From Burkholderiales bacterium PBB6 (GTDB lineage Bacteria > Pseudomonadota > Gammaproteobacteria > Burkholderiales > Burkholderiaceae_C): DNA of 64,000 bases. The translations under genes were made by a program, and so were the position numbers. The stretch is from NCBI GenBank assembly GCA_002255925.1, contig NKIH01000001.1, positions 1,240,001 to 1,304,000 of the forward strand. Reading direction: 5' to 3'. Positions 1 to 64,000 of the stretch are shown here, one piece after another (within the stretch, counting starts at the first letter, position 1; each line of letters begins with the position of its first letter). Below the pieces are notes generated by a model that saw nothing but the letters and a program-made list of their open reading frames with translations, searched no databases and had not been told where the DNA came from.

Positions 1-596
1 ACTGTTTCGACTGCATCGAGGACCACGGCGACTGGAAGGCCTTCGGCGTGCTGCAGATCATGGACATGCAGGCCCATCTGCGCGCCTATGCGGGGCCCGG
101 CCGCTGGAATGACGCCGACATGCTGGAGGTGGGCAATGGCATGCCGGCCCACCAGGCGCGCGCGCACTTCTCGATCTGGGCGATGCTGGCCTCGCCGCTC
201 ATCGCCGGCAATGACCTGCGCCGCATGGACGCTGAAACCTTGTCCATCCTTGGCCACCGGCCTGTCATCGCCGTGAACCAGGATGCGCTGGGGGTGCCGG
301 GCTGGCGCCACACGGCGGAAGACGGTGTGGAGCAGTGGTGGCGCCCGATGGCCAATGGCGACTGGGTGGTGATGCTGCTCAACCGCAACAAGCAGCCCCA
401 TGCGGCGCGCCTGGACTGGGCCAAGCTGGCCGTGACCGACAGCGTCACCGGCCGCAGCGCTGACTTCACCGGCGTGGGCTACCGCTGGCAGAACCTGTGG
501 CAGCCGGCGCAGCGCGGCACGACCGCTCAGCCACTGAGCGTGAGCTTGCCGGCGCAGGACGTGTTGATGCTGCGCTTGGCGCGGGCGCCGCGATGA
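1..596 (+). CDS. GH27 alpha-galactosidase, C-terminal part (5' end outside window)
   Basis: The frame is open from base 3 and runs to the TGA at 594-596, giving about 197 residues of a longer enzyme. The stretch GPGRWNDADMLEVGNG matches the glycoside hydrolase family 27 signature; the Asp of NDADML aligns with the family's general acid/base. The catalytic nucleophile region (YxKxD) would lie upstream of the window. After the barrel comes a beta-sandwich C-terminal domain (VEQWWRP, WVVMLLNR, LPAQDVLMLRL) as in other GH27 enzymes. The family releases terminal alpha-galactose from oligosaccharides and galactomannans. Whether it is secreted cannot be seen. Its stop overlaps the start of the halogenase gene (ATGA), so the two are co-transcribed and probably translationally coupled. 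Confidence 0.9.
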   Translation, partial: CFDCIEDHGDWKAFGVLQIMDMQAHLRAYAGPGRWNDADMLEVGNGMPAHQARAHFSIWAMLASPLIAGNDLRRMDAETLSILGHRPVIAVNQDALGVPGWRHTAEDGVEQWWRPMANGDWVVMLLNRNKQPHAARLDWAKLAVTDSVTGRSADFTGVGYRWQNLWQPAQRGTTAQPLSVSLPAQDVLMLRLARAPR

Positions 597-2149
597 CGGC
601 GGCCGTGTCGCCCAAGGCCTTGCGCCGCGTCGTCATCGTCGGGGGCGGCACGGCAGGCTGGATGACGGCCGCGCCACTGGCGCAGCTCTTGTGCGGCCCC
701 ACAGGTGCGCCGGGCTGCGAGGTGGTGCTGGTCGAGTCTGACCAGATCGGCACCATCGGGGTGGGTGAGGCCACCTTGCCGACATTGCGCCAGTTCAATC
801 AGGCGCTGGGTGTGGACGAGGCGCATTTCCTGAGCCACACCAAGGCCACCTTCAAGCTTGGCATCGAGTTCAAGGACTGGGGCCGCCTGGGCCACCGTTT
901 CTTCCATGGCTTCGGCGATTTCGGCCCGCCGATCGAAGGCCGATCCGCCTACATCCAGTGGCTGCGGCTGCAACGGGCGGGCGGCATGCCGCCGCTCGAA
1001 TCATGGTCGGTGGCCAGCGTGATGGCCCGGCAGCACCGCTTCGTGCCGCCCTCGGGCGATCGGCCGTCACCGAGCAACGCCTATGGCCATGCTTATCACT
1101 TTGATGCCGGCCTGTACGCCGCCTACCTGCGTGATGTGGCCACCCGCCACGGTGCGCAGCGCATGGAGGGCACGATCGTCGATGTGGAGGTGGACGGCGG
1201 CACCGGCTTCGTGCAGGCAGTTCGGCTGGCCGATGGCCGCCGCGTGGAAGGAGATCTCTTCATCGATTGCTCGGGCCTGCGTGCCTTGCTGATCGAGGGC
1301 GTGATGAAAGCCGGCTTCGACGACTGGAGCGCGATGCTGCCCTGCAACAGCGCGCAGGCAGTGCCGTCTGAGCGTTCGGGGCCGCTGCTGCCGTTCACCG
1401 TGTCGGCGGCCAAGTCGGCGGGCTGGACCTGGCGCATCCCCTTGCAGCACCGCACCGGCAACGGGCATGTCTACAGCAGCGGTTTCACCAGCGACGACGC
1501 TGCCGCCGCGGCCTTGCTGGACGGCCTCGACAGCGCCGCCATCGGCGAGCCCCGCACCATCCGCTTCACTACCGGCATGCGGCGCAAGAGCTGGGTGCGC
1601 AATGTGGTGGCCATCGGCTTGTCAGCCGGTTTTCTGGAGCCGCTGGAATCCACCAGCATCCACCTCATCCTCGATGCCGTCGGCCGCTTGATCCACCTAT
1701 TGCCGGACCGCGATTGCCAGCCCGCCCTGGCCGCCGAATTCAACCGCAAGACGACCATCCAGTTCGAGGCGGTGCGCGACTTCATCATCCTGCACTACAA
1801 ACTGACCCAGCGCACCGACACCGAGTTCTGGCGCTATTGCGCCGCGATGCCGGTGCCACCGGCCCTGGCGGAACAGATCGAGCTGTTCCGCGCCACAGGG
1901 CGTGTCAGCGTGCGTGACCCGGACGGTTTTCTGGAGCCGTCCTGGTTGTCGATCTACGAGGGCCATGGCTTGCGGCCGACCTCGTTCGACCCGCTGGCGC
2001 ACCGGGTGCCCGAGGCGCCCTTGCGGCAGCACTTTGCCCGGCTGCAGCAGGCGATCGGCCAGATGGTGACCTCGATGCCGCAGCATGCGGACACGGTGGC
2101 GCACTGGGCGGCCGCCGGTGCAGCGCGCGGCCACAAAGTCGGCGGATAA
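593..2149 (+). CDS. flavin-dependent tryptophan halogenase family protein
   Basis: 518 residues from ATG 593, which overlaps the preceding stop as ATGA; an upstream in-frame start at 497 would run inside the galactosidase gene. The FAD-binding GxGxxG-type motif VGGGTAGWM is at residues 16-24. The halogenase hallmark WxWxIP is intact (W278, W280). A Lys in FKLGIEFKDW near residue 88 sits where the family's catalytic Lys is expected. The length fits PF04820. Characterised members chlorinate or brominate tryptophan or indoles using FADH2 from a separate reductase; none is nearby. Position after a glycoside hydrolase resembles halogenase homologues found in TonB-receptor/sugar-utilisation loci of Caulobacter, Xanthomonas and Sphingomonas, whose natural substrates are mostly unknown. 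Substrate not predicted. Confidence 0.88.
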   Translation: MTAAVSPKALRRVVIVGGGTAGWMTAAPLAQLLCGPTGAPGCEVVLVESDQIGTIGVGEATLPTLRQFNQALGVDEAHFLSHTKATFKLGIEFKDWGRLGHRFFHGFGDFGPPIEGRSAYIQWLRLQRAGGMPPLESWSVASVMARQHRFVPPSGDRPSPSNAYGHAYHFDAGLYAAYLRDVATRHGAQRMEGTIVDVEVDGGTGFVQAVRLADGRRVEGDLFIDCSGLRALLIEGVMKAGFDDWSAMLPCNSAQAVPSERSGPLLPFTVSAAKSAGWTWRIPLQHRTGNGHVYSSGFTSDDAAAAALLDGLDSAAIGEPRTIRFTTGMRRKSWVRNVVAIGLSAGFLEPLESTSIHLILDAVGRLIHLLPDRDCQPALAAEFNRKTTIQFEAVRDFIILHYKLTQRTDTEFWRYCAAMPVPPALAEQIELFRATGRVSVRDPDGFLEPSWLSIYEGHGLRPTSFDPLAHRVPEAPLRQHFARLQQAIGQMVTSMPQHADTVAHWAAAGAARGHKVGG

Positions 2150-2250
2150 CGCGCGTCGGGCCGGCTGGGTTGACGTGCGTTCAGGGGTCTGTGCGGCAGC
2201 GCGGGCGCACCGCAGAATGCGGGCACCTCTGTCATCAGCGAAGCACGCCC

Positions 2251-3288
2251 ATGTTCCAGTTGTCTTGTTTGCCTGGTCTCTTGCCTCCGACTGCGGGGTC
2301 GCGCAGCAGAGAGGTGTTGAAGGTGGTTTCGGTGGCGAGCCTGCTGCTGGTCGCGCTGACCTGCCTGCACGCCGGGCCGGCGCAAGCCGGGCCCTTGAAA
2401 GACGCGCTGGAGCGCCGCGCCGCTGAGCGCCAGGCCGCCGCGCAGGGGGCCGATGAGATGGCTGGTGAAACCACTGAGCGCACCGGCTTTCAGCGCGGCC
2501 TGCCGGCTGGTGTCACTCGGCTATCGAACCTGGCCTGGGGCGACGGCCCCGACCGCAAGCTCGATGTCTATCGCCCGGCCAGCTTCCCCGCCGGCACCCC
2601 GGCTGCCGGTGCGCCACTGCTGTTCATGGTGCACGGTGGCGGCTGGAAGCACGGCGACAAGGCGGCGGGGTCCGTGGTCGACAACAAGGTGGCGCACTGG
2701 GTGACGAAAGGCGTGGTGTTGGTCTCGGTGAACTACCCGATGCTGCCTGGCACCGACCCCGTGCGCCAGGCCGCCGAGGTGGCCAAGGCCCTGGCCTGGA
2801 CCCAGCGCCAGGCCGCCAGCTGGGGCGCTGACCCTGCCCGCGTGGTGTTGATGGGCCACTCGGCGGGCGCCCACCTCGTGGCACTCAATTCAGCAGACCC
2901 CGCCGTTGCCAAGGCTGAGGGCGCCCGGCCCTGGCTGGGCACGGTGGTGCTCGACACCGCCACGCATGATGTGGTGGAGACCATGTCGGCCAGCCATGCG
3001 CGTCTCTATGACGAAGCCTTTGGCACGGACCAGGCGTACTGGCGGCAGGCCTCGCCGCTGCACCGGCTGACCGGCGTGCCAGCGCCGATGCTGCTGGTGT
3101 GCTCCAGCCGCCGCAGCTCATCCTGCCCGCAGGCGCAGTCGTTCGATGGCCGGCTCAAGACCGCTGGCGCGCGCAGCACCGTGCTGCCGCAGAACCTCTC
3201 GCACCGCAGCATCAATGCCGATCTCGGTGAGTCGGGGGCTTACACCGCCGCGGTGGACGCCTTCCTGCGCAGCGTGGGCTGGCCTTGA
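2251..3288 (+). CDS. secreted alpha/beta hydrolase, BD-FAE/esterase-like
   Basis: 345 residues from ATG 2251. A hydrophobic segment ending HAGPAQA|G is a clear Sec signal peptide, so the enzyme is periplasmic or secreted. A GTG at 2314 would place the signal peptide right at the N-terminus and is a good alternative start. The alpha/beta-hydrolase core shows the oxyanion-hole motif HGGGWKHGD, the nucleophile elbow GHSAG, and a C-terminal His in LSHRSIN. This pattern fits the BD-FAE / carboxylesterase group (acetyl-xylan or feruloyl esterase relatives). Downstream of the alpha-galactosidase it may remove ester groups from plant polysaccharide fragments; that is inference. The start is 101 bases past the halogenase stop, so co-transcription is possible but not certain. 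Confidence 0.8.
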   Translation: MFQLSCLPGLLPPTAGSRSREVLKVVSVASLLLVALTCLHAGPAQAGPLKDALERRAAERQAAAQGADEMAGETTERTGFQRGLPAGVTRLSNLAWGDGPDRKLDVYRPASFPAGTPAAGAPLLFMVHGGGWKHGDKAAGSVVDNKVAHWVTKGVVLVSVNYPMLPGTDPVRQAAEVAKALAWTQRQAASWGADPARVVLMGHSAGAHLVALNSADPAVAKAEGARPWLGTVVLDTATHDVVETMSASHARLYDEAFGTDQAYWRQASPLHRLTGVPAPMLLVCSSRRSSSCPQAQSFDGRLKTAGARSTVLPQNLSHRSINADLGESGAYTAAVDAFLRSVGWP

Positions 3289-3339
3289 GCGGGTGGCGCC
3301 AACGTCACCGCCGAGACAGCCAAGCCGGGCGGCGCCGCC

Positions 3340-3345
3340 CACAAT
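3340..3345 (+). promoter_or_regulatory. -10-like hexamer directly upstream of histidine phosphatase start
   Basis: CACAAT ends 7 bases before ATG 3353. If used as a sigma-70 -10 element, transcription would begin at or next to the start codon, giving a leaderless or nearly leaderless mRNA. No convincing -35 is visible at the usual spacing. Confidence 0.3.
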
Positions 3346-3352
3346 CCAGCGC

Positions 3353-4018
3353 ATGGGAACCCTCACACTTGTGCGCCACGGGCAAGCCTCTTTCGGCGCG
3401 GCCGATTACGACCAGCTGAGCGAACTGGGGCATCGCCAGAGCGAATTGCTGGGCGAGTATTTCAAGCGCCGTGGCCACCGGTTTGATGCGGTGATGACCG
3501 GCTCCTTGAAGCGCCATGCCCAGACCCGCGATGGCATTGCGCGCGGCCTGGGCGGCCTGCCCGAGTCCCAGGTGTTCGAGGGGCTGAACGAATACGACAG
3601 CGAAGCCGTGGTGCGTGCCGTGCACCCGGGTGAATTGCCTCGCCCGGACAGCCCCGACATCATTCGCCGGCACTTCCGCTTGCTGCGTGAGGGGCTGCTG
3701 GCCTGGATGGCCGGATCGGTGCAGCCCGCGGGCATGCCGCCGTTCACCGAGTTTCAGGCCGGCATCGTGGCCGCACTGACCCACGCGCAGCAGCTGCCGG
3801 GCGACGTGCTGCTGGTGTCCAGCGGCGGCCCCATCTCAACCGCCATGGGCTGGGTGCTGGGCCTGGCGCCTGAAGCCATCGTGGCGCTGAACCTGCGCAT
3901 CCGCAACAGCGCCGTCAGTGAGCTCATCGTCACGCCCCGGCAGTTCAACCTGCTCAGCTTCAACCACCTGCCGCACCTCGACACGCCGGAGCTGGCCAGC
4001 AGCATCACGTACGCGTGA
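3353..4018 (+). CDS. histidine phosphatase family protein (phosphoglycerate mutase-like)
   Basis: 221 residues from ATG 3353. The RHG motif TLVRHGQASFG at the N-terminus carries the phospho-accepting His. A conserved Arg follows in SLKRHAQTRDG, an acidic residue in EYDSE, and the second catalytic position is in VSSGGPIST; the usual SHG/GHG there reads SSGG, so the second catalytic His appears to be missing or displaced. The branch is the cofactor-independent 2H-phosphatase superfamily (SixA/GpmB/CobC-like); no specific substrate can be assigned. No Shine-Dalgarno is visible. Its last 14 bases overlap the end of the convergent gene on the minus strand. Confidence 0.8.
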   Translation: MGTLTLVRHGQASFGAADYDQLSELGHRQSELLGEYFKRRGHRFDAVMTGSLKRHAQTRDGIARGLGGLPESQVFEGLNEYDSEAVVRAVHPGELPRPDSPDIIRRHFRLLREGLLAWMAGSVQPAGMPPFTEFQAGIVAALTHAQQLPGDVLLVSSGGPISTAMGWVLGLAPEAIVALNLRIRNSAVSELIVTPRQFNLLSFNHLPHLDTPELASSITYA

Positions 4019-5150
4019 CGCTGCCGCGGCCATAGCCGCCGGTTTCCAGCGCCCAGCCTTCGGTGGCCTGTGCGGCGCCGTGCAGTTGCACCATGCTCTC
4101 CTTGCCGGCCAGGCCCAGCTTGACCGCCCGGGTCACGAGTTGCTCGGCCTGCTCGGCGTTCAGCCGGCTGGCGAAACGCTGCCAGCGGCGGATCACCTGC
4201 GGTTGCGCCCACGCGTCTTCGAGGCGTTCGCGCAGCGCGCGGGCATCGGCGGGGCGGCCGCCGTCCCAGGCGCGCGGCAGCAGGCTGTGGAAAAACAGAT
4301 GGAAGTCGCTGCGCAGCTCGGTTTGGGTTTCGGGCAGCAGGGTGGCCAGTTGTGCGGCGCGCTCACTCCAGTCAGCGTGGGTGAGTTGCAGCGTGATCAA
4401 GGCCTGCAGGCCCTGGATCGGGTTCAGCAGGCGCAGCCGGTTGGTGGGCAGCACACGCATCGGGATGCCGGCCGCCACGGCGTGCGGCAGCGGCGTCACA
4501 TAAGACAGCAGCGCGGCCAGACGCGCCCATTGCGGGCTGGTCAGGCCTTCGGCTTCACCATCCGGGTGCGCCTCGGCCACCACGGCCATCAGGCGGGCTT
4601 CGTCCCAACGGCGGTTGGCGCGCGCAGCCCAGGCGGCGGTGCTCAGCATCGCGAGGTTGCCGGCAGCCACACCGGCGCTGCTGTTCACGGCATCCACCAC
4701 GCCCACGGCCGCCGTCGGCGTGCCGTCGTTCACGGCCTGGCGCAGCACCGGGCAGCGGCCTTGCATCAGCTGCGACAGGTAGTGCGGCGTGACCTGCACC
4801 GGCTCGAAGGCGCGGCCTTGCTGCCAGGTCGACAGGCGCAGGCTCAGCCAGGCGTGCACCGCGTGGTTGGCGGTGCGGGTGCGTTGCCTGAAGCAAAGGC
4901 GACCGGCGTCCCAGCCCTGGCGCACCGGGTGGCCGGGCAGCAGGTGCGCTGGCGGCGGCACCAGGCCGTGGCGGGCATGTTCCCAGCCGATCTGCCAGGC
5001 TTCATCAGGCTCACTGTCGTCTGCCGAAGCCCAGGCGGCGGCAGCCAGTGGGTGACGACCGTGTCGGCCGGGGCCTTGTTGCGGCGTGCTGCTGGTGACG
5101 GGCGACGCCGCCACACCGGCGTCATCGAAGGCGAAAGAGGCTTGTGCCAT
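4005..5150 (-). CDS. unknown protein with RMF-like segment
   Basis: 381 residues. ATG 5150 is chosen over in-frame codons further upstream because AGGAGC lies just before it. I do not recognise the family as a whole. Near residues 55-85, WQIGWEHARHGL followed after about a dozen residues by RQGWDAGR resembles the two Gly-aromatic motifs of ribosome modulation factor (GY-x-AG ... GGWREA), with similar spacing. The rest is alanine- and leucine-rich, predicted helical, with no signal peptide or membrane segment and no catalytic signature. It diverges from the WYL regulator gene at 5333, so that regulator could control it. It converges on the histidine phosphatase gene with a 14-base overlap. Confidence 0.6.
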   Translation of the reverse strand: MAQASFAFDDAGVAASPVTSSTPQQGPGRHGRHPLAAAAWASADDSEPDEAWQIGWEHARHGLVPPPAHLLPGHPVRQGWDAGRLCFRQRTRTANHAVHAWLSLRLSTWQQGRAFEPVQVTPHYLSQLMQGRCPVLRQAVNDGTPTAAVGVVDAVNSSAGVAAGNLAMLSTAAWAARANRRWDEARLMAVVAEAHPDGEAEGLTSPQWARLAALLSYVTPLPHAVAAGIPMRVLPTNRLRLLNPIQGLQALITLQLTHADWSERAAQLATLLPETQTELRSDFHLFFHSLLPRAWDGGRPADARALRERLEDAWAQPQVIRRWQRFASRLNAEQAEQLVTRAVKLGLAGKESMVQLHGAAQATEGWALETGGYGRGSVTRT

Positions 5151-5332
5151 GGCGAGCTCCTGAACAATGAACGTCGGCGGAGGGCCCGCCGTGGTGGAGG
5201 CGGCCCCATGCCGCATCCGATGACCTCAGTGTCTGGCTCGGTGGGCTCATGGCGTGAGCCTGCTGGACGGATCCACAGTATTTTTGACTGGGGTTTGCGA
5301 TATGCTGCTGGCTCACTTCATGAGCCCTTTCC

Positions 5333-6310
5333 ATGAATCGCACAGAACGCTTCTATCGCATCGAGTTGCTGATCAAGAGCCGCGGCGGTGTCAGTTTCGA
5401 CACCCTGCTCGACGAGCTGGAGGTGTCACGCGCCACCCTGAAGCGCGACCTCCAGTACTTGCGCGAGCGCATGGACGCCCCCATCGTCTATGACCGTTTC
5501 GACAACGTCTATCGCTTTGATGGCGAGGCGGGCAGCGGTGGCACCTCGCATGAATTGCCGGGTGTGTGGTTCAGTGAGTCGGAAATCCACGCGCTGCTGA
5601 CCATGCACCAGCTGATCGAAGGGCTGGACGCCGGTGGTGTGCTGGGCCGCCATCTGCAACCGCTGCTCGACAAGCTCAACGGCATGCTCGGGGCCAGCCA
5701 GACCGAATCGCGCGAACTGATGCGCCGCGTGAAGATCAGCAGCCCGGCGCGTCGTCCGGTAGCCGGGCGTTGGTTCGAGGCGGTGGGCAGTGCGCTGCTC
5801 AAGCGCCGTCGCCTGGACATCGTCTACTTCACCCGCACCCGGCAGGCCGAGTCGCAGCGCACGCTGTCGCCGCAGCGCCTGGTGCACTACCGCAACACCT
5901 GGTACCTCGATGCCTGGTGCCACACCAGCGAGGGCCTGCGCCGCTTCGCCCTCGACGCCGTGCGCGAGGCGCATGTGCAGGAGCAACGCGCCAAGGACGT
6001 CGCGCTGAAGACCGTGGAGGCCGAACTGGATGGCGGCTACGGCATCTTCACCGGCAAGGCCCTGCAGACGGCCACGCTGCGTTTCACCGCAGCTGCCGCG
6101 CAATGGGTGGCGCAGGAAGAGTGGCATGCCAACCAGCAGCTCAAGACGCTGGCTGACGGCTCGCTGGAAATGAAGCTGCCGTTTGCCGATGCCACCGAGC
6201 TGGCGATGGACATCCTGCGCCACGGCGACCAGGTCAAGGTGGTGGCGCCGGTGGCGCTGGCCCGCCTGGTGGCCCAGCGCCTGCGCGAGGCAGCCGGGCA
6301 ATACCCGTGA
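5333..6310 (+). CDS. WYL-domain transcriptional regulator
   Basis: 325 residues from ATG 5333. An N-terminal winged helix-turn-helix (residues 1-60, LDELEVSRATLKRDLQYLRE) of the DeoR/HTH_11 kind is followed by a linker and a WYL domain with TWYLDAWC near residues 190-200 and a C-terminal WCX-like region. WYL proteins usually sense nucleic acid or nucleotide-type ligands and act as DNA-binding switches, often in stress or defence settings. Here the gene is divergent from an unknown gene across a 182-base spacer (5151-5332), the expected place for its operator, although I see no clear palindrome there. The downstream greB begins 10 bases after its stop, so the two are probably co-transcribed. 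Confidence 0.88.
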   Translation: MNRTERFYRIELLIKSRGGVSFDTLLDELEVSRATLKRDLQYLRERMDAPIVYDRFDNVYRFDGEAGSGGTSHELPGVWFSESEIHALLTMHQLIEGLDAGGVLGRHLQPLLDKLNGMLGASQTESRELMRRVKISSPARRPVAGRWFEAVGSALLKRRRLDIVYFTRTRQAESQRTLSPQRLVHYRNTWYLDAWCHTSEGLRRFALDAVREAHVQEQRAKDVALKTVEAELDGGYGIFTGKALQTATLRFTAAAAQWVAQEEWHANQQLKTLADGSLEMKLPFADATELAMDILRHGDQVKVVAPVALARLVAQRLREAAGQYP

Positions 6311-6846
6311 GGCTGGCGCCGTGAGCAAGGCCTTCACCAAGGAGTCTGACGGCGACGACGAGGACGAGCAGGGCGGCCTGCCGCCCATTCCCGCCGGCAC
6401 CAAGAACTACCTCACGCCCAAGGGCTACCACGCCCTGCGGGCCGAGCTGTTGCAGCTGATTGATGAAGAGCGGCCGAAGATCGTCGAGATCGTGCACTGG
6501 GCAGCGTCGAACGGCGACCGCTCTGAGAACGGCGACTACATCTACGGCAAGAAGCGCCTGCGCGAAATTGACCGCCGCATCCGCTTCCTGACCAAGCGGC
6601 TGGACATCGCCGAGGTGGCTGATCCTTCACTGCACCACGGCAGCGACCAGATCTTCTTCGGCGCCACGGTGACCTACGCCACCTCGCAAGGCGTGGCGCG
6701 CACCATCACCATCATGGGCATCGACGAGGTGGATCACCTGGCGGGTGAGGTGAGCTGGATCTCACCGATCGCCCGTGCCCTGCTCAAGTCCCGCGAGGGC
6801 GACGAGGTGACCTTGCGGACCCCCGGCGGCCTCGAGGTGCTGGAAG

Positions 6847-9144
<2,298 letters not shown>

Positions 9145-9230
9145 GGCCCGAATTTAGCCGAAGAAGCGCAGGGGCAACGGCCGATGATGCCGAAGGCCCT
9201 GCAAATACTCTGGGGTGCGCCCCACCAATG

Positions 9231-9255
9231 AAAACGGGCGCCACATGGGCGCCCG
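9231..9255 (-). terminator. intrinsic-terminator-like hairpin between rpoZ and spoT
   Basis: Arms at 9235-9242 and 9248-9255 pair perfectly (8 GC-rich base pairs, 5-base loop). Read on the minus strand the stem is followed by TTTT (9234-9231). It sits inside the operon, between rpoZ and spoT, so it is either a partial terminator that lowers spoT expression or the true end of the rpoZ transcript. Confidence 0.55.
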
Positions 9256-9297
9256 CTGGGGTGACTTGACCGCAGCATGCTGCGGCCAGGTGCGCGT

Positions 9298-9504
9298 TCA
9301 GGTCGTCGGGACCTTGCGCAGCATTTCGATGCCGACTTCGCCAGCGGCGATTTCGCGCAGGGCAGTCACGCCCGGCTTGTTCTTCGATTCCACCTTCGGG
9401 GTGTGGCCCTGGCTCAGCATGCGGGCGCGGTAGGTAGCGGCCAACACCAGCTGGAAGCGGTTGGGGATCTTGTTCAGGCAGTCTTCAACGGTGATGCGGG
9501 CCAT
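9298..9504 (-). CDS. rpoZ: RNA polymerase omega subunit
   Basis: 68 residues, starting [10 protein letters not shown] as in essentially all proteobacterial omega subunits, with [12 protein letters not shown] and [11 protein letters not shown] conserved. Omega binds the beta' subunit, helps RNA polymerase assembly and forms part of a ppGpp-binding site, which fits its place directly upstream of spoT. AAAGGA lies 8 bases before the ATG. The gap to gmk is 38 bases. Confidence 0.97.
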
Positions 9505-9542
9505 GGGGCTATCCTTTAAAACGTTCGAAGTGGACGGGGCTG

Positions 9543-10163
9543 TCAGGCCAGATCCAACGCGTGGAAGACCGTGGATTTGACACGGCGCTGAGCGGCGTAC
9601 TTGAGCCGCTGCGAGTGCACGACGGTTTTCAAATCAAACAGCGCCGTCTCGAACAAGCCGTTGATTATAACGTAGTCGAAGTGGCGGGCTTGTGCCACCT
9701 CCTCGCGGGCGTTCTGCATCCGCACGGCAATGACGTCCTCGCCGTCCTCGCCGCGTCGCCGCAGCCGCTGCTCCAGCTCCTGCCAGCTCGGCGGCAGGAT
9801 GAAGATCAGCACGGCGTAGGGGAACAGCTGCTTGATCTGCAGTGCGCCTTGCCAATCGATCTCCAGCACCACGTCTTCACCGGCCATCAGCCGGGCTTCG
9901 ATGCCGATGCGGGAGGTGCCGTAGCGGTTGCCATGCACTTCCGCCCACTCGAAGAACTCGTTCGCCGCGACCATCGCGTCGAAGGCCGGGCGGCCGACGA
10001 AGTGGTACTCGCGGCCGTCCCGCTCCTGCCCACGGGGTGCGCGGGTGGTGTGAGAGACCGAGACGCGCAGGTGCGAGTCGAGTTCCAGCAGCGCCTTCAC
10101 GAGGCTGGACTTGCCCGCGCCGCTCGGCGCGGCCACCACGAACAGATTGCCTGGGGTTTCCAT
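9543..10163 (-). CDS. gmk: guanylate kinase
   Basis: 206 residues. The P-loop [14 protein letters not shown] is at residues 11-24, the GMP-binding region has [19 protein letters not shown], and the lid and DWQGALQIK segment are present. It phosphorylates GMP to GDP with ATP, the step feeding GTP and ppGpp pools. The start is 12 bases after the yicC stop, so yicC-gmk-rpoZ form one transcript. Confidence 0.97.
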
Positions 10164-10175
10164 CGTCAGCTCGCC

Positions 10176-11084
10176 TTATTCGAGGTTCTGCACTTGCTCG
10201 CGCATCTGCTCGATCAACACCTTCATGTCGACCGAGATGCCCGTCAGCTCCAGGGCTGCCGATTTCGAGCCCAGGGTGTTGGCTTCGCGATGCAGTTCCT
10301 GGATCAGGAAATCCAGGCGCTTGCCCAGTTCGCCGCCGCTCTTGAGCAGGCGCTCGATCTCGTCGAGGTGAGCGCTGAGGCGCGACAGCTCCTCGGCCAC
10401 ATCGATGCGGATGGCAAACGCCGCGGCTTCGCCGAGGGCGCGGTCGCGGGCGGCTTCTGCCGAGACCGTGGCGCCTGCGCCGGCTTGCTCCAGCGCATCG
10501 TTCCAGCGTTCCAGGAAGCGCTGCTGCTGCTTCTTCACGACGGCCGGCACCAGCGGCGCGGCCTGGCCGGCCAGCGCACGCAGGCCCACCACGCGCTCCA
10601 TCAGGATCTGCACCAGACGGTCGCCTTCGCGAGCCCGGGCTTCCTTCAGGCCGTTGATGCCTTCGCGGGCGGCTTCCAGGGCCAGCTCGTCCATGCTGGT
10701 GGCGCCGGCGCCCTGGCCACCCTTGCACCAGTGCAGCACCTCGTTGACCGAGAGTGGACGGGCCTTGGGCATCCAGCCGCTGATCGAGGCTTCGAGCCGG
10801 GCCAGGCGGTTGAGCTGCTCGGACGTCGGTTGAGGCACCGTGTCGTCCACCACGCGGCTGAACGAGGCGCGCACCTCCACTTTGCCGCGCCGCAGGCCGG
10901 CCACCAGCAACTCGCGCACGGCGGGCTCCATGTGGCGCAGTTCGTCGGGCAGACGGAAGGCGATGTCAAGGAACCGGCTGTTGACCGAGCGGAACTCGAA
11001 CGTGAGGCCGGGCTGAGCGGTTTCACCGAGGGCGACCGGGGCAGCGCTGGCGCTGGCGAACCCGGTCATGCTGTAAACTGGCAT
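10176..11084 (-). CDS. YicC family endoribonuclease
   Basis: 302 residues beginning MPVYSMTGFA, the conserved YicC N-terminus. The C-terminal DUF1732 part has the signature GKRLDFLIQELHREANTLGSKS near residues 255-277. E. coli YicC is an endoribonuclease that promotes decay of the small RNA RyhB; the family often precedes gmk, as here. It is the first gene of the minus-strand operon, divergent from the kinase gene with only 30 bases between start codons. That gap holds a short inverted repeat, TTTTGC (11090-11095) with GCAAAA (11101-11106). Confidence 0.93.
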   Translation of the reverse strand: MPVYSMTGFASASAAPVALGETAQPGLTFEFRSVNSRFLDIAFRLPDELRHMEPAVRELLVAGLRRGKVEVRASFSRVVDDTVPQPTSEQLNRLARLEASISGWMPKARPLSVNEVLHWCKGGQGAGATSMDELALEAAREGINGLKEARAREGDRLVQILMERVVGLRALAGQAAPLVPAVVKKQQQRFLERWNDALEQAGAGATVSAEAARDRALGEAAAFAIRIDVAEELSRLSAHLDEIERLLKSGGELGKRLDFLIQELHREANTLGSKSAALELTGISVDMKVLIEQMREQVQNLE

Positions 11085-11114
11085 GAAGCTTTTGCAGGAA
11101 GCAAAAACCCGATT

Positions 11115-12083
11115 ATGTCAAAGCCCAAACCAGCCCCGTTGCCCGCGGGCACCGTGGTCGGTGGTTACCAGATCATCAAGAAGCTGGCAGCCGGCGGATT
11201 CGGCGTTGTTTACCTCGCTGAAGACGAAACCCGACACTTGGTTGCCCTGAAGGAATACCTCCCCGCTTCGCTCGCCGAACGCGCCCCGGGAGAGTTGATT
11301 CCGCGGGTCAAGCCCGAGAAGCAGCCGCTGTACCGCCTCGGGCTGAAAAGTTTTTTCGAAGAAGGCCGCTCGCTGGCCCAGATCGCCCACCCGAGTGTGG
11401 TGTCGGTGCTGAATTTCTTCCGGGAAAATGAAACTGTTTACATGGTGATGAACTACCTGCAAGGCGACACGCTGCAGGACTTCATCGTCACGGCGCGCGA
11501 CCTCAAGCGCGAAAAGGTCTTCCGCGAGTCCACCATCCGCAGCCTGTTCGACGAGATCCTGCGCGGTTTGCGCATCGTCCACCAGCACAAGATGCTGCAC
11601 CTCGACATCAAGCCGGCCAACATCTTCATCACGAATGAAAACAAGGCCGTGATGCTCGACTTCGGTGCGGCGCGCGAAGTGCTGTCCAAGGAAGGCAACT
11701 TCATCCGGCCGATGTACACGCCGGGCTTTGCGGCCCCCGAGATGTACCGCCGCGACGGCTCGCTCGGCCCGTGGACCGACATCTACGCGATCGGCGCCTG
11801 CATCTACGCCTGCATGCAGGGCTATCCGCCCACGGACGCGCCGCAGCGCATCGACAAGGACCGCCTGCCGCTGTCGCTCTCGCGCATGCGCAATACCTAC
11901 TCTGACAACCTCATCGAGGTGACCGAGTGGTGCATGTCGCTGGATCCGCTGTCGCGCCCGCAGTCGGTGTTCGCCTTGCAGAAAGAGCTCTCGCGTGAAA
12001 CCGAGCGCCGCTACACCTCCCTCAGCTTCACTGAACGCCTGAAGTTGCAGATCGAAAACCTGAAATCCGGGGCGCGCACCTGA
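11115..12083 (+). CDS. Ser/Thr protein kinase, Hanks type
   Basis: 322 residues from ATG 11115; the same frame is open far upstream but only as antisense to yicC and gmk. Kinase elements in order: glycine loop LAAGGFGVVYLAE, the ATP-binding Lys in VALKEYLP, catalytic loop HLDIKPANIF, DFGAA, and APEMYRR. The catalytic loop reads HLD rather than HRD, so it is a non-RD kinase, usually independent of activation-loop phosphorylation. There is no membrane segment or extracellular sensor domain; the protein is cytosolic and ends soon after the kinase fold. The PP2C gene 34 bases downstream is the obvious opposing enzyme. Substrates are not indicated. Confidence 0.92.
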   Translation: MSKPKPAPLPAGTVVGGYQIIKKLAAGGFGVVYLAEDETRHLVALKEYLPASLAERAPGELIPRVKPEKQPLYRLGLKSFFEEGRSLAQIAHPSVVSVLNFFRENETVYMVMNYLQGDTLQDFIVTARDLKREKVFRESTIRSLFDEILRGLRIVHQHKMLHLDIKPANIFITNENKAVMLDFGAAREVLSKEGNFIRPMYTPGFAAPEMYRRDGSLGPWTDIYAIGACIYACMQGYPPTDAPQRIDKDRLPLSLSRMRNTYSDNLIEVTEWCMSLDPLSRPQSVFALQKELSRETERRYTSLSFTERLKLQIENLKSGART

Positions 12084-12117
12084 GCGCCGACCCGCAGCAG
12101 CAGCAGCGACGCACATC

Positions 12118-13029
12118 ATGAGGTTCTCTGTCTACCAAGTCAGCCGCAAGGGCGGCCGCGAAAAGAACGAAGACCGCATGGGCTATTGCTACACGCGGGA
12201 TTCGGGCTTGTTTGCCCTGGCCGACGGCATGGGTGGCCACCCTGAGGGTGAGGTGGCTGCGCAGCTCGCGCTGCAGTGCCTGGCCGCCGCCTTCCAGCGT
12301 GAAGCCAAGCCGGCGCTGAAGAGCCCGCAGCGCTTCTTGCAGGACGCCATCCTGGCCGGCCACCACCAGTTGCTGCGCTACGCCACGGAAAAGTCGCTGG
12401 TCGACACGCCGCGAACCACCATCGTGGCCTGCGTCATCCAGGGCCGCACGGCCTACTGGGCGCATTGCGGTGATTCCCGCCTGTACCTCGTGCGCGGCGG
12501 CAAGCTGGTCGCCCGCACCCGCGACCACTCGTACACCGAACTCCAGGAAACCCTGGCCCACGTGGTGCCCATCGACGCGCGTTTCAACCGCTCGGTGCTG
12601 TTCACCTGCCTGGGCAGCCCCGGCAAGCCGGTGGTCGATGCCGCTGGTCCGATCGCGCTGCAATCGGGCGACCGTATCGTGGTGTGCTCGGACGGTTTGT
12701 GGAGCACGGTGTCGGACGACGAAATCATCGAGATGCTGGCCGTGCGCCCGATCTCGGACGCCGTGCCCGAGCTGGTTGAGCAGGCCTTGCGCAACGGCGG
12801 CAGCCACGGTGACAACGTCACGGTGCTGGCGGTGGAATGGGAAGCCGCTGAAGACCGCGACAGCACCACGGGCATCTCCACCCGCACGCTGGGAGAGGAC
12901 GTGTTTGCGTCCACCATCCAGGCCAGTCTGGCGGACGGCATGCCCGGCGACCTGGACGAAGCCGAGATCGAGCGATCGATCCGCGAAATCAACGAGGCGA
13001 TCCAGCGCTCGTCCAAGAAGCGGCCCTGA
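12118..13029 (+). CDS. PP2C-family Ser/Thr phosphatase
   Basis: 303 residues. Metal-binding motifs of the PPM/PP2C family are intact: GGREKNEDR near residues 11-20, ALADGMGGHPEGEVAA, HCGDSRLYLVRGGKL, VCSDGLWSTVSDDEI and GGSHGDNVTV. Two metal ions held by these aspartates hydrolyse phospho-Ser/Thr. About 55 residues after the core are charged and low-complexity, with no membrane anchor. It pairs with the upstream kinase, forming a reversible phosphorylation module. Downstream, 207 bases (13030-13236) separate it from rph; I see no gene there. Confidence 0.93.
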   Translation: MRFSVYQVSRKGGREKNEDRMGYCYTRDSGLFALADGMGGHPEGEVAAQLALQCLAAAFQREAKPALKSPQRFLQDAILAGHHQLLRYATEKSLVDTPRTTIVACVIQGRTAYWAHCGDSRLYLVRGGKLVARTRDHSYTELQETLAHVVPIDARFNRSVLFTCLGSPGKPVVDAAGPIALQSGDRIVVCSDGLWSTVSDDEIIEMLAVRPISDAVPELVEQALRNGGSHGDNVTVLAVEWEAAEDRDSTTGISTRTLGEDVFASTIQASLADGMPGDLDEAEIERSIREINEAIQRSSKKRP

Positions 13030-13236
13030 ACCTGAGGGCGCAGTGGGCGGTGCGGCGCGTTCGTCGTCCGGCGCTGCGGCCGTGCCGCGTACCGGACAGC
13101 CTGCCCGGGCACCGGTCTCTGAACCGCGCTTCAAGCGCCGCCATCTGTTTTGCCCGCCGGGCATCGCCACGCGCCATCGGCAAGCGCGGTGCACCCGGTC
13201 CATCAACTTTCAACGCCTTTTCCAAGAGACACCACC

Positions 13237-13977
13237 ATGACGACTTTTGAACGCTCCAGCGGCCGCGCCGCCAATGCCCTGCGCCCGGTGCGCATCACCC
13301 GTGGCTACACGCGCCACGCCGAAGGCTCGGTCCTGATCGAGTTTGGCGAAACCCGCGTGCTGTGCACCGCCTCGGTGGAAGAGCGCGTGCCGCCGCACAA
13401 GAAGGGCAGCGGCGAAGGCTGGGTGACGGCGGAGTACGGCATGCTGCCGCGCGCCACCCACACCCGCAGCGGCCGTGAAGCCGCCAAGGGCAAGCAGACC
13501 GGCCGCACCCAGGAAATCCAGCGCCTGATCGGCCGCTCGCTGCGCGCGGTGTTTGATTTGGCTGCACTCGGCGAGCGCACCATCACCCTCGACTGCGACG
13601 TGCTGCAAGCAGACGGCGGCACCCGCACGGCGGCCATCACCGGCGCCTTCGTGGCGGCCCAGGACGCCGTCAACGTGCTGCTGTCGAAGAGCCTGCTGGC
13701 GGCCTCGCCGATCCGCGAGCATGTGGCTGCGGTGTCGGTGGGCATCGTCAACGGCACGCCGTTGCTGGACCTCGAATACATCGAAGACTCGGCCTGCGAC
13801 ACCGACATGAACGTGGTGATGACCGGCGCGGGTGGTTTCATCGAAATCCAGGGCACGGCCGAAGGCGCGACCTTCAGCCGCGAAGAGATGAACCAGCTGC
13901 TGCAACTGGCCACCGACGGCATCACCGACCTGGTGGCGCTGCAGAAGGCGGCGCTGTCGGCGCCGCTGCCGGCCTGA
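13237..13977 (+). CDS. rph: ribonuclease PH
   Basis: 246 residues from ATG 13237, which gives the expected start [15 protein letters not shown]. Typical motifs follow: [64 protein letters not shown] and the C-terminal [10 protein letters not shown]. RNase PH is a phosphate-dependent 3'-5' exoribonuclease that trims tRNA 3' ends. A mild AAGAGA lies upstream of the start. rdgB follows after 25 bases and hemW after that, a common arrangement in Burkholderiales. Confidence 0.96.
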
Positions 13978-14002
13978 GTACCCACGCTGCTGGAGACATG
14001 TG

Positions 14003-14635
14003 ATGAAGCTGGTGCTGGCGTCGAACAACGCGAAGAAGCTGAAGGAGCTGACGGCCTTGCTGTCGCCCCTTCACATCGAGCTGGTCAATCAAGGCGCGCT
14101 GGGCGTGAGTGAAGCGGAAGAGCCGCACATCACCTTCGTCGAGAACGCCCTGGCCAAGGCCCGGCACGCGGCGCAAGCCACCGGTTTGCCGGCCTTGTCT
14201 GATGACTCCGGCTTGTGCGTTTCAGCGCTGGGCGGCCACCCGGGTGTGCAGAGCGCCGTTTACGCACCGTATGCGCCCGCCGCTGGCGCTGAGCGCGAAG
14301 CTGTCCGCCAGGGCCAGGACGCTGCCAACAACGCCTTGCTGCTGGCGCGCCTGGGTGGTGCCTCGGACCGCCGCGCCAGCTTTGTCAGCGCCCTGGTGGC
14401 CGTGCGTTCAGCTGATGACCCGGAACCGCTGATCGCCTTCGGTCGCTGGCATGGCGAGATCCTGACCGCACCGGACGGTGAGGGCGGTTTTGGTTATGAC
14501 CCGCTGATGTTCATTCCTGCGCTGCACAGCAGCGTGGCCCGTCTGTCGCCGGACGTGAAGAACGCGCACAGCCACCGTGCGCTGGCCGCCGCGCAACTGC
14601 TGCAGTTGATGCGCAGCGCGTGGCACCTGGCTTGA
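14003..14635 (+). CDS. rdgB: dITP/XTP (non-canonical purine NTP) pyrophosphatase
   Basis: 210 residues from ATG 14003; a GTG directly before it (14000) is the alternative start, with TGGAGA upstream. Motifs of the Ham1/RdgB family are present: LASNNAKKLKEL, FVENALAKARHAA, ALSDDSGLCV, GEGGFGYDPLMF and SHRALAA. The enzyme removes deaminated purine nucleotides (dITP, XTP) from the pool. It sits between rph and hemW in a likely operon, with hemW starting 19 bases after its stop. Confidence 0.95.
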   Translation: MKLVLASNNAKKLKELTALLSPLHIELVNQGALGVSEAEEPHITFVENALAKARHAAQATGLPALSDDSGLCVSALGGHPGVQSAVYAPYAPAAGAEREAVRQGQDAANNALLLARLGGASDRRASFVSALVAVRSADDPEPLIAFGRWHGEILTAPDGEGGFGYDPLMFIPALHSSVARLSPDVKNAHSHRALAAAQLLQLMRSAWHLA

Positions 14636-14654
14636 GCGCCGCGGACACCTGCCG

Positions 14655-15914
14655 ATGACGATGTCGCTGACCGACCGATACCTGCGCCCGGGCACCTTGC
14701 AGCTGGGTGCGCCGCCGCCGTTGTCGGTGTATGTGCACCTGCCCTGGTGCCTGAAGAAGTGCCCCTACTGCGACTTCAACTCGCACGAGTGGCGGCAGCC
14801 TGAAGCCGCCGACGCGCCGGTCGCTGGCCGCCTGCCGCCCTTGGTGGCCGAAGGTGCGGGGGCGATGCCCGAGCAGCGCTACCTCGACGCCTTGCGCGCT
14901 GACCTCGAAGCCAGTCTGCCCATGGTCTGGGGCCGCAGCGTGCATTCGGTGTTCATCGGTGGTGGCACGCCCAGCCTGTTTTCGCCCGAGTCGATCGGCC
15001 GGCTCATCAGCGATCTGCGCCAGTTGCTGCCGATGCAGCCCGGCTGCGAGATCACGATGGAGGCCAACCCCGGCACCTTCGAGAAAGACCGCTTCCGCGC
15101 CTACCGGGCTGCGGGCGTGACTCGACTGTCCATCGGCGTGCAGAGCTTTGACGATGCCAAGCTGCAGGCCCTGGGCCGCGTGCATGACCGCGAGCAGGCG
15201 CTGGCCGCCGTGCAGGAAGCCGCCGCCAGCTTCGACACCTTCAACCTCGATCTGATGTACGCCCTGCCGGGGCAGACCATCGACGAGCTGGCGCAAGACC
15301 TGCGCACCGCACTGTCGTTTTCGCCGCCGCACCTGTCGCTCTATCACCTGACGATCGAGCCGAACACCGCGTTCGCGAACAACCCGCCTGAAGTGCCCGA
15401 CGACGACACCGGCTCCGACATGCTCGACCTGGTGGCAGACATGACCGGGCAGGCCGGTTTGCAGCGCTACGAGGTGTCGGCCTATGCGCGGCCCGGGCAC
15501 CGCTGCGCGCACAACCTGAACTACTGGCAGTTTGGTGATTACCTCGGCATTGGCGCCGGGGCGCATGGCAAGCTGAGCTTCCCGCACCGGGTGGTGCGCC
15601 AGGTGCGCTGGCGCGAGCCGGCGGCCTACATGCGTGAGGCGCTGGCGGGCAAGGCCGTGTCGAACGAGCACGAGGTGACGCGCAAGGCACTGCCCTTCGA
15701 GTTCATGCTCAATACCTTGCGGCTGCGCGACGGCATTGAAGCCGCGCTGTTTGCCGAGCGCACCGGCTTGCCGCCGTCAGCCGTGGCCCAGGGCCTGCAA
15801 GAGGCGCAGGACAAGGGCTTGCTGGAGATCGCGGAAACGCCGATGGGCCGCGTCTGGCGGCCCACGGCGCGAGGCTTTGATTTCCTGAGCAATCTGCAGG
15901 AAATCTTCCTCTGA
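14655..15914 (+). CDS. hemW: radical SAM protein HemW (haem chaperone, HemN-like)
   Basis: 419 residues. The radical-SAM cluster motif Cx3CxxC is at residues 32-39 (WCLKKCPYCDF). GGGTPSL, EANPGTF, RLSIGVQSFDD and the HemW-type HNLNYW are all present, as is a winged-helix C-terminus. HemW lacks the extra residues of true coproporphyrinogen dehydrogenase and acts as a haem-binding chaperone inserting haem into respiratory proteins. An insert of about 25 residues after the cluster motif (around residues 45-70) is rich in Ala/Pro. An alternative ATG lies at 14661. Its stop is 3 bases from the convergent cheB stop. Confidence 0.93.
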   Translation: MTMSLTDRYLRPGTLQLGAPPPLSVYVHLPWCLKKCPYCDFNSHEWRQPEAADAPVAGRLPPLVAEGAGAMPEQRYLDALRADLEASLPMVWGRSVHSVFIGGGTPSLFSPESIGRLISDLRQLLPMQPGCEITMEANPGTFEKDRFRAYRAAGVTRLSIGVQSFDDAKLQALGRVHDREQALAAVQEAAASFDTFNLDLMYALPGQTIDELAQDLRTALSFSPPHLSLYHLTIEPNTAFANNPPEVPDDDTGSDMLDLVADMTGQAGLQRYEVSAYARPGHRCAHNLNYWQFGDYLGIGAGAHGKLSFPHRVVRQVRWREPAAYMREALAGKAVSNEHEVTRKALPFEFMLNTLRLRDGIEAALFAERTGLPPSAVAQGLQEAQDKGLLEIAETPMGRVWRPTARGFDFLSNLQEIFL

Positions 15915-15917
15915 AGA

Positions 15918-17006
15918 TCAGACGCGGTTGAGCGAGGCCCCGTGGGTCTGGCGCAGCTTGTCCATCAGGTGCGGGGCGATCTGCCCGAGCGGCAGCACTT
16001 CATTGGCCGCGCCATGGTTGATGGCCTCGCGCGGCATGCCGAACACCACGCAGCTGGCTTCGTCCTGGCAGTAGTTGTAGCTGCCGGCATCGCGCATGAC
16101 CTTCATGGCCTTCGCCCCATCGGCGCCCATGCCCGTGAGCATGATGCCGAAGGCATTCGGGCCGGCCACCCGCGCCGCTGATTCGAACAGCACTTCCACC
16201 GACGGCTTGTGGCGGTTCACCGGTTCGCCGTCACGCACGCGGGCGATGTAGTTGGCGCCCGAACGCTCCACGCTCAGGTGCAGGCCACCTGGCGCAATGT
16301 AGGCATGACCGGGCAGGATGCGCTCACCGTCGGTGGCTTCCTTCACCCGGATCTTGCACAGGCCGTCCAGCCGCGCGGCATAGCTGCGCGTGAAGCCCGG
16401 CGGCATGTGCTGGGTGATGACCACGGCCGGCGCGTCCGGCGGCAGGTTGATCAGCACTTCCTTGGTGGCTTCGGTGCCGCCCGTGGAGGCGCCGATGAAG
16501 ATGATCTTCTCGGTCGACAGTCGGCCCGCACTGGCCAGCATCGGCCGCGGCGCCACCGGCGCTGCACCGGGCGCCGCCGGGGCGGGCGCCTGCGTGCGCT
16601 TGATGTGGGCCTTCGATGCGATGCGCACCTTGTCGGTGATTTCTTCGGCCAGCTGTTTCAGGCCGTCCGCCACGCCGATCTTGGGCTTGGCGACAAAGTC
16701 CACCGCACCCAGCTCCAGCGCCTTCAGCGTGACTTCGGCACCGCGCTCGGTCAGCGTGGACACCATCACCACCGGCATCGGGCGCAGGCGCATCAGCTTG
16801 GCCAGGAAGTCCAGGCCGTCCATGCGCGGCATCTCCACGTCCAGCGTGATGACGTCCGGGTTCAGGTTGCGGATCATCTCGCGCGCAGCGAACGGGTCCG
16901 CCGCTGAGCCGATGCATTCCATGTCGGTTTGTCGGTTGATGATTTCGGCCAGCAGGCTGCGCACCAGCGCCGAATCGTCGACCACGACCACACGGGTCTT
17001 GGGCAT
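15918..17006 (-). CDS. cheB: chemotaxis response regulator, protein-glutamate methylesterase
   Basis: 362 residues. An N-terminal receiver domain ([12 protein letters not shown], phospho-acceptor Asp in [13 protein letters not shown], Lys in FVAKPK) is joined by a Pro/Ala-rich linker (near residues 140-160) to the methylesterase domain with the catalytic Ser in [10 protein letters not shown], His in [10 protein letters not shown] and Asp in [10 protein letters not shown]. CheB demethylates and deamidates chemoreceptors when phosphorylated by CheA. It follows cheD by 26 bases in a cheR-cheD-cheB transcript. Confidence 0.96.
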
Positions 17007-17032
17007 AAGCGTCTCCTCGATTGTCTTGTGCG

Positions 17033-17731
17033 TCAGAACAGGTCCACCGAACCACCACCGGTCGAAGCCGGTGCGGCGCGTTGGGCTGCCACGCGGTCTT
17101 GTGCCACCAGGGCCTCGGCATTGGTCGGCGCCAGGCGCTTCACCATGGCCTTGCCGCTGAAGGGCAGGAAGCAGACCTTGCGCGGGTAGATGTCCAGCAC
17201 ATCCTTGGAAACGATGGGAATGCGTTCCGTGGCCAGGAACTCGGTGACGAACTTGGTGTTGCGTTCGCCGACGTTGATGGTGTTCATGCCGCTGATGACA
17301 GCGCCACCGCCGAAGATCTTGGCCTCCATCGTCAGACGCGAGGCCCCGCGCTTCATCATTTCATTGATCAGCAATTCCATCGCATACGTGCCGTAGCGGC
17401 CGGATTCACCGGTGCCTTCGGGCAGCATGAAGTGGTTCATGCCGCCGACCTTGGCCTGGCGGTCCCACAGGCAGGCGGCAATGCACGAGCCCAGCGTGGT
17501 CATCACCAGCAGGTCTTCGTTGTCCACGAAGTACTCGCCCGGCAGGATCTTCACCGCTTCGTTCTTGAAGTGCGCGTCGTAGAAGAAGAACGACGCTTCG
17601 CCCGGCTTGCGGGTCTGCGCTTTCAATTTGTCGAGTCGGGCTGTCCGGTTGCCGGTGCCTGCCGCCAGGAGTCCGGGCGGGGGCAGGTTGCCGCGGGCGC
17701 CGGGGGTCGGGGTCGAAGAGAGTGTGGCCAT
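17033..17731 (-). CDS. cheD: chemoreceptor glutamine deamidase CheD
   Basis: 232 residues from ATG 17731; the frame is open to 17881 but the extra sequence has no conservation signal. The catalytic Cys lies in [13 protein letters not shown] and the His in GGMNHFMLP; Thr/Ser of the triad-like site and [10 protein letters not shown] are present. CheD deamidates receptor glutamines and can be regulated by CheC/CheY-P. The C-terminal 30 residues (Ala/Gly-rich, ending SVDLF) extend beyond short CheD proteins, as is usual in betaproteobacteria. Confidence 0.95.
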
Positions 17732-17801
17732 GAGCGGGTGTCCGTCAGTCGCAAACAGGAATGGGGTCGGTGTCGGTCGGGGGGCGGTTGGGCAGAAGGC
17801 C

Positions 17802-18674
17802 TCAGACACGCTGGTAGATCGTCTTGCCGCGCAGGTGGAACAAATCGCGCGAATCCGTGAAGTTCTCGGAGTGGCCGACAAACAGCAGGCTGCCGGGCTT
17901 CATCACGCCATGAATGCGCTCCAGCACCTTGCGCTGGGTGTCGTGATCGAAATAGATCATCACGTTGCGGCAGAACACCATGTCGAAGGGCTCGCCCATC
18001 GACCAGTGCGGGGTCATCAGGTTGAACGGCTTGAAGTCGACCATCTGGCCCAGCTCGGGCTTGACGCGGATGCTGCCCGAGTTCGGGCCGGTGCCGCGCA
18101 GGAAGTGCCGGCGCAGGCGCTCCGGTGACAGCCCGCGAGCGTCGGCCGAATACACGCCGCGCCGCGCCGTGGCCAGCACCTTGGTATCGATGTCGCTGGC
18201 CATCAGCTTGGCGCCTGAGCGCTCCCCCAGCACCTCGGCCAGCACCATCACGATCGAATACGGCTCTTCACCGGTCGAGGCCGCGTTGCACCAGATGCGG
18301 GGCGACTTGCTCACCCCCGGCGCCTTCAGGGCTTCGGCCAGCGCGTGGAAGTGGTGATCTTCACGGAAGAAGGACGTGAGGTTCGTGGTCAGGCAGTTGA
18401 TGAACTCCTGCCACTCCTGGTCGCCGTCGGCGCCGGAGGCGCGCTCCAGCCAGGCCAGGTAGTCCTTGAAGCTGCGGTGTCCGGTTTCGCGCAGGCGGCG
18501 CGACAGGCGGCTGTACACCATGGCGCGCTTGCCCTCGTGCAGGCTGATGCCCGCACGCTGGTAGATCAATTGGCGCACGCGCTCAAAGTCTGCCGAAGCG
18601 AACGTGAATTCGTGGTCGATGGTCTCCGCATCGGCGGAGGCGCCGCGCGAGGAGGGGTCGAGAAGTTGATTCAT
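17802..18674 (-). CDS. cheR: chemoreceptor glutamate methyltransferase
   Basis: 290 residues from ATG 18674 (MNQLLDP); an upstream in-frame ATG at 18722 is less likely. The N-terminal helical domain (FERVRQLIYQRAGISL) and the SAM-dependent methyltransferase domain (RIWCNAASTGEEPYSI, FDMVFCRNVMIYFD, LFVGHSENF) match CheR. It methylates receptor glutamates using SAM, opposing CheB. It is the first gene of this minus-strand group; no cheA, cheW, cheY or receptor gene is in the window, so the rest of the pathway is encoded elsewhere. Confidence 0.96.
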   Translation of the reverse strand: MNQLLDPSSRGASADAETIDHEFTFASADFERVRQLIYQRAGISLHEGKRAMVYSRLSRRLRETGHRSFKDYLAWLERASGADGDQEWQEFINCLTTNLTSFFREDHHFHALAEALKAPGVSKSPRIWCNAASTGEEPYSIVMVLAEVLGERSGAKLMASDIDTKVLATARRGVYSADARGLSPERLRRHFLRGTGPNSGSIRVKPELGQMVDFKPFNLMTPHWSMGEPFDMVFCRNVMIYFDHDTQRKVLERIHGVMKPGSLLFVGHSENFTDSRDLFHLRGKTIYQRV

Positions 18675-18826
18675 CGTTTGTTTTTTCGTGGCGGCAACGG
18701 GCACAGACAGCGGAAGGCGCATTCAGCGCCGTTGGTCCGCCATCTTCCTTTTCGGCCGTATTGATCACGACTGAAGTTGAGGGGCGTAACCTGGCCTTTT
18801 CCTGCCTATGGGTGGCGGGGGTGCGC

Positions 18827-18835
18827 TGCTAGACT
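18827..18835 (+). promoter_or_regulatory. extended -10 promoter for the diguanylate cyclase operon
   Basis: TGCTAGACT matches an extended -10 (TGn plus TAGACT at 18830-18835). The predicted start of transcription near 18842 lies about 22 bases before GTG 18864 and supports that start codon. No strong -35 is visible, as is common for extended -10 promoters. Confidence 0.4.
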
Positions 18836-18863
18836 GCGTCGACACCCAAAAAAGTCGCAAAAC

Positions 18864-19589
18864 GTGCCTCGTTCACTTGACATCCGCCCATCAGATCCAG
18901 CTTCGTTGAAGCTGGATCAGGCGTTGCAATTGCTGGTGCAATCCGGGCACAAACCGCCTCCGGGTGCGCCCGGCAGCGTGGCGTGGCTGCAGGGGCTGAT
19001 CGATGCCCTGTGCGACCTCTCCAGCCGTGACGCCCTGACTGGCCTGGCGAATCGCCGCAGCTTCGAGGCCGCGCTGGCCCGGGAAATTGACCGCGTTGCG
19101 CGCTCCGGTGAGCCGGCGCTGCTGCTGATCCTCGACATCGACCACTTCAAGCGGGTGAACGACACCTACGGCCACGTCGTGGGTGACCAGGTCATCCGGA
19201 TCGTCGCCGAGGGCCTGGCCGACTGCGTGCGTCCGATGGACTTGCCGGCCCGCGTGGGTGGTGAAGAATTCGCCGTGATCCTGCCGAATTGCCCGCCGGC
19301 GTTCGGGCAGACCGTGGCCGAGCGTATCCGCGCCAAGATTGAATCAAAGATTATTTCGCTGACGCCGACCCAGCATCTGGGTGTGACGGTCAGCGTGGGC
19401 GGTGCCTTTGCGCCGCAATGGGTTCGCTCATCACCCAGCTTGTGGTGTGAGCGGGCCGACCTGCAGCTCTATCGCGCCAAATCCGAAGGCCGCAACCGCA
19501 CTTGCCTGGAGCCCACGCCCGTCTCGTTGGTCAGCGCCGAAGAAAAGGGTCTGTTGTTTGGCAACACCCTGTCCGGGGACACCGAATGA
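18864..19589 (+). CDS. GGDEF-domain diguanylate cyclase
   Basis: 241 residues from GTG 18864; no ATG is available near the domain and no Shine-Dalgarno is seen. After about 70 residues without a known sensor fold, the GGDEF domain starts at RDALTGLANRRSF, with DIDHFKRVNDTYGH for metal binding and an active-site GGEEF. RPMD lies exactly five residues before it, so the inhibitory c-di-GMP-binding I-site (RxxD) is present. The enzyme should make c-di-GMP from two GTP and be feedback-inhibited. No membrane segment is evident. Its stop overlaps the ATG of the next gene (ATGA). Confidence 0.9.
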   Translation: MPRSLDIRPSDPASLKLDQALQLLVQSGHKPPPGAPGSVAWLQGLIDALCDLSSRDALTGLANRRSFEAALAREIDRVARSGEPALLLILDIDHFKRVNDTYGHVVGDQVIRIVAEGLADCVRPMDLPARVGGEEFAVILPNCPPAFGQTVAERIRAKIESKIISLTPTQHLGVTVSVGGAFAPQWVRSSPSLWCERADLQLYRAKSEGRNRTCLEPTPVSLVSAEEKGLLFGNTLSGDTE

Positions 19590-20356
19590 ACGCCACCGCT
19601 ACCAGCAAACAAGCCCGGATCACCGCCATCACCAGCGGCAAGGGCGGCGTTGGCAAGACCTTCATCTCGGCCAATCTGGCTGCCGCATTGGCTCGTCAAG
19701 GCGAGCGTGTGCTGGTGCTGGATGCCGACCTGGGCCTGGCCAACCTCGACGTGGTGCTGAACCTCTTTCCCAAGATCACCTTGCATGACGTCTTCACCGG
19801 CAAGAACAAGCTGGAAGAGGCCATCCTGCCGGCGCCCGGAGGCTTTTCGGTGCTGCTGGCCGGCTCCGGCATGGTCGAGTACTCGCGGCTGACGCCCGAG
19901 GTACGCGACCAGCTGCTGGGCGTGATCGAGCAGGTCCGGCCGCGGTTCGACCGCATCCTGCTGGACACCGGCGCCGGCATTTCTGACGTGGTGCTCTACA
20001 CCGTGTCGCTGGCCGATGAAGTGCTGGTCGTGGCCACGCCCGAGCCGACTTCGCTGACCGACGCCTACGCCACCATCAAGGTGCTGGCCACGACGCAGGG
20101 CCGACGCGACCTGCGCCTGCTCGTCAATCAATCCAGCCGCACCGGCGAAGGCCGCACCATCCGTGGTCAGTTGCAGCAGGTGGTCGACCGGTACGTCAGC
20201 CCGGGGCTCGACAGCCCGGTCAAGCTGGAGTTCGTGGCCGAAGTGCCGGTGGACAGCGCGGTGCGCGATGCCGTGAAGCGGCGACAATTGCTGATCGACT
20301 GCTTCCCGGGCAGTGCGGCTGCCCAGGCTGTGGTGGCTGCGGCCGCCCGCCTTTGA
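19586..20356 (+). CDS. MinD/ParA-family ATPase, FlhG-like
   Basis: 256 residues from ATG 19586, overlapping the preceding stop. The deviant Walker A KGGVGKT is at residues 19-25, with VLVLDADLGLANLDVVL and DRILLDTGAGISD as switch regions. The C-terminus lacks an obvious amphipathic membrane-targeting helix of MinD. LNLFPKITLHDVFTGK resembles the FlhG/YlxH group that sets flagellar number. No flhF or flagellar gene is adjacent, so the partner process is uncertain. Translational coupling to the diguanylate cyclase suggests a joint role in surface behaviour or cell polarity. Confidence 0.85.
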   Translation: MNATATSKQARITAITSGKGGVGKTFISANLAAALARQGERVLVLDADLGLANLDVVLNLFPKITLHDVFTGKNKLEEAILPAPGGFSVLLAGSGMVEYSRLTPEVRDQLLGVIEQVRPRFDRILLDTGAGISDVVLYTVSLADEVLVVATPEPTSLTDAYATIKVLATTQGRRDLRLLVNQSSRTGEGRTIRGQLQQVVDRYVSPGLDSPVKLEFVAEVPVDSAVRDAVKRRQLLIDCFPGSAAAQAVVAAAARL

Positions 20357-20363
20357 CCCGCTG

Positions 20364-20786
20364 ATGACCGAACACACCACACCTGACGCTGCCCCCGCCG
20401 AGCCCGTTGCCACCCCGTTCGAGCGCATGGGCGGCGAGCCCGGCGTGCGCGCGCTGGTGGACCGGTTCTACGACCTGATGGATCTGGAGCCCTCGCTGGC
20501 GGTGCTGCGCGAGGTGCACGGCAGCACGCTGGACGATGCCCGCGACAAGCTGTTCTGGTTCCTGTGCGGCTGGCTGGGTGGCCCGGACCACTTCGTGCAG
20601 CGCTTTGGCCATCCGCGCCTGCGCGCCCGCCACCTGCCGTTTTCCATCGGCCGGGTGGAGCGCGACCAGTGGCTGGCCTGCATGTACCAGGCGATGCGCG
20701 AGTGCGAGGTGGAACCCGCACTGGCTGAACGCCTGGAAAAGTCGTTCTTCGACACCGCCGACTGGATGCGCAACCGGGCCGATTGA
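20364..20786 (+). CDS. group II truncated haemoglobin
   Basis: 140 residues from ATG 20364, 7 bases after the previous stop. The truncated-globin fold is recognisable: FERMGGEPGVRALVDRFY, WFLCGWLGGPDHFV, and GHPRLRARHLPF, whose His supplies the proximal haem ligand. The GWLGGP motif and Trp near the C-terminus (DQWLACMYQAM) fit group II (TrbO-like), proteins linked to oxygen, NO or peroxide chemistry. It is the last gene of the GGDEF-MinD-globin transcript and converges on the DUF1839 gene. Confidence 0.9.
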   Translation: MTEHTTPDAAPAEPVATPFERMGGEPGVRALVDRFYDLMDLEPSLAVLREVHGSTLDDARDKLFWFLCGWLGGPDHFVQRFGHPRLRARHLPFSIGRVERDQWLACMYQAMRECEVEPALAERLEKSFFDTADWMRNRAD

Positions 20787-20816
20787 GGCCGCCTTGTCGC
20801 GCCCTTTTTGTGGTGG

Positions 20817-21842
20817 TTACTGGCGCTGCTGCCAGGCCGCCAGCGCACCCCAACCTTCGTCCCACGCCGACGCCATGTCGAAAAACAGCGCGCCAGGCTC
20901 GGCCGGCCGACTGCTGTTGACCATGCGCGCGCCCTTCAGGATGAAAGTCTTGGCCTGGGCCGACAACTGCTCAAACGCGGCGATGGCGCAGCTCAACTCT
21001 TCGTCGCGCTGATCGCCTGACCACCAGGCGATCCAGCGGGCGGTCAGCTCGAAGGCCGAGCCCATCTGGCGGGTGCCTGCAAAGGCCCACGCGTGGTAGT
21101 GCGGCAGGCCTTGTTCGCGCAGGGCGGGCAGCTCTTGCAGGAAGCGCTCAGCAAAGCGCTGGACCGGGTTGTGCACCGGGCGGCGCGCCAGCAGGCCGGG
21201 CAACTCGGCACGCGCCAGCGCATGCAGCTCGGCCGCTGGCCGCTGGCGCGTGCGGTCGAGGCGGATGAACTCGGCGAACAGCGGCAGGGCCACGGCATCG
21301 GCCGGCCGCGGCGTCAGGCCGAAGGTGCCGTCGAAGTCGTCCCCCGTGAGCTCGAAGCAGCCGGCGTTGTGGAAGTAAACCAGGCGCTTGGCGGCGGCAT
21401 CCACCGACACCAGCACGATCGTGGTTTTGGTGTGGTTCTGCCGGTAGTCGGTGCCCGCCACGTCCGGCAGCCAGAAGGCGTCTGCTTCGACGCTCAGCAG
21501 CTTGCCGGCGGCCAGGTGTTCCAGGGCGTGGTCCAGCAGCGGGCGCCAGATCGTCAGCTCCTGCACGTCGAGGCCATGACGCTCCCGCAGCAGGTCATGC
21601 GAGGGCTTGAAGAAGGTCCACTGGTCGCCTTCAAAATCCACCAAGGCGCTGGCGCCCATCACGGCCAATGGCTCGAGCGCCAGGCCGTGCAGCACGCCGA
21701 TCCACAGGTCGGTGTAGCAGTTTTTCTCGGGCCAGATGGCGCCGCTCGCATGCAGGGCATGCGGCAACTGGTGCAGTGGGCTCGGGCCGGGCCATGCGCT
21801 GGCCACCCCGGCCTGCGGGGTGGTTGGTGGCGCGCCGCTCAT
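20817..21842 (-). CDS. DUF1839 family protein
   Basis: 341 residues from ATG 21842, which overlaps the stop of the upstream ligase gene (ATGA), so translation is coupled. I recognise it as DUF1839 from its pattern (CYTDLWIGVLHGLALEP, DFEGDQWTFFKP, HDLLRERHGLDVQEL, YFHNAGCFELTGDDFDG, ALREQGLPHYHAWAFA). The biochemical function is unknown. The N-terminus, with Cys, His and the fixed order of polar residues (NCYTDLW ... WTFFKP ... HTKTTI), is reminiscent of peptidase-C39-like or transglutaminase-like folds that could act on a carrier-bound thioester, but that is speculation. No signal peptide. Being in an operon with an amino acid:carrier-protein ligase implies a role in handling the aminoacyl carrier protein. 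Confidence 0.82.
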   Translation of the reverse strand: MSGAPPTTPQAGVASAWPGPSPLHQLPHALHASGAIWPEKNCYTDLWIGVLHGLALEPLAVMGASALVDFEGDQWTFFKPSHDLLRERHGLDVQELTIWRPLLDHALEHLAAGKLLSVEADAFWLPDVAGTDYRQNHTKTTIVLVSVDAAAKRLVYFHNAGCFELTGDDFDGTFGLTPRPADAVALPLFAEFIRLDRTRQRPAAELHALARAELPGLLARRPVHNPVQRFAERFLQELPALREQGLPHYHAWAFAGTRQMGSAFELTARWIAWWSGDQRDEELSCAIAAFEQLSAQAKTFILKGARMVNSSRPAEPGALFFDMASAWDEGWGALAAWQQRQ

Positions 21843-22762
21843 GACCAGAGTTGGGCACGCACCTCGGCGGGCCATTGGTTCACGTCGCAGCCGTGGGTCT
21901 TGAGCAGGGCCAGCACCACGCGCTCCAGGCCGAAGCCGAGGCAGGCGGTGTGGGCCGTGCTGCCGTCAGCGCGGCTGATGCCGAACTTGCCGGTGAAGTG
22001 CTCCTGGTGCCAGTTGAACGAGCACACAGCGGTGGGCTCGGTGGCTGACACCACCGGCACCACGATCTCGAACTTCAGGCGTTGCTCACGCTGGCTGGTG
22101 GCCATCATCTTGCCGGCACGACCAAAAAACGGGTCGTTCGCCACGTCGCTGTCGGCCGGCAGCCCCAGGCTGCGCAACAGGGCCAGACCGCGCTCCAGCC
22201 AGCTGTCGCGCCAGGCTTCCACGGCGTCCGGCGCGCCCACGCGAATGAACTCACGCATGCGGAAGGATTGCAGCCGCGTCGGCTCATCAGACGGCTCATG
22301 CCGGAAGCACCAGTTGCGGGTGGTGACGAGGCGGCCGCCCTCGGGCAGCAGGCCACTGAACATCGGGTAGACCGGGTAGCAGGCCGCAGGCAGCAGCATC
22401 AGGTCGGTGATGTCGAGAAAGCTCTCCCAGCGCTCGCCGGCACGGGCGAGGTCGGCCATCTCGCGCGCTTGCAGTCCGGCGCCGAAGAAGCTGTGGATGC
22501 TGCCGATGAGCTGCGGGAAGTTGTCGAGATAACCCATCTTCTCGATCATGGTGCGGGCCACCACGGGCGGGAAGGTCATCGCTTCGGCGCCGTCGTCTGC
22601 TGCGCCGTTCATGACCAGCGCATCAAAGCGTTCGAGGATGTCCTCGAACACCGGCCCGCGGCCGTAGGCGCCGCGAATGCCCGTGGGCAAGATCAGGCCG
22701 TGCGCCGCCAGCTCATCATGGAAGGCGTGCGGATCGTAGGCGTCAGTGGTGTGGTTCGTCAT
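21839..22762 (-). CDS. amino acid:[carrier protein] ligase (class II aaRS-like)
   Basis: 307 residues. It is a truncated class II aminoacyl-tRNA synthetase homologue, closest to atypical seryl-tRNA synthetase. Motif 2 is WCFRHEPSDEPTRLQSFRMR (from residue 151), motif 3 is GFGLERVVLALL (from residue 276). Cys128, Glu171 and Cys274 occupy the positions of the zinc ligands described for the Bradyrhizobium japonicum enzymes. There is no tRNA-binding N-terminal arm. Known homologues activate glycine or alanine with ATP and load it on the phosphopantetheine of a small carrier protein instead of tRNA. A carrier-protein gene lies 2.3 kb away, divergently. Start is 3 bases after the dehydrogenase stop. 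A true serS is present separately at 42736, so this is not the housekeeping enzyme. Which amino acid it uses cannot be read from sequence. Confidence 0.9.
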   Translation of the reverse strand: MTNHTTDAYDPHAFHDELAAHGLILPTGIRGAYGRGPVFEDILERFDALVMNGAADDGAEAMTFPPVVARTMIEKMGYLDNFPQLIGSIHSFFGAGLQAREMADLARAGERWESFLDITDLMLLPAACYPVYPMFSGLLPEGGRLVTTRNWCFRHEPSDEPTRLQSFRMREFIRVGAPDAVEAWRDSWLERGLALLRSLGLPADSDVANDPFFGRAGKMMATSQREQRLKFEIVVPVVSATEPTAVCSFNWHQEHFTGKFGISRADGSTAHTACLGFGLERVVLALLKTHGCDVNQWPAEVRAQLWS

Positions 22763-22765
22763 GGT

Positions 22766-23986
22766 TCAGTCGGCCTTGTGGACCAGCAGCAGCGATGCGC
22801 TGCGGGCGGCGATACGGCCGTTTGAAATCATCAGCGATGCCGACATGGCGTCACGGTGCGCGCGGCCCATGCTGTAGGCCGAATCGTTCTTGTAGCCCTG
22901 GATGCCGACGATCTGCAGGGCGCCCTGCACGATGCGCGGTGCAGCTTCGGAGCAGGCGGTCTTCAGGTTGTTCATCTTCAGGGCCCAGTCGACGCGGGTG
23001 AAGGCTTCCGAATCGGTGCCGGCGGCCACCTGGGCATCGAACTCCTGGGCCAGACCCTGCCAGTGGTAGCGCATGGTCTGCAGCTCCACGTTCAGCTTGG
23101 CCAGCTCGGTGGCCACCGGCGGCACCACACCGGGCGACTTGCGCGCCAGACTGCGCACATAGGCGGCGGCTTGCGCATAAGCGCCGAAAGCCAGGCCCCA
23201 CCACAGCGACGCCCAGAGGATGTGCGAATACGGCACCATCGTCAGCGCGGAGATGGCCGGGTAGCCTTCCGGCAGCACCTGCTGCACATGGGCGGAGGCC
23301 TTCAGGTCGAAGCCCGGGCTGCAGGTGCCGCGCATGCCCAGCGTGTCCCAGGTGGACATCTGCGTCAGCGTGCAATCTTCGCGGCGCACCAGCACCAGCA
23401 ATTGATCGCCCGCGGCGGCGTCGTCGGCGCGGCGGGTGGTGACCAGGATGCCGTCGGCCTGCGCACAGTACGAGCCGGTGGTGGCGGCCTTCTGCAACTC
23501 AAAGCGTTCATCCGCCTGCTTGAGTGCGCAGATGCTGCTGCGGGTGTCGCCCCAGGTGCCCACCTCCGAGGTCATCGAGCCCAGCAGCAGCTGCCGCTCG
23601 ACCAGCTCGCGCATCACCTCCTGGAAATAGGGGTCGTCCTTGCCGTGGCGCGTGATGCAGCCGACCTGGATGTAGTGCATGGCCAGCACCATGGCGCTGG
23701 CGCCGCAGTGCTGCGACAGCTGGCTGACGAGTTGCGTCAGCTCAGCCATCGTGCAGCCGGCCCCGCCGTACTGGCGCGGCACTGGGGCTGACAGCGCCCG
23801 CACGCGGCGGAGCGCGTCGACGGTTTCCTGCGGAAAACGGGCCTCGCGGTCCACGTCGGCGGCATGGGTGGCGGCCGTCTCTCGAGCGAGCTGGCGGACG
23901 CCGTCGAGCATGACGGGGAAGGGGGTGGCGGCGGTATCCATGGCGGTGTCCGTTGGCTGCATCTGGCCGGTCCGTGAGCCTTGCAT
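22766..23986 (-). CDS. acyl-CoA/acyl-carrier-protein dehydrogenase family flavoprotein
   Basis: 406 residues from ATG 23986; ATGs at 23962 and 23941 are possible. The acyl-CoA dehydrogenase fold is recognisable: RFPQETVDALRR and PVPRQYGGAG in the N-terminal helical domain, a middle beta domain (MTSEVGTWGDTRSS, WDTLGMRGTCSPGFDL), and a C-terminal helical domain ending IVGIQGY ... HRDAMSASLMISNGR. I could not assign the catalytic base. It is the first gene of the minus-strand operon, ahead of the aminoacyl carrier-protein ligase. Some family members oxidise aminoacyl groups held on carrier proteins (the prolyl-carrier-protein oxidases of pyrrole biosynthesis); by analogy this one may desaturate the tethered amino acid. 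That role is inferred from context only. Confidence 0.85.
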   Translation of the reverse strand: MQGSRTGQMQPTDTAMDTAATPFPVMLDGVRQLARETAATHAADVDREARFPQETVDALRRVRALSAPVPRQYGGAGCTMAELTQLVSQLSQHCGASAMVLAMHYIQVGCITRHGKDDPYFQEVMRELVERQLLLGSMTSEVGTWGDTRSSICALKQADERFELQKAATTGSYCAQADGILVTTRRADDAAAGDQLLVLVRREDCTLTQMSTWDTLGMRGTCSPGFDLKASAHVQQVLPEGYPAISALTMVPYSHILWASLWWGLAFGAYAQAAAYVRSLARKSPGVVPPVATELAKLNVELQTMRYHWQGLAQEFDAQVAAGTDSEAFTRVDWALKMNNLKTACSEAAPRIVQGALQIVGIQGYKNDSAYSMGRAHRDAMSASLMISNGRIAARSASLLLVHKAD

Positions 23987-24086
23987 CGGGCTGCTCGGAC
24001 AGGGGCTTGCGCTATCGTGGTGTTCAAACCTGAACAGGGAAGGGCGTCTTGAAACGACGCCCGTCGTGTTACTTTCAGTTTCCCAT

Positions 24087-24791
24087 ATGGACGCAATCAC
24101 CACCCTCAAAAGCCGCCTTGCCAATTGGGGGGGGTGTGCGCTTGTACAAGCTGATGTAGCGCCAAAAGCCGCAGTGCTGTGGCTGCATGGCCGCGAAATG
24201 GCACCGGAAGACGTGGTGCCGCTGCTGCAGGCCTTGCGTGCGCCGGTGTTGTGGTGCGTGCCCGCCGGGCCGGTGCAGCATGGCCAGGGGCGGCATTCCT
24301 GGTGGCCGCCCTATGACGAACTGGGCACGCCCGTTGATGACTTTGCGAGCCACCAGCCCGAGGGGCGCGCGGCGGCCTTGGCCAGCCTGCGGCCGTGGTG
24401 GGACATCTTCGGTGCGCCTGACCAGACCTTGCCGTGGATGGTGGCTGGGTTCTCGCAGGGCGGCATGTTGCTGGCGGAAGCGCTGGCGCACTGGCCCGAT
24501 GCGCCGCGGCCCGATGCACTGGCCTGGATGTCCAGCTCTCGTGTGGCGGTGGCGGACTGGCCGACCCGTGTTCCGCTGCTGGCTGACATGCCCGTGCTGG
24601 TGGCGCACGGCAACCATGATGTGGCGCCGAACCCGGCCGCCGGCGCGGCCTTGTGTGACTGGCTCACGGCGCAAGGCGCGCACTGTGATTGGCTGCCGTT
24701 TGATGGCGGCCACGAATTGCCGCTGCTGGTCTGGCGGCGACTGCAGCGCATGGCCAACGCCTTGAAACGTTCAGGCGTCAATTTTTCCTAG
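24087..24791 (+). CDS. alpha/beta serine hydrolase (phospholipase/carboxylesterase-like)
   Basis: 234 residues from ATG 24087. Catalytic elements: nucleophile elbow AGFSQGGM, Asp in HGNHDVAPN, and His in DGGHELP, with an HGR oxyanion strand (AVLWLHGREM). It matches the phospholipase/carboxylesterase (YpfH/EstB-like) family. No signal peptide, so it is cytosolic. It diverges from the dehydrogenase-ligase-DUF1839 operon (100 bases between starts) and precedes the carrier-protein gene. A thioesterase or acyl-transfer role on the carrier-bound group would fit, but small-ester hydrolysis is equally possible. Confidence 0.8.
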   Translation: MDAITTLKSRLANWGGCALVQADVAPKAAVLWLHGREMAPEDVVPLLQALRAPVLWCVPAGPVQHGQGRHSWWPPYDELGTPVDDFASHQPEGRAAALASLRPWWDIFGAPDQTLPWMVAGFSQGGMLLAEALAHWPDAPRPDALAWMSSSRVAVADWPTRVPLLADMPVLVAHGNHDVAPNPAAGAALCDWLTAQGAHCDWLPFDGGHELPLLVWRRLQRMANALKRSGVNFS

Positions 24792-24810
24792 GGGCGTCGC
24801 CGGTGTGCCA

Positions 24811-24824
24811 CTAATGTCAATTAG
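24811..24824. promoter_or_regulatory. inverted repeat, possible operator
   Basis: CTAAT GTCA ATTAG: perfect 5-base arms with a 4-base spacer, AT-rich in a GC-rich region, about 33 bases before the candidate -35. It could bind a dimeric regulator. It may also be chance. Confidence 0.3.
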
Positions 24825-24856
24825 GGGCTGCCAAGGTGGGCAGGGCGTGCCTATCA

Positions 24857-24885
24857 TTGACTCATTGAGAGCCAAATTGTAAGAA
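24857..24885 (+). promoter_or_regulatory. candidate sigma-70 promoter for carrier-protein/EPS operon
   Basis: TTGACT at 24857-24862 is a good -35; with 17-base spacing the -10 position reads TAAGAA (24880-24885), a poor match. If used, the transcript has a leader of about 210 bases before the carrier-protein ATG. Confidence 0.3.
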
Positions 24886-25070
24886 AATGTGCCAAGCCCG
24901 ACGGGCCGCCGGTTGTACCCGCCGCGAAGGTCGACGCTTGAACACTGCCACCCTCAACGTGCTGAATCCTGATGACGTTTTTGTGGCGCCCACCCGGCGC
25001 CAGTCAGAAGGTGCCAGTCCTCCGATCCAGGCCAGAGCCTGCGGGCGCCCCTTCCATCCACTGACCAAAA

Positions 25071-25091
25071 CCTGCTGAATTTTCAGGCAGG
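25071..25091 (+). promoter_or_regulatory. stem-loop covering the ribosome-binding site of the carrier-protein gene
   Basis: CCTGCTGAA (25071-25079) can pair with TTCAGGCAGG (25082-25091) with one bulged base. The 3' arm contains the purine-rich GGCAGGG that is the only plausible Shine-Dalgarno for ATG 25104. The stem could limit translation. Confidence 0.3.
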
Positions 25092-25103
25092 GTTGCTTTG
25101 ACC

Positions 25104-25361
25104 ATGACCAATTCACAAGACATCGCCCAACGTGTTCGCCAAGTGCTGGCCCAGCAGGCCCGCCTGTCGCACGACGCCCTGACGCTCGACGACACCGCTG
25201 ACCTGTACCAGGCCGGCATGACCTCCCACGCCAGTGTCAATGTGATGCTGGCGCTCGAGGCCGAGTTTGATGTCGAGTTTCCCGACCACATGCTGACGCG
25301 TGCCGTGTTCGCCAGCATCTCGGCCATCACGGCCGCCGTGGCGCGCTTGACGGACGCCTGA
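25104..25361 (+). CDS. acyl-carrier-protein-like carrier protein (aminoacyl carrier)
   Basis: 85 residues from ATG 25104; a TTG at 25098 is the only other start. It has the acidic four-helix carrier-protein pattern (LTLDDTADLYQAGM, LALEAEFDVEFPDHML, SAITAAVARL). The phosphopantetheine site reads GMTSHASVNVML with Ser41, in place of the GxDSL of fatty-acid ACP. This TS form after helix 1 is what I would expect of dedicated partners of amino acid:carrier-protein ligases. It is the likely acceptor for the ligase at 21839-22762. The GH2 gene starts 12 bases downstream, which ties the carrier to the exopolysaccharide operon. Confidence 0.88.
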   Translation: MTNSQDIAQRVRQVLAQQARLSHDALTLDDTADLYQAGMTSHASVNVMLALEAEFDVEFPDHMLTRAVFASISAITAAVARLTDA

Positions 25362-25373
25362 CCGCGACACCTC

Positions 25374-27905
25374 ATGGTCAATCACACGCCGCTGCCACCA
25401 CCCCACTCACAAGGACGTCTCCTGACGGACGGGTGGTGTCTGGCGTCGGGTGAAGCGCCAGCTGCAGCCGACTGGCAAGTGCTGGATGCGCCTGCCACCG
25501 TGGCACAGGCCTTGGCGCTGTCTGCCGATGACGCGGTGGCGGCTGACCTGGACGGCCGGACCTGGTGGTACCGCTGCCGCTTCGACCTGACGCCTGCCGA
25601 ACTCGACCGCGCCCTGCGCCTGGGGCTGGACGGCCTGGCCACGCAGGCCTCGGTCTGGCTGAACGGTGAGCTGCAGTTGAGCAGCAGCAGCATGTTCGTG
25701 CGGCACCAACGGGTGGTGGCCTCCAAGCAGTGGCGCCCATCGGGTAATGAACTGCTGATTCGTGTGGAGGCCTTGTCGCCCCTGCTGGCGCAGCAGCGCA
25801 AACCACGGGCGCGCTGGCGTGCCCCGATGGTGGCGCACACGGGCCTGCGCTGGTGGCGCACCAGCCTGCTCGGCCGCACGCCGGGCTGGTCACCGGCCTG
25901 GCCGCCGGTGGGCTTGACTGGTGCGGTGTGGCTGTCGCCTGCAGATGCCGACGCGCCCAGCGCATTGCAGCTCGATGCCGGTCTGTCTGAGGCGGGTGTG
26001 GGCCAGCTGTCGCTGGGTCTCCACTTGCCCGAGGGTGCCACTGAAGTGCACTTGTCAGTGACCGGCCGCGATGAGCCGTGGCAGTTCCCGCTGATGCTCA
26101 ACCAGGGCCGGTGGCAGCTGCGCACCGAGGTGCCCGGCGCCCAAGCTTGGTGGCCCCACACCCACGGCGAGCCGGTGCGCTACGCACTGGCGCTGGCCTG
26201 GCGTTCAGCCGGTGGCGAGCTTCGCCATTCGCCGCTGGGGCACACCGGTTTTCGACGTGTGGCCTTGCTGACGCAGGAGGATGGCTTCGGCATAGAAGTC
26301 AACGGCGTGCCGGTGTTTGCCCGCGGTGCCTGCTGGACGCCGATGGATGCGCGCAGCCTGCAGGCCAGCCCTACCCAGCTCGATGCCGAGTTGCAGCGCT
26401 TGCGTGCAGCCGGCATCAACATGCTGCGCCTGAGTGGCGCCACGCTGTACGAGGGTGTAGCTTTTTTTGACGCCTGCGATGCGCACGGCGTGATGGTCTG
26501 GCAAGACCTGATGTTCGCCAACATGGACTACCCCGCCACGGACGCGGCCTTCCAGGCGCAAGTGGCGGCAGAGCTCGACACGCAGTTGTCCATCTGGCGC
26601 GGTCGGCCTTGCCTGGCTGTTGTCTGCGGCAATTCTGAAGTGGCGCAGCAGGCGGCCATGTGGGGCGCTGATGCCAGCCTCTGGCAGCCGGCCTTGTTCC
26701 ATGAACAGCTGCGCGAGCGCATCACCCATGAATTGCCCGGCGTGCCGTACTGGCCTGGCAGTTCCATCGGCGGTGCCTACCCGTTCCAGCCGTCTGCCGG
26801 CACCACGTCGTATTACGGCGTGGGCGCCTACCGCCGTGGCACCCGCGACGCCACCCAGAGCGGGCTGCGCTTCGCGACCGAATGCCTGGCCCTGGCGCAG
26901 GTGCCGGGCGAGCGCGGCATGGCGCGGTTGCGTGCCTCAGCCGGCGGCACCACACCACCGGTGCACAGCCCTGCCTGGAAGGCGGGCGTGCCGCGCGACC
27001 TGGGCGCAGGCTGGGATTTCGACGACATCCGCGACCACTATGTGGAGCGGCTGTACGGCGAGTCGGTCGAGGCCCTGCGTCGCAGCCAGCCCGCGCGCCA
27101 TCTGCAGCTGGGCCGGGCCGTCGGTGCGGAACTCATCACCCGTTGTTATTCACAGTGGCGCCGGCGGGGCTCGGCCTGCAGCGGTGCGCTGGTGTGGTTC
27201 CTGCGGGATCTGCGTCCCGGCGCCGGTTGGGGCCTGATTGACGATGCCGGTGATCCCAAGCAAGCCTTTCATGCGCTGGCCGATGTGTGCCAGCCGCAGC
27301 ACCTGGGCGTGACGGACGAGGGCATGAACGGCCTTCACATCCATGCCGTGAACGACGGTGCCGAGCCCCGCCACGGCAGCTTGCAATGGCGCCTCTGGCG
27401 CGATGCTGGCGTGACCGTGGCGGAGGGCCAGCAGACCTTGTCCGTGCCTGCACGCGGCGGCATCAGCCTGGGTGTCAGCAGCCTGCTGCTCGGCTTCCTG
27501 GATGTGAACTGGGCCTTCCGGTTCGGCCCGCCACCGGCGCACGGTCTGCATCTGCGGTGGCTGGGCGAATCGGGCGAGCTGATCGCCGAGCGGGTGCACT
27601 TCATCGACCTGCCTGATGACGAGGCGCCGCGGCCGCTGGGCCATGCGGGCGATCCGGGCCTGCACGCGGTGGCTGCGCCACTAGACGACGGCAGCTGGCT
27701 GGTCACGGTGGGCAGTCGGGGAGCCGCACGCGCGGTGTATTTCGAGGCGGAGGGCTGGAGCCCGTCCGTCGAAGGTTTTCATCTGGCACCGGGCACGGCA
27801 CGCACTGTGCGCTTCACGCCCTGGCCTGGAACGTCCGCCCCCTGGCATGCCAGTGTCGGCGCCATCAATGCAATGACGACAGTGGTGGTGACCCATGCGC
27901 GATGA
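25374..27905 (+). CDS. GH2-family beta-mannosidase-like glycoside hydrolase, cytosolic
   Basis: 843 residues. N-terminal sugar-binding sandwich (WWYRCRFDL, ASVWLNGE), immunoglobulin-like domain, then a TIM barrel (EVNGVPVFARGACWTP, LRAAGINMLRLSGA, GVMVWQDLMFA). The acid/base Glu is in CGNSEVA (E422), replacing GNNE of typical beta-mannosidases. The nucleophile position is Glu503 in RFATECLALA, where mannosidases have SEFG. Both catalytic acids are therefore kept but their surroundings are altered. There is no signal peptide, so it is not placed to digest exported polysaccharide. It follows the carrier gene by 12 bases and overlaps the next glycosyltransferase start by 11. It may edit lipid-linked or carrier-linked intermediates, or act on a non-mannoside. 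Confidence 0.85.
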   Translation: MVNHTPLPPPHSQGRLLTDGWCLASGEAPAAADWQVLDAPATVAQALALSADDAVAADLDGRTWWYRCRFDLTPAELDRALRLGLDGLATQASVWLNGELQLSSSSMFVRHQRVVASKQWRPSGNELLIRVEALSPLLAQQRKPRARWRAPMVAHTGLRWWRTSLLGRTPGWSPAWPPVGLTGAVWLSPADADAPSALQLDAGLSEAGVGQLSLGLHLPEGATEVHLSVTGRDEPWQFPLMLNQGRWQLRTEVPGAQAWWPHTHGEPVRYALALAWRSAGGELRHSPLGHTGFRRVALLTQEDGFGIEVNGVPVFARGACWTPMDARSLQASPTQLDAELQRLRAAGINMLRLSGATLYEGVAFFDACDAHGVMVWQDLMFANMDYPATDAAFQAQVAAELDTQLSIWRGRPCLAVVCGNSEVAQQAAMWGADASLWQPALFHEQLRERITHELPGVPYWPGSSIGGAYPFQPSAGTTSYYGVGAYRRGTRDATQSGLRFATECLALAQVPGERGMARLRASAGGTTPPVHSPAWKAGVPRDLGAGWDFDDIRDHYVERLYGESVEALRRSQPARHLQLGRAVGAELITRCYSQWRRRGSACSGALVWFLRDLRPGAGWGLIDDAGDPKQAFHALADVCQPQHLGVTDEGMNGLHIHAVNDGAEPRHGSLQWRLWRDAGVTVAEGQQTLSVPARGGISLGVSSLLLGFLDVNWAFRFGPPPAHGLHLRWLGESGELIAERVHFIDLPDDEAPRPLGHAGDPGLHAVAAPLDDGSWLVTVGSRGAARAVYFEAEGWSPSVEGFHLAPGTARTVRFTPWPGTSAPWHASVGAINAMTTVVVTHAR

Positions 27906-29130
27906 ACAACGAAGTCAACACCGACCGTCCGACGGGCGTGCGGGCAGCGGACGCCGGCAGTTGTCGGTGCTGGGCATCCGCGGCATTCCGGCGGCGCACG
28001 GCGGCTTCGAGACCTTTGCGGCCCGGCTGGCGCCGTGGCTGGTGTCTCGCGGCTGGGACATCACCGTGTATTGCCAGGTCGACGAGATCGGCGAGCCGCA
28101 CGTCACCTGGTGGCAGGGCGTGCGCTTGGTGCACATCGGCGTCGGGCCTGATACGGCGGTCAACAGCATGCGCTTCGACTGGGCCTGCATTCGCCATGTC
28201 ATCAAGGAACGTGCGCCGCTGGTCTTGACCCTGGGCTACAACACTGCGCTGTTCGGTGCGCGCCTGCGGCTGGCCGGCGTCAAGCAGGTCATCAACATGG
28301 ACGGCATCGAGTGGTCGCGGGCCAAGTGGGGCCGCCTTGCGCGGGCCTGGCTGTACCTCAACGATTGGGGCGGCTGCCTGCTGGCCGACCACTTGCTGGC
28401 CGACCATCCGCACATCGCCCGACACCTGTCGACGCGGGTGTCGATGTCGCGCATCAGCATGATTCCGTATGGCACCGACCGCATCGACGACGGTGATGTG
28501 GGCGTGCTGTCTGCCTACGGCCTGCAACCCGGCGGCTATGTCACCTTGATCGCTCGCCCCGAGCCTGAAAACTCGGTGCTGGACATCGTGCAGGCCTTCT
28601 CCGCGCGCCGACGCGGCGTGAAGCTGGTGGTGCTGGGCAATTACCACCCGGACGTCATTCCCTTCCATGCCGAGGTGCTAGCTGCGGCGAGTGACGAGGT
28701 GCAGTTTGTCGGTGGCATCTACGAACCCGAACGCGTGGCGGCCCTGCGGCTGCACAGCCTGCTGTATGTGCACGGCCACCGCGTGGGCGGCACCAACCCG
28801 TCGTTGCTGGAAGCGATGGGTGCGGGCAACGCCGTGCTGGCCCACGACAACCGCTTCAACCGCTGGGTGGTGGGCGAGGGCGCTGCGTATTTCAACGGCC
28901 CTGAGCAGGCGGCCGAAGAACTCGATGATTTGTTGAACAATCCGGCCCGCCGTGCGCAATTGGCTGCGCACAACCGCCAGCGGGCGGCCACCACCTTCGC
29001 CTGGCCGCGGGTGCTGGAAAGTTACGAGCAGGTGTTGGCGGCCTGGCATGCGCGGGCGATCGGTCAGGCGCACGTATCTCTGCCGGCCTGGACTGGCCGG
29101 CCTGAAGGCAACCAAGGGGCAGATTCGTGA
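27895..29130 (+). CDS. DUF1972-type family 4 glycosyltransferase
   Basis: 411 residues. The N-terminal DUF1972 region (LGIRGIPAAHGGFETFAARL) characterises WchF/Cps2T-type rhamnosyltransferases of capsule and EPS pathways. The C-terminal GT-B half has RPEPENSVLDIVQAF and HGHRVGGTNPSLLEAMGAG with the conserved Glu for nucleotide-sugar binding. It adds a sugar, in relatives rhamnose, to the growing undecaprenyl-linked repeat unit on the cytosolic side. Start overlaps the GH2 stop by 11 bases; its stop overlaps the next start (GTGA). Confidence 0.88.
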   Translation: MRDEQRSQHRPSDGRAGSGRRQLSVLGIRGIPAAHGGFETFAARLAPWLVSRGWDITVYCQVDEIGEPHVTWWQGVRLVHIGVGPDTAVNSMRFDWACIRHVIKERAPLVLTLGYNTALFGARLRLAGVKQVINMDGIEWSRAKWGRLARAWLYLNDWGGCLLADHLLADHPHIARHLSTRVSMSRISMIPYGTDRIDDGDVGVLSAYGLQPGGYVTLIARPEPENSVLDIVQAFSARRRGVKLVVLGNYHPDVIPFHAEVLAAASDEVQFVGGIYEPERVAALRLHSLLYVHGHRVGGTNPSLLEAMGAGNAVLAHDNRFNRWVVGEGAAYFNGPEQAAEELDDLLNNPARRAQLAAHNRQRAATTFAWPRVLESYEQVLAAWHARAIGQAHVSLPAWTGRPEGNQGADS

Positions 29131-30287
29131 ATCAAGCTGTTGTGCAAGACCGGGCTGCTGATGTGGTGGCAGCCGTGGGGGCTGCCCTGGAGGCCCACTC
29201 CCCGCGTGCCACCGGGCTCCAACGCCTGGCCCGTGGGCTGTGGACGGCTGCCTGGGCCGGCACCGTGGCCGGCGTGCTGGTGGCGTGCAGCCATGCACCG
29301 GCCCAGCCGCCCAGCCAGAGCGTGCCCTTGCTGAACCTGCCGCCGCAAGCGGTGGCAGCCAGCGCACCGGCCGCAGCGCCCAACCCGGCGCCTGAGCCCC
29401 TGCGCTACACCTTGTCGGTGGGCGACGAAATCGACATCCGCGTGCCCGATGCACCGCAGCTCGACCAGAGCCTGAAGGTGCGCCCCGACGGCAAGATCAG
29501 CCTGGCGCTGGTCGGCACCTTGCATGCGCAGGGCCGCACGCCCGATGATTTGCAAACCGAGCTGCGTGAACGGCTGCAGGCGCTGGACGGCGCACCCGGC
29601 CAGCGCGAATACCTGCTGCAGCCCAATGATGAAATCGAGCTGAAGTTTCCCTGGTACCCGCAGCTCAATGAGGTGCTGAAGCTGCGGCCGGACGGTCGCA
29701 TCCAGGTGCAGATGGTCGGCACCTTGCTGGCTCAGGGGCTGAGCCCGGAAGAGCTGCAGGGGCAGTTGCGCCAGCGCTATGCCCGCTACCTCAAGCAGCC
29801 CGATCTGTCGGTCATCGTGCGCAGCGTCACCACCCAGAACGTGCGGGTGCCGGGCGGCACCGGCCGCGCCGGTCTGGCGCAGTTGCAGCCGGTGGTGGTG
29901 GCGCGCGGCTTTGCGGTGCAGCAGGTGTTCGTGGGCGGTGAGGTGGGCAAGCCCGGTGTGCTGCCGTTCCGGCCCGGCATGTCGCTGCTGCAGGCACTGG
30001 TGGAAGCCGGTGGCCAGCTGCCCACGGGCGACATGGGCCAGCTGGTGCTGCTGCGCCGCGCACCAGACAACACCGCCCAGGTGCTGCACCCGGCGCTGGC
30101 CGACGACTACCTGAAGTCGCCTGACCGCGACATCGTGCTGCAGCCCTTTGACGTGGTGCTGCTGCCCAAGAGTGAACCGGCTTCGCTGGCGGACCGTCTG
30201 AACCTCTATGTGTTCAACCTGTTCCCGCCGCTGAAAAACAGCTCCGTCGGCTTTGGCTACAGCCTGCGCCCCAACGCCACCAACTGA
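29127..30287 (+). CDS. Wza-like polysaccharide export outer-membrane lipoprotein with duplicated export domain
   Basis: 386 residues from GTG 29127. A hydrophobic stretch ends in the lipobox VLVAC (around residue 54), after an unusually long, partly positive N-terminal region; GTGs further in would give a shorter signal. Two tandem Poly_export modules follow: YTLSVGDEIDIRVP ... LKVRPDGKISLALVGTL and YLLQPNDEIELKFP ... LKLRPDGRIQVQMVGTL. Then a SLBB module (VFVGGEVGKPGVLPFRPGM) and a C-terminal segment. Wza-type octamers form the periplasmic and outer-membrane export channel. The next gene encodes the inner-membrane partner. Confidence 0.9.
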   Translation: MNQAVVQDRAADVVAAVGAALEAHSPRATGLQRLARGLWTAAWAGTVAGVLVACSHAPAQPPSQSVPLLNLPPQAVAASAPAAAPNPAPEPLRYTLSVGDEIDIRVPDAPQLDQSLKVRPDGKISLALVGTLHAQGRTPDDLQTELRERLQALDGAPGQREYLLQPNDEIELKFPWYPQLNEVLKLRPDGRIQVQMVGTLLAQGLSPEELQGQLRQRYARYLKQPDLSVIVRSVTTQNVRVPGGTGRAGLAQLQPVVVARGFAVQQVFVGGEVGKPGVLPFRPGMSLLQALVEAGGQLPTGDMGQLVLLRRAPDNTAQVLHPALADDYLKSPDRDIVLQPFDVVLLPKSEPASLADRLNLYVFNLFPPLKNSSVGFGYSLRPNATN

Positions 30288-30299
30288 GGTCGACCCGGC

Positions 30300-31712
30300 A
30301 TGTCCGTTTCTTACCAACAGGCTGTCCAGGCAGCCCCCTTGTTCAGCGGCGAATCGGCCGCTGTGCCGCGCGACTGGCCGGCCGTGATCTGGCGCCAGGG
30401 CGTCTGGGTGCTGGCCTGCACCGGCCTGACCACCGTGCTGGCGCTGGCTTTCATCAAGGCCCAGGTGCCGCTCTACACGTCGGCCGCCCGGGTCTGGGTG
30501 CAAACCGAACAGCAAGGCACGCCATCGTTCCTGTCGGGCATCACTGCTTACCGCGAATCGCCCTTGCAGGATCCGGTGAACCGCAAGATGGAGACCGAGA
30601 TGGAACTGATGCTGTCCCGCACCAGCATCGCGTCCGTCATCGAGCGTTTGAACATCACCGAAGACCAGCTGGCGCGCACGCCGATGAACCAGGTGCGCAC
30701 CACGCTGAACCGCTGGCTCGGCCGGGCACCATTGCCCACCGACCCGGTGCGCATGAATGCCCTGGTCGACATCTTCCTCGAGAGCGTCAGCGTGGCGCCG
30801 CAGCGCTCCAAGACCGCCGAGACCGCGTCGAATGTGCTGGAGCTTCGCCTTGAATGCGCCGATCGTGAACTGGCCCCGCGCGCGCTCGCCGCGTTGCTGG
30901 AAAACTACCTGCGTGTGGGCGCCCAGCAGAACCGCCGCCTCGGTGAATCCACCTCGCGCCTGATTGAAACCAAGCTCACCGATGCCCGCTCCGAGCTGGC
31001 CCAGGTGGAGCAACGCATGGTCGATCTGGCGATGTCGGCCAGCGGGCAGGGCGCCTTGACGGCCGGTGCGCTGGATGGTGTGTCAGCCGCGCCGCGCGAC
31101 ATCACCCCGCCGATCGGCAATGCCAGCCTGCGCATTGACCTGGGCATGGAGGGCGGCACGGCCGGCCACAGCCAGGCGGTGTCGCTGCTGCGCTCGCAGA
31201 CGCTGGAAATGCAGGCGCGCCTGGAAGAAATGCGCCAGCTCTACACCGACGATGCCGACAACGTGCGCAGCCTGCGTGAGCGGCTCAACCAGGCGCGGCA
31301 GCGCTTGAGCCAGGGCGTGCGCGAAGGCGTGCGGGTGGGGGCGCAGATGGCCCGCCTGGAACGCGAGCGCGCACTGGCCCAGGACCGCTATGTGGAGCTG
31401 CAGAAGAAGTACGACCAGATCGACCTGTACCTGAAGCTGAACCCCACCGAGGCCGACAGCCGCGTGGTGGTTGATGCGCCGCAACTGCCGCTGCCGGAAG
31501 AGGGCCGCAAGCGCGGCTCGCTGGCCATGCTGGCACCACTGGCCGGCCTGCTGCTGGGCCTGCTGGTGGCCGGCTGGCGCGAGATGACGGACCGCCGCCT
31601 GCACGGTGCCATCGAGCTGGCGCGCCTGCCCGGCGGCCTGACCGTGCTGGGCAGCCTGCCCCGATTGAGTGATGCCGAACGCCAGCAGTTGCTGGGCGCG
31701 CGCAGCCGATAA
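30300..31712 (+). CDS. GumC/Wzz-like chain-length determinant (Wzc periplasmic part)
   Basis: 470 residues. Membrane segment near residues 33-52 (GVWVLACTGLTTVLALAFI), a Wzz domain beginning PLYTSAARVWV, a long coiled coil (about residues 220-370: RLIETKLTDARSELAQVEQRM, QTLEMQARLEEMRQL), and a second membrane segment near 410-430 (LAMLAPLAGLLLGLLVAG) preceded by the Pro-rich PQLPLPEEG. There is no kinase domain; the ATPase is encoded by the next gene. The protein links the polymerase to the export channel and sets polymer length. Confidence 0.9.
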   Translation: MSVSYQQAVQAAPLFSGESAAVPRDWPAVIWRQGVWVLACTGLTTVLALAFIKAQVPLYTSAARVWVQTEQQGTPSFLSGITAYRESPLQDPVNRKMETEMELMLSRTSIASVIERLNITEDQLARTPMNQVRTTLNRWLGRAPLPTDPVRMNALVDIFLESVSVAPQRSKTAETASNVLELRLECADRELAPRALAALLENYLRVGAQQNRRLGESTSRLIETKLTDARSELAQVEQRMVDLAMSASGQGALTAGALDGVSAAPRDITPPIGNASLRIDLGMEGGTAGHSQAVSLLRSQTLEMQARLEEMRQLYTDDADNVRSLRERLNQARQRLSQGVREGVRVGAQMARLERERALAQDRYVELQKKYDQIDLYLKLNPTEADSRVVVDAPQLPLPEEGRKRGSLAMLAPLAGLLLGLLVAGWREMTDRRLHGAIELARLPGGLTVLGSLPRLSDAERQQLLGARSR

Positions 31713-31717
31713 CCCGA

Positions 31718-32320
31718 ATGGCCACCTCCATGTCCAAGCTTGACTCCTTGATGATCCAGCGCACCGCGCTTGCCCTGCGCGAGCGTGTCGGCGACGAGCC
31801 CTGCGTGGTGCTGGTCAGCAGCGCTGCAGACGGTGAAGGCAAGTCGCTGGTGGCTCGCGCCCTGGCCCGCGCCCTGGCGGTGCAGACGCCCGGACGCGTC
31901 GGCCTGGTGAGCCTGCAGCCTGAGGTGAGCGCACCGGCGGGGCCGGGCTGGCGCGAGCTGCTGGAAAGCGGCCAGGTGCCCGCCGGCACCGACACCGACG
32001 GCTTGTGGGAGCTGCCTGCCGGCGGCGGTGCCTTGGCGGCGTCGTCTGACGTTGCGCTGTTCCGCATCGATGCGGTGGCCCAGGCCGTGCAGGCGCTGCG
32101 TGCCCACCGCGCGCTGGTGCTGGTGGATGGCCCGAGCTTGGCGGCGTGTGGCGCGCTGGTGCCGCAGGTTGATCAGATCTTGCTGGTGGTGAACAGCCAG
32201 CGCACCACCGACCGTGCGCTGTCGAAGGCCATGCAGGCGGCGAATGTGGCGCCCGAGCGCGTGGCCGGTGTGGTGCTCAACCGCCAGGCCAGCGTGCCCG
32301 GCTGGCTGCGCGGCACCTGA
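31718..32320 (+). CDS. CpsD/BY-kinase-like P-loop ATPase lacking a tyrosine tail
   Basis: 200 residues, 5 bases after the chain-length gene. The Walker A variant is SAADGEGKSLVARALA near residues 34-49; Walker A' is weak (VGLVSLQPE), and Walker B is ALVLVDGPSL. VDQILLVVNSQRTTDRAL and VAGVVLNR match the tyrosine-kinase (CpsD/Wzc-C) family. The C-terminus ends SVPGWLRGT with no tyrosine cluster, so autophosphorylation-controlled cycling as in Wzc is unlikely in the usual form. It probably works with the GumC-like protein in polymer-length control. Its stop overlaps the next ATG (TGATG). Confidence 0.82.
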   Translation: MATSMSKLDSLMIQRTALALRERVGDEPCVVLVSSAADGEGKSLVARALARALAVQTPGRVGLVSLQPEVSAPAGPGWRELLESGQVPAGTDTDGLWELPAGGGALAASSDVALFRIDAVAQAVQALRAHRALVLVDGPSLAACGALVPQVDQILLVVNSQRTTDRALSKAMQAANVAPERVAGVVLNRQASVPGWLRGT

Positions 32321-33873
32321 TGCCCCTGCCTTTGCCTCTGCCACGTTCCATGAGCACCCCCGCGATGAGCGCCCACACCGAGCACGACGCCCCCCGCGGT
32401 CTGCAGCCCGGTGCCATGCTGATCGGGGTGGCGATGCTGTGCATCGGTGCGCTGGCGGTGGCCATGGCGGTGGCCGGGGGCAGCACGCTGCAGCTCGGCG
32501 CCGCGTTGGTGGCGCTGGCCGGTGGTGCCTGGGTGCTGTGGACGCGGCAGGTGCAGCTGTGGCTGGTGGCCGGGCTGTTTTTTCTGGCGCCGGTGGACAT
32601 CAGCAAGGCCATCGTGGCGCCGGAGGGGCAGTACTACTCGCCCGGCCTTTACCTCACGCCTGCGCACGCCGTGTTGCTGCTGCTGGCGTTTTGGTGGGCG
32701 GCCAGCCGGCGCCTGGTGGCGGGCCGCTGGCCACCATTGACCGGGCTGGACATGGCTGCTTTGGGCTGGGCCGGCTACCTGCTGCTGCGCTCGTTGGGCT
32801 CCGCCCAGGGTGAGCTGGCGGTGGCCAGCGGCGTGGCCTACGCGCTGGCCGTGCTGGGGTTCTACGTCGCCTCGCATGCCTTGCAATCCCCGGGCGCCTT
32901 GCGCATCGCCTTGCAGGCCAGTGTGGCCGTGCTCTTGATCGAAGCGGTGTACGTGGGGGCGCAATTGCTCACCCGCCAGGCCTTGCCCTTGCCGGGCGCC
33001 AAGGGCTTGACCGAAGTGGCCGCGCTCACCTTTGGCGGCGAAGGCCTGGCGTTCCGGCCAACCGGGTTTTTTGGCCACCCGAATTCGCTGGCACATCATT
33101 TGTCCTTGCTGCTGCCGCCCCTGATGGCGCTGGCGCTGGTCGGCCGCACCTGGCTGCCTGTACGGGTCTGGTGGGTCACGGTGGCAACACTGCTGGTGGC
33201 CGGGGTGATGCAGGTGCTGACCCTGTCGCGCAGCGGCTGGGTGGCGCTGGTGGTGGGCGGGCTGGTCGTGGTGGTGGGCTTGGTGCGCTGCCGGCTGATG
33301 CCGATGCGCGCCGTGTGGCGGCTGGTGGCCGCCGCGGTGGCGGCTGTGGTGATGGTGGTGATCCTGTATCCGCAAGCCGTGCTGCGGCTGACCGCGCCGG
33401 ATGACCGCTCGCTGGAGTCGCGCGGGCTGCTCAACGGCCAGGCGATGACGATGATCACCGACCGGCCTTGGCTCGGCGTGGGCTTCGGTGAATACAACCG
33501 CGCCTCCAGCCAGGTTGTCGGGCCGCAGTTTGCACAGGTGTCAGAGGACTACCAGAAGCAGCTGCGGACGCTGGTGGTGCACAACCATTACCTGCTGCTT
33601 GCGGCTGAGCTGGGTGTGCCTGCGATGTTCTTTTTCCTCGGTCTGCTGGCCTGCATGATTGTCTTGCCATGGCCACTGCGCCGCTGGCGTGGTGATCCGG
33701 CTTCGCTGGCCCTGGCCATCGGCCTGAGCGGCTCGCTGGTCGGGCAGCTGCTGTTCCTCACCGCCGACAATTTTTACGCCGAGACCCGCGTCTTCATGCT
33801 GTGGCTGACGGCAGGTGTGTTGCAGGCGGTGGTGCTTCGGCAGCGGCCTGCGCCGCGTGGGGGCGCCGCATGA
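32320..33873 (+). CDS. O-antigen polymerase/ligase-like membrane protein (Wzy type)
   Basis: 517 residues with about 11-12 hydrophobic segments. The Wzy_C / O-antigen ligase region has GFFGHPNSLAHHLSL followed by a periplasmic loop (LNGQAMTMITDRPWLGVGFGEYN) and HNHYLLLAAELG, the HxHxxxLxxxxExG-like motif of polymerases and ligases. It should polymerise repeat units in the periplasm. ATG 32350 is an alternative start. Position between the chain-length genes and flippase supports polymerase over ligase. Confidence 0.85.
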   Translation: MPLPLPLPRSMSTPAMSAHTEHDAPRGLQPGAMLIGVAMLCIGALAVAMAVAGGSTLQLGAALVALAGGAWVLWTRQVQLWLVAGLFFLAPVDISKAIVAPEGQYYSPGLYLTPAHAVLLLLAFWWAASRRLVAGRWPPLTGLDMAALGWAGYLLLRSLGSAQGELAVASGVAYALAVLGFYVASHALQSPGALRIALQASVAVLLIEAVYVGAQLLTRQALPLPGAKGLTEVAALTFGGEGLAFRPTGFFGHPNSLAHHLSLLLPPLMALALVGRTWLPVRVWWVTVATLLVAGVMQVLTLSRSGWVALVVGGLVVVVGLVRCRLMPMRAVWRLVAAAVAAVVMVVILYPQAVLRLTAPDDRSLESRGLLNGQAMTMITDRPWLGVGFGEYNRASSQVVGPQFAQVSEDYQKQLRTLVVHNHYLLLAAELGVPAMFFFLGLLACMIVLPWPLRRWRGDPASLALAIGLSGSLVGQLLFLTADNFYAETRVFMLWLTAGVLQAVVLRQRPAPRGGAA

Positions 33874-35303
33874 AACAGCAAAGTTTGATGGGCATGCTGG
33901 GCTCGGCGATGGGCTTGCGCCTGGCGATGGCCGCGCTGAACTTCGGTTTGTTCTGGGTCTTGTCGCACCGGCTCGACAGCAACAGCCTGGGCGGCTTCTC
34001 GCTGCTCATGAACATCTTCCTGCTGCTGCAGTTGCTGCCGCTGCTGGGCCTGTCGCCGGCCTTCATCCGCCGGGCTGCGGCCGAGCATGAAAACATCCAG
34101 GTCGAGCTCAGCAACGGCGTGGCGTTTGCGCTGCCGGTGGCGGTGGTGCTGGGCGTGGGCATCGGCGTGATCGGCCAGACGACCTACGGCGCAGAACTGC
34201 ACGCGTCGTTCTGGCTGATTGCGCTGGCCATGCTGCCCACCGCGTGGATCCAGGTGGCCGAGGTGACGCTGCTTGGTCGCGAACGCATGGCCGACATCGC
34301 CCGTGTGCAGGGCGCCGAGGCCTTCCTGCGATTTGGCGGCGCCTTGCTGGTGCTGCAGTTGGGCGGCGGCCTCACGGGCATCTTTGCGGTGATCACGCTG
34401 CTGCGATTTGCGGTGGGCCTGGCCTATGCGCTGCTGCCTGAGCTGCCCCGACCGCGCTGGCGCGATTGCCAGCTCGCCATCTGGTACCGCCATTGGCACG
34501 AGGTGCCGATGTACCTGGGCATTGCCCTGCTCGCGGGCTTCACTTCGCGGCTCGACGTGATCGTGTTGTCTCGGCTTCAAGGCCTGCATGAGGTGGCCAT
34601 CTACGCTGCGGCCTCGCGCCTGTATGACGCGGCCTTGATGCTGCCCACGGTGGCGGCCCTGACGATGATGCCCGCGCTCGCCCGGCTGTTTGCCAGCGAC
34701 CGCGACCAGTTCGGCCGCCTGCTCACGGGCGCGCTGCGGGCCAGCTTGGGCGCGGGCATGCTGGTGGCGCTGGTGGTATCGGCCTGCTCCGAGCTGATCA
34801 TCGGCGTGCTGTACGCGCCCGGCATGTCGGCGGCCAGTGACGTGCTGCGCTGGTTGATCTTCGGTGCCGTGTTCATGACGGCCGATCAGGTGCTGTCGAC
34901 CACCATGCTGGCGGCGCGTGCACAGGCCCACGACTTCCGTGCGCTGGCGCTGTCGCTGGTCTGGCTGGTGATCGGCCTGTTCTGTCTGGTGCCCTTGTGG
35001 GGCCCGCGCGGCGTGGCCATCGCCGTGACCTTGACGCCGGTGATTCGTGTGGCCTACCGCCTGCGCTGGGCAGCCACCGCGCTGGACCTGGGTGGACTGT
35101 GGCGCGACTACCTGCGCCAGCTGGCTGCGCTCGCTGCCGGCGTGCTCGCGATGGAACTGGTCTGGTCGACGGGCATCGTGTGGCGGGCGTTGGCGGGCTG
35201 CGGTGCCTGGCTGCTGGCCGCGGCCGTGGTGGGGCTGGTGCACCGCGGGCTGCTGCAGGACTGGCGCGCTGGCTGGACCACCCTTCGTCGTCGGCAGGCT
35301 TGA
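33870..35303 (+). CDS. lipid-linked oligosaccharide flippase (Wzx/MOP family)
   Basis: 477 residues from ATG 33870, overlapping the polymerase stop (ATGA). About 12-14 predicted membrane helices and the polysaccharide-synthase/flippase pattern (FSLLMNIFLLLQLLPLLGLS, MYLGIALLAGFTSRLDVIVL, ALTMMPALARLFASD) fit the oligosaccharide branch of the MOP superfamily. It should move the undecaprenyl-linked repeat unit to the periplasmic face. Together with the polymerase and Wza/Wzz-like proteins this defines a Wzx/Wzy-dependent pathway. Confidence 0.87.
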   Translation: MKQQSLMGMLGSAMGLRLAMAALNFGLFWVLSHRLDSNSLGGFSLLMNIFLLLQLLPLLGLSPAFIRRAAAEHENIQVELSNGVAFALPVAVVLGVGIGVIGQTTYGAELHASFWLIALAMLPTAWIQVAEVTLLGRERMADIARVQGAEAFLRFGGALLVLQLGGGLTGIFAVITLLRFAVGLAYALLPELPRPRWRDCQLAIWYRHWHEVPMYLGIALLAGFTSRLDVIVLSRLQGLHEVAIYAAASRLYDAALMLPTVAALTMMPALARLFASDRDQFGRLLTGALRASLGAGMLVALVVSACSELIIGVLYAPGMSAASDVLRWLIFGAVFMTADQVLSTTMLAARAQAHDFRALALSLVWLVIGLFCLVPLWGPRGVAIAVTLTPVIRVAYRLRWAATALDLGGLWRDYLRQLAALAAGVLAMELVWSTGIVWRALAGCGAWLLAAAVVGLVHRGLLQDWRAGWTTLRRRQA

Positions 35304-35314
35304 GAGCCAACACC

Positions 35315-36442
35315 ATGCGCATCCTGCACCTCGACCCCGACGACATGGACAACCCGATTTCCGGTGGTGGGCCTGTGCGCACCTGGGAAATCTGCCGCCG
35401 CCTGGCGCGCCGCCATGAAGTGACTGTGCTCACGCCGACCTTTCCGGGCAGCACGCCCGAGCTCTGGCGCGACGGCATCCGCTATGTGCGCCTGGGCCGC
35501 AAGGTGCGCGACCACGGCTCCTCGCACCACCTGACGTTTCTGGCGTCACTGCCCTGGGCGGTGCGCCGCTACCCGCATGACCTGCTGGTCGAAGACTTCA
35601 TGCCGCCGTGTTCCGCGACGCTGACACCGCTGTTCCGCCGCCGTGATCGGCCGATGGTGGGATCGGTGCAATGGTTCAGTGCTCGCGAATACACCCGCTG
35701 GCTGAAGCTGCCTTTTCACTGGGGCGAGGAATACGGCGTGCGGCTGTACCAGAACCTCGTGGTGCTGACACCGTCGATGCAGGCCTTCATGGAAGAGCGG
35801 CACGCCAGCGTCAAGGCCCGCGTCATTCCGAACGGCGTGGACGATGCGCTGTTCGAGCAACCGATACGCGCCGGCCGCGGCATCTTGTTCATGGGCCGCA
35901 TCGAGGTGGGCGCAAAGGGCGTTGATTTGCTGCTGCAAGCCTGGGCGCGTTTGCCTGAAGCCGAACGCGAGCCCCTGACGCTGGCCGGCAAGGTGCAGGA
36001 GCCCGAGGCGCTGCAGCGCGAACTGGAGCGCACCGGCCTGGTGGGCAAGGTGCGCATCTATGGCGTCTACAACGCCGAGCAACGGCTCGCGCTGCTGGAT
36101 GAATGCCGCTGCCTGGCCATGCCGTCGCGCTACGAAACCTTCGGCATGACGATCGCTGAAGCCAACGCCGCCGGCAAGCCCGTGGTGCTGTGGAACAAGC
36201 AGCCGATGAGCGAAGTGGCGGCGCCGGGCTGCCCGCTGGTGCCGCCGTTCGACGTGGATGCCTATGCGGCCGCGCTGCGCGATGTGCAGCACTGGTCTGA
36301 CGACGATCTGGTGGCGCGCGGCCACGCCATGCGTGAGCACGCCCGCCGATACAACTGGGATTCCGCCGCTGCGGCCCAGGAAGCCTTTTACGAGGAACTG
36401 CTGGCCGCCAGCCCCCACGGGCGCCAACTGGCCAGCAGATGA
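35315..36442 (+). CDS. family 4 glycosyltransferase
   Basis: 375 residues from ATG 35315. GT-B fold: N-terminal LDPDDMDNPISGGGPVRTWE with a glycine-rich loop, VIPNGVDDALFE at the domain junction, LFMGRIEVGAKGVDLLLQAW, and MPSRYETFGMTIAEANAAGKP with the EX7E motif. It transfers an unknown sugar in repeat-unit assembly. Start follows the flippase stop by 11 bases. Confidence 0.88.
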   Translation: MRILHLDPDDMDNPISGGGPVRTWEICRRLARRHEVTVLTPTFPGSTPELWRDGIRYVRLGRKVRDHGSSHHLTFLASLPWAVRRYPHDLLVEDFMPPCSATLTPLFRRRDRPMVGSVQWFSAREYTRWLKLPFHWGEEYGVRLYQNLVVLTPSMQAFMEERHASVKARVIPNGVDDALFEQPIRAGRGILFMGRIEVGAKGVDLLLQAWARLPEAEREPLTLAGKVQEPEALQRELERTGLVGKVRIYGVYNAEQRLALLDECRCLAMPSRYETFGMTIAEANAAGKPVVLWNKQPMSEVAAPGCPLVPPFDVDAYAAALRDVQHWSDDDLVARGHAMREHARRYNWDSAAAAQEAFYEELLAASPHGRQLASR

Positions 36443-36488
36443 ACACCCTGACCCTTGCCCCTACACCCAACCACCGGGAGACCACACG

Positions 36489-37421
36489 ATGACCATCGAT
36501 GTGTCCATCATCATCGTGAACTGGAACGTGCGCGAGCTGCTGCGGGGCTGCCTGCAATCGCTGCGCGACGCCAGCGGCATGCCTGCGGAACGCATGCAGG
36601 TCATCGTCGTCGACAACGCTTCGGCTGACGGCAGTGCCGCGATGGTCGCGGCCGAGTTCCCGGAAGTCACCTTGCTGGCCAATGCCGACAACCTGGGTTT
36701 TGGCCGCGCCAACAACCAGGCCTTGCCACTGTGCACCGGCCGCCATGTGCTGCTGCTCAACCCCGACACGCTGGTGCTGGACGGCGCCGTGGCCCGCATG
36801 CGCACGTTGATGGATGCGCAGCCCGGCGTGAGCGTGATGGGCTGCCGCCTGCTGAACGGCGACGGCACCTTGCAGCGCTGGACTGGTGGCGCCTACCCGC
36901 GCCTGGCCAACCTGGTGAACCACTACTTCTTTCTTGACCGCCTGCTGCCCGCCCGCTGGCGGCCGATGCCGCTCTACCTCGACCGCGACGTGGCCGACGA
37001 CATGGCTGTCGACTGGGTGAGTGGCGCCTGCATGATGCTGCGGGCCAGCGCCCTGCAGGGCAAGCTCTTCAACCCCGACTACTTCATGTACGGCGAGGAC
37101 ATGGAGCTGTGCCACCGCCTGAAGATGGCCGGCGGTGCGGTGATCTACACACCACGCGCCACCATCGTGCACTTCCAGGGCGAGAGCATGAAGCAGCAGC
37201 AGGGCGAGGTGCTGCTCTCGTCGCTGAAGGGGCCACGACAGTTTTACCGCCAGATGCGCGGCGGACGCGGCCTGGCGCTCTACGACCTGGTCACCTGGGC
37301 CGGCTTCGGCCTGCGCTGGTGCCTGTTCGGCATCGGCGGCTGGCTCAAGCCCGGCCTGCGCACCAAGGCCGATTCGAGCCGCGACCTGATGCGTCGCGCC
37401 TGGCGCATCCTCACCACCTGA
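36489..37421 (+). CDS. family 2 glycosyltransferase (rhamnosyltransferase-like)
   Basis: 310 residues from ATG 36489, with GGGAG 8 bases upstream as ribosome site. GT-A fold: SIIIVNWNVRELLRGCLQSL, VIVVDNASADGSAAMV, LNPDTLVLDGAV (metal-binding DxD-like region), WVSGACMMLRASAL and DYFMYGEDMELCHRLKMAG with the catalytic-base ED. The pattern is that of WbbL/RfbN-like rhamnosyltransferases. A hydrophobic C-terminal segment (LYDLVTWAGFGLRWCLFGIGG, in part) may attach it to the membrane. Confidence 0.88.
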   Translation: MTIDVSIIIVNWNVRELLRGCLQSLRDASGMPAERMQVIVVDNASADGSAAMVAAEFPEVTLLANADNLGFGRANNQALPLCTGRHVLLLNPDTLVLDGAVARMRTLMDAQPGVSVMGCRLLNGDGTLQRWTGGAYPRLANLVNHYFFLDRLLPARWRPMPLYLDRDVADDMAVDWVSGACMMLRASALQGKLFNPDYFMYGEDMELCHRLKMAGGAVIYTPRATIVHFQGESMKQQQGEVLLSSLKGPRQFYRQMRGGRGLALYDLVTWAGFGLRWCLFGIGGWLKPGLRTKADSSRDLMRRAWRILTT

Positions 37422-37442
37422 CCGCGGCCGGAGCCTCATCCC

Positions 37443-38129
37443 ATGACCACCTCCCATCCTGAAGCCTCACAGCCCGCTGCGCCCCCGGCGGCCAAGACCG
37501 CTGCGTCATCGCTGGACCGCCATTACGACGAGCGCCGCTGGCGCGATACCCGCGCGTTGATCCGCACGGACCTCGACCGTCTCTGCCGCCACCTCCAGCG
37601 GCCGGATTCCTTCAGTCACCGCCTCTACTTCTCGCTGCTGCCTGGCTTCCAGGCGCTGCTCTGGCACCGTATTTCGCGCTGGTGCCTGTTGAACAACTGG
37701 CGCTGGGCGGCCCGGCTGATCTCCTTGTTCGCGATGTACCTGACGCGGGCTGAATTGCCGCCCAACTCGCAGATTGGCCACTCGGCCTTGATTGCGCACG
37801 CCACGGGCGTCTACATCTTCGGCAAGGTGGGCGCCCGCATGATCATCCAGGGCAGCGGCGGCTTTGGTGGTGGCTTCGGGCCTGAGGACATCGGCGGCGG
37901 CCCCGGTTATTCCGTGTCGGGTGACGACGTGAACCTGGCGTTCGGTGCGCGCGTGCTGGGCCCGGTGCGCGTGGGCAATGGCGTGAAGGTGGGGCCGGGC
38001 GCGCTGGTGACCTTCGATGTGCCGGACGGTGCGCTGGTGATGTGGGCCCGACCGCGCGTGATTCTGGATGGCGCCGGGCCGGTGACGCCATCGGCACGGC
38101 CGGAAGAGCCGCCCACGGGCGCGGCATGA
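37443..38129 (+). CDS. left-handed beta-helix acyltransferase (serine acetyltransferase-like)
   Basis: 228 residues. A helical N-terminal half (YFSLLPGFQALLWHRISRW) resembles the serine O-acetyltransferase entry domain. The hexapeptide-repeat half has IGHSALIAHATGVYIFGKVG, where the His of AHATG aligns with the SAT catalytic His, and later VLGPVRVGNGVKVGPGALV. A glycine-rich insertion (GGFGGGFGPEDIGGGPGY) interrupts the helix. In EPS loci such proteins usually acetylate sugars rather than serine. Whether the acyl donor is acetyl-CoA or the locus's own carrier protein is open. Its stop overlaps the next ATG. Confidence 0.8.
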   Translation: MTTSHPEASQPAAPPAAKTAASSLDRHYDERRWRDTRALIRTDLDRLCRHLQRPDSFSHRLYFSLLPGFQALLWHRISRWCLLNNWRWAARLISLFAMYLTRAELPPNSQIGHSALIAHATGVYIFGKVGARMIIQGSGGFGGGFGPEDIGGGPGYSVSGDDVNLAFGARVLGPVRVGNGVKVGPGALVTFDVPDGALVMWARPRVILDGAGPVTPSARPEEPPTGAA

Positions 38130-39265
38130 ACGCACCCGCTCGTTTTCGCCTCGGGGTCGATGCCCACACGGTCGACGGCCTGTTCCAGGGCAGTCGCTCC
38201 CACCTGCTGGGCTTGTACCGGGAGGTGATTCCGCGCCTGCCCGAGGTGGACTTCGTGTTTTTGCTCGCCAACCCCGAGGCCTTGCGCAACGAAGCCGAGG
38301 CCTTCCGCGCGCCCAATGTGCAGTGCGAGGCCATGCCGCACCGCAACGGCTTGTGGCGCCTGGGTTGGCAGTTGGCGGCAGCCCAGCGCAGCCACCGGCT
38401 CGATTTGCTGCATGTGCAGTACCGGGGCCCGGTGTGGCCAGCCGGGCCGCTGGCCTGCACGATCCACGACACGCTTTACGAAACCCATCCGCAGTTCTTC
38501 ACGCCGGGCTTCGTGCGCATGGCCCGCTGGACGGCGCGCCGCACCGTGCGGCAATCACGCCTGATGTTCACGGTCAGCCAGTTCTCGCGCGGCGAAATTG
38601 CCCGGCACTACGACTGGCCCGCCGAGCGCGTGGCCGTGACCGGCAATGGCGTGAACCTGCAGCGCTTTCACCCGGCACCGGGTGGCGAAGCTGAGCTGGC
38701 GGCCCTGGGCCTGGCGCCCGGTGGCTACCTGCTCACCGTGGGCCGCATCGAGCCGCGCAAGAACCACCTCGGCCTGCTGCGCGCCTATGCCTTGCTGCCG
38801 GCGGCCGAGCGTTTGTCGCTGGTGATCGTCGGCCAGCGCGACGCCGCTGTCTTCGAGCAAGTGCAAGCCGAGGTGCAGCGCCTGGGCCTGGACGGACAGG
38901 TGCGCTTTCTCGACCGGGTGGGCGATCAGGCCTTGCCGGCGTTGTTGCGCCATGCCCGCGCCGTGGTGTACCCGAGCTTTGCCGAGGGCTTCGGCATGCC
39001 AGTGGCCGAGGCGATGGCCAGCGGCGTGCCGGTGGTCACCAGCACGGGCACTGCACTTGCCGAAGTGGCGGGTGACGTGGCGCTGGTGGCCGACCCGAGC
39101 CGCCCGGCCGACATCGCCGCCCAGGTCTTGCGGCTGCTGCGTGAGCCCGATCTGGCGCGTGAATTGGCGGCCCGCGGGCCGGCCCAGGCCGCCCAGTTCA
39201 GCTGGCAGGCTTCGGCCGATGTGTTCGTGAATGCGCTGAAGGCCTACATTCAACGCCCATGTTGA
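38126..39265 (+). CDS. family 4 glycosyltransferase
   Basis: 379 residues from ATG 38126, overlapping the acyltransferase stop (ATGA). GT-B features: LGVDAHTVDGLFQGSRSHLL, FTVSQFSRGEIARHY, TVGRIEPRKNHLGLLRAYALL and YPSFAEGFGMPVAEAMASGVP with EX7E. It matches the mannosyltransferase-like GT4 group common in EPS clusters. The acceptor and sugar are unknown. Confidence 0.9.
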   Translation: MNAPARFRLGVDAHTVDGLFQGSRSHLLGLYREVIPRLPEVDFVFLLANPEALRNEAEAFRAPNVQCEAMPHRNGLWRLGWQLAAAQRSHRLDLLHVQYRGPVWPAGPLACTIHDTLYETHPQFFTPGFVRMARWTARRTVRQSRLMFTVSQFSRGEIARHYDWPAERVAVTGNGVNLQRFHPAPGGEAELAALGLAPGGYLLTVGRIEPRKNHLGLLRAYALLPAAERLSLVIVGQRDAAVFEQVQAEVQRLGLDGQVRFLDRVGDQALPALLRHARAVVYPSFAEGFGMPVAEAMASGVPVVTSTGTALAEVAGDVALVADPSRPADIAAQVLRLLREPDLARELAARGPAQAAQFSWQASADVFVNALKAYIQRPC

Positions 39266-39732
39266 AAGAACTGGATCCAACCACCGTGGGCGTGACGATC
39301 GGCCTGTCGCTGACCGTGGCGTTGGTGGTGCTGGCCGTGCGGCTGTGGGCGCTGAATCGCCTGCGCGGTGACCGGCAGGCCGAGGCCCGCCAGAAGCAGG
39401 AGCGACTGCGGGCCTTGCTGGGCGCATGCCGCGCGCTGGCGGGCTCGTTCACGCCGGCTGCCGCTGCGGACAGCCGCCAGATGGAAGAAGCCCTGGCCGA
39501 GGTGCTGCTGTTTGGTGATCTGCCCCAGGTGGCGTTGGCTGCAGAGGCGGCACGGGAGCTGGCCGCTGGCCAAATGCCTGATGTACAGCCGCTGGTGGCC
39601 TTGCTGCGCGCCGATGTGCGGGGCCTGCTGGGCCTGGCGCCGTGGCCGGACGACCTGGTGCTGCCGCCGGCCGGGCCGGGCAGGGTGGGCCGCCAAGGCA
39701 ATGGCCGCAGCCGGGGGCTGGACGAGGGCTGA
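39259..39732 (+). CDS. small membrane-anchored protein of unknown function
   Basis: 157 residues overlapping the glycosyltransferase end by 7 bases. One membrane helix near residues 9-27 (VGVTIGLSLTVALVVLAV) is followed by a basic stretch and a helical cytosolic region (MEEALAEVLLFGDLPQVALAAEAARELAAG). No known family recognised. As the last gene of the EPS transcript it may be a local regulator or simply a passenger. Its stop codon lies in a weak 6-base hairpin (39728-39744) shared with the convergent gene. Confidence 0.65.
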   Translation: MLKELDPTTVGVTIGLSLTVALVVLAVRLWALNRLRGDRQAEARQKQERLRALLGACRALAGSFTPAAAADSRQMEEALAEVLLFGDLPQVALAAEAARELAAGQMPDVQPLVALLRADVRGLLGLAPWPDDLVLPPAGPGRVGRQGNGRSRGLDEG

Positions 39733-39739
39733 GTGCGCC

Positions 39740-40390
39740 TCAGCGCGTGCGCCCCGCCAGCAGCACGATCAGCGCGCCCGCGCCACCTTGCGGCCCGGCC
39801 GCCTGGGCAAACGCCATCACCTCTTGCCGCTGCGCCAGCCAGCGCTGCACCTTGGCTTTCAGCACGGGCTCTTTGCCGGGTGAGCCGTGGCCCTTGCCGT
39901 GCACCACACGCAGGCAGCGTTGGCCCTGCTGGTGGGTCAGGCGAATGAATTCAGAGAGCGCCTCACGCGCTTCATCGCGCCGCAGGCCGTGCAGGTCCAG
40001 CTGTTGCTGGATCGACCAATGGCCCTTGCGCAGCTTGGCCACCACATCCAGGCTCACCTCCGGCCGGCGAAAACTCAAGCCGTCGTCGGTCAGCAGCAGC
40101 GATTCCACATCGACCTCGTCCGACAACGCCTCGTGCAGCGCCGCCAATTCATCGGCGATGCGCTGGCGCGGCTCTGGCGTGGGTTGCGGGCGCTGTATGT
40201 TGGCGATGGGCGCCACCTTGACCGGCCGCACTGCGCCCACGGTCAGGCTGAACAGCTGCTGCTCACGCGCCAGCCGGGCTGCTTCGGCCGCCGCCAGCGC
40301 ACGGCGCTCGGCTTCCAGCGCCTGCTGACGGCGAATGTCGTCGCGCAGGGCGCCCAGGTCGGCAAGGCTGTGGAGGGGAGGCTTTTTCAC
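39740..40390 (-). CDS. Smr-domain endonuclease-like protein
   Basis: 216 residues. The C-terminal Smr domain has the two hallmark motifs DLHGLRRDEA (near residue 132) and VVHGKGHGS (near residue 163). The N-terminal part is a charged helix (DDIRRQQALEAERRALAAAEAARL) and linker. Smr proteins outside MutS2 (YdaL/SmrA/SmrB type) are nucleases; SmrB cleaves mRNA between collided ribosomes, but this protein's substrate is not known. It follows radC by 34 bases on the minus strand. Confidence 0.9.
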   Translation of the reverse strand: MKKPPLHSLADLGALRDDIRRQQALEAERRALAAAEAARLAREQQLFSLTVGAVRPVKVAPIANIQRPQPTPEPRQRIADELAALHEALSDEVDVESLLLTDDGLSFRRPEVSLDVVAKLRKGHWSIQQQLDLHGLRRDEAREALSEFIRLTHQQGQRCLRVVHGKGHGSPGKEPVLKAKVQRWLAQRQEVMAFAQAAGPQGGAGALIVLLAGRTR

Positions 40391-40424
40391 GGGGCGGGCT
40401 CGGCAAGGCGCCGATTGTGCCGCT

Positions 40425-41099
40425 TCACATCAAGCCGCGCTCGGCCAGGCTCACCACGCAACCGGCGCCCACCACCAGGTGGTCAAGTACTCGCACATCG
40501 ACCATGGCCAATGCGCCTTTCAGGGCCTGCGTCAGGTGCTCGTCGGCCCGGGAGGGCTCGGCCAGGCCGGACGGGTGGTTGTGGGCCAGGATGACGGCGC
40601 CCGCGTTCAGCGCCATGGCCTGCCGCACTACTTCACGCGGATACACGCTGGTTTGCGTCAGGGTGCCGTGGAACAGCTCGCGCCATTCCAGCATGCGGTG
40701 CTGGCTGTCGAGGTAGATCACGCCGAACACCTCGCGCTCCTGTCCGCCCAGGCGCAGCGCCACGAATTCCTTCACCCGTGCGGGCGAATCAAACACCGGG
40801 CCACGCTCAAGCTGCTGGGCCAGCGCGCGCCGGGCCATCTCGATCACGGCGGCCAGCTCGGCCCGCTTGGCCGGCCCCAGGCCTTTGATCTGCCGGAAGT
40901 CATCGGCCTGCCGGTGCAGCAGCCCGGCATAACCGTGGAACTGGGTCAGCAGCTCGTCGGCCAGGGCCAGCACGCCTTTGCCCTTCATGCCGGTGCGCAG
41001 CAGCAGGGCCAGCAATTCGGCGTCCGCCAGGGCGGCGGGGCCGTGCGTCAACAGCTTTTCCCGGGGCCGCAGGGCCGCCGGAAGGTCTTTGAGGCTCAT
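40425..41099 (-). CDS. radC: RadC family JAB1/MPN protein
   Basis: 224 residues. N-terminal helix-hairpin-helix region ([29 protein letters not shown]) and a C-terminal JAMM metal-binding domain with [21 protein letters not shown]. Despite the old name the biochemical role remains unproven; JAMM domains are usually metalloproteases. Divergent from slpA across 99 bases. Confidence 0.93.
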
Positions 41100-41160
41100 G
41101 TTTCTCCCTGAATTTCGAGTGGCGCACCGGCTGGTGCTCCGGCCTGCGTGGGCCGACCCG

Positions 41161-41166
41161 TAAAAT
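41161..41166 (+). promoter_or_regulatory. -10 element upstream of slpA
   Basis: TAAAAT is a good sigma-70 -10 match, 32 bases before the GTG start of the isomerase gene. No convincing -35 stands 16-18 bases upstream. Confidence 0.35.
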
Positions 41167-41198
41167 CAAGGTCAGAGTAGCAGCCTAGGCATCGTTCT

Positions 41199-41642
41199 GT
41201 GAACACCATTCAGACGGGGTCCTTCTTGACCCTGCACTACCGCCTTGCCGGTCCAGATGGGGCCGATGTGGTCACCACCTTCAACGACAAGCCCGCCACC
41301 TTGACCCTGGGTGCGGGCCAGCTCGCCCCTGCCATCGAGGCCCGTTTGCTCGGCCTGGAAGAGGGCGTGCGCACCAGCTTCGACCTCGCACCGGGCGAAG
41401 CGTTTGGTGACCGCAACCCGGACATGATCCAGCGCCTGAAGCGCAGCGTGCTCGACCAGATGGGCGACCGCGAGGCCGAATACAACGTCGGCGACGTGGT
41501 GGAGTTCCCCACGCCCGACGGCGCTGGCCGCTTCGCTGGTGTGGTGCGTGCCGTGGGCGATGGCTGGCTGGAGTTTGATTTCAACCACCCGTTGGCCGGC
41601 CAGCCGGTGACCTTCGAGGTTCAGGTGATCGGGGTGCTGTGA
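41199..41642 (+). CDS. slpA: FKBP-type peptidyl-prolyl isomerase, SlpA-like
   Basis: 147 residues from GTG 41199. SlyD/SlpA-type [37 protein letters not shown], the inserted IF domain ([17 protein letters not shown]) and [17 protein letters not shown] at the end, without the His-rich tail of SlyD. It accelerates proline isomerisation and has chaperone activity. The pair slpA-ispH is conserved in many proteobacteria; stop and start overlap (TGATG). Confidence 0.92.
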
Positions 41643-42625
41643 TGAGTGACATTCAAGCCCAGGGCGAAATTCTGCTGGCCGAGCCGCGCGGCTTTTGCGC
41701 CGGCGTTGACCGCGCCATCGAGATCGTCGAGCGCGCGCTGGTCAAGTTCGGCCGGCCCATCTACGTGCGCCACGAGATCGTGCACAACACGTACGTGGTC
41801 AACGACCTGAAGTCCAAGGGCGCGATCTTCATCGAAGAGCTCTCCGACGTGCCGCCGGGCGCCACGCTGATTTTCTCGGCGCATGGCGTGTCGAAGGCCG
41901 TGCAGGCCGAGGCGGCGGAGCGTGGCTTCAATGTCTTTGACGCCACCTGCCCGCTGGTCACCAAGGTGCACGTGGAAGTGGCCAAGCTCTCGAAAGAGGG
42001 CTATGAGTTCATCATGATCGGCCACAAGGGCCACCCGGAAGTGGAGGGCACGATGGGCCAGCTCCACGAGGGCATCTTCCTGGTGGAAGACGTGGCCGAT
42101 GTGGCCCACGCGCCGGTGACGCGCCCGGACCGGCTGGCGGTGGTCACCCAGACCACGCTCAGCGTGGACGACGCCGCGGAAATCCTGACGGCCGTGAAGG
42201 CCCGCTTCCCGCAGGTTCGTGAGCCGAAGAAGCAGGACATCTGCTACGCCACCCAGAACCGCCAGGACGCCATCAAGGTGCTGGCGCCGCAGGTGGACGT
42301 GGTGATCGTGGTGGGCAGCCCCACCAGCTCGAACAGCAACCGCCTGCGCGAACTGGCGGAGCGGCTGGGCACGCCGTCGTGGATGGTTGATTCGGCCGAA
42401 GATCTGCAGGCCGAATGGTTTGAAGGCCGCCCGCGCGTGGGCCTGACCGCTGGCGCCTCGGCCCCTGACGTGCTCGTGCAGCAAGTCATCGAGCGGCTGC
42501 GTGCGCTGGGCGCCGTGGGCATCCGCCGCATGCCGGGTGTGGAAGAGACCATCGAGTTTCCGCTGCCGATGGGCCTGGGTGACAAGTCGATGGCTGAATT
42601 CGCCGCCCGCCGATCCGGCAACTGA
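41642..42625 (+). CDS. ispH: 4-hydroxy-3-methylbut-2-enyl diphosphate reductase
   Basis: 327 residues from ATG 41642 (GTG 41639 is also in frame). The three iron-sulphur cysteines are Cys19 ([13 protein letters not shown]), Cys103 ([11 protein letters not shown]) and Cys201 ([10 protein letters not shown]); [13 protein letters not shown] is intact. IspH makes IPP and DMAPP in the last step of the MEP pathway; dxs of the same pathway and ispA are at 59-62 kb. A strong hairpin follows the gene. Confidence 0.96.
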
Positions 42626-42637
42626 GTGTCACGGCCC

Positions 42638-42664
42638 GCGGCAGGGCTGTGCAAGCCCTGCCGC
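42638..42664 (+). terminator. strong hairpin after ispH
   Basis: Perfect 11-base arms (42638-42648 and 42654-42664) around a 5-base loop, starting 13 bases after the ispH stop. No U-tract follows (TCTCTG), so it could be a Rho-dependent or weak intrinsic terminator or an mRNA-stabilising structure ahead of serS. Confidence 0.45.
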
Positions 42665-42705
42665 TCTCTGAATGGCCCCTGGTCGCCGCTGGTGCGCGGG
42701 GCTGA

Positions 42706-44031
<1,326 letters not shown>

Positions 44032-44036
44032 ACCCC

Positions 44037-44657
44037 ATGCAATACCCTCAGTTCGACCGCCAATCCCCGAACACCCCGCTGAGCAACGACGAGCTGCAAG
44101 CGCTCGACGAGCTGCTGCTCAGTCTGCCGGTGGACGGCGCCATGTCGCTGGACGGCATGGACGGCTACCTCACCGCCTTGCTGATCGGCCCGTCCAAGGT
44201 GCTCGACACCCTGCCGACCGCCGACTGGCTGCCCGCCATCTGGGGTGGTGACCCGGAAGGCGACGGCCCGGCGCCGTTCGCCAGCAACCAGAAGCGCAAG
44301 CGCACGGTGGTGATGGTGCTGCGCCACCTGCAGGCGCTGGCCTGCACGCTGCGCGATTCGCCGGACGACTGGCAGCCGGTGTTCAGCGTCGCCGAGCAAG
44401 GCGACGAAGAACTGGCTGACGCCTCCGACTGGTGCACCGGCTTCCTGCAGGCAACCGACCTCGACCCCGAGGCCTGGGCGCCGCTGTTCGACGACGCACA
44501 GATCGGCCCGGCGCTGGTGCCCATCGCCCTGCTGGGCGGTGAGGTGGATGCCGACGCGGGCGCCGACCTGTCTGACCCGACGGTGTGCAATGACCTCAGC
44601 CGCGCGGCTGCCGATGCCGTGTTGCAGCTGCTGGAACGCGGCCAAGCGCCGGCATGA
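44037..44657 (+). CDS. YecA/UPF0149 family protein
   Basis: 206 residues, 5 bases after serS. UPF0149 pattern: LDELLLSLPVDGAMSLDGMDGYLTALLIGP, WLPAIWGGDP and WCTGFLQATDL. The C-terminal SEC-C zinc motif of some YecA proteins is missing. Function unknown. It overlaps the helicase start by 4 bases (ATGA). Confidence 0.85.
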   Translation: MQYPQFDRQSPNTPLSNDELQALDELLLSLPVDGAMSLDGMDGYLTALLIGPSKVLDTLPTADWLPAIWGGDPEGDGPAPFASNQKRKRTVVMVLRHLQALACTLRDSPDDWQPVFSVAEQGDEELADASDWCTGFLQATDLDPEAWAPLFDDAQIGPALVPIALLGGEVDADAGADLSDPTVCNDLSRAAADAVLQLLERGQAPA

Positions 44658-47600
44658 CCGGCCTGCCGCTGGCCGCGCTGCGCCCTGATGAGCGCATGCT
44701 GCTGGCGGCGCTGGCGCTGGGCGGCACCTACCGCACCACGCGCTGGCTGCATGACCTGCTGCTGCACCCGGCGCTGCTGCCTGCGGGCCAGCAGCGCCCC
44801 AGCCATGAATTGCTGCGCGACGCTCTCGGCCGACTGAACGCGGCGGGTTGGCTGGAAGAGGCCGAGCGCCGTCCCGGCTACTGGCGCATCGCCCCGGCCG
44901 TGTTGCCCTCAGCCTTGCTGGACCTGCACGCGCGACACCCCTTGCGCGCCTTGCGACAGGCCCTGGCGCAGGCCGACGGCTACCGCGAAGGCAGCCCGAT
45001 GCCGCACCACGAAGCAGCGCTTGCGCGGCTGCGGCTGGACGCCTTGGGCGGCGCATCGCCCGAGCAGATCCAGCGGCTGGCCGCCTGCCTGCCGTGGCAA
45101 TCGGCCCCCGTTGACGAGCTGCTTGATCTGGCCATCGGCGACGTGCTGGACGAGGCCTTGTTCGAGCGCCTGCACCCGGCCTTGCAGACCGTGCAGCTGC
45201 AGCTTGGCCTGGCAGCGCTGTGTGCGGGCTGGCGCTTGCCGCCGGGCCTGCCCCTGCTGGCGCTGGTTGAACACCGCCTGCGCGCCGATGTGAGTGCCGC
45301 CTCCGCGCCGCTGCGTTGGCTGTGGGCCGAAGCGCTGCTGTTGATGGACCGTGTGGACGGCGTGGCCGCCACGCTGGAGCCGCTGCAAGCCCTGGCGCAG
45401 CAGGCCGATGCGCCTGACGACGCGGTGGCCTGGCCGTCGCGCATTCAAGCCTTTCTGGCCGCGGCCAGCGCCCGGCGCGCCGACTGGGACGCCGCCGATG
45501 CCGGCTTCGACGCCGCCTTGCCAGCGCTGCGCAAGGCCACCGGCTTGCGCCGCCGTCTGCTGCCCGACAACATCGCCCTGTGGCATGCCTTGAGCAGCCT
45601 GGCGCGCCCCGAGCCGGCGCGCTGGCAGCAGGCGCTGAAGTACTGCCTGGCTGAAGGCGGCAAGCGTGAGCCGGTGCTCGACAGCCCGTGGGGCTTTGTG
45701 GCGCTGGCCGTGCAGCAACGCTTGGGCGACAAGCCACGTGATCCGCAACCCTTTCTGCCGCCGGGCGGCTGGCGCCAGACGGTGTCGCCGCTCGACTTCT
45801 GGCGCTGGCTGATGCGGGCCTGGCTCAAGGAAGGCGTGTTGCCCGAGCCGATGGGTGCCCACGACGCTGACAACGCCCGCCGCCTGAAAGAAAGTCTGCA
45901 AGCTGCCGGCCTGGACGGCCTGGTGGCGCAGCTCGATGCCGCCATGCTGGTGATGGCCGGTGAGGGCGCACCGGCCGGCTTCTTCGTGCCTGCGCGTCAA
46001 GAGCGCTGGCAGGTGGCGCTGAGCGCGCTGCAGGCCGCCGTGGCGCAAGAAGCCCAGCCCGCCGCCACCGCGCAGAACCCGACCCGTCTGGTGTGGGTGC
46101 TGAGCCTGGACGACCGAGGCGGCGTCGACGAAATCGAAGCCACCGAACAAACCCAAGGCGCGCGCGGCTGGGGCAAGCCCAAGCCCGTGCCGCTGCAACG
46201 CCTGATGCGCACTGCCGAAGCGCTGACCGCGGCCGATGCCGCAGTTGCGCGCTGCATCCGGCAAGACACCCTGGGCCGACAGCCGCGGCTGGATCTGGCA
46301 GCAGCCATTGGCGCGCTGGTGGCACACCCGTGTCTGGTGATGGCTGATGCGCTGGAGCAATTCATCGACCTGCAAGAAGCCGGCCCTGAGCTGGAAGTGC
46401 ATGACGACGCCGGCCTGCTGCGCGTGCGCATGGTGCCCGCCATGCACGTGCCGGCCGAAGACGCCACGCCGCGCTGGGGCGCCAGCCCGGCGCAGCAGAA
46501 AGAGTTGGACGCGCTGCGTGCCATCACCGTGGTGCGTGAAGGCGCTGGCCGGGCCCGGCTGGTGCGCCTGAACGCGGCGCAGCGCAAGGTGGCCCAGCTG
46601 CTGGGCACCGAAGGCCTGACCGTGCCGCGTCATGGCGCCGAGCAACTGCAGCAGGTGCTGGCCGCGCTGGGCAGCCAGTTCCGCATTCAGGCGGACGAAG
46701 CCGGTGCCGCCGGTGGCCAGGGCCATGCCCGCGAGGTGGCTGCAGAGCATCGCTTGCGGGCCGAATTGGCGCCGGTGGGTGCCGGCCTGCAACTGCGGCT
46801 GGTGGCCGCACCCTACGGCGCTGAGCACGCCACCGACGGGCCACGCCTGGTGCCGGGCAACGGCCGCGCGCACCTGGTGATGACGCTGGGTGGTGAGCTG
46901 TTGTCGGTGCAGCGTGACCTGGCGCTGGAGCGGCGTCATGTGGACGACTTGCTGGCGCTGTGCCCGATGCTCGAATTGCGCGGCCCGGCAGCGCCCTGCG
47001 AATGGCTGGTGGACACGCCCGACGAGGCGCTGGCTTTGCTGGAGGTGCTGCACCAGCACCACGCCGTGGCCGCGCTCGATTGGCCGCAAGGCCGGCCCGT
47101 GCGGGTGGAGCGCGCTGCGCTGGGCGACCTCACGCTCAAGGTGCGCACCAAGCAAGACTGGCTGGGCCTGCAGGGCGAGTTGAAGGTGGATGAATCGCTG
47201 GTGCTCAGCCTGCAGCAACTGCTGGAATTTGCCGGCAAGGGCGGCAGCCGCTTCATGCCGCTGGGCGAAGGCCGGTTCGTCGCCCTGACCGAAGAGCTGC
47301 GCGAGCGGCTGGCGGAAATTTCCACGCTGGCCGCCACCCACGGCAAGGCCAACCAGACCCTGGACGAGTTGCGGCTGCCCGGCGTGGCCGCGCCGTGGCT
47401 GCAGCAGGTGGGTGAGGGCGCGCAGGTGGAGCATGACGCCGGCTTCGCCCTGCGGCTGGAGCGCCTGGACAGCGCGCGCCGCGTGGTGCCGGCCTTGCCG
47501 TCGACCTTGCAGGCTGAATTGCGGCCGTACCAGGAAGAAGGTTTCGAGTGGGCGATGCGCCTGGCCCATGCTGGCCTGGGCGCTTGCCTGGCCGACGACA

Positions 47601-48946
47601 TGGGCCTGGGCAAAACCTTGCAGGCACTGGCCGTGATGCTGGCGCGTGCCGCCGGTGGCCCCACGCTGGTGGTGGCGCCCACTTCATTGCTGGGCAACTG
47701 GCAGGCCGAGGGCGGTCGTTTCGCGCCGTCCTTGCGCATGGCCATGTACGCCGACGCGGGCGGCCCTGGTGACCGGGCCGCTGCGCTGGAAGATCTGGGC
47801 CCCGGTGACGTGGTGCTGGTGTCGTACCCGATGCTGCAGATCGACGCGGCGGCGTTCGCCTCGCGCACCTGGCACACGCTGGTGCTCGACGAAGCGCAGG
47901 CCATCAAGAACGCCGCTGCCAAGCGCAGCCAGGCGGTGTTTGAGCTGCACGCAGATTTCCGGCTGGCGCTGTCGGGCACGCCGATCGAGAACCGCCTGGG
48001 CGAGCTCTGGTCGATCATGCAGGCCTGCAACCCCGGTCTGCTGGGCACCTTGCCGCGGTTCAATGAACGCTTTGCCGCGCTGATCGAGCGACAGGATGAC
48101 CGCACGGCGCGGCGAACACTGCGCCGCCTGATCGCGCCGTTCATCCTGCGCCGCACCAAGGCACAGGTGCTGCAAGACCTGCCGCCGCGAACCGAGCTGG
48201 TGCTGCAGGTGCAAAGCGATGAGTCGGAGCGCGCGCACTACGAAGCGCTGCGCCGCGAGGCGCTGATCGCCGCGGAGCGCTCGCTCAAGGGCGATGCACC
48301 GGGCCAGGCCCACCTCAACATCCTGGCCGGCTTGACCCGCTTGCGGCGTGCGGCATGTGACCCGCGCCTGGTCAGCCCGGCGCTGGGGCAGCGGGGTGCG
48401 AAGGTGCAGGCCTTTGGTGAACTGGCCGCCGAGCTGGTGGCCAACGGCCACAAGGCGCTGGTGTTCAGCCAGTTCGTCGACTTCCTCGGTTTGCTGCGTG
48501 AGCCGCTGGACGACGCCGGCATCACCTACCAGTACCTCGACGGCAGCACGCCGGCAGCCGAGCGCACCCGGCGCGTGCAAGCCTTCCAGAACGGTGAGGG
48601 CAGCCTGTTCCTGATCAGCTTGAAGGCGGGTGGTTTCGGCCTGAACCTGACCGTGGCCGACTATGTGGTGATTGCCGACCCGTGGTGGAACCCGGCCGCC
48701 GAAGACCAGGCCAGCGGCCGCGCCCACCGCATAGGCCAGCAGCGGCCAGTCACGGTGTACCGACTGGTGCACCAGGGCACGCTGGAAGAACGCATCCTGA
48801 GCCTGCACCAGAACAAGCGGGCTCTGGCCGACAGCATCCTGGACGATTCAGGCGTCAGCCCGGCCCCTGCCGCCGCCGAACTGCTGGCCTTGATGCGTGA
48901 CGATCAAGAAGTTGCGCAGAGGTTTGACAAAACCCCGGAAACTTAG
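44654..48946 (+). CDS. SNF2/RapA-like DEAD-box-type helicase
   Basis: 1430 residues. The C-terminal ~470 residues are a Snf2 motor: Walker A DDMGLGKTLQAL (from residue 981), Walker B DEAQ (from 1079), SGTPIENRLGELWSIM, and motifs V-VI with LISLKAGGFGLNLT and ASGRAHRIGQ. About 950 residues precede it; the stretch just before the motor resembles the SNF2 N-terminal/SWIM-associated helicase region (VDESLVLSLQQLLEFAG), and the remainder is alanine/leucine-rich without recognised domains. Such bacterial Snf2 proteins move along double-stranded DNA or displace bound proteins; the target is unknown. It is coupled to the YecA-family gene. Confidence 0.9.
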   Translation: MTGLPLAALRPDERMLLAALALGGTYRTTRWLHDLLLHPALLPAGQQRPSHELLRDALGRLNAAGWLEEAERRPGYWRIAPAVLPSALLDLHARHPLRALRQALAQADGYREGSPMPHHEAALARLRLDALGGASPEQIQRLAACLPWQSAPVDELLDLAIGDVLDEALFERLHPALQTVQLQLGLAALCAGWRLPPGLPLLALVEHRLRADVSAASAPLRWLWAEALLLMDRVDGVAATLEPLQALAQQADAPDDAVAWPSRIQAFLAAASARRADWDAADAGFDAALPALRKATGLRRRLLPDNIALWHALSSLARPEPARWQQALKYCLAEGGKREPVLDSPWGFVALAVQQRLGDKPRDPQPFLPPGGWRQTVSPLDFWRWLMRAWLKEGVLPEPMGAHDADNARRLKESLQAAGLDGLVAQLDAAMLVMAGEGAPAGFFVPARQERWQVALSALQAAVAQEAQPAATAQNPTRLVWVLSLDDRGGVDEIEATEQTQGARGWGKPKPVPLQRLMRTAEALTAADAAVARCIRQDTLGRQPRLDLAAAIGALVAHPCLVMADALEQFIDLQEAGPELEVHDDAGLLRVRMVPAMHVPAEDATPRWGASPAQQKELDALRAITVVREGAGRARLVRLNAAQRKVAQLLGTEGLTVPRHGAEQLQQVLAALGSQFRIQADEAGAAGGQGHAREVAAEHRLRAELAPVGAGLQLRLVAAPYGAEHATDGPRLVPGNGRAHLVMTLGGELLSVQRDLALERRHVDDLLALCPMLELRGPAAPCEWLVDTPDEALALLEVLHQHHAVAALDWPQGRPVRVERAALGDLTLKVRTKQDWLGLQGELKVDESLVLSLQQLLEFAGKGGSRFMPLGEGRFVALTEELRERLAEISTLAATHGKANQTLDELRLPGVAAPWLQQVGEGAQVEHDAGFALRLERLDSARRVVPALPSTLQAELRPYQEEGFEWAMRLAHAGLGACLADDMGLGKTLQALAVMLARAAGGPTLVVAPTSLLGNWQAEGGRFAPSLRMAMYADAGGPGDRAAALEDLGPGDVVLVSYPMLQIDAAAFASRTWHTLVLDEAQAIKNAAAKRSQAVFELHADFRLALSGTPIENRLGELWSIMQACNPGLLGTLPRFNERFAALIERQDDRTARRTLRRLIAPFILRRTKAQVLQDLPPRTELVLQVQSDESERAHYEALRREALIAAERSLKGDAPGQAHLNILAGLTRLRRAACDPRLVSPALGQRGAKVQAFGELAAELVANGHKALVFSQFVDFLGLLREPLDDAGITYQYLDGSTPAAERTRRVQAFQNGEGSLFLISLKAGGFGLNLTVADYVVIADPWWNPAAEDQASGRAHRIGQQRPVTVYRLVHQGTLEERILSLHQNKRALADSILDDSGVSPAPAAAELLALMRDDQEVAQRFDKTPET

Positions 48947-48994
48947 GCTAGAATGCAAGGCTTCACCCAGTGACCACACGGGTGCACCTTTTCA

Positions 48995-49085
<91 letters not shown>

Positions 49086-49090
49086 AAAAA

Positions 49091-49127
49091 AAGCCCAAGC
49101 GAGCAATCGCTTGGGCTTTTTGTTTTG
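49091..49127 (+). terminator. Rho-independent terminator after tRNA-Ser
   Basis: Perfect 12-base arms (49091-49102 and 49107-49118) with a GCAA tetraloop, preceded by an A-run and followed by TTTGTTTTG. It ends the tRNA transcript and, because of the A-run, could also work on the minus strand for transcripts entering from the right. Confidence 0.9.
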
Positions 49128-49198
49128 TCCGTTCAGATGTGACTGCCGGGCTCAATGCCCAGCCACCACATCCTTCAATGCATCGACTGGTGCGCCAG

Positions 49199-49432
49199 TC
49201 AGCGCCCACGCGGCCGCTTGGCCACCGGTGCGCCGGCAGGGCCGCCTTCGGTGCGCTGTTTCCACAGCTTGAAGGCGTTGGGCGTGAGTTCGCGCTTGAG
49301 CAGCTGAACCAGTTGGCCGTGAGACACGCCGTGCTGCAGCATGACCTGGTAGAAGGGCGGGCGGTCATCCCAAGCGGTGGCAATGACCCGGGCGATTTGA
49401 TCGGGGGTGAGACGGGGAGCAGGTTTGGCCAT
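49199..49432 (-). CDS. DUF2805 (TIGR03643) family small protein
   Basis: 77 residues from ATG 49432 (ATG 49450 is an alternative). The sequence LTPDQIARVIATAWDDRPPFY, followed by QHGVSHGQLVQLLKRELTPNAFKLWKQR, is the compact helical pattern of the DUF2805 family, with a basic tail (VAKRPRGR). No biochemical function is known; the helix-turn-helix look suggests nucleic-acid binding. Monocistronic. Confidence 0.85.
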   Translation of the reverse strand: MAKPAPRLTPDQIARVIATAWDDRPPFYQVMLQHGVSHGQLVQLLKRELTPNAFKLWKQRTEGGPAGAPVAKRPRGR

Positions 49433-49545
49433 GGCCCGATTGTCCGTCACCCAGCGGCGCCGTTCACATAACTTTACGGGGCCGCCAAGCCCAGTTGACG
49501 CGCGACCCCGACGATGCCGTAACGCCTACCTGAAGGAACGTTACG

Positions 49546-50322
49546 ATGACGATTTACTCGCAAGGGGCCCGCATGGGGCGCTGGGCCGTGGCCAGCGCCG
49601 CTGCCGCCGTTGAGATGCTGCCAGCCAAAGTCCTGCTGATTGACGACGATGCACGCCTGACCGGCATGGTGGGCGACTACCTGCGGGCTCACGGTTTTGA
49701 TGTGGACACGGCAGGCTCACTGGCCAGCGGCCGTGAGCGCCTGCGCGCCGGCCAGTACGACGCCCTGGTGCTCGACCTGATGCTGCCCGATGGCGACGGG
49801 CTCGACTTGACCCGCGAGTTGCGCTCAGATGCGCGCACCCGCCGCCTGCCGCTGCTGATGCTGACGGCCCGGGGCGAGCCGATGGACCGCATCATCGGCC
49901 TGGAAATTGGTGCTGACGACTACCTGCCCAAGCCGTTTGAGCCCCGCGAATTGCTGGCCCGTGTGAAGGCCTTGCTGCGCCGCTCGGCGCCCGAGCCGGC
50001 CGGTGATGACGTGCTGCAATTCGGCCGCCTGGAGATCGACATGGGCGCGCGTGAAGCCCGCCTGGATGGCCAGCGCTGTGATCTCACTGGCCACCAGCTT
50101 GAGCTGCTGGTGGTGCTGGCGCAAAGCCCCGGCCGGGTGCTGAGCCGCGACCAGATCATGGACGCGCTCAAAGGCCACCCGGTGGATGCTTTCGATCGCT
50201 CGATCGACGTACACATCTCGCGCATCCGATCGGTGATTGAAGACGACCCGAAGAACCCCAAGCGGGTGCTGACGGTGCGTGGCACGGGCTATGTGTTCGC
50301 CCGCAAGCAGGACGTGGAGTGA
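49546..50322 (+). CDS. OmpR-family response regulator
   Basis: 258 residues from ATG 49546, supported by GAAGGA 9 bases upstream; ATG 49615 would remove a 23-residue non-conserved leader. Receiver domain: VLLIDDDARL, phospho-acceptor Asp77 in LVLDLMLPDGDG, Thr in LMLTARG, Lys in YLPKPFEP. Winged-helix DNA-binding domain follows (LTGHQLELLVVLAQSPGRVLSR, RSIDVHISRIRSVIE, VRGTGYVF). Partner of the sensor kinase whose start overlaps its stop (GTGA). Targets unknown. Confidence 0.94.
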   Translation: MTIYSQGARMGRWAVASAAAAVEMLPAKVLLIDDDARLTGMVGDYLRAHGFDVDTAGSLASGRERLRAGQYDALVLDLMLPDGDGLDLTRELRSDARTRRLPLLMLTARGEPMDRIIGLEIGADDYLPKPFEPRELLARVKALLRRSAPEPAGDDVLQFGRLEIDMGAREARLDGQRCDLTGHQLELLVVLAQSPGRVLSRDQIMDALKGHPVDAFDRSIDVHISRIRSVIEDDPKNPKRVLTVRGTGYVFARKQDVE

Positions 50323-51824
50323 AATCGCTTTACCTGCGCATCTGGCTCACGGTGGTGGTGGCCCTGGCCCTGTTCGCTTCAGTGACGGGGTGGGTGGTTG
50401 AGCGCCACATCAAGGAAGAGCGGGCGCAGGCCGAGGCCCAGTTGCTGGAGCGGTTGGCGAGCTGGGGCGATCTGATCCAGAACTCGCTGCCGGAGGCCGA
50501 GGCGCCCGCAGACGTGCAGGCAAAGGCGATCCAGGATTGGTCGCGCCGCCTGCGCTTGCCGCTGGCGCTCGACAACAACATCGGCCAGCGCGTGGCCGCG
50601 TCCGACAGCTACCTGCGCCGTGAGCACACGGCCGACGAAGGCTCCACCGCCACGTCATTCAAGATGAGTGACGGCCGCGTGTTGTGGATGATGCGGCCGG
50701 TGTTTGGCCGGGGCTTCAATGATGAATTTGGCCGTGGTGGGCCCGGTGGTCCTGGTGGGCCGACTGGCCGTGCAGGCCCTGACGCAGGGCCTGGCCGGGG
50801 GCCGATCGACCGCGGTGCGCCGATGGAGCGCCCGCCCGGGGCCTCAGGCCGCCCGGAAGTGCTGCAGCGCTTCGAGCGGATGGACCGTCCGCCTCGGACC
50901 TTGATGGGGCCCATGATGTTCCCCCGCGAGTGGCCGGCCGGCGTGGGCCTGGCAGCGCTGCTCGCCTTGCTGTTTCTGGCCGTGGCGGGTGGTGCGTACC
51001 CGGTGGTGCGCGGCATCACCCGGCGGCTGGAAAAGCTCAAGCAGGGCGTTGAGCGATTTGGCTCGGGCGTGCTGGAGCACCGGGTGGATGCCACCGGGCG
51101 CGATGAGGTGGCGGCGGTGGCGGCCAGCTTCAACCGGGCCGCTGACCGCATTGCCGCACTGATCCAGTCCAACCACGCGTTGTTGGCGAACGCCAGCCAC
51201 GAGCTGCGTTCGCCGCTGGCCCGTTTGAAGATGGCCGTGGCCATGCTGGACGATGCGCCGCCCGCGTTGGTGACCAAGCTGCAGCTGGAGATCAACACCA
51301 ACATCGCCGAGCTCGATGCGCTGGTGGAAGAGGTGCTGTTGTCGAGCCGCCTGCAGGCGGATGCGCCGATGGAGTTGTCCGAGCCGGTGGACCTGCTGGG
51401 GCTGCTGGCCGAAGAAGCGTCGCGCGTTGGTGCCACCGCCCAGGGCGAAGCGCTGACGGTGCAGGGCAGTGACCGCCTGCTGCGCCGCGCCGTGCGCAAC
51501 CTGCTGGAAAACGCCCGCCGCTATGCCGGCGAGGGCATCGAGGCCAGCGTGTCAAGGGGCGCTGCCGGTGAGGTGCTGGTGCGCATCTGCGACCAAGGCC
51601 CCGGTGTGCCGGTGGACGAGCGCGAGCGCATCTTCGAGCCGTTTTACCGCATGCCCGGCCATGCCGAGCGTGAAGGCGGCGTGGGCCTGGGCCTGGCGCT
51701 GGTGCGCCAGATTGCCGAGCGCCACGGCGGGCAGGTGCGCTGTGAAGAGCGGCCCGGTGGTGGCAGCTGCTTCGTGATCAGCTTGCCGACAACACGCCCG
51801 GCCGCCGCAGCACCCAGCGCTTGA
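50319..51824 (+). CDS. sensor histidine kinase with collagen-like periplasmic segment
   Basis: 501 residues from GTG 50319. Membrane segment at residues 5-27, a periplasmic domain of about 180 residues, a second membrane segment near 210-230 (VGLAALLALLFLAVAGGAYPVV), HAMP, and HisKA with the phospho-accepting His294 in SHELRSPLARLK. HATPase_c shows NLLENARRYAGEG, DQGPGVP and GVGLGLALVRQI. The periplasmic part contains a Gly/Pro-rich collagen-like stretch (about residues 136-175). The signal sensed is unknown. The last 47 bases overlap the convergent MATE gene. Confidence 0.93.
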   Translation: MKSLYLRIWLTVVVALALFASVTGWVVERHIKEERAQAEAQLLERLASWGDLIQNSLPEAEAPADVQAKAIQDWSRRLRLPLALDNNIGQRVAASDSYLRREHTADEGSTATSFKMSDGRVLWMMRPVFGRGFNDEFGRGGPGGPGGPTGRAGPDAGPGRGPIDRGAPMERPPGASGRPEVLQRFERMDRPPRTLMGPMMFPREWPAGVGLAALLALLFLAVAGGAYPVVRGITRRLEKLKQGVERFGSGVLEHRVDATGRDEVAAVAASFNRAADRIAALIQSNHALLANASHELRSPLARLKMAVAMLDDAPPALVTKLQLEINTNIAELDALVEEVLLSSRLQADAPMELSEPVDLLGLLAEEASRVGATAQGEALTVQGSDRLLRRAVRNLLENARRYAGEGIEASVSRGAAGEVLVRICDQGPGVPVDERERIFEPFYRMPGHAEREGGVGLGLALVRQIAERHGGQVRCEERPGGGSCFVISLPTTRPAAAAPSA

Positions 51825-53154
51825 AGCCCGCCAGGCCCACACCGGCCACCAGCAGGCCGGCCGTGGCTGCGGCCCAGAAGCCGGGCGCGCCTTGCAGTGC
51901 AGCGGGCACCTGCCCACTGACGTTGAAGGCCAGCCAGTAACCGCCCCCCAGGCCAACGCCCCACAAGGCCCCGGCGTAAATCACCATCGGCACGGTGGCA
52001 ATGCGCCAGGCGCGCAGCACGAAGGCGCTGATGGTTTGCAGGGCGTCGCTGACGTGGAAGATGCCCAGCCAGGCCAGCAGTGGCAGGGCTGCGGCGGCCG
52101 TGGCGGCGTCGCGCGTGTAGAGGCCGATGATGGGTGCGCGGGCGGCCACCACCGCCGTGGCCACCAGCGTCGCCAGGCCGGTGCCGATCCATACGCCATG
52201 CCAGCCCAGTCGGCGCGCGTCGGCCAGATCATTCGCGCCGATGCGCTGCGCCACCAGCGTGCTCGTGGCATTGGCCAGTGCCAGCGGCAGCATGAACATC
52301 ATCGAGACCAGGTTCATGGCGATCTGGTGGCCCGCCACCGAGACCGTGCCGATGCGCGCGATGAACAGCGCCATGAAGCTGAACGCGCTGACCTCGATCA
52401 GGATGGCGGCACCCATCGGAATACCCAGACGAAGCAGGTCCATCAAGGCAGCTTGCCGTGGCGCCTGCAGACCCGCATGCCAGAGCTGGAACTGCTCGTA
52501 GAAGCTGTCCTTGCGCAGCACCACGATGGCGCACAGCCACTGCGCCCACATGGCGCAGGCCGTGGCCACGCCGCAGCCCGTGACGCCGAGCTCAGGAATG
52601 CCCCAAGCCGGCACACCCGACACCAGGGCCATCGACAACGGCACCTTCACGCACAGCCCACCCACTTGCAGCCACATCACCACCTTCGGGCGAGACACGG
52701 CGGTGTTGAAGGCCCGGAACGCCGTGAACAGCAGCGATGCCGGCAGCGACACCGCCAGGGCCAGCAGGTAGCCACGCACACCGGCGGCCACGTCGGGGGT
52801 GCTGCGCGCCATCCACAAGAAGGGCTGCGGAAAGACCAGCAAGGTGCTGCCCAGCACCGACAAACCGGCGGCCAGCCACAAGCCCTGGTGGAACTGCTCG
52901 CCCGCCGCCTCCAGGCGCTTGGCGCCGAACAACTGCCCGACGCTGGGCGACACCGCCAGCACCACGCCCATCAGGCCGACGAACACGGTGATGTAGGCCG
53001 CCGCACCCACGGCGAACGCGGCCAGATCGGCTTGAGAGTGGCGAGCGACCAGCACGGTATCAACCGTGCCGAAGGCCAGCACCGCCAGCTGACCGAACAG
53101 CACCGGCCAGGCCAGCGGCAAGATGCGCCGGGCGTCCTGAACCAGCGACTTCAA
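51778..53154 (-). CDS. MATE family efflux transporter
   Basis: 458 residues with about 12 membrane helices in two halves. MATE features: AWPVLFGQLAVLAFGTVDTVLVARHS and ALANATSTLVAQRIGANDLADA, with FRAFNTAVSRPKVVMWLQV. It resembles the NorM/DinF-type multidrug and toxin extruders driven by Na+ or H+. The start overlaps the stop of the upstream DUF3717/DUF1289 gene by 4 bases, so the two are coupled. Convergent with the sensor kinase; control by that two-component system is possible but unproven. Confidence 0.92.
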   Translation of the reverse strand: MKSLVQDARRILPLAWPVLFGQLAVLAFGTVDTVLVARHSQADLAAFAVGAAAYITVFVGLMGVVLAVSPSVGQLFGAKRLEAAGEQFHQGLWLAAGLSVLGSTLLVFPQPFLWMARSTPDVAAGVRGYLLALAVSLPASLLFTAFRAFNTAVSRPKVVMWLQVGGLCVKVPLSMALVSGVPAWGIPELGVTGCGVATACAMWAQWLCAIVVLRKDSFYEQFQLWHAGLQAPRQAALMDLLRLGIPMGAAILIEVSAFSFMALFIARIGTVSVAGHQIAMNLVSMMFMLPLALANATSTLVAQRIGANDLADARRLGWHGVWIGTGLATLVATAVVAARAPIIGLYTRDAATAAAALPLLAWLGIFHVSDALQTISAFVLRAWRIATVPMVIYAGALWGVGLGGGYWLAFNVSGQVPAALQGAPGFWAAATAGLLVAGVGLAGFKRWVLRRPGVLSAS

Positions 53155-53594
53155 CGGCTGGTCCCAGTGTCAGGCGTCTGGCCGTGGGCGGACCCACGCA
53201 CCCGTTCGGCGTAGCGGTTGAAGCGCCAGGCGGTGGCGTCCAGCGTGATGCGGCGCCAGACCTGCCGCTTCTCGGCCGGCGTGAACAGCGGCCAGTCCTG
53301 CACTTCGTCTTCGGTGCGGCCGCAGCCCTTGCAGATCGGGTCGCCCTGCGCGGTGGAGCAGATGGCGATGCAGGGCGCGTCGGGCGTGCCGTCGTACCAG
53401 CGCAGCCAGGCGTCGCGGGCATCTGCCGGCATGCTGTCCAGGTCGGCTTCGGTTTCGCGGTAGTACACCATCAGCGCGTACACCTCTCCCAGCGCACGCA
53501 CCTCGGGGCAGGCGGTCAGCCCATCGGTGGACGGTTGGCGCTGGCGCCACCAGTTGATGGCGGATTCGATGTCGGTGATGTGGATGCCGGCCAT
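53151..53594 (-). CDS. DUF3717-DUF1289 fusion protein
   Basis: 147 residues from ATG 53594. Residues 1-65 match DUF3717 (IHITDIESAINWWRQRQP, LGEVYALMVYY). Residues ~75-125 match DUF1289, with four cysteines in APCIAICSTAQGDPICKGCG followed by RTEDEVQDW, likely a metal or Fe-S site. The two domains are often separate proteins. Function unknown. A minus-strand terminator of the gene to its right lies just upstream, so it has its own promoter. Confidence 0.85.
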   Translation of the reverse strand: MAGIHITDIESAINWWRQRQPSTDGLTACPEVRALGEVYALMVYYRETEADLDSMPADARDAWLRWYDGTPDAPCIAICSTAQGDPICKGCGRTEDEVQDWPLFTPAEKRQVWRRITLDATAWRFNRYAERVRGSAHGQTPDTGTSR

Positions 53595-53647
53595 GCCGTG
53601 ATGCTGCTGGTTCTGGGTGAAAAGGAAGTGCCCGGCGCTTAAACGCC

Positions 53648-53671
53648 AAAAGGCCACCCGGAGGTGGCCTT
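53648..53671 (-). terminator. intrinsic terminator of the small membrane-protein gene
   Basis: Arms 53650-53658 and 53663-53671 pair perfectly (9 bp, 4-base loop). On the minus strand it is followed by a short T-run. It sits 35 bases after the stop of the small gene at 53706-53894. Confidence 0.6.
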
Positions 53672-53705
53672 CATGGGGCCCTTGATTCTGCCCGCAAGCA
53701 GCGCT

Positions 53706-53894
53706 TCAGGGAGATGCGGGGGCTTTGGCGGCGGTGTTGGACACGGCCGTTCGGGCGGCACTGGTACCCGCCTCGGCCTTCGAGAAGTGTTTCTGCACGG
53801 CCAGGCCGCCAAGCACACCAATCAGCAGCAGGGAGAGCAGGGCCAGCGGGACCCAGATTCCTGCACGAGCACCTTCGTCGATTTCTTCGAACAT
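53706..53894 (-). CDS. small single-pass membrane protein, unknown
   Basis: 62 residues from ATG 53894, selected because GGAGG lies 6 bases upstream; an ATG at 53921 lacks a site. Acidic N-terminus (MFEEIDEGAR), one membrane helix (IWVPLALLSLLLIGVLGGLAV), and an Ala/Ser-rich tail. No family recognised. It has its own terminator and lies between the acetyltransferase and DUF3717 genes on the same strand. Confidence 0.65.
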   Translation of the reverse strand: MFEEIDEGARAGIWVPLALLSLLLIGVLGGLAVQKHFSKAEAGTSAARTAVSNTAAKAPASP

Positions 53895-53973
53895 GGGGTC
53901 CTCCGCGAGCGGCAATTGCACGTCGGGCCGATCGTAGTCCCGTTGCCGGCTCGCAGGCAGCGGGGGAGAACCC

Positions 53974-56664
53974 TCAAAGCGGCTTGGTGCAGAGTCGGAA
54001 ATCTGGATCGTCAGTGTAGGGAGCCACGCTGAAGCCCAGGCTGCGCATCAGCCGCAACATGCTGTCGTTGTTCGTCAGCACCAGGCCTTCCACGGTTTGC
54101 AGGCCCTTGCTGCGCGCCACGTCCATGATCGACAGCATCAGGCGCGAGCCCAGCCCCTGGCCGCCGAAGGCATCGGCCACCACCAGCGAAAACTCGCAGG
54201 TCGTCTGGTCGGGGTTGGTGATGTAGCGCGACACGCCAATGATCTGTTCGGTCTCGGTAAAGCTGCCGTCGTCCTGCACTTGCCGGGTGCGGTGCACCGC
54301 CACCAGCGCCATCTCGCGGTCGTAGTCGATCAGCGTGTAGCGCGCCAGCATGCGCGCCGGCATCTCCTGCATCGAGCTCACGAAGCGGAAGTAGCGGCTC
54401 TCAGGCGACAGGCCGCGCACCAAGCTTTGCAGCATCTGGGCGTCATCAGGTTGCACAGGGCGGATGGTGTACAGGTCACCGCCCTTCATCGGCCATTCGC
54501 GCTCCAGGCCAGCCGGGTAGGGCAGGATGGCCAGGTGGCTGTAGGCCTGGGTTTGTGGTCCGGCGTGCTCGATCACCACGCGGGCGTCCACGGCCACGGC
54601 ACCGTCCTCGTCGACGATGATGGGGTTGATGTCCATCTCGCGCAGCTGCGGCAGGGCGCACACCATCTCCGACACGCGCAGCAGCACCTGCTCCAGCGCT
54701 TCCATCTGCACGGGTGGTGCGCCGCGCCAGTGGTCAAGGGTTTCGGCGACGCGTGCGCGCTCGATCAGGCGGCGGGCCAGGAACTGGTTCAGCGGCGGCA
54801 GCTCCATCGCCCGGTCGGCGATCAGCTCGATCATCGTGCCGCCGGCGCCAAAGGTGATCACCGGGCCGAACGGGTCGTCAGTCGACAAGCCGATGTAGAG
54901 CTCTCGGCCCCGGGCCTTGCCGCTCATCGGCTGGATGGTGACGCCGTTGATGCGCGCGCCCGGCTTGACCTTGCCCACCTTGGCCAGCATGTCGTTGTAG
55001 GTGTCGCGCACCTGCATGGCCGACATCACGTTCAGGGCCACGCCTTGCACGTCCGACTTGTGGCTGATGTCGGGCGAATCGATCTTCAGCGCCACCGGGT
55101 AACCCAGCTGGCTGGCAATCAGCATGGCTTCGTTCGGTGAGCGCGCCAGCATCGTGCGGGTCACCGGAATGTGGAAGGCCGCCAGCAGGGCCTTGGACTC
55201 CATCTCGGTCAGCACCCGGCGGCGTTCGGTCAGCACGCCTTCGATCAACAGGCGCGCGCCTTCGGTGTCGGGCGTGGCCAGGGCCGACAGCGGCGGTGGC
55301 GTTTGTTGCAGCAGCTGCTGGTTCTGATAGAAGCTGGCAATGTTGCCGAAGGCATCCACCGCCGCTTCCGGGGTGCGGAAGCTGGGCACCGGGCGTGCGG
55401 CCAGCACGTCGCGGGCGCCGCGCACGGTTTGATCGCCCATCCAGCAGGCCACGACGGGCTTGCCGAGTTTGGCGGTGCCGTCCACCACGGCCTGGGCGAT
55501 GCTGACCGGGTCACCGCCCGGGTCGCTGCAGGGCTTGGGTGAATGGATGACCAGCACGCCGTCGACGTTGGTATCAGGCCCGCAGGCCTCCAGGGCTGCG
55601 CGGTATTGATCGGCCGTCGCATCTTCGCCAAGGTCGATCACCTGGTGCAACTGGGCGTGGGCCGACAACTTTGGCGTCAGGCCGGCGCGGGTGGTGTCGG
55701 TCAGGCGCGCCACTTCCAGGCCAATCTCATTCGCCCAGTCGGCAGCCAGCACACCCGGGCCGCCGCCATTGGTGACGATAGCCAGCCGCTTGCCCACCGG
55801 CTTGTAGCGCGAGGCCAGGCATTTGGCGGCGGAGAACAGCTGCGTGAACGAGCGCACGCGCACCACGCCAGCGCGGCGCAGGGCGGCCTCGAACACATCG
55901 TCTGCCCCGACGATGGCGGCGGAGTGCGTCAGCGCCGCATGGCTGCCGGCCGGTTTGCGCCCGGCCTTCATCACCACCACCGGCTTGATCGAGGCGGCAG
56001 CCCGCAGGGCGCTCATGAAGCGCCGGGCGTGCGTGATGCCTTCCATGTAAACCAAGATGCTTTGGGTGGAGCCGTCGTTGGCGAGGAAATCAAGCACCTG
56101 GGCCAGGTCGACCGCGGTGTTGGCGCCGAGCGAAACCACCGCCGAGAAGCCGACGCCGTTGACCTTGGCCCAGTCGAGGATCGACGCCGTCAGCGCGCCG
56201 GACTGCGACACCAGCGCGAGCGGGCCGGGTGCTGCCAGCGGGCCGGCCGCGCTGGCGTTGAGCTTGAGTTGCGGACGCTGAAAGCCCAGGCTGTTGGGGC
56301 CCAGCAGCTGCACGCCGTATTGCTTGGCGATGGCGTGCAAGCGCGCGCAGGTGGTGGCCGGCAGGTTGGCCGACAGCACGAGGCCGGCGCGGCAACGAAT
56401 GCGACCGGCGATTTCCAGTGCGGATTCGATCTGGTCGTGCGGCAAGGCGATGATGGCCAGATCAGCCCGGGTATGGGCCAGCTCCGACAAGGTGCCTGTC
56501 ATGGCGGTGTCCAGCCAGGTGACAGGCCCTTCAAAACCGTTGTGCGTCAACTCGCCGATCAAGGCCCGCGCCAGCGACGGCGCCTGAGCAGCGGCGTCGG
56601 GGTCGCCTGCAAAGACGACGATGGAGCGAGGCGAAAAAAGCGGCGTGAGGAAGTGCTGGTCCAC
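53974..56664 (-). CDS. Pat-type acetyltransferase: acyl-CoA synthetase (NDP-forming)-like plus GNAT
   Basis: 896 residues from GTG 56664, chosen because DQHFLTPLFSPRSIVVFAG is the usual family start; the frame is open to 56844. The CoA-binding and ligase-CoA domains (residues ~1-460: LLGPNSLGFQRP, LVSQSGALTASILDWA, IVTNGGGPGVLAADWANEIG) are followed by an ATP-grasp domain (LGYPVALKIDSPDISHKSDV) and a C-terminal GNAT domain (ITNPDQTTCEFSLVVADAFGGQGLGSRLM). This is the domain order of PatZ/Pat protein lysine acetyltransferases, in which the synthetase-like half is regulatory and the GNAT half acetylates targets such as acetyl-CoA synthetase. The conserved catalytic His of true ADP-forming synthetases was not located. 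Confidence 0.88.
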   Translation of the reverse strand: MDQHFLTPLFSPRSIVVFAGDPDAAAQAPSLARALIGELTHNGFEGPVTWLDTAMTGTLSELAHTRADLAIIALPHDQIESALEIAGRIRCRAGLVLSANLPATTCARLHAIAKQYGVQLLGPNSLGFQRPQLKLNASAAGPLAAPGPLALVSQSGALTASILDWAKVNGVGFSAVVSLGANTAVDLAQVLDFLANDGSTQSILVYMEGITHARRFMSALRAAASIKPVVVMKAGRKPAGSHAALTHSAAIVGADDVFEAALRRAGVVRVRSFTQLFSAAKCLASRYKPVGKRLAIVTNGGGPGVLAADWANEIGLEVARLTDTTRAGLTPKLSAHAQLHQVIDLGEDATADQYRAALEACGPDTNVDGVLVIHSPKPCSDPGGDPVSIAQAVVDGTAKLGKPVVACWMGDQTVRGARDVLAARPVPSFRTPEAAVDAFGNIASFYQNQQLLQQTPPPLSALATPDTEGARLLIEGVLTERRRVLTEMESKALLAAFHIPVTRTMLARSPNEAMLIASQLGYPVALKIDSPDISHKSDVQGVALNVMSAMQVRDTYNDMLAKVGKVKPGARINGVTIQPMSGKARGRELYIGLSTDDPFGPVITFGAGGTMIELIADRAMELPPLNQFLARRLIERARVAETLDHWRGAPPVQMEALEQVLLRVSEMVCALPQLREMDINPIIVDEDGAVAVDARVVIEHAGPQTQAYSHLAILPYPAGLEREWPMKGGDLYTIRPVQPDDAQMLQSLVRGLSPESRYFRFVSSMQEMPARMLARYTLIDYDREMALVAVHRTRQVQDDGSFTETEQIIGVSRYITNPDQTTCEFSLVVADAFGGQGLGSRLMLSIMDVARSKGLQTVEGLVLTNNDSMLRLMRSLGFSVAPYTDDPDFRLCTKPL

Positions 56665-56829
56665 GGCTGGAATTACTCGGTACTGAACAGATGACGGGCA
56701 GCATACGCCGGGCAGGCTCGCCCGATCGGTCGGATTGCGATGGACTTGCCCCGTGTCAATCTCACGCCGCAGCGAAGCTTGGAGGCTGCAATGTGGTTTG
56801 GCAGACGGCGGAAAGCGGTTGGGGCTCCT

Positions 56830-56835
56830 TAAAAT
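56830..56835 (+). promoter_or_regulatory. -10-like hexamer directly upstream of cupin gene
   Basis: TAAAAT ends 7 bases before ATG 56843. Used as a -10 it would start transcription at about the ATG, giving a leaderless message. The -35 region is weak. Confidence 0.35.
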
Positions 56836-56842
56836 TGGGCCC

Positions 56843-57340
56843 ATGAAAAAGTCGTTGAAAGCCGCTCTGCTGGGCGCCGCACTGGCCTTGGGGGGCGTGA
56901 CGGTTTGGGAGGCGGGCCACTACCTGGTCACCAGCCCTGCGGCCTCGTTGATGGCGGTTGAAAAGCCGCTCACCGCGTTTTCGGTGGACCCAGCCTGGGT
57001 GCGCGACGGACAACCCAACTTTCGTTCGACGGAAACCGTGCGCTCGCCGGACGGTCAGACCATCACCGGCTTGTGGGCCTGCGATGGCCCGACGACCTTC
57101 GAGTGGCGTTTTGGCCTGGACGAAACCGTGCACCTGCTCGAAGGGCGTGTGGAAGTGACCTACCTGGGCCGGCAATTCGTGATCGAGCCTGGTGACACCG
57201 CCACGTTCCACGCAGGCACCACGGCCATCTGGCACGTGCCCAAGTACGCACGCAAGGCCTACACCTTGCATCACCCGGGCCGTCTGGTGCTGCTGTGGCG
57301 GCGCTTGTTTCCCACCCAGCCGAGCGGGCCCGGTGCCTGA
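56843..57340 (+). CDS. membrane-anchored cupin-domain protein
   Basis: 165 residues from ATG 56843. An N-terminal hydrophobic segment after KKSLK (ALLGAALALGGVTVWEAGHYLV) is a signal anchor or uncleaved signal, placing the cupin in the periplasm. The cupin core (TGLWACDGPTTFEWRF, ETVHLLEGRVEVTYLG, IEPGDTATFHAGTTAIWHVP) matches the DUF861/ureidoglycine-aminohydrolase-like group. Metal ligands are only partly kept (Glu, His in EWRF/ETVHLLEG, His in FHAG). Function unknown. Confidence 0.8.
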   Translation: MKKSLKAALLGAALALGGVTVWEAGHYLVTSPAASLMAVEKPLTAFSVDPAWVRDGQPNFRSTETVRSPDGQTITGLWACDGPTTFEWRFGLDETVHLLEGRVEVTYLGRQFVIEPGDTATFHAGTTAIWHVPKYARKAYTLHHPGRLVLLWRRLFPTQPSGPGA

Positions 57341-57350
57341 TTGAACGATG

Positions 57351-57371
57351 CCGCTGAGAACAGCTCAGCGG
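57351..57371. terminator. hairpin between convergent cupin and Rieske genes
   Basis: CCGCTGAG (57351-57358) pairs with CTCAGCGG (57364-57371) over a 5-base loop. It lies 10 bases past the cupin stop and includes the Rieske stop, so it may end both transcripts. No T-run. Confidence 0.4.
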
Positions 57372-58486
57372 TTCGAGCGGTCCATGCCCATGGTCTGGCG
57401 GTACCACTGGTGGAAGTGCTTCATGCCGTCTTCCATCGGGCTCTGATACGGGCCGGCTTCATCGTCGCCGCGCTCGAACAAGGCCTTGCGGCCGGCGTCC
57501 ATGCGCTCACCGATCTCGTCGTCCTCGATGCAGGTTTCCATGTAGGCCGCGCGCTGCGCCTCCACGAACTCACGCTCGAAGGCAGCGATCTCTTCCGGGT
57601 AGTAGAACTCCACCACGTTCAGCGTTTCCTGCGGCCCCTTCGGGTACAGCGTCGACACGGTCAGCACGTGCGGGTACCACTCGATCATGATGTTCGGGTA
57701 GTAGGTCAGCCACACCGCGCCTTGCTTGGGCGGCACGCCGCCGTTCACGCGCATCACCTGGTCGCGCCAGCGCTCATACACCGGCGAGCCGGCACGCTCC
57801 AGGTTGTTCAGCACGCCCACGGTCTGCACCGAGTGGTGCTTGCCGAATTCCCACTTCAGGTCGTCGCAGGTCACAAACTGGCCGAGGCCAGGGTGGAACG
57901 GGCCGACGTGGTAGTCCTCAAGGTAGACCTCGATGAAGGTCTTCCAGTTGTAGTTGCAGGTGTGGCGCTCGACGTGGTCCAGCACGTAGCCGGAAAAGTC
58001 GAGGTCAGCGCGCGGGCCCAGGTTGGCCAGATCGCCGGCAATGTCGCGGCCGTTGTCCTCGAACACCATCCCGTTCCACGTCTTCACCTTGTAGTTGTTC
58101 AGGTGCAGGCACGGGTCGTGGTCGAAGTGGGGCGCGCCGATCAGCTGGCCCTGCAGGTCGTAGGTCCAGCGGTGCAGCGGGCAGACGATGCTGCTCTTGG
58201 TGTTGCCGCGGCCACGCAGCATCACGGCTTGGCGATGCCGGCAGACGTTGGACACCAGTTCCACGCCGTTGCGGGTACGCACGAGCATGCGCCCCTCGCC
58301 CTCATGCGCGAGGGCGTGGTAGTCACCAAGTTCAGGAACGGACAACTCATGCGCCAGATAGCGCGGTCCGTGCTGAAAGATGAGTTCCTGCTCCCTTCGA
58401 AGCAAGTCCTCATCAAAATAGGTAGAAACGGATAGTTGAGAGCGCGCGCGCTCCAGAGCTTCCAGCGTGATGCTCAGGTCCGACAT
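57365..58486 (-). CDS. Rieske non-haem iron oxygenase, alpha subunit
   Basis: 373 residues from ATG 58486 (ATG 58504 possible). The Rieske [2Fe-2S] ligands are in SNVCRHRQAV and CPLHRWTYD near residues 80-107. The mononuclear iron site is EDYHVGPFHPGL near residues 190-201, with a later acidic ligand expected in the C-terminal half. It belongs to the aromatic-ring-hydroxylating / choline-monooxygenase-like group. No ferredoxin, reductase or beta subunit is adjacent, so electron partners are encoded elsewhere. Substrate unknown. It is divergent from the xseB-ispA-dxs operon. Confidence 0.9.
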   Translation of the reverse strand: MSDLSITLEALERARSQLSVSTYFDEDLLRREQELIFQHGPRYLAHELSVPELGDYHALAHEGEGRMLVRTRNGVELVSNVCRHRQAVMLRGRGNTKSSIVCPLHRWTYDLQGQLIGAPHFDHDPCLHLNNYKVKTWNGMVFEDNGRDIAGDLANLGPRADLDFSGYVLDHVERHTCNYNWKTFIEVYLEDYHVGPFHPGLGQFVTCDDLKWEFGKHHSVQTVGVLNNLERAGSPVYERWRDQVMRVNGGVPPKQGAVWLTYYPNIMIEWYPHVLTVSTLYPKGPQETLNVVEFYYPEEIAAFEREFVEAQRAAYMETCIEDDEIGERMDAGRKALFERGDDEAGPYQSPMEDGMKHFHQWYRQTMGMDRSNR

Positions 58487-58770
58487 GATCCCCAGGATCT
58501 CCAAAAAACATGTCTGTTAACCCCCCACCCGGTGGCCCCGCGGGTGGGATCTTGACAATTGGTTGGCGCCGACGGGGCGGCGTCAACCTGACGGTGAAAC
58601 ACCCTGACATCGGCGCGTGCTGCATCGGGCAATTCACGCACCGCCGTGTGAGGGCGAAGGGCGGGATTCTACCAGCATTGACTGCGGCCGGTGGTTGAAA
58701 GCCGTGAATGATCCGCGAATGCGTCGACTGTGCCGAATTCCCATCTGATTCCTGCCTGACTAGGGGTGTG

Positions 58771-58798
58771 AGTCAGTGAGTTGGCTCGCTCACTGACT
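58771..58798. promoter_or_regulatory. 10-base-arm inverted repeat, probable operator
   Basis: AGTCAGTGAG (58771-58780) and CTCACTGACT (58789-58798) are perfect complements separated by 8 bases. The right arm abuts the -10 candidate TACAAT, so a bound dimer would cover the -35 zone of the xseB promoter. The binding protein is unknown. Confidence 0.5.
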
Positions 58799-58803
58799 AC
58801 AAT
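58798..58803 (+). promoter_or_regulatory. -10 element of xseB-ispA-dxs operon
   Basis: TACAAT is a 5/6 match to the sigma-70 -10, 26 bases before the xseB ATG. The -35 position falls in the left arm of the palindrome and is a poor match, which fits an activator- or repressor-controlled promoter. Confidence 0.4.
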
Positions 58804-58829
58804 TCCCGATCAACTTTCCATGATCTGAA

Positions 58830-59075
58830 ATGCCCCGAGCGCCTTCACGGACCGATGTTGCCCAGGAACCTGCTAGCTACGAAGAAGCGCTGGCCGAGTT
58901 GGATCGGCTTGTCCAGGAAATGGAAGCAGGGCAGTTGCCGCTGGACCAATTGCTGGGTGGTTATCGTCGTGGTGCCATGTTGCTGGAGTTTTGCCGTGGC
59001 CGTTTGCAGAGCGTGGAAGAACAAGTGAAGGTCCTGGAGGAAGGGCAGCTCAAGCCCTGGACGAACAACGCATGA
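58830..59075 (+). CDS. xseB: exodeoxyribonuclease VII small subunit
   Basis: 81 residues. The conserved core [23 protein letters not shown] and [20 protein letters not shown] is typical. XseB binds XseA to form exonuclease VII, which degrades single-stranded DNA from both ends; xseA is not in the window. It heads xseB-ispA-dxs, a standard proteobacterial order, and its stop overlaps the ispA start (ATGA). Confidence 0.95.
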
Positions 59076-59959
59076 ATGCTGGTGAATTTGACGATTGGAT
59101 CGCTACACAACTGAAGGCCGTTGAGGCCGCCCTTGAAGAGCTGGTGCCGGCGGATGCGCCGGCCGGCCTGGGGCTGGCGATGCGCTATGCCGTGCTCGAC
59201 GGCGGCAAACGCCTGCGGCCTTTGCTGGTGATGGCGGCCTGTGAAGCGGTGGGTGGTGATGAGGCGGCAGCGATGCGCGCCGCGGTGGCGGTGGAGCTGA
59301 TTCACGCCTACTCGCTGGTGCACGACGACATGCCCTGCATGGACGACGACGCGCTGCGCCGGGGCAAGCCCACGGTGCATGTGAAGTTTGGCGAGGCGCA
59401 GGCCATGCTGGCCGGTGATGCCATGCAGGCGCTGGCCTTCGACGTGCTCACGCCCGATGAAGGCATGCCGGCGGCCCTGCAGGCGCGGCTGGTGTCTTTG
59501 CTGGCGCGCTCGGCGGGCCATGCCGGCATGGCCGGTGGCCAGGCCATCGACTTGGCCAGTGTCGGGCGTCCGCTCGATGAAGCCACGCTGCGCGACATGC
59601 ATCGCCGCAAGACCGGCGCCCTGCTGGAAGCCAGCGTGCTGATGGGCGCCGCCTGCGGTGCCACCACTCTGGAGATCTGGCAGCAGTTGTCTCGCTACGG
59701 CGCGGCCTTGGGGCTGGCCTTCCAGGTGGTCGATGACATTCTGGACGTGACCGAAGCCTCCGAGACGCTCGGCAAGACGGCGGGCAAGGACCAGGACAAC
59801 AACAAGCCGACCTATGTCTCCATGCTGGGTCTGGAAGAATCACGTGCCTACGCCTGCCGTCTGCGCAGCGAGGCCCATGCCGCATTGGCAGCGGCACAAC
59901 TGTCCCGGACGGCCTGTCTGACTTGGCTGGCTGACCGGGTGGTCGACCGCAACAGCTGA
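59072..59959 (+). CDS. ispA: farnesyl diphosphate synthase (short-chain polyprenyl synthase)
   Basis: 295 residues from ATG 59072. The first Asp-rich motif is DDMPCMDDD and the second [16 protein letters not shown] binds the substrate diphosphate. It condenses IPP with DMAPP/GPP to farnesyl diphosphate, the precursor of undecaprenyl phosphate and quinone tails. The undecaprenyl carrier is the one needed by the EPS pathway in this window. dxs follows after 9 bases. Confidence 0.95.
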
Positions 59960-59968
59960 GAACACACC

Positions 59969-61900
59969 ATGAGCCACCAAGCCAATCGGGGTGAGGAGAC
60001 CGGCGCGCCTGTGCAGCGCGCCTTGCTCGAAAGCATCAACAGCCCGGCAGACCTGCGGCCGCTGAGCCGTGCGCAGCTGAAGTTGCTGGCTGACGAGCTG
60101 CGCAGTTTCCTGCTCGAATCGGTCAGCCGCACGGGCGGTCACTTGTCATCGAACCTCGGCACGGTCGAGCTGACGATTGCACTGCACCATGTGTTCAACA
60201 CGCCTTATGACCGTGTGGTCTGGGACGTGGGCCACCAGAGCTATCCGCACAAGATCCTGACGGGTCGTCGCGAAGCCATGGCGACGCTCAAGCAGCTGGG
60301 CGGCATCAGCGGCTTTCCGCGGCGTGCCGAGAGCCAGTACGACACGTTTGGCACTGGTCACTCGTCGACATCGATTTCCGCTGCGCTGGGCATGGCCCAC
60401 GGCGCCCGTCTGAAGGGCGAAAACCGCAGGGCCGTGGCCGTGATCGGTGACGGCGCCCTGACCGGCGGCATGGCTTTTGAAGCCCTGAACCATGGTGGTT
60501 ATGCGGGCGGGGCTGGCTTGCCCGACATGCTGGTGATCCTGAACGACAACGACATGTCGATCTCGCCGCCGGTGGGTGCGCTCAACCGCTACCTGGCCCG
60601 CTTGATGAGCGGCAAGTTCTACGCGACTGCACGCGAAGGCGCGAAGTCGGTGCTGCGCAATACGCCGCTGTACGAGTTTGCCAAGCGGTTTGAAGAGCAC
60701 ACCAAGGGCATGGTCGTGCCCGGCACGATCTTCGAGGAGTTTGGCTTCAACTATGTCGGCCCGATCGATGGCCACGACCTCGATTCCCTGGTGCCGACGC
60801 TCGAGAACCTGCGCAACGCCAAGGGCCCGCAGTTCCTGCATGTGGTGACCAAGAAGGGCTACGGCTATGAGTTGGCCGAGGCTGACCCGATCAACTATCA
60901 CGGCCCTGGCAAGTTTGACCCCGCCGTCGGCCTGAAGAAGCCCGCCAGTGCACCCAAGCAGACCTTCACGCAGGTCTTTGGCCAATGGTTGTGCGACATG
61001 GCTGAAGCTGACAACCGCCTGGTCGGCATCACGCCCGCCATGCGTGAAGGCTCGGGCATGGTGGAGTTCGAGCAGCGGTTCCCGACGCGTTATCACGACG
61101 TGGGCATTGCCGAGCAGCACGCGGTGACCTTTGCCGCTGGCCTGGCCTGCGAAGGCCTGAAGCCTGTGGTCGCGATCTATTCGACCTTCCTGCAGCGCGG
61201 CTATGACCAACTGATCCACGACGTGGCTTTGCAGAACCTGCCGGTCGTGTTTGCGGTGGACCGCGCAGGCCTGGTGGGCGCTGACGGTGCCACGCACGCC
61301 GGCGCCTACGACATCGCCTACCTGCGCTGTGTGCCGAACATGAGCGTGCTGGCGCCTGCCGACGAGCGCGAGTGCCGCCGCGCGCTGACGTCCGCCTATC
61401 GCCAGCAGCATCCGGTGGCCGTGCGGTATCCGCGCGGCGCTGGCGTGGGTGTGCCAGTGGTGTCTGAGCTGGATGAGTTGCCCTGGGGCAAGGGTGAGGT
61501 GCGGCGCAAGGGACAGCGCATTGCCATCCTGGCCTTCGGCAGCTTGCTGTACCCGGCGCTGCAGGCGGCTGAAAAGCTCGACGCCACCGTGGCCAATATG
61601 CGTTTCGTGAAGCCGCTTGACGAAGCCTTGATGCTGGAGCTGGCTCGCAGCCACGCCGCCATCGTCACGGTCGAAGATGGTTGCCTGCCCGGTGGCGCCG
61701 GCGGTGCCGTGCTGGAGGCCCTGTCCCGGCATGGTCTCAATGTGCCGGTGCTCACGCTCGGCCTGCCCGATGAGTTCATCGAGCACGGTGATCATGGCAA
61801 GCTGATGGCGCTGTGCGGCCTCGACGCTGCGGGCATCGAGCAGTCGGTGCTCAAGCGATTCGGCGCACCGCTGAGCGTGGTCAGCCCGGCTGCGGCTTGA
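59969..61900 (+). CDS. dxs: 1-deoxy-D-xylulose-5-phosphate synthase
   Basis: 643 residues. Thiamine diphosphate motif [19 protein letters not shown]-terminal [14 protein letters not shown] and [13 protein letters not shown], the central domain ([19 protein letters not shown]) with the catalytic Glu, and the C-terminal transketolase domain. The enzyme condenses pyruvate and glyceraldehyde 3-phosphate in the first step of the MEP pathway and is usually its main control point. Last gene of the xseB-ispA-dxs operon. Confidence 0.97.
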
Positions 61901-61989
61901 AATTTGTTGATCGCCGTCATTTAACCTTTCCAACCACAGCGCATTCCATAGCTGCGATCCTGTCGGTCTGAGATGTATTGCCTTTGCCC

Positions 61990-62793
61990 ATGAACCACCT
62001 GACCGACGCCCTGCACATTCCCGACACGCAAAACGAACGCGATGAGCGCCACGTGGCCATTCAGCGCGTCGGGGTCAAGGATGTTCGTTATCCGCTGACG
62101 CTGCGCGTGGCGGGTGCCGAGCAATCGACCGCCGCTTTGTGGAACCTTGACGTGGCGCTGCCTGCCGAGAAGAAGGGCACCCACATGTCGCGCTTCGTGG
62201 CGTGGCTGGATGCACAGTCCACCCCGATGGATGCTGCGCACCTGCGGGGCGAACTCGACGTGATGCTGGAAAAGCTGCACGCCGACGAAGGCCGTATCGA
62301 GGCGCGTTTCAACTTCTTCCTGCGCAAGCGCGCGCCGGTGTCTGGCCTGCAAAGCCTGCTCGACTACGGCGGTGCCTGGGTTGCCGAGCGCAAGGCCGGT
62401 CGCACGTCGATCTGGGCCGAGGTGGGTGTGCCGGTGAAGAGCCTGTGCCCGTGCTCCAAGGAGATTTCTGACTACGGTGCGCACAACCAGCGCTCGCTCG
62501 TCACGATCCGCGTGGAGTTGAAGGACCCGCTGGGTGCGCCCATCGAGTGGCAGGAACTGGTGCGCTTTGCGGAAGAGTCGGCCTCCAGCGAAATCTGGCC
62601 GATGCTCAAGCGGGCTGACGAAAAGTGGATCACCGAACACGCCTACGAGAACCCGAAATTCGTGGAAGACCTCGTGCGTGATGTGGCCCTGCGCCTGAAC
62701 GCCGATGCGCGTATCGGCCGCTATGTGGTGGATGTCGAGAACTTCGAGTCCATCCACAACCACTCGGCCTGGGCGCGTATCGAGCGCAACTGA
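61990..62793 (+). CDS. folE2: GTP cyclohydrolase FolE2 (type IB)
   Basis: 267 residues from ATG 61990; in-frame TTG codons upstream are less likely. The family signature VPVKSLCPCSKEISDYGAHNQR holds in pieces SLCPCSKEIS and YGAHNQRS; the Cys is the metal ligand and nucleophile-like residue. GTHMSRFVAWL and the C-terminal NFESIHNHSAWA are also typical. It converts GTP to dihydroneopterin triphosphate for folate, and type IB enzymes work with metals other than zinc. The 89-base gap after dxs suggests its own promoter, though none is clear. A stem with a GCAA loop follows. Confidence 0.95.
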   Translation: MNHLTDALHIPDTQNERDERHVAIQRVGVKDVRYPLTLRVAGAEQSTAALWNLDVALPAEKKGTHMSRFVAWLDAQSTPMDAAHLRGELDVMLEKLHADEGRIEARFNFFLRKRAPVSGLQSLLDYGGAWVAERKAGRTSIWAEVGVPVKSLCPCSKEISDYGAHNQRSLVTIRVELKDPLGAPIEWQELVRFAEESASSEIWPMLKRADEKWITEHAYENPKFVEDLVRDVALRLNADARIGRYVVDVENFESIHNHSAWARIERN

Positions 62794-62809
62794 TGGTAGT
62801 TGGACCTTT

Positions 62810-62832
62810 GCAGGTGGCCGCAAGGCACCTGC
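62810..62832 (+). terminator. stem-loop after folE2
   Basis: GCAGGTGGCC (62810-62819) pairs with GGCACCTGC (62824-62832) with one bulged G and a GCAA tetraloop. It starts 17 bases after the folE2 stop. There is no T-run, so termination strength is uncertain. Confidence 0.4.
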
Positions 62833-62908
62833 TTCAGAGTGAGCGATCTGCTCGAGGCGGCTCTGACCGTTTCTGCCTTGCCCGGCCGCAGAGCGCCTCG
62901 GTCCGCCT

Positions 62909-63736
62909 TCAGACGGGCACGGTGTAGTTCAGGGCCATGCGGCCGCCGTCGACGTGGACGATTTCGCCCGTCATGTAGGCGGCAGCGTCGCTGAGCAGGA
63001 AGGCGACCACGTCGGCCACCTCCGCGGGTGTGCCCAGCCGCTTCATCGGCGTGCGGCCAAGAATGCGCTGGCGCGCCTCCGGGCTGGTCAGCACCGCCTT
63101 CTCAGCCAGTTCGGTGGCAATGGTGCCGGGTGCCACCGCATTCACGCGGATGCCGTGATCGGCCAGCCCCAAGGCCATTGCACGGGTGAGCTGGTTGATG
63201 CCGCCCTTGCTGGCGTTGTAGCTGGCGATGCTGGCGATGGCCAATGTGCCGTTCACCGACGACATGTTGACGATGGCGCCAGGCGTTTGCTGCGCCACCA
63301 TGTGCCTGGCCACGGCTTGCCCGACCAGGAAGCTGCCCTTCAGGTTCACGTTCATCACCGCATCCCAATCAGCTTCGGTGATGTCGAGAAAGTCAGCCGC
63401 CCGGAAAATGCCGGCGTTGTTGACCAGGCCGTGCACGGCACCCAGTTGCGCCACGGTCGCGGTCATGGCGGCGTTCACGTTGGCGGCGAGGCTGACATCA
63501 CACGGCACGGCCACGGCTGTTGCGCCGTCTGCATTCAACGCTGCTGCGAGCTGGGTAAGCTTGGTTGCATCGACGTCCCAGAGCGCCAGATGGCAGCCCT
63601 CCCGTGCCAGCCGCCTGGCGCAGGCCTCGCCGATGCCCTGGGCCGCGCCGGTGATCACGAAGGTCCGTCCGGCCAGGCCGAAGTGGGGTGCGGTGGCTGG
63701 TGCAGATGCAGATGCAGATGCGGTGGGCATGTTCAT
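62909..63736 (-). CDS. SDR family oxidoreductase
   Basis: 275 residues from ATG 63736 (ATG 63730 also possible). Classical short-chain dehydrogenase: cofactor motif TGAAQGIG, LVNNAGIF, catalytic Ser in NMSSVNG and the YxxxK motif in SYNASKG, then the C-terminal GEIVHVDGGRMAL. An Asp (LALWDVDATKL) at the end of beta-2 suggests NAD over NADP. The first 20 residues are low-complexity (PTASASASAPATA), encoded partly by a hexamer repeat. Substrate unknown. It lies 22 bases after the gene at the window edge, same strand. Confidence 0.9.
   Translation of the reverse strand: MNMPTASASASAPATAPHFGLAGRTFVITGAAQGIGEACARRLAREGCHLALWDVDATKLTQLAAALNADGATAVAVPCDVSLAANVNAAMTATVAQLGAVHGLVNNAGIFRAADFLDITEADWDAVMNVNLKGSFLVGQAVARHMVAQQTPGAIVNMSSVNGTLAIASIASYNASKGGINQLTRAMALGLADHGIRVNAVAPGTIATELAEKAVLTSPEARQRILGRTPMKRLGTPAEVADVVAFLLSDAAAYMTGEIVHVDGGRMALNYTVPV
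63701..63721. repeat. hexanucleotide tandem repeat in the SDR gene
   Basis: TGCAGA repeated three and a half times without interruption. It lies in frame near the SDR N-terminus, encoding alternating Ala-Ser, so unit gain or loss would change length without a frameshift. Confidence 0.8.
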
Positions 63737-63758
63737 GCTTGTTCGGGAAGGGGTTGGA

Positions 63759-64000
63759 TCAAGTCCGGTCCAACCAGATGCCGAGCCCCTGGGCATTCAG
63801 CTCGATGTCCATGGCCAGCAGGTGCAGCAGCGTGGCCTCATCAGCGGTGTGCCCATGCTCACGCAGGCGGCGCAACCAGATGCGCGCCAGCATGTCGCGC
63901 AGGGCCTGATGCCGGTCTTCCTTGGCTGTGTTGTTGACGATGCGGGCCTGCGCCACCATCTCGTCGATCTGCTCCAGCAAGGATGCGCCCAGCCTTGCCA
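63759..64000 (-). CDS. hypothetical protein, 5' end outside window
   Basis: About 80 residues visible; the frame stays open to the window edge, so the start lies beyond it (a TTG at 63980 is possible but not compelling). The sequence is helical and charged (LLEQIDEMVAQARIVNN, LRDMLARIWLRRLREHG, ADEATLLHLLAMDIELN) with no recognised domain. It precedes the SDR gene by 22 bases and is probably co-transcribed. Confidence 0.55.
   Translation of the reverse strand, partial: ARLGASLLEQIDEMVAQARIVNNTAKEDRHQALRDMLARIWLRRLREHGHTADEATLLHLLAMDIELNAQGLGIWLDRT

What the first reader, a model, noticed from the sequence alone, without database searches (positions are those of the whole stretch)
20817..39732. 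Amino acid:carrier-protein activation module built into an exopolysaccharide locus
Seen: a truncated class II synthetase homologue with the Cys/Glu/Cys zinc triad, DUF1839 and a dehydrogenase form one operon; the carrier protein starts the divergent transcript that runs, with gaps of 12 bases or overlaps, into GH2, glycosyltransferase, Wza, Wzz, ATPase, polymerase and flippase genes (one 312-base leader precedes the carrier). Known: homologous ligases load Gly or Ala on small carrier proteins, physiological purpose unknown. Inference: the aminoacyl group, perhaps after oxidation, is transferred to the polysaccharide or its lipid-linked precursor, a Gram-negative parallel to carrier-based D-alanylation by DltA/DltC. 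The LbH acyltransferase (37443-38129) or DUF1839 are candidates for the transfer step.
Basis: partly seen in the sequence, partly recalled or inferred. Interest (0 to 1): 0.85.

Follow-up and report, generated by a model that had tools for sequence, protein, structure and literature searches.

The report
Carrier-bound amino acid cassette beside polysaccharide genes
A conserved set of genes loads an amino acid onto a small carrier protein and probably moves it onto a sugar; here it runs straight into genes that build an outer polysaccharide, which may give this long-orphaned enzyme family a purpose.

Summary
Ligase (NF005479) and carrier (NF005480) pass curated cut-offs. DUF1839, ligase and an acyl-CoA-dehydrogenase-like protein form a tight minus-strand operon; carrier, GH2, glycosyltransferase, Wza, Wzz, ATPase, Wzy and Wzx follow with gaps of 12 bases or less. 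The real unit is a cassette: carrier, dehydrogenase-like protein, ligase, DUF1839, GH2, often with a fused double hydrolase and a holo-ACP synthase. In 398 sampled phylum genomes, all 16 with DUF1839 have the ligase directly beside it. The polysaccharide link is real but not obligatory: Wza lies within 20 kb of the ligase in 7 of 37 genomes, 0.9 expected; Azospirillum and some Rhizobium cassettes stand alone. The dehydrogenase-like protein lacks both canonical catalytic Glu; GH2 keeps both and shows no signal peptide. Best reading: a carrier-bound, probably oxidised amino acid is transferred in the cytosol by DUF1839 to a sugar. Amino acid and acceptor remain unknown.

The parts
20817..21842 (-). 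DUF1839 protein (ORF open from 21875): papain-like, proposed carrier-protein-dependent acyltransferase
   Evidence: PF08893 296.6 bits; model pLDDT 91.4; Foldseek: only CtaG and AziU3/U2 chains at E<=1e-3; C53 in 31 of 33, H148 and H169 in 33 of 33
21839..22762 (-). amino acid:carrier protein ligase (class II aaRS-like)
   Evidence: NF005479 405.5 bits over cut-off 357; closest solved structure bll0957
22766..23962 (-). acyl-CoA-dehydrogenase-fold protein lacking both canonical catalytic Glu
   Evidence: PF02771/PF00441; alignment with ACADs of the same genome; model pLDDT 91.6, Foldseek ACADs and DszC/TdsC
24087..24791 (+). small alpha/beta hydrolase, present in near relatives
   Evidence: tblastn hits in relatives; homologue in L042 matches PF02230; no Pfam match of its own
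24792..25103 (+). 312-base gap where relatives carry a holo-ACP synthase gene; one promoter-like site at 24828-24857
25104..25361 (+). carrier protein, 85 aa, phosphopantetheine Ser41
   Evidence: PF00550; NF005480 102.8 bits over cut-off 72; S41 35 of 35
25374..27905 (+). GH2 beta-mannosidase-like protein of the cassette; E422 and E503 kept; no hydrophobic N-terminal stretch
27895..29130 (+). family 4 glycosyltransferase
   Evidence: best model Cps2T-type rhamnosyltransferase, 147.7 bits, under its cut-off of 500
29127..30287 (+). Wza-type export protein
   Evidence: PF02563
30300..31712 (+). Wzz-type chain length determinant
   Evidence: PF02706
31718..32320 (+). ATPase related to polysaccharide tyrosine kinases
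   Evidence: no Pfam match; TIGR03018 45.5 bits, under its cut-off
32320..33873 (+). Wzy-type polymerase/ligase
   Evidence: PF04932
33870..35303 (+). Wzx-type flippase; start assumed (ORF open from 33801)
   Evidence: PF01943
35300..36442 (+). glycosyltransferase (GT4 type); start assumed
   Evidence: PF00534
36258..37421 (+). glycosyltransferase family 2 ORF; true start not settled
   Evidence: PF00535
37443..38129 (+). LbH acetyltransferase, EpsC/CysE-like; not part of the cassette
   Evidence: scores under cut-off
38126..39265 (+). glycosyltransferase (GT4 type); start assumed
   Evidence: PF00534
39259..39732 (+). unknown 157-aa protein
   Evidence: no match

Best explanation
The cassette is a carrier-protein-tethered amino acid modification and transfer module. 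(1) The holo-ACP synthase of the cell, the only PF01648 match found in this genome, arms Ser41 of the carrier (inferred). (2) The ligase activates a small amino acid (Gly or Ala are recalled for characterised relatives) and loads it as a thioester (family membership shown; loading inferred). (3) The ACAD-fold protein oxidises or oxygenates the carrier-bound aminoacyl group by non-canonical chemistry (inferred). (4) DUF1839, a papain-like enzyme with the fold of CtaG and AziU3/U2, takes the acyl group from the carrier through Cys53 and a His and passes it to an amine or hydroxyl (fold and residues shown; reaction inferred). (5) The acceptor is most likely a sugar in the cytosol: in this genome a lipid-linked repeat unit that Wzx flips and Wzy polymerises. 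The cytosolic GH2 trims, releases or transfers the glycosidic part (inferred). In mechanism this is closest to the butirosin side-chain pathway (mostly recalled), rebuilt with an aaRS-type ligase.
For: DUF1839 was found in 16 of 398 phylum genomes; all 16 carry the ligase over cut-off and one DUF1839 copy lies within about 130 bases of it (Fisher p 2e-21, not corrected for kinship). In 39 non-redundant fetched loci, chosen and not random, ACAD occurs in 36 and DUF1839 in 33 (L047 only a fragment); GH2 occurs in 31 of those 33 and in 0 of the 6 without DUF1839. The only PDB chains at E<=1e-3 to the DUF1839 model are 11 from CtaG and AziU3/U2; CtaG is proposed as a peptidyl transferase between two carrier proteins (PMC6772006, passages). 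C53 is kept in 31 of 33; the 2 copies without it come from genomes with a second DUF1839 copy that keeps it. GH2 E422 and E503 are kept in 23 of 23. Polysaccharide link: Wza within 20 kb in 7 of 37 ligase genomes, 0.91 expected, P 3e-5; a polysaccharide gene in 14 of 28 cassette stretches against 1 of 20 control stretches; a flippase fused to the double hydrolase beside the cassette in L054 and, by profile, in Rhizobium sp. NLR16a L088; ligase, carrier and PPTase among glycosyltransferases and a flippase in a Tsukamurella plasmid.
Against: Half of the cassette stretches show no polysaccharide gene (14 of 28), nor do the stretches from two Azospirillum plasmids, R. leguminosarum Vaf10 and Mycetohabitans (gene tables). 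In Caballeronia grimmiae the only ones are pel genes about 11.5 kb from the carrier gene. Ligase genomes without DUF1839 show no such link: 0 of 12 by Wza, 0 of 3 stretches. Variovorax sp. dw_308 keeps ligase, carrier and AcpS beside the same polysaccharide operon, but no DUF1839 was found in its genome (no positive control in that call) and no ACAD or GH2 in the 20.9-kb stretch. Tsukamurella likewise lacks all three in the stretch. So DUF1839 is not needed wherever carrier and polysaccharide genes meet. TM-scores to CtaG/AziU3 are moderate (0.47-0.59) at 10-19% identity. No sequence evidence names the amino acid or the acceptor.
Confidence: 0.5

Rival explanations
1. The cassette is an autonomous pathway for a small glycosylated or aminoacylated metabolite. 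Its place next to polysaccharide genes in Ideonella is recent and incidental, or it only shares a flippase and glycosyltransferases.
For: Stand-alone cassettes in Azospirillum, R. leguminosarum Vaf10, Mycetohabitans and 14 of 28 stretches; minimal ligase-carrier-ACAD sets without GH2 or DUF1839 (L057, L059); Priestia plasmid set with an ATP-grasp protein that has a weak L-amino-acid-ligase match, a transporter, AlaP and alanine racemase; the polysaccharide-neighbour state changes at least 12 times on the ligase tree.
Against: Enrichment of Wza and other polysaccharide genes over background; unbroken gene run in the window; the same order carrier-GH2-(hydrolase)-GT4-Wza in I. paludis and Ideonella sp. 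MAG2.
Confidence: 0.3
2. DUF1839 is a thioesterase or editing hydrolase that frees the oxidised amino acid; nothing is transferred to a sugar.
For: Papain-like enzymes often hydrolyse (recalled; PMC10318531 passages also list acyltransferases); minimal ligase-carrier-ACAD sets exist without DUF1839.
Against: Its fold neighbours belong to carrier-protein-dependent assembly (CtaG in PMC6772006; AziU3 recalled); DUF1839 goes with GH2 in 31 of 33 loci, which points to a sugar substrate.
Confidence: 0.12
3. One reading: the LbH acyltransferase at 37443-38129 moves the aminoacyl group.
For: It lies in the same gene run by spacing.
Against: Its best matches, under cut-off, are serine/EpsC acetyltransferases, which use acetyl-CoA (recalled); no homologue was found in the relatives' stretches searched with it.
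Confidence: 0.03

Closest known systems
Amino acid:[carrier protein] ligases of Bradyrhizobium and Agrobacterium (bll0957; Mocibob et al. 2010 and 2013, not held, recalled)
   Same: Ligase and carrier are members by curated models; bll0957 is the closest solved structure.
   Different: A 2022 review says the biological role is unknown (PMC9437257, passages); here the ligase sits in a larger cassette with DUF1839, GH2 and, in this genome, polysaccharide genes.
CtaG (closthioamide) and AziU3/U2 (azinomycin)
   Same: Fold of DUF1839, the only PDB matches at E<=1e-3; CtaG is proposed to transfer an acyl group between carrier proteins (PMC6772006, passages).
   Different: 10-19% identity; a link of either to glycans or to aaRS-type ligases is not known to me; the part of AziU3/U2 in aziridine formation is recalled.
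Butirosin side-chain pathway (BtrI, BtrJ, BtrK, BtrO, BtrH)
   Same: Amino acid on a carrier, flavin-dependent oxidation, transfer to a sugar by a papain-like enzyme; BtrH is named an ACP:aminoglycoside acyltransferase in PMC10318531 (passages), the rest is recalled.
   Different: Different ligase type and oxidase; the acceptor is a free aminoglycoside (recalled).
DltA/DltC D-alanylation and AlmEFG lipid A glycylation (both recalled)
   Same: Carrier-bound amino acid delivered to an envelope glycan or lipid.
   Different: NRPS-type adenylating enzymes and membrane transferases, no DUF1839 or GH2 (recalled). The carrier here matches DltC only weakly (19.2 bits, cut-off 68).
Exosortase A (XrtA) polysaccharide loci with hydrolase 1 and hydrolase 2
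   Same: The double hydrolase of the cassette is a fusion related to TIGR03101 plus TIGR03100 in 6 of 6 proteins scanned. That XrtA loci also have a carrier and a ligase is recalled; the 2006 XrtA paper has no such terms (PMC1569441).
   Different: All matches are below the curated cut-offs, and the hydrolase was not found in the window.

Membership tests
Amino acid:[carrier protein] ligase (NF005479) | Score over curated cut-off | tested here: met
   405.5 against 357 bits
Amino acid:[carrier protein] ligase (NF005479) | Class II core with Cys/Glu/Cys triad, no separate tRNA-binding domain | tested here: met
   C128, E171, C274 invariant in 48; 307 aa aligned along residues 22-303 to bll0957; zinc role recalled
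Amino acid:[carrier protein] ligase (NF005479) | Loads an amino acid on the carrier | not testable with these tools
   needs assay
DUF1839 (PF08893) | Pfam score and papain-like Cys plus His residues | tested here: met
   296.6 bits; C53 31 of 33, H148 and H169 33 of 33; family described as papain-like with a C(T/S)H triad in PMC10318531 (passages); which His is catalytic was not tested
Acyl-CoA dehydrogenase | ACAD fold | tested here: met
Acyl-CoA dehydrogenase | Catalytic Glu at the MCAD or IVD position | tested here: not met
   I/V in 44 of 44 at the first and S/A/C/T in 44 of 44 at the second, aligned with L101, L102, L105 (Glu at first) and L104 (Glu at second); site names recalled
GH2 glycosidase | Two catalytic Glu | tested here: met
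   E422 and E503 in 23 of 23; similarity to beta-mannosidases; their catalytic role by recalled motif
Wzx/Wzy-dependent exopolysaccharide locus | Wza, Wzz, Wzy, Wzx and glycosyltransferases in one run | tested here: met
Dlt/Alm-type aminoacylation | NRPS-type adenylation enzyme and membrane acyltransferase in the set | tested here: not met
   the ligase is class II aaRS-type; no membrane acyltransferase family among the Pfam matches of the run; the 157-aa protein has no match

The most novel reading that the evidence does not exclude
A tRNA-synthetase-derived ligase, a carrier protein, a flavoenzyme and a papain-like transferase (DUF1839) form a Gram-negative pathway that places an oxidised amino acid on the cytosolic, lipid-linked sugar repeat unit of an exopolysaccharide, with GH2 as the sugar-processing partner. 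This would be a new chemistry of polysaccharide decoration and would give aa:CP ligases a biological role.
Probability: 0.33. Interest if true: 0.82.

Novelty: new variant of a known kind. Interest (0 to 1): 0.62.

Why it matters
Amino acid:carrier protein ligases have solved structures but, according to a 2022 review, no known role (PMC9437257, passages). Tying them to DUF1839, GH2, an ACAD-fold protein and, in several lineages, polysaccharide assembly genes yields concrete testable substrates. Assigning DUF1839 to the CtaG/AziU3 fold class turns a domain of unknown function into a candidate acyltransferase. If confirmed, it would add an aaRS-based route to amino acid decoration of bacterial glycans.

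Tried and rejected
The idea that some cassettes belong to the Burkholderia Bep cluster (a CRP-type regulator lies near L050) was checked in PMC3584217 by term search: 'acyl carrier', 'dehydrogenase' and three neighbouring locus tags do not occur; dropped. The idea that the 312-base gap is a known RNA element: no Rfam match. A canonical acyl-CoA dehydrogenase: both Glu sites missing (a first attempt picked antisense frames for most of the comparison genes and was discarded). A 363-aa neighbour group 'c7' overlaps the ligase on the other strand and was taken as a spurious frame. The simple gene caller missed or mis-framed some genes (for example 21 ligases of 33 loci in its ligase group), so counts are taken from the profile search instead. 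Literature: searches found no paper; others gave listings in which no title or abstract start showed a link between the ligase and exopolysaccharide; of these I read passages of one (PMC9437257). The only paper holding the term DUF1839 suggests from genomic context that it might process glycans at the cell wall in an acyl-CoA-dependent manner (PMC10318531, passages). Most subscription journals are not held, so this is no proof of absence. Rows left out: one search did not include the short or truncated loci L043, L047, L063, L067 and L070, nor plasmid loci; L070 and the plasmid loci were scanned later.


Full report
Observation. The ligase passes the curated model NF005479 (405.5 bits, cut-off 357) and the carrier NF005480 (102.8 bits, cut-off 72). 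DUF1839 matches PF08893. On the minus strand ACAD, ligase and DUF1839 follow with 3 bases and a possible ATGA overlap (coordinates). On the plus strand carrier, GH2, glycosyltransferase, Wza, Wzz, ATPase, Wzy and Wzx run with gaps of at most 12 bases. Correction: a small alpha/beta hydrolase gene lies upstream of the carrier on the same strand, and the 312-base gap is where relatives have a holo-ACP synthase. The only PF01648 match found in this genome is about 234 kb from the ligase. The genome shares its genus with G076, whose contig length equals that of the Ideonella paludis contig; that the window is an Ideonella is inferred from this.

The unit. Neighbourhoods of the ligase were taken from same-family genomes (10 of 120 have it), phylum genomes (44 of 398 at E<=0.001, 28 over cut-off), named contigs (12 loci) and named plasmids (59 records with DUF1839 and 94 with ligase matches, of which I fetched 9). 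In most loci outside the window's family the order is carrier, ACAD, ligase, DUF1839, GH2 on one strand; in most of the window's family, carrier and GH2 run opposite to ACAD, ligase and DUF1839. Of 42 tabulated loci three are second fetches, leaving 39: carrier in 36, ACAD in 36, DUF1839 in 33 (L047 only a fragment), GH2 in 31, double hydrolase in 21, holo-ACP synthase in 17. These loci were chosen, not random. In the phylum sample, which I did not choose, DUF1839 occurs in 16 of 398 genomes and all 16 have the ligase next to it; 12 of the 28 over-cut-off ligase genomes have no DUF1839. Pairwise identities of the five proteins correlate (Spearman 0.44-0.86 over 15 to 44 loci), as expected for joint inheritance.

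DUF1839. The model is confident (mean pLDDT 91.4, pTM 0.89). Of 350,542 PDB chains only 11 match at E<=1e-3, all from AziU3/U2 or CtaG entries, with TM-scores 0.47-0.59 and 10-19% identity. By sequence alone there was no PDB match. PMC6772006 (passages read) calls CtaG a peptidyl transferase that would move an acyl group between two carrier proteins. PMC10318531 (passages) places DUF1839 in the papain-like superfamily with a C(T/S)H triad, and BtrH, an ACP:aminoglycoside acyltransferase, in the same superfamily. C53 is present in 31 of 33, and H148 and H169 in 33 of 33. The two copies without Cys (L016, L025) come from genomes that carry a second DUF1839 copy with the Cys (L073, L053).

ACAD-like protein and GH2. 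The first has the ACAD fold, with sequence matches that include nitrososynthases and DszC-type monooxygenases besides dehydrogenases. Aligned with ACADs of the same genome, the Glu of the YEG motif is Ile or Val in 44 of 44, and the alternative Glu site is Ser, Ala, Cys or Thr in 44 of 44. It is therefore not a standard dehydrogenase; dehydrogenation by another base or oxygenation are both open. GH2 is beta-mannosidase-like and keeps E422 and E503 in 23 of 23. A crude hydropathy check shows no signal-like N-terminus in the window or in the relatives checked, whose starts were guessed, so it is probably an active cytosolic enzyme.

Link to polysaccharides. All 7 are among the 25 genomes that I counted as having DUF1839; 0 of the 12 others. 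With profiles built without seeds from the locus under test, 14 of 28 cassette stretches of about 20 kb hold a glycosyltransferase, flippase, Wza or initiating transferase, against 1 of 20 control stretches from 20 of the same genomes and 0 of 3 minimal loci. The seeds came mostly from cassette loci, which favours the cassette stretches. Among ten further loci, polysaccharide genes appear in four: Rhizobium NLR16a, Tsukamurella, Cupriavidus metallidurans (an initiating transferase) and C. grimmiae (a match overlapping pelF). None appear in two Azospirillum, Mycetohabitans, Priestia, R. leguminosarum Vaf10 and L070. Pfam scans of selected neighbours show glycosyltransferases, Wzy and Wza beside L051, ManC, a VpsR-domain regulator and an initiating transferase beside L050, and a glycosyltransferase, a flippase and a sugar-associated ATP-grasp beside L058. 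Ten proteins from six loci of the window's family gave no glycosyltransferase, flippase or export protein. In L054 the double hydrolase is fused to a flippase, and the same ORF in L088 matches the flippase profile. A Tsukamurella plasmid has ligase, carrier and PPTase among glycosyltransferases and a flippase. Priestia has a different setting. Variovorax dw_308 keeps only ligase, carrier and AcpS beside the polysaccharide operon, and no DUF1839 was found in its genome. Its ligase nests among DUF1839-associated ones, so the rest was probably lost. On the ligase tree the polysaccharide-neighbour state changes at least 12 times (17 of 41 rows positive by my coding; quick tree with long branches), so the association is repeated but unstable.

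Reading. The best-supported account is a carrier-bound amino acid pathway with DUF1839 as transferase and a sugar as acceptor; in Ideonella the acceptor may be the repeat unit of the exopolysaccharide. Shown: gene content, conservation, fold, residues, enrichment. Inferred: loading, oxidation, transfer and acceptor. It works like butirosin side-chain assembly (mostly recalled) and resembles Dlt or Alm aminoacylation only in outline. The main rival is an autonomous metabolite pathway that is only sometimes beside polysaccharide genes.

Novelty. The ligase and carrier are known families and the polysaccharide genes are ordinary. New here, as far as I could search, are the cassette as a unit, the CtaG/AziU3-like fold of DUF1839, the missing Glu sites of the ACAD-like protein and the repeated polysaccharide setting. 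PMC10318531 had already guessed from context that DUF1839 processes glycans. Searches showed no held paper that states the link with the ligase, judged mostly from listings.

Noticed in passing
17802-19589: A chemotaxis methyltransferase CheR gene (333 bits, below its cut-off of 435) and a GGDEF diguanylate cyclase gene lie beside the cassette, also in other Ideonella; c-di-GMP control of the polysaccharide is possible.
   Followed up: no
L016/L073 and L025/L053: In two genomes of the same order the in-operon DUF1839 has lost its Cys while a second copy elsewhere keeps it.
   Followed up: partly
L054 1460-4768; L088 19880-23191: A MOP-type flippase is fused to the double alpha/beta hydrolase next to the cassette.
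   Followed up: partly
L093 805-16692: A Priestia plasmid carries AcpS, carrier, ACAD and ligase with an ATP-grasp gene, AlaP, alanine racemase and a gene annotated D-Ala-D-Ala ligase: perhaps an alanine-related natural product with self-protection.
   Followed up: no
L069 232-10909: Variovorax sp. dw_308 keeps only ligase, carrier and AcpS beside the same polysaccharide operon; no DUF1839 was found in its genome.
   Followed up: yes
L064 10862-11929 and the stretch before the GH2 gene: Ideonella sp. MAG2 has a DUF1839 frame with an inner stop and only a weak double-hydrolase match (177 bits); sequencing error or decay not told apart.
   Followed up: no
L065: Piscinibacter (Ideonella) sakaiensis 201-F6, the plastic degrader (recalled), carries the five cassette genes followed by glycosyltransferase, Wza and Wzz genes.
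   Followed up: no
hits H97-H100: Apilactobacillus kunkeei plasmids carry very distant ligase relatives (about 22% identity) annotated as hypothetical.
   Followed up: no
39259-39732: Unknown 157-aa protein at the end of the gene run, no Pfam or NCBIfam match.
   Followed up: no
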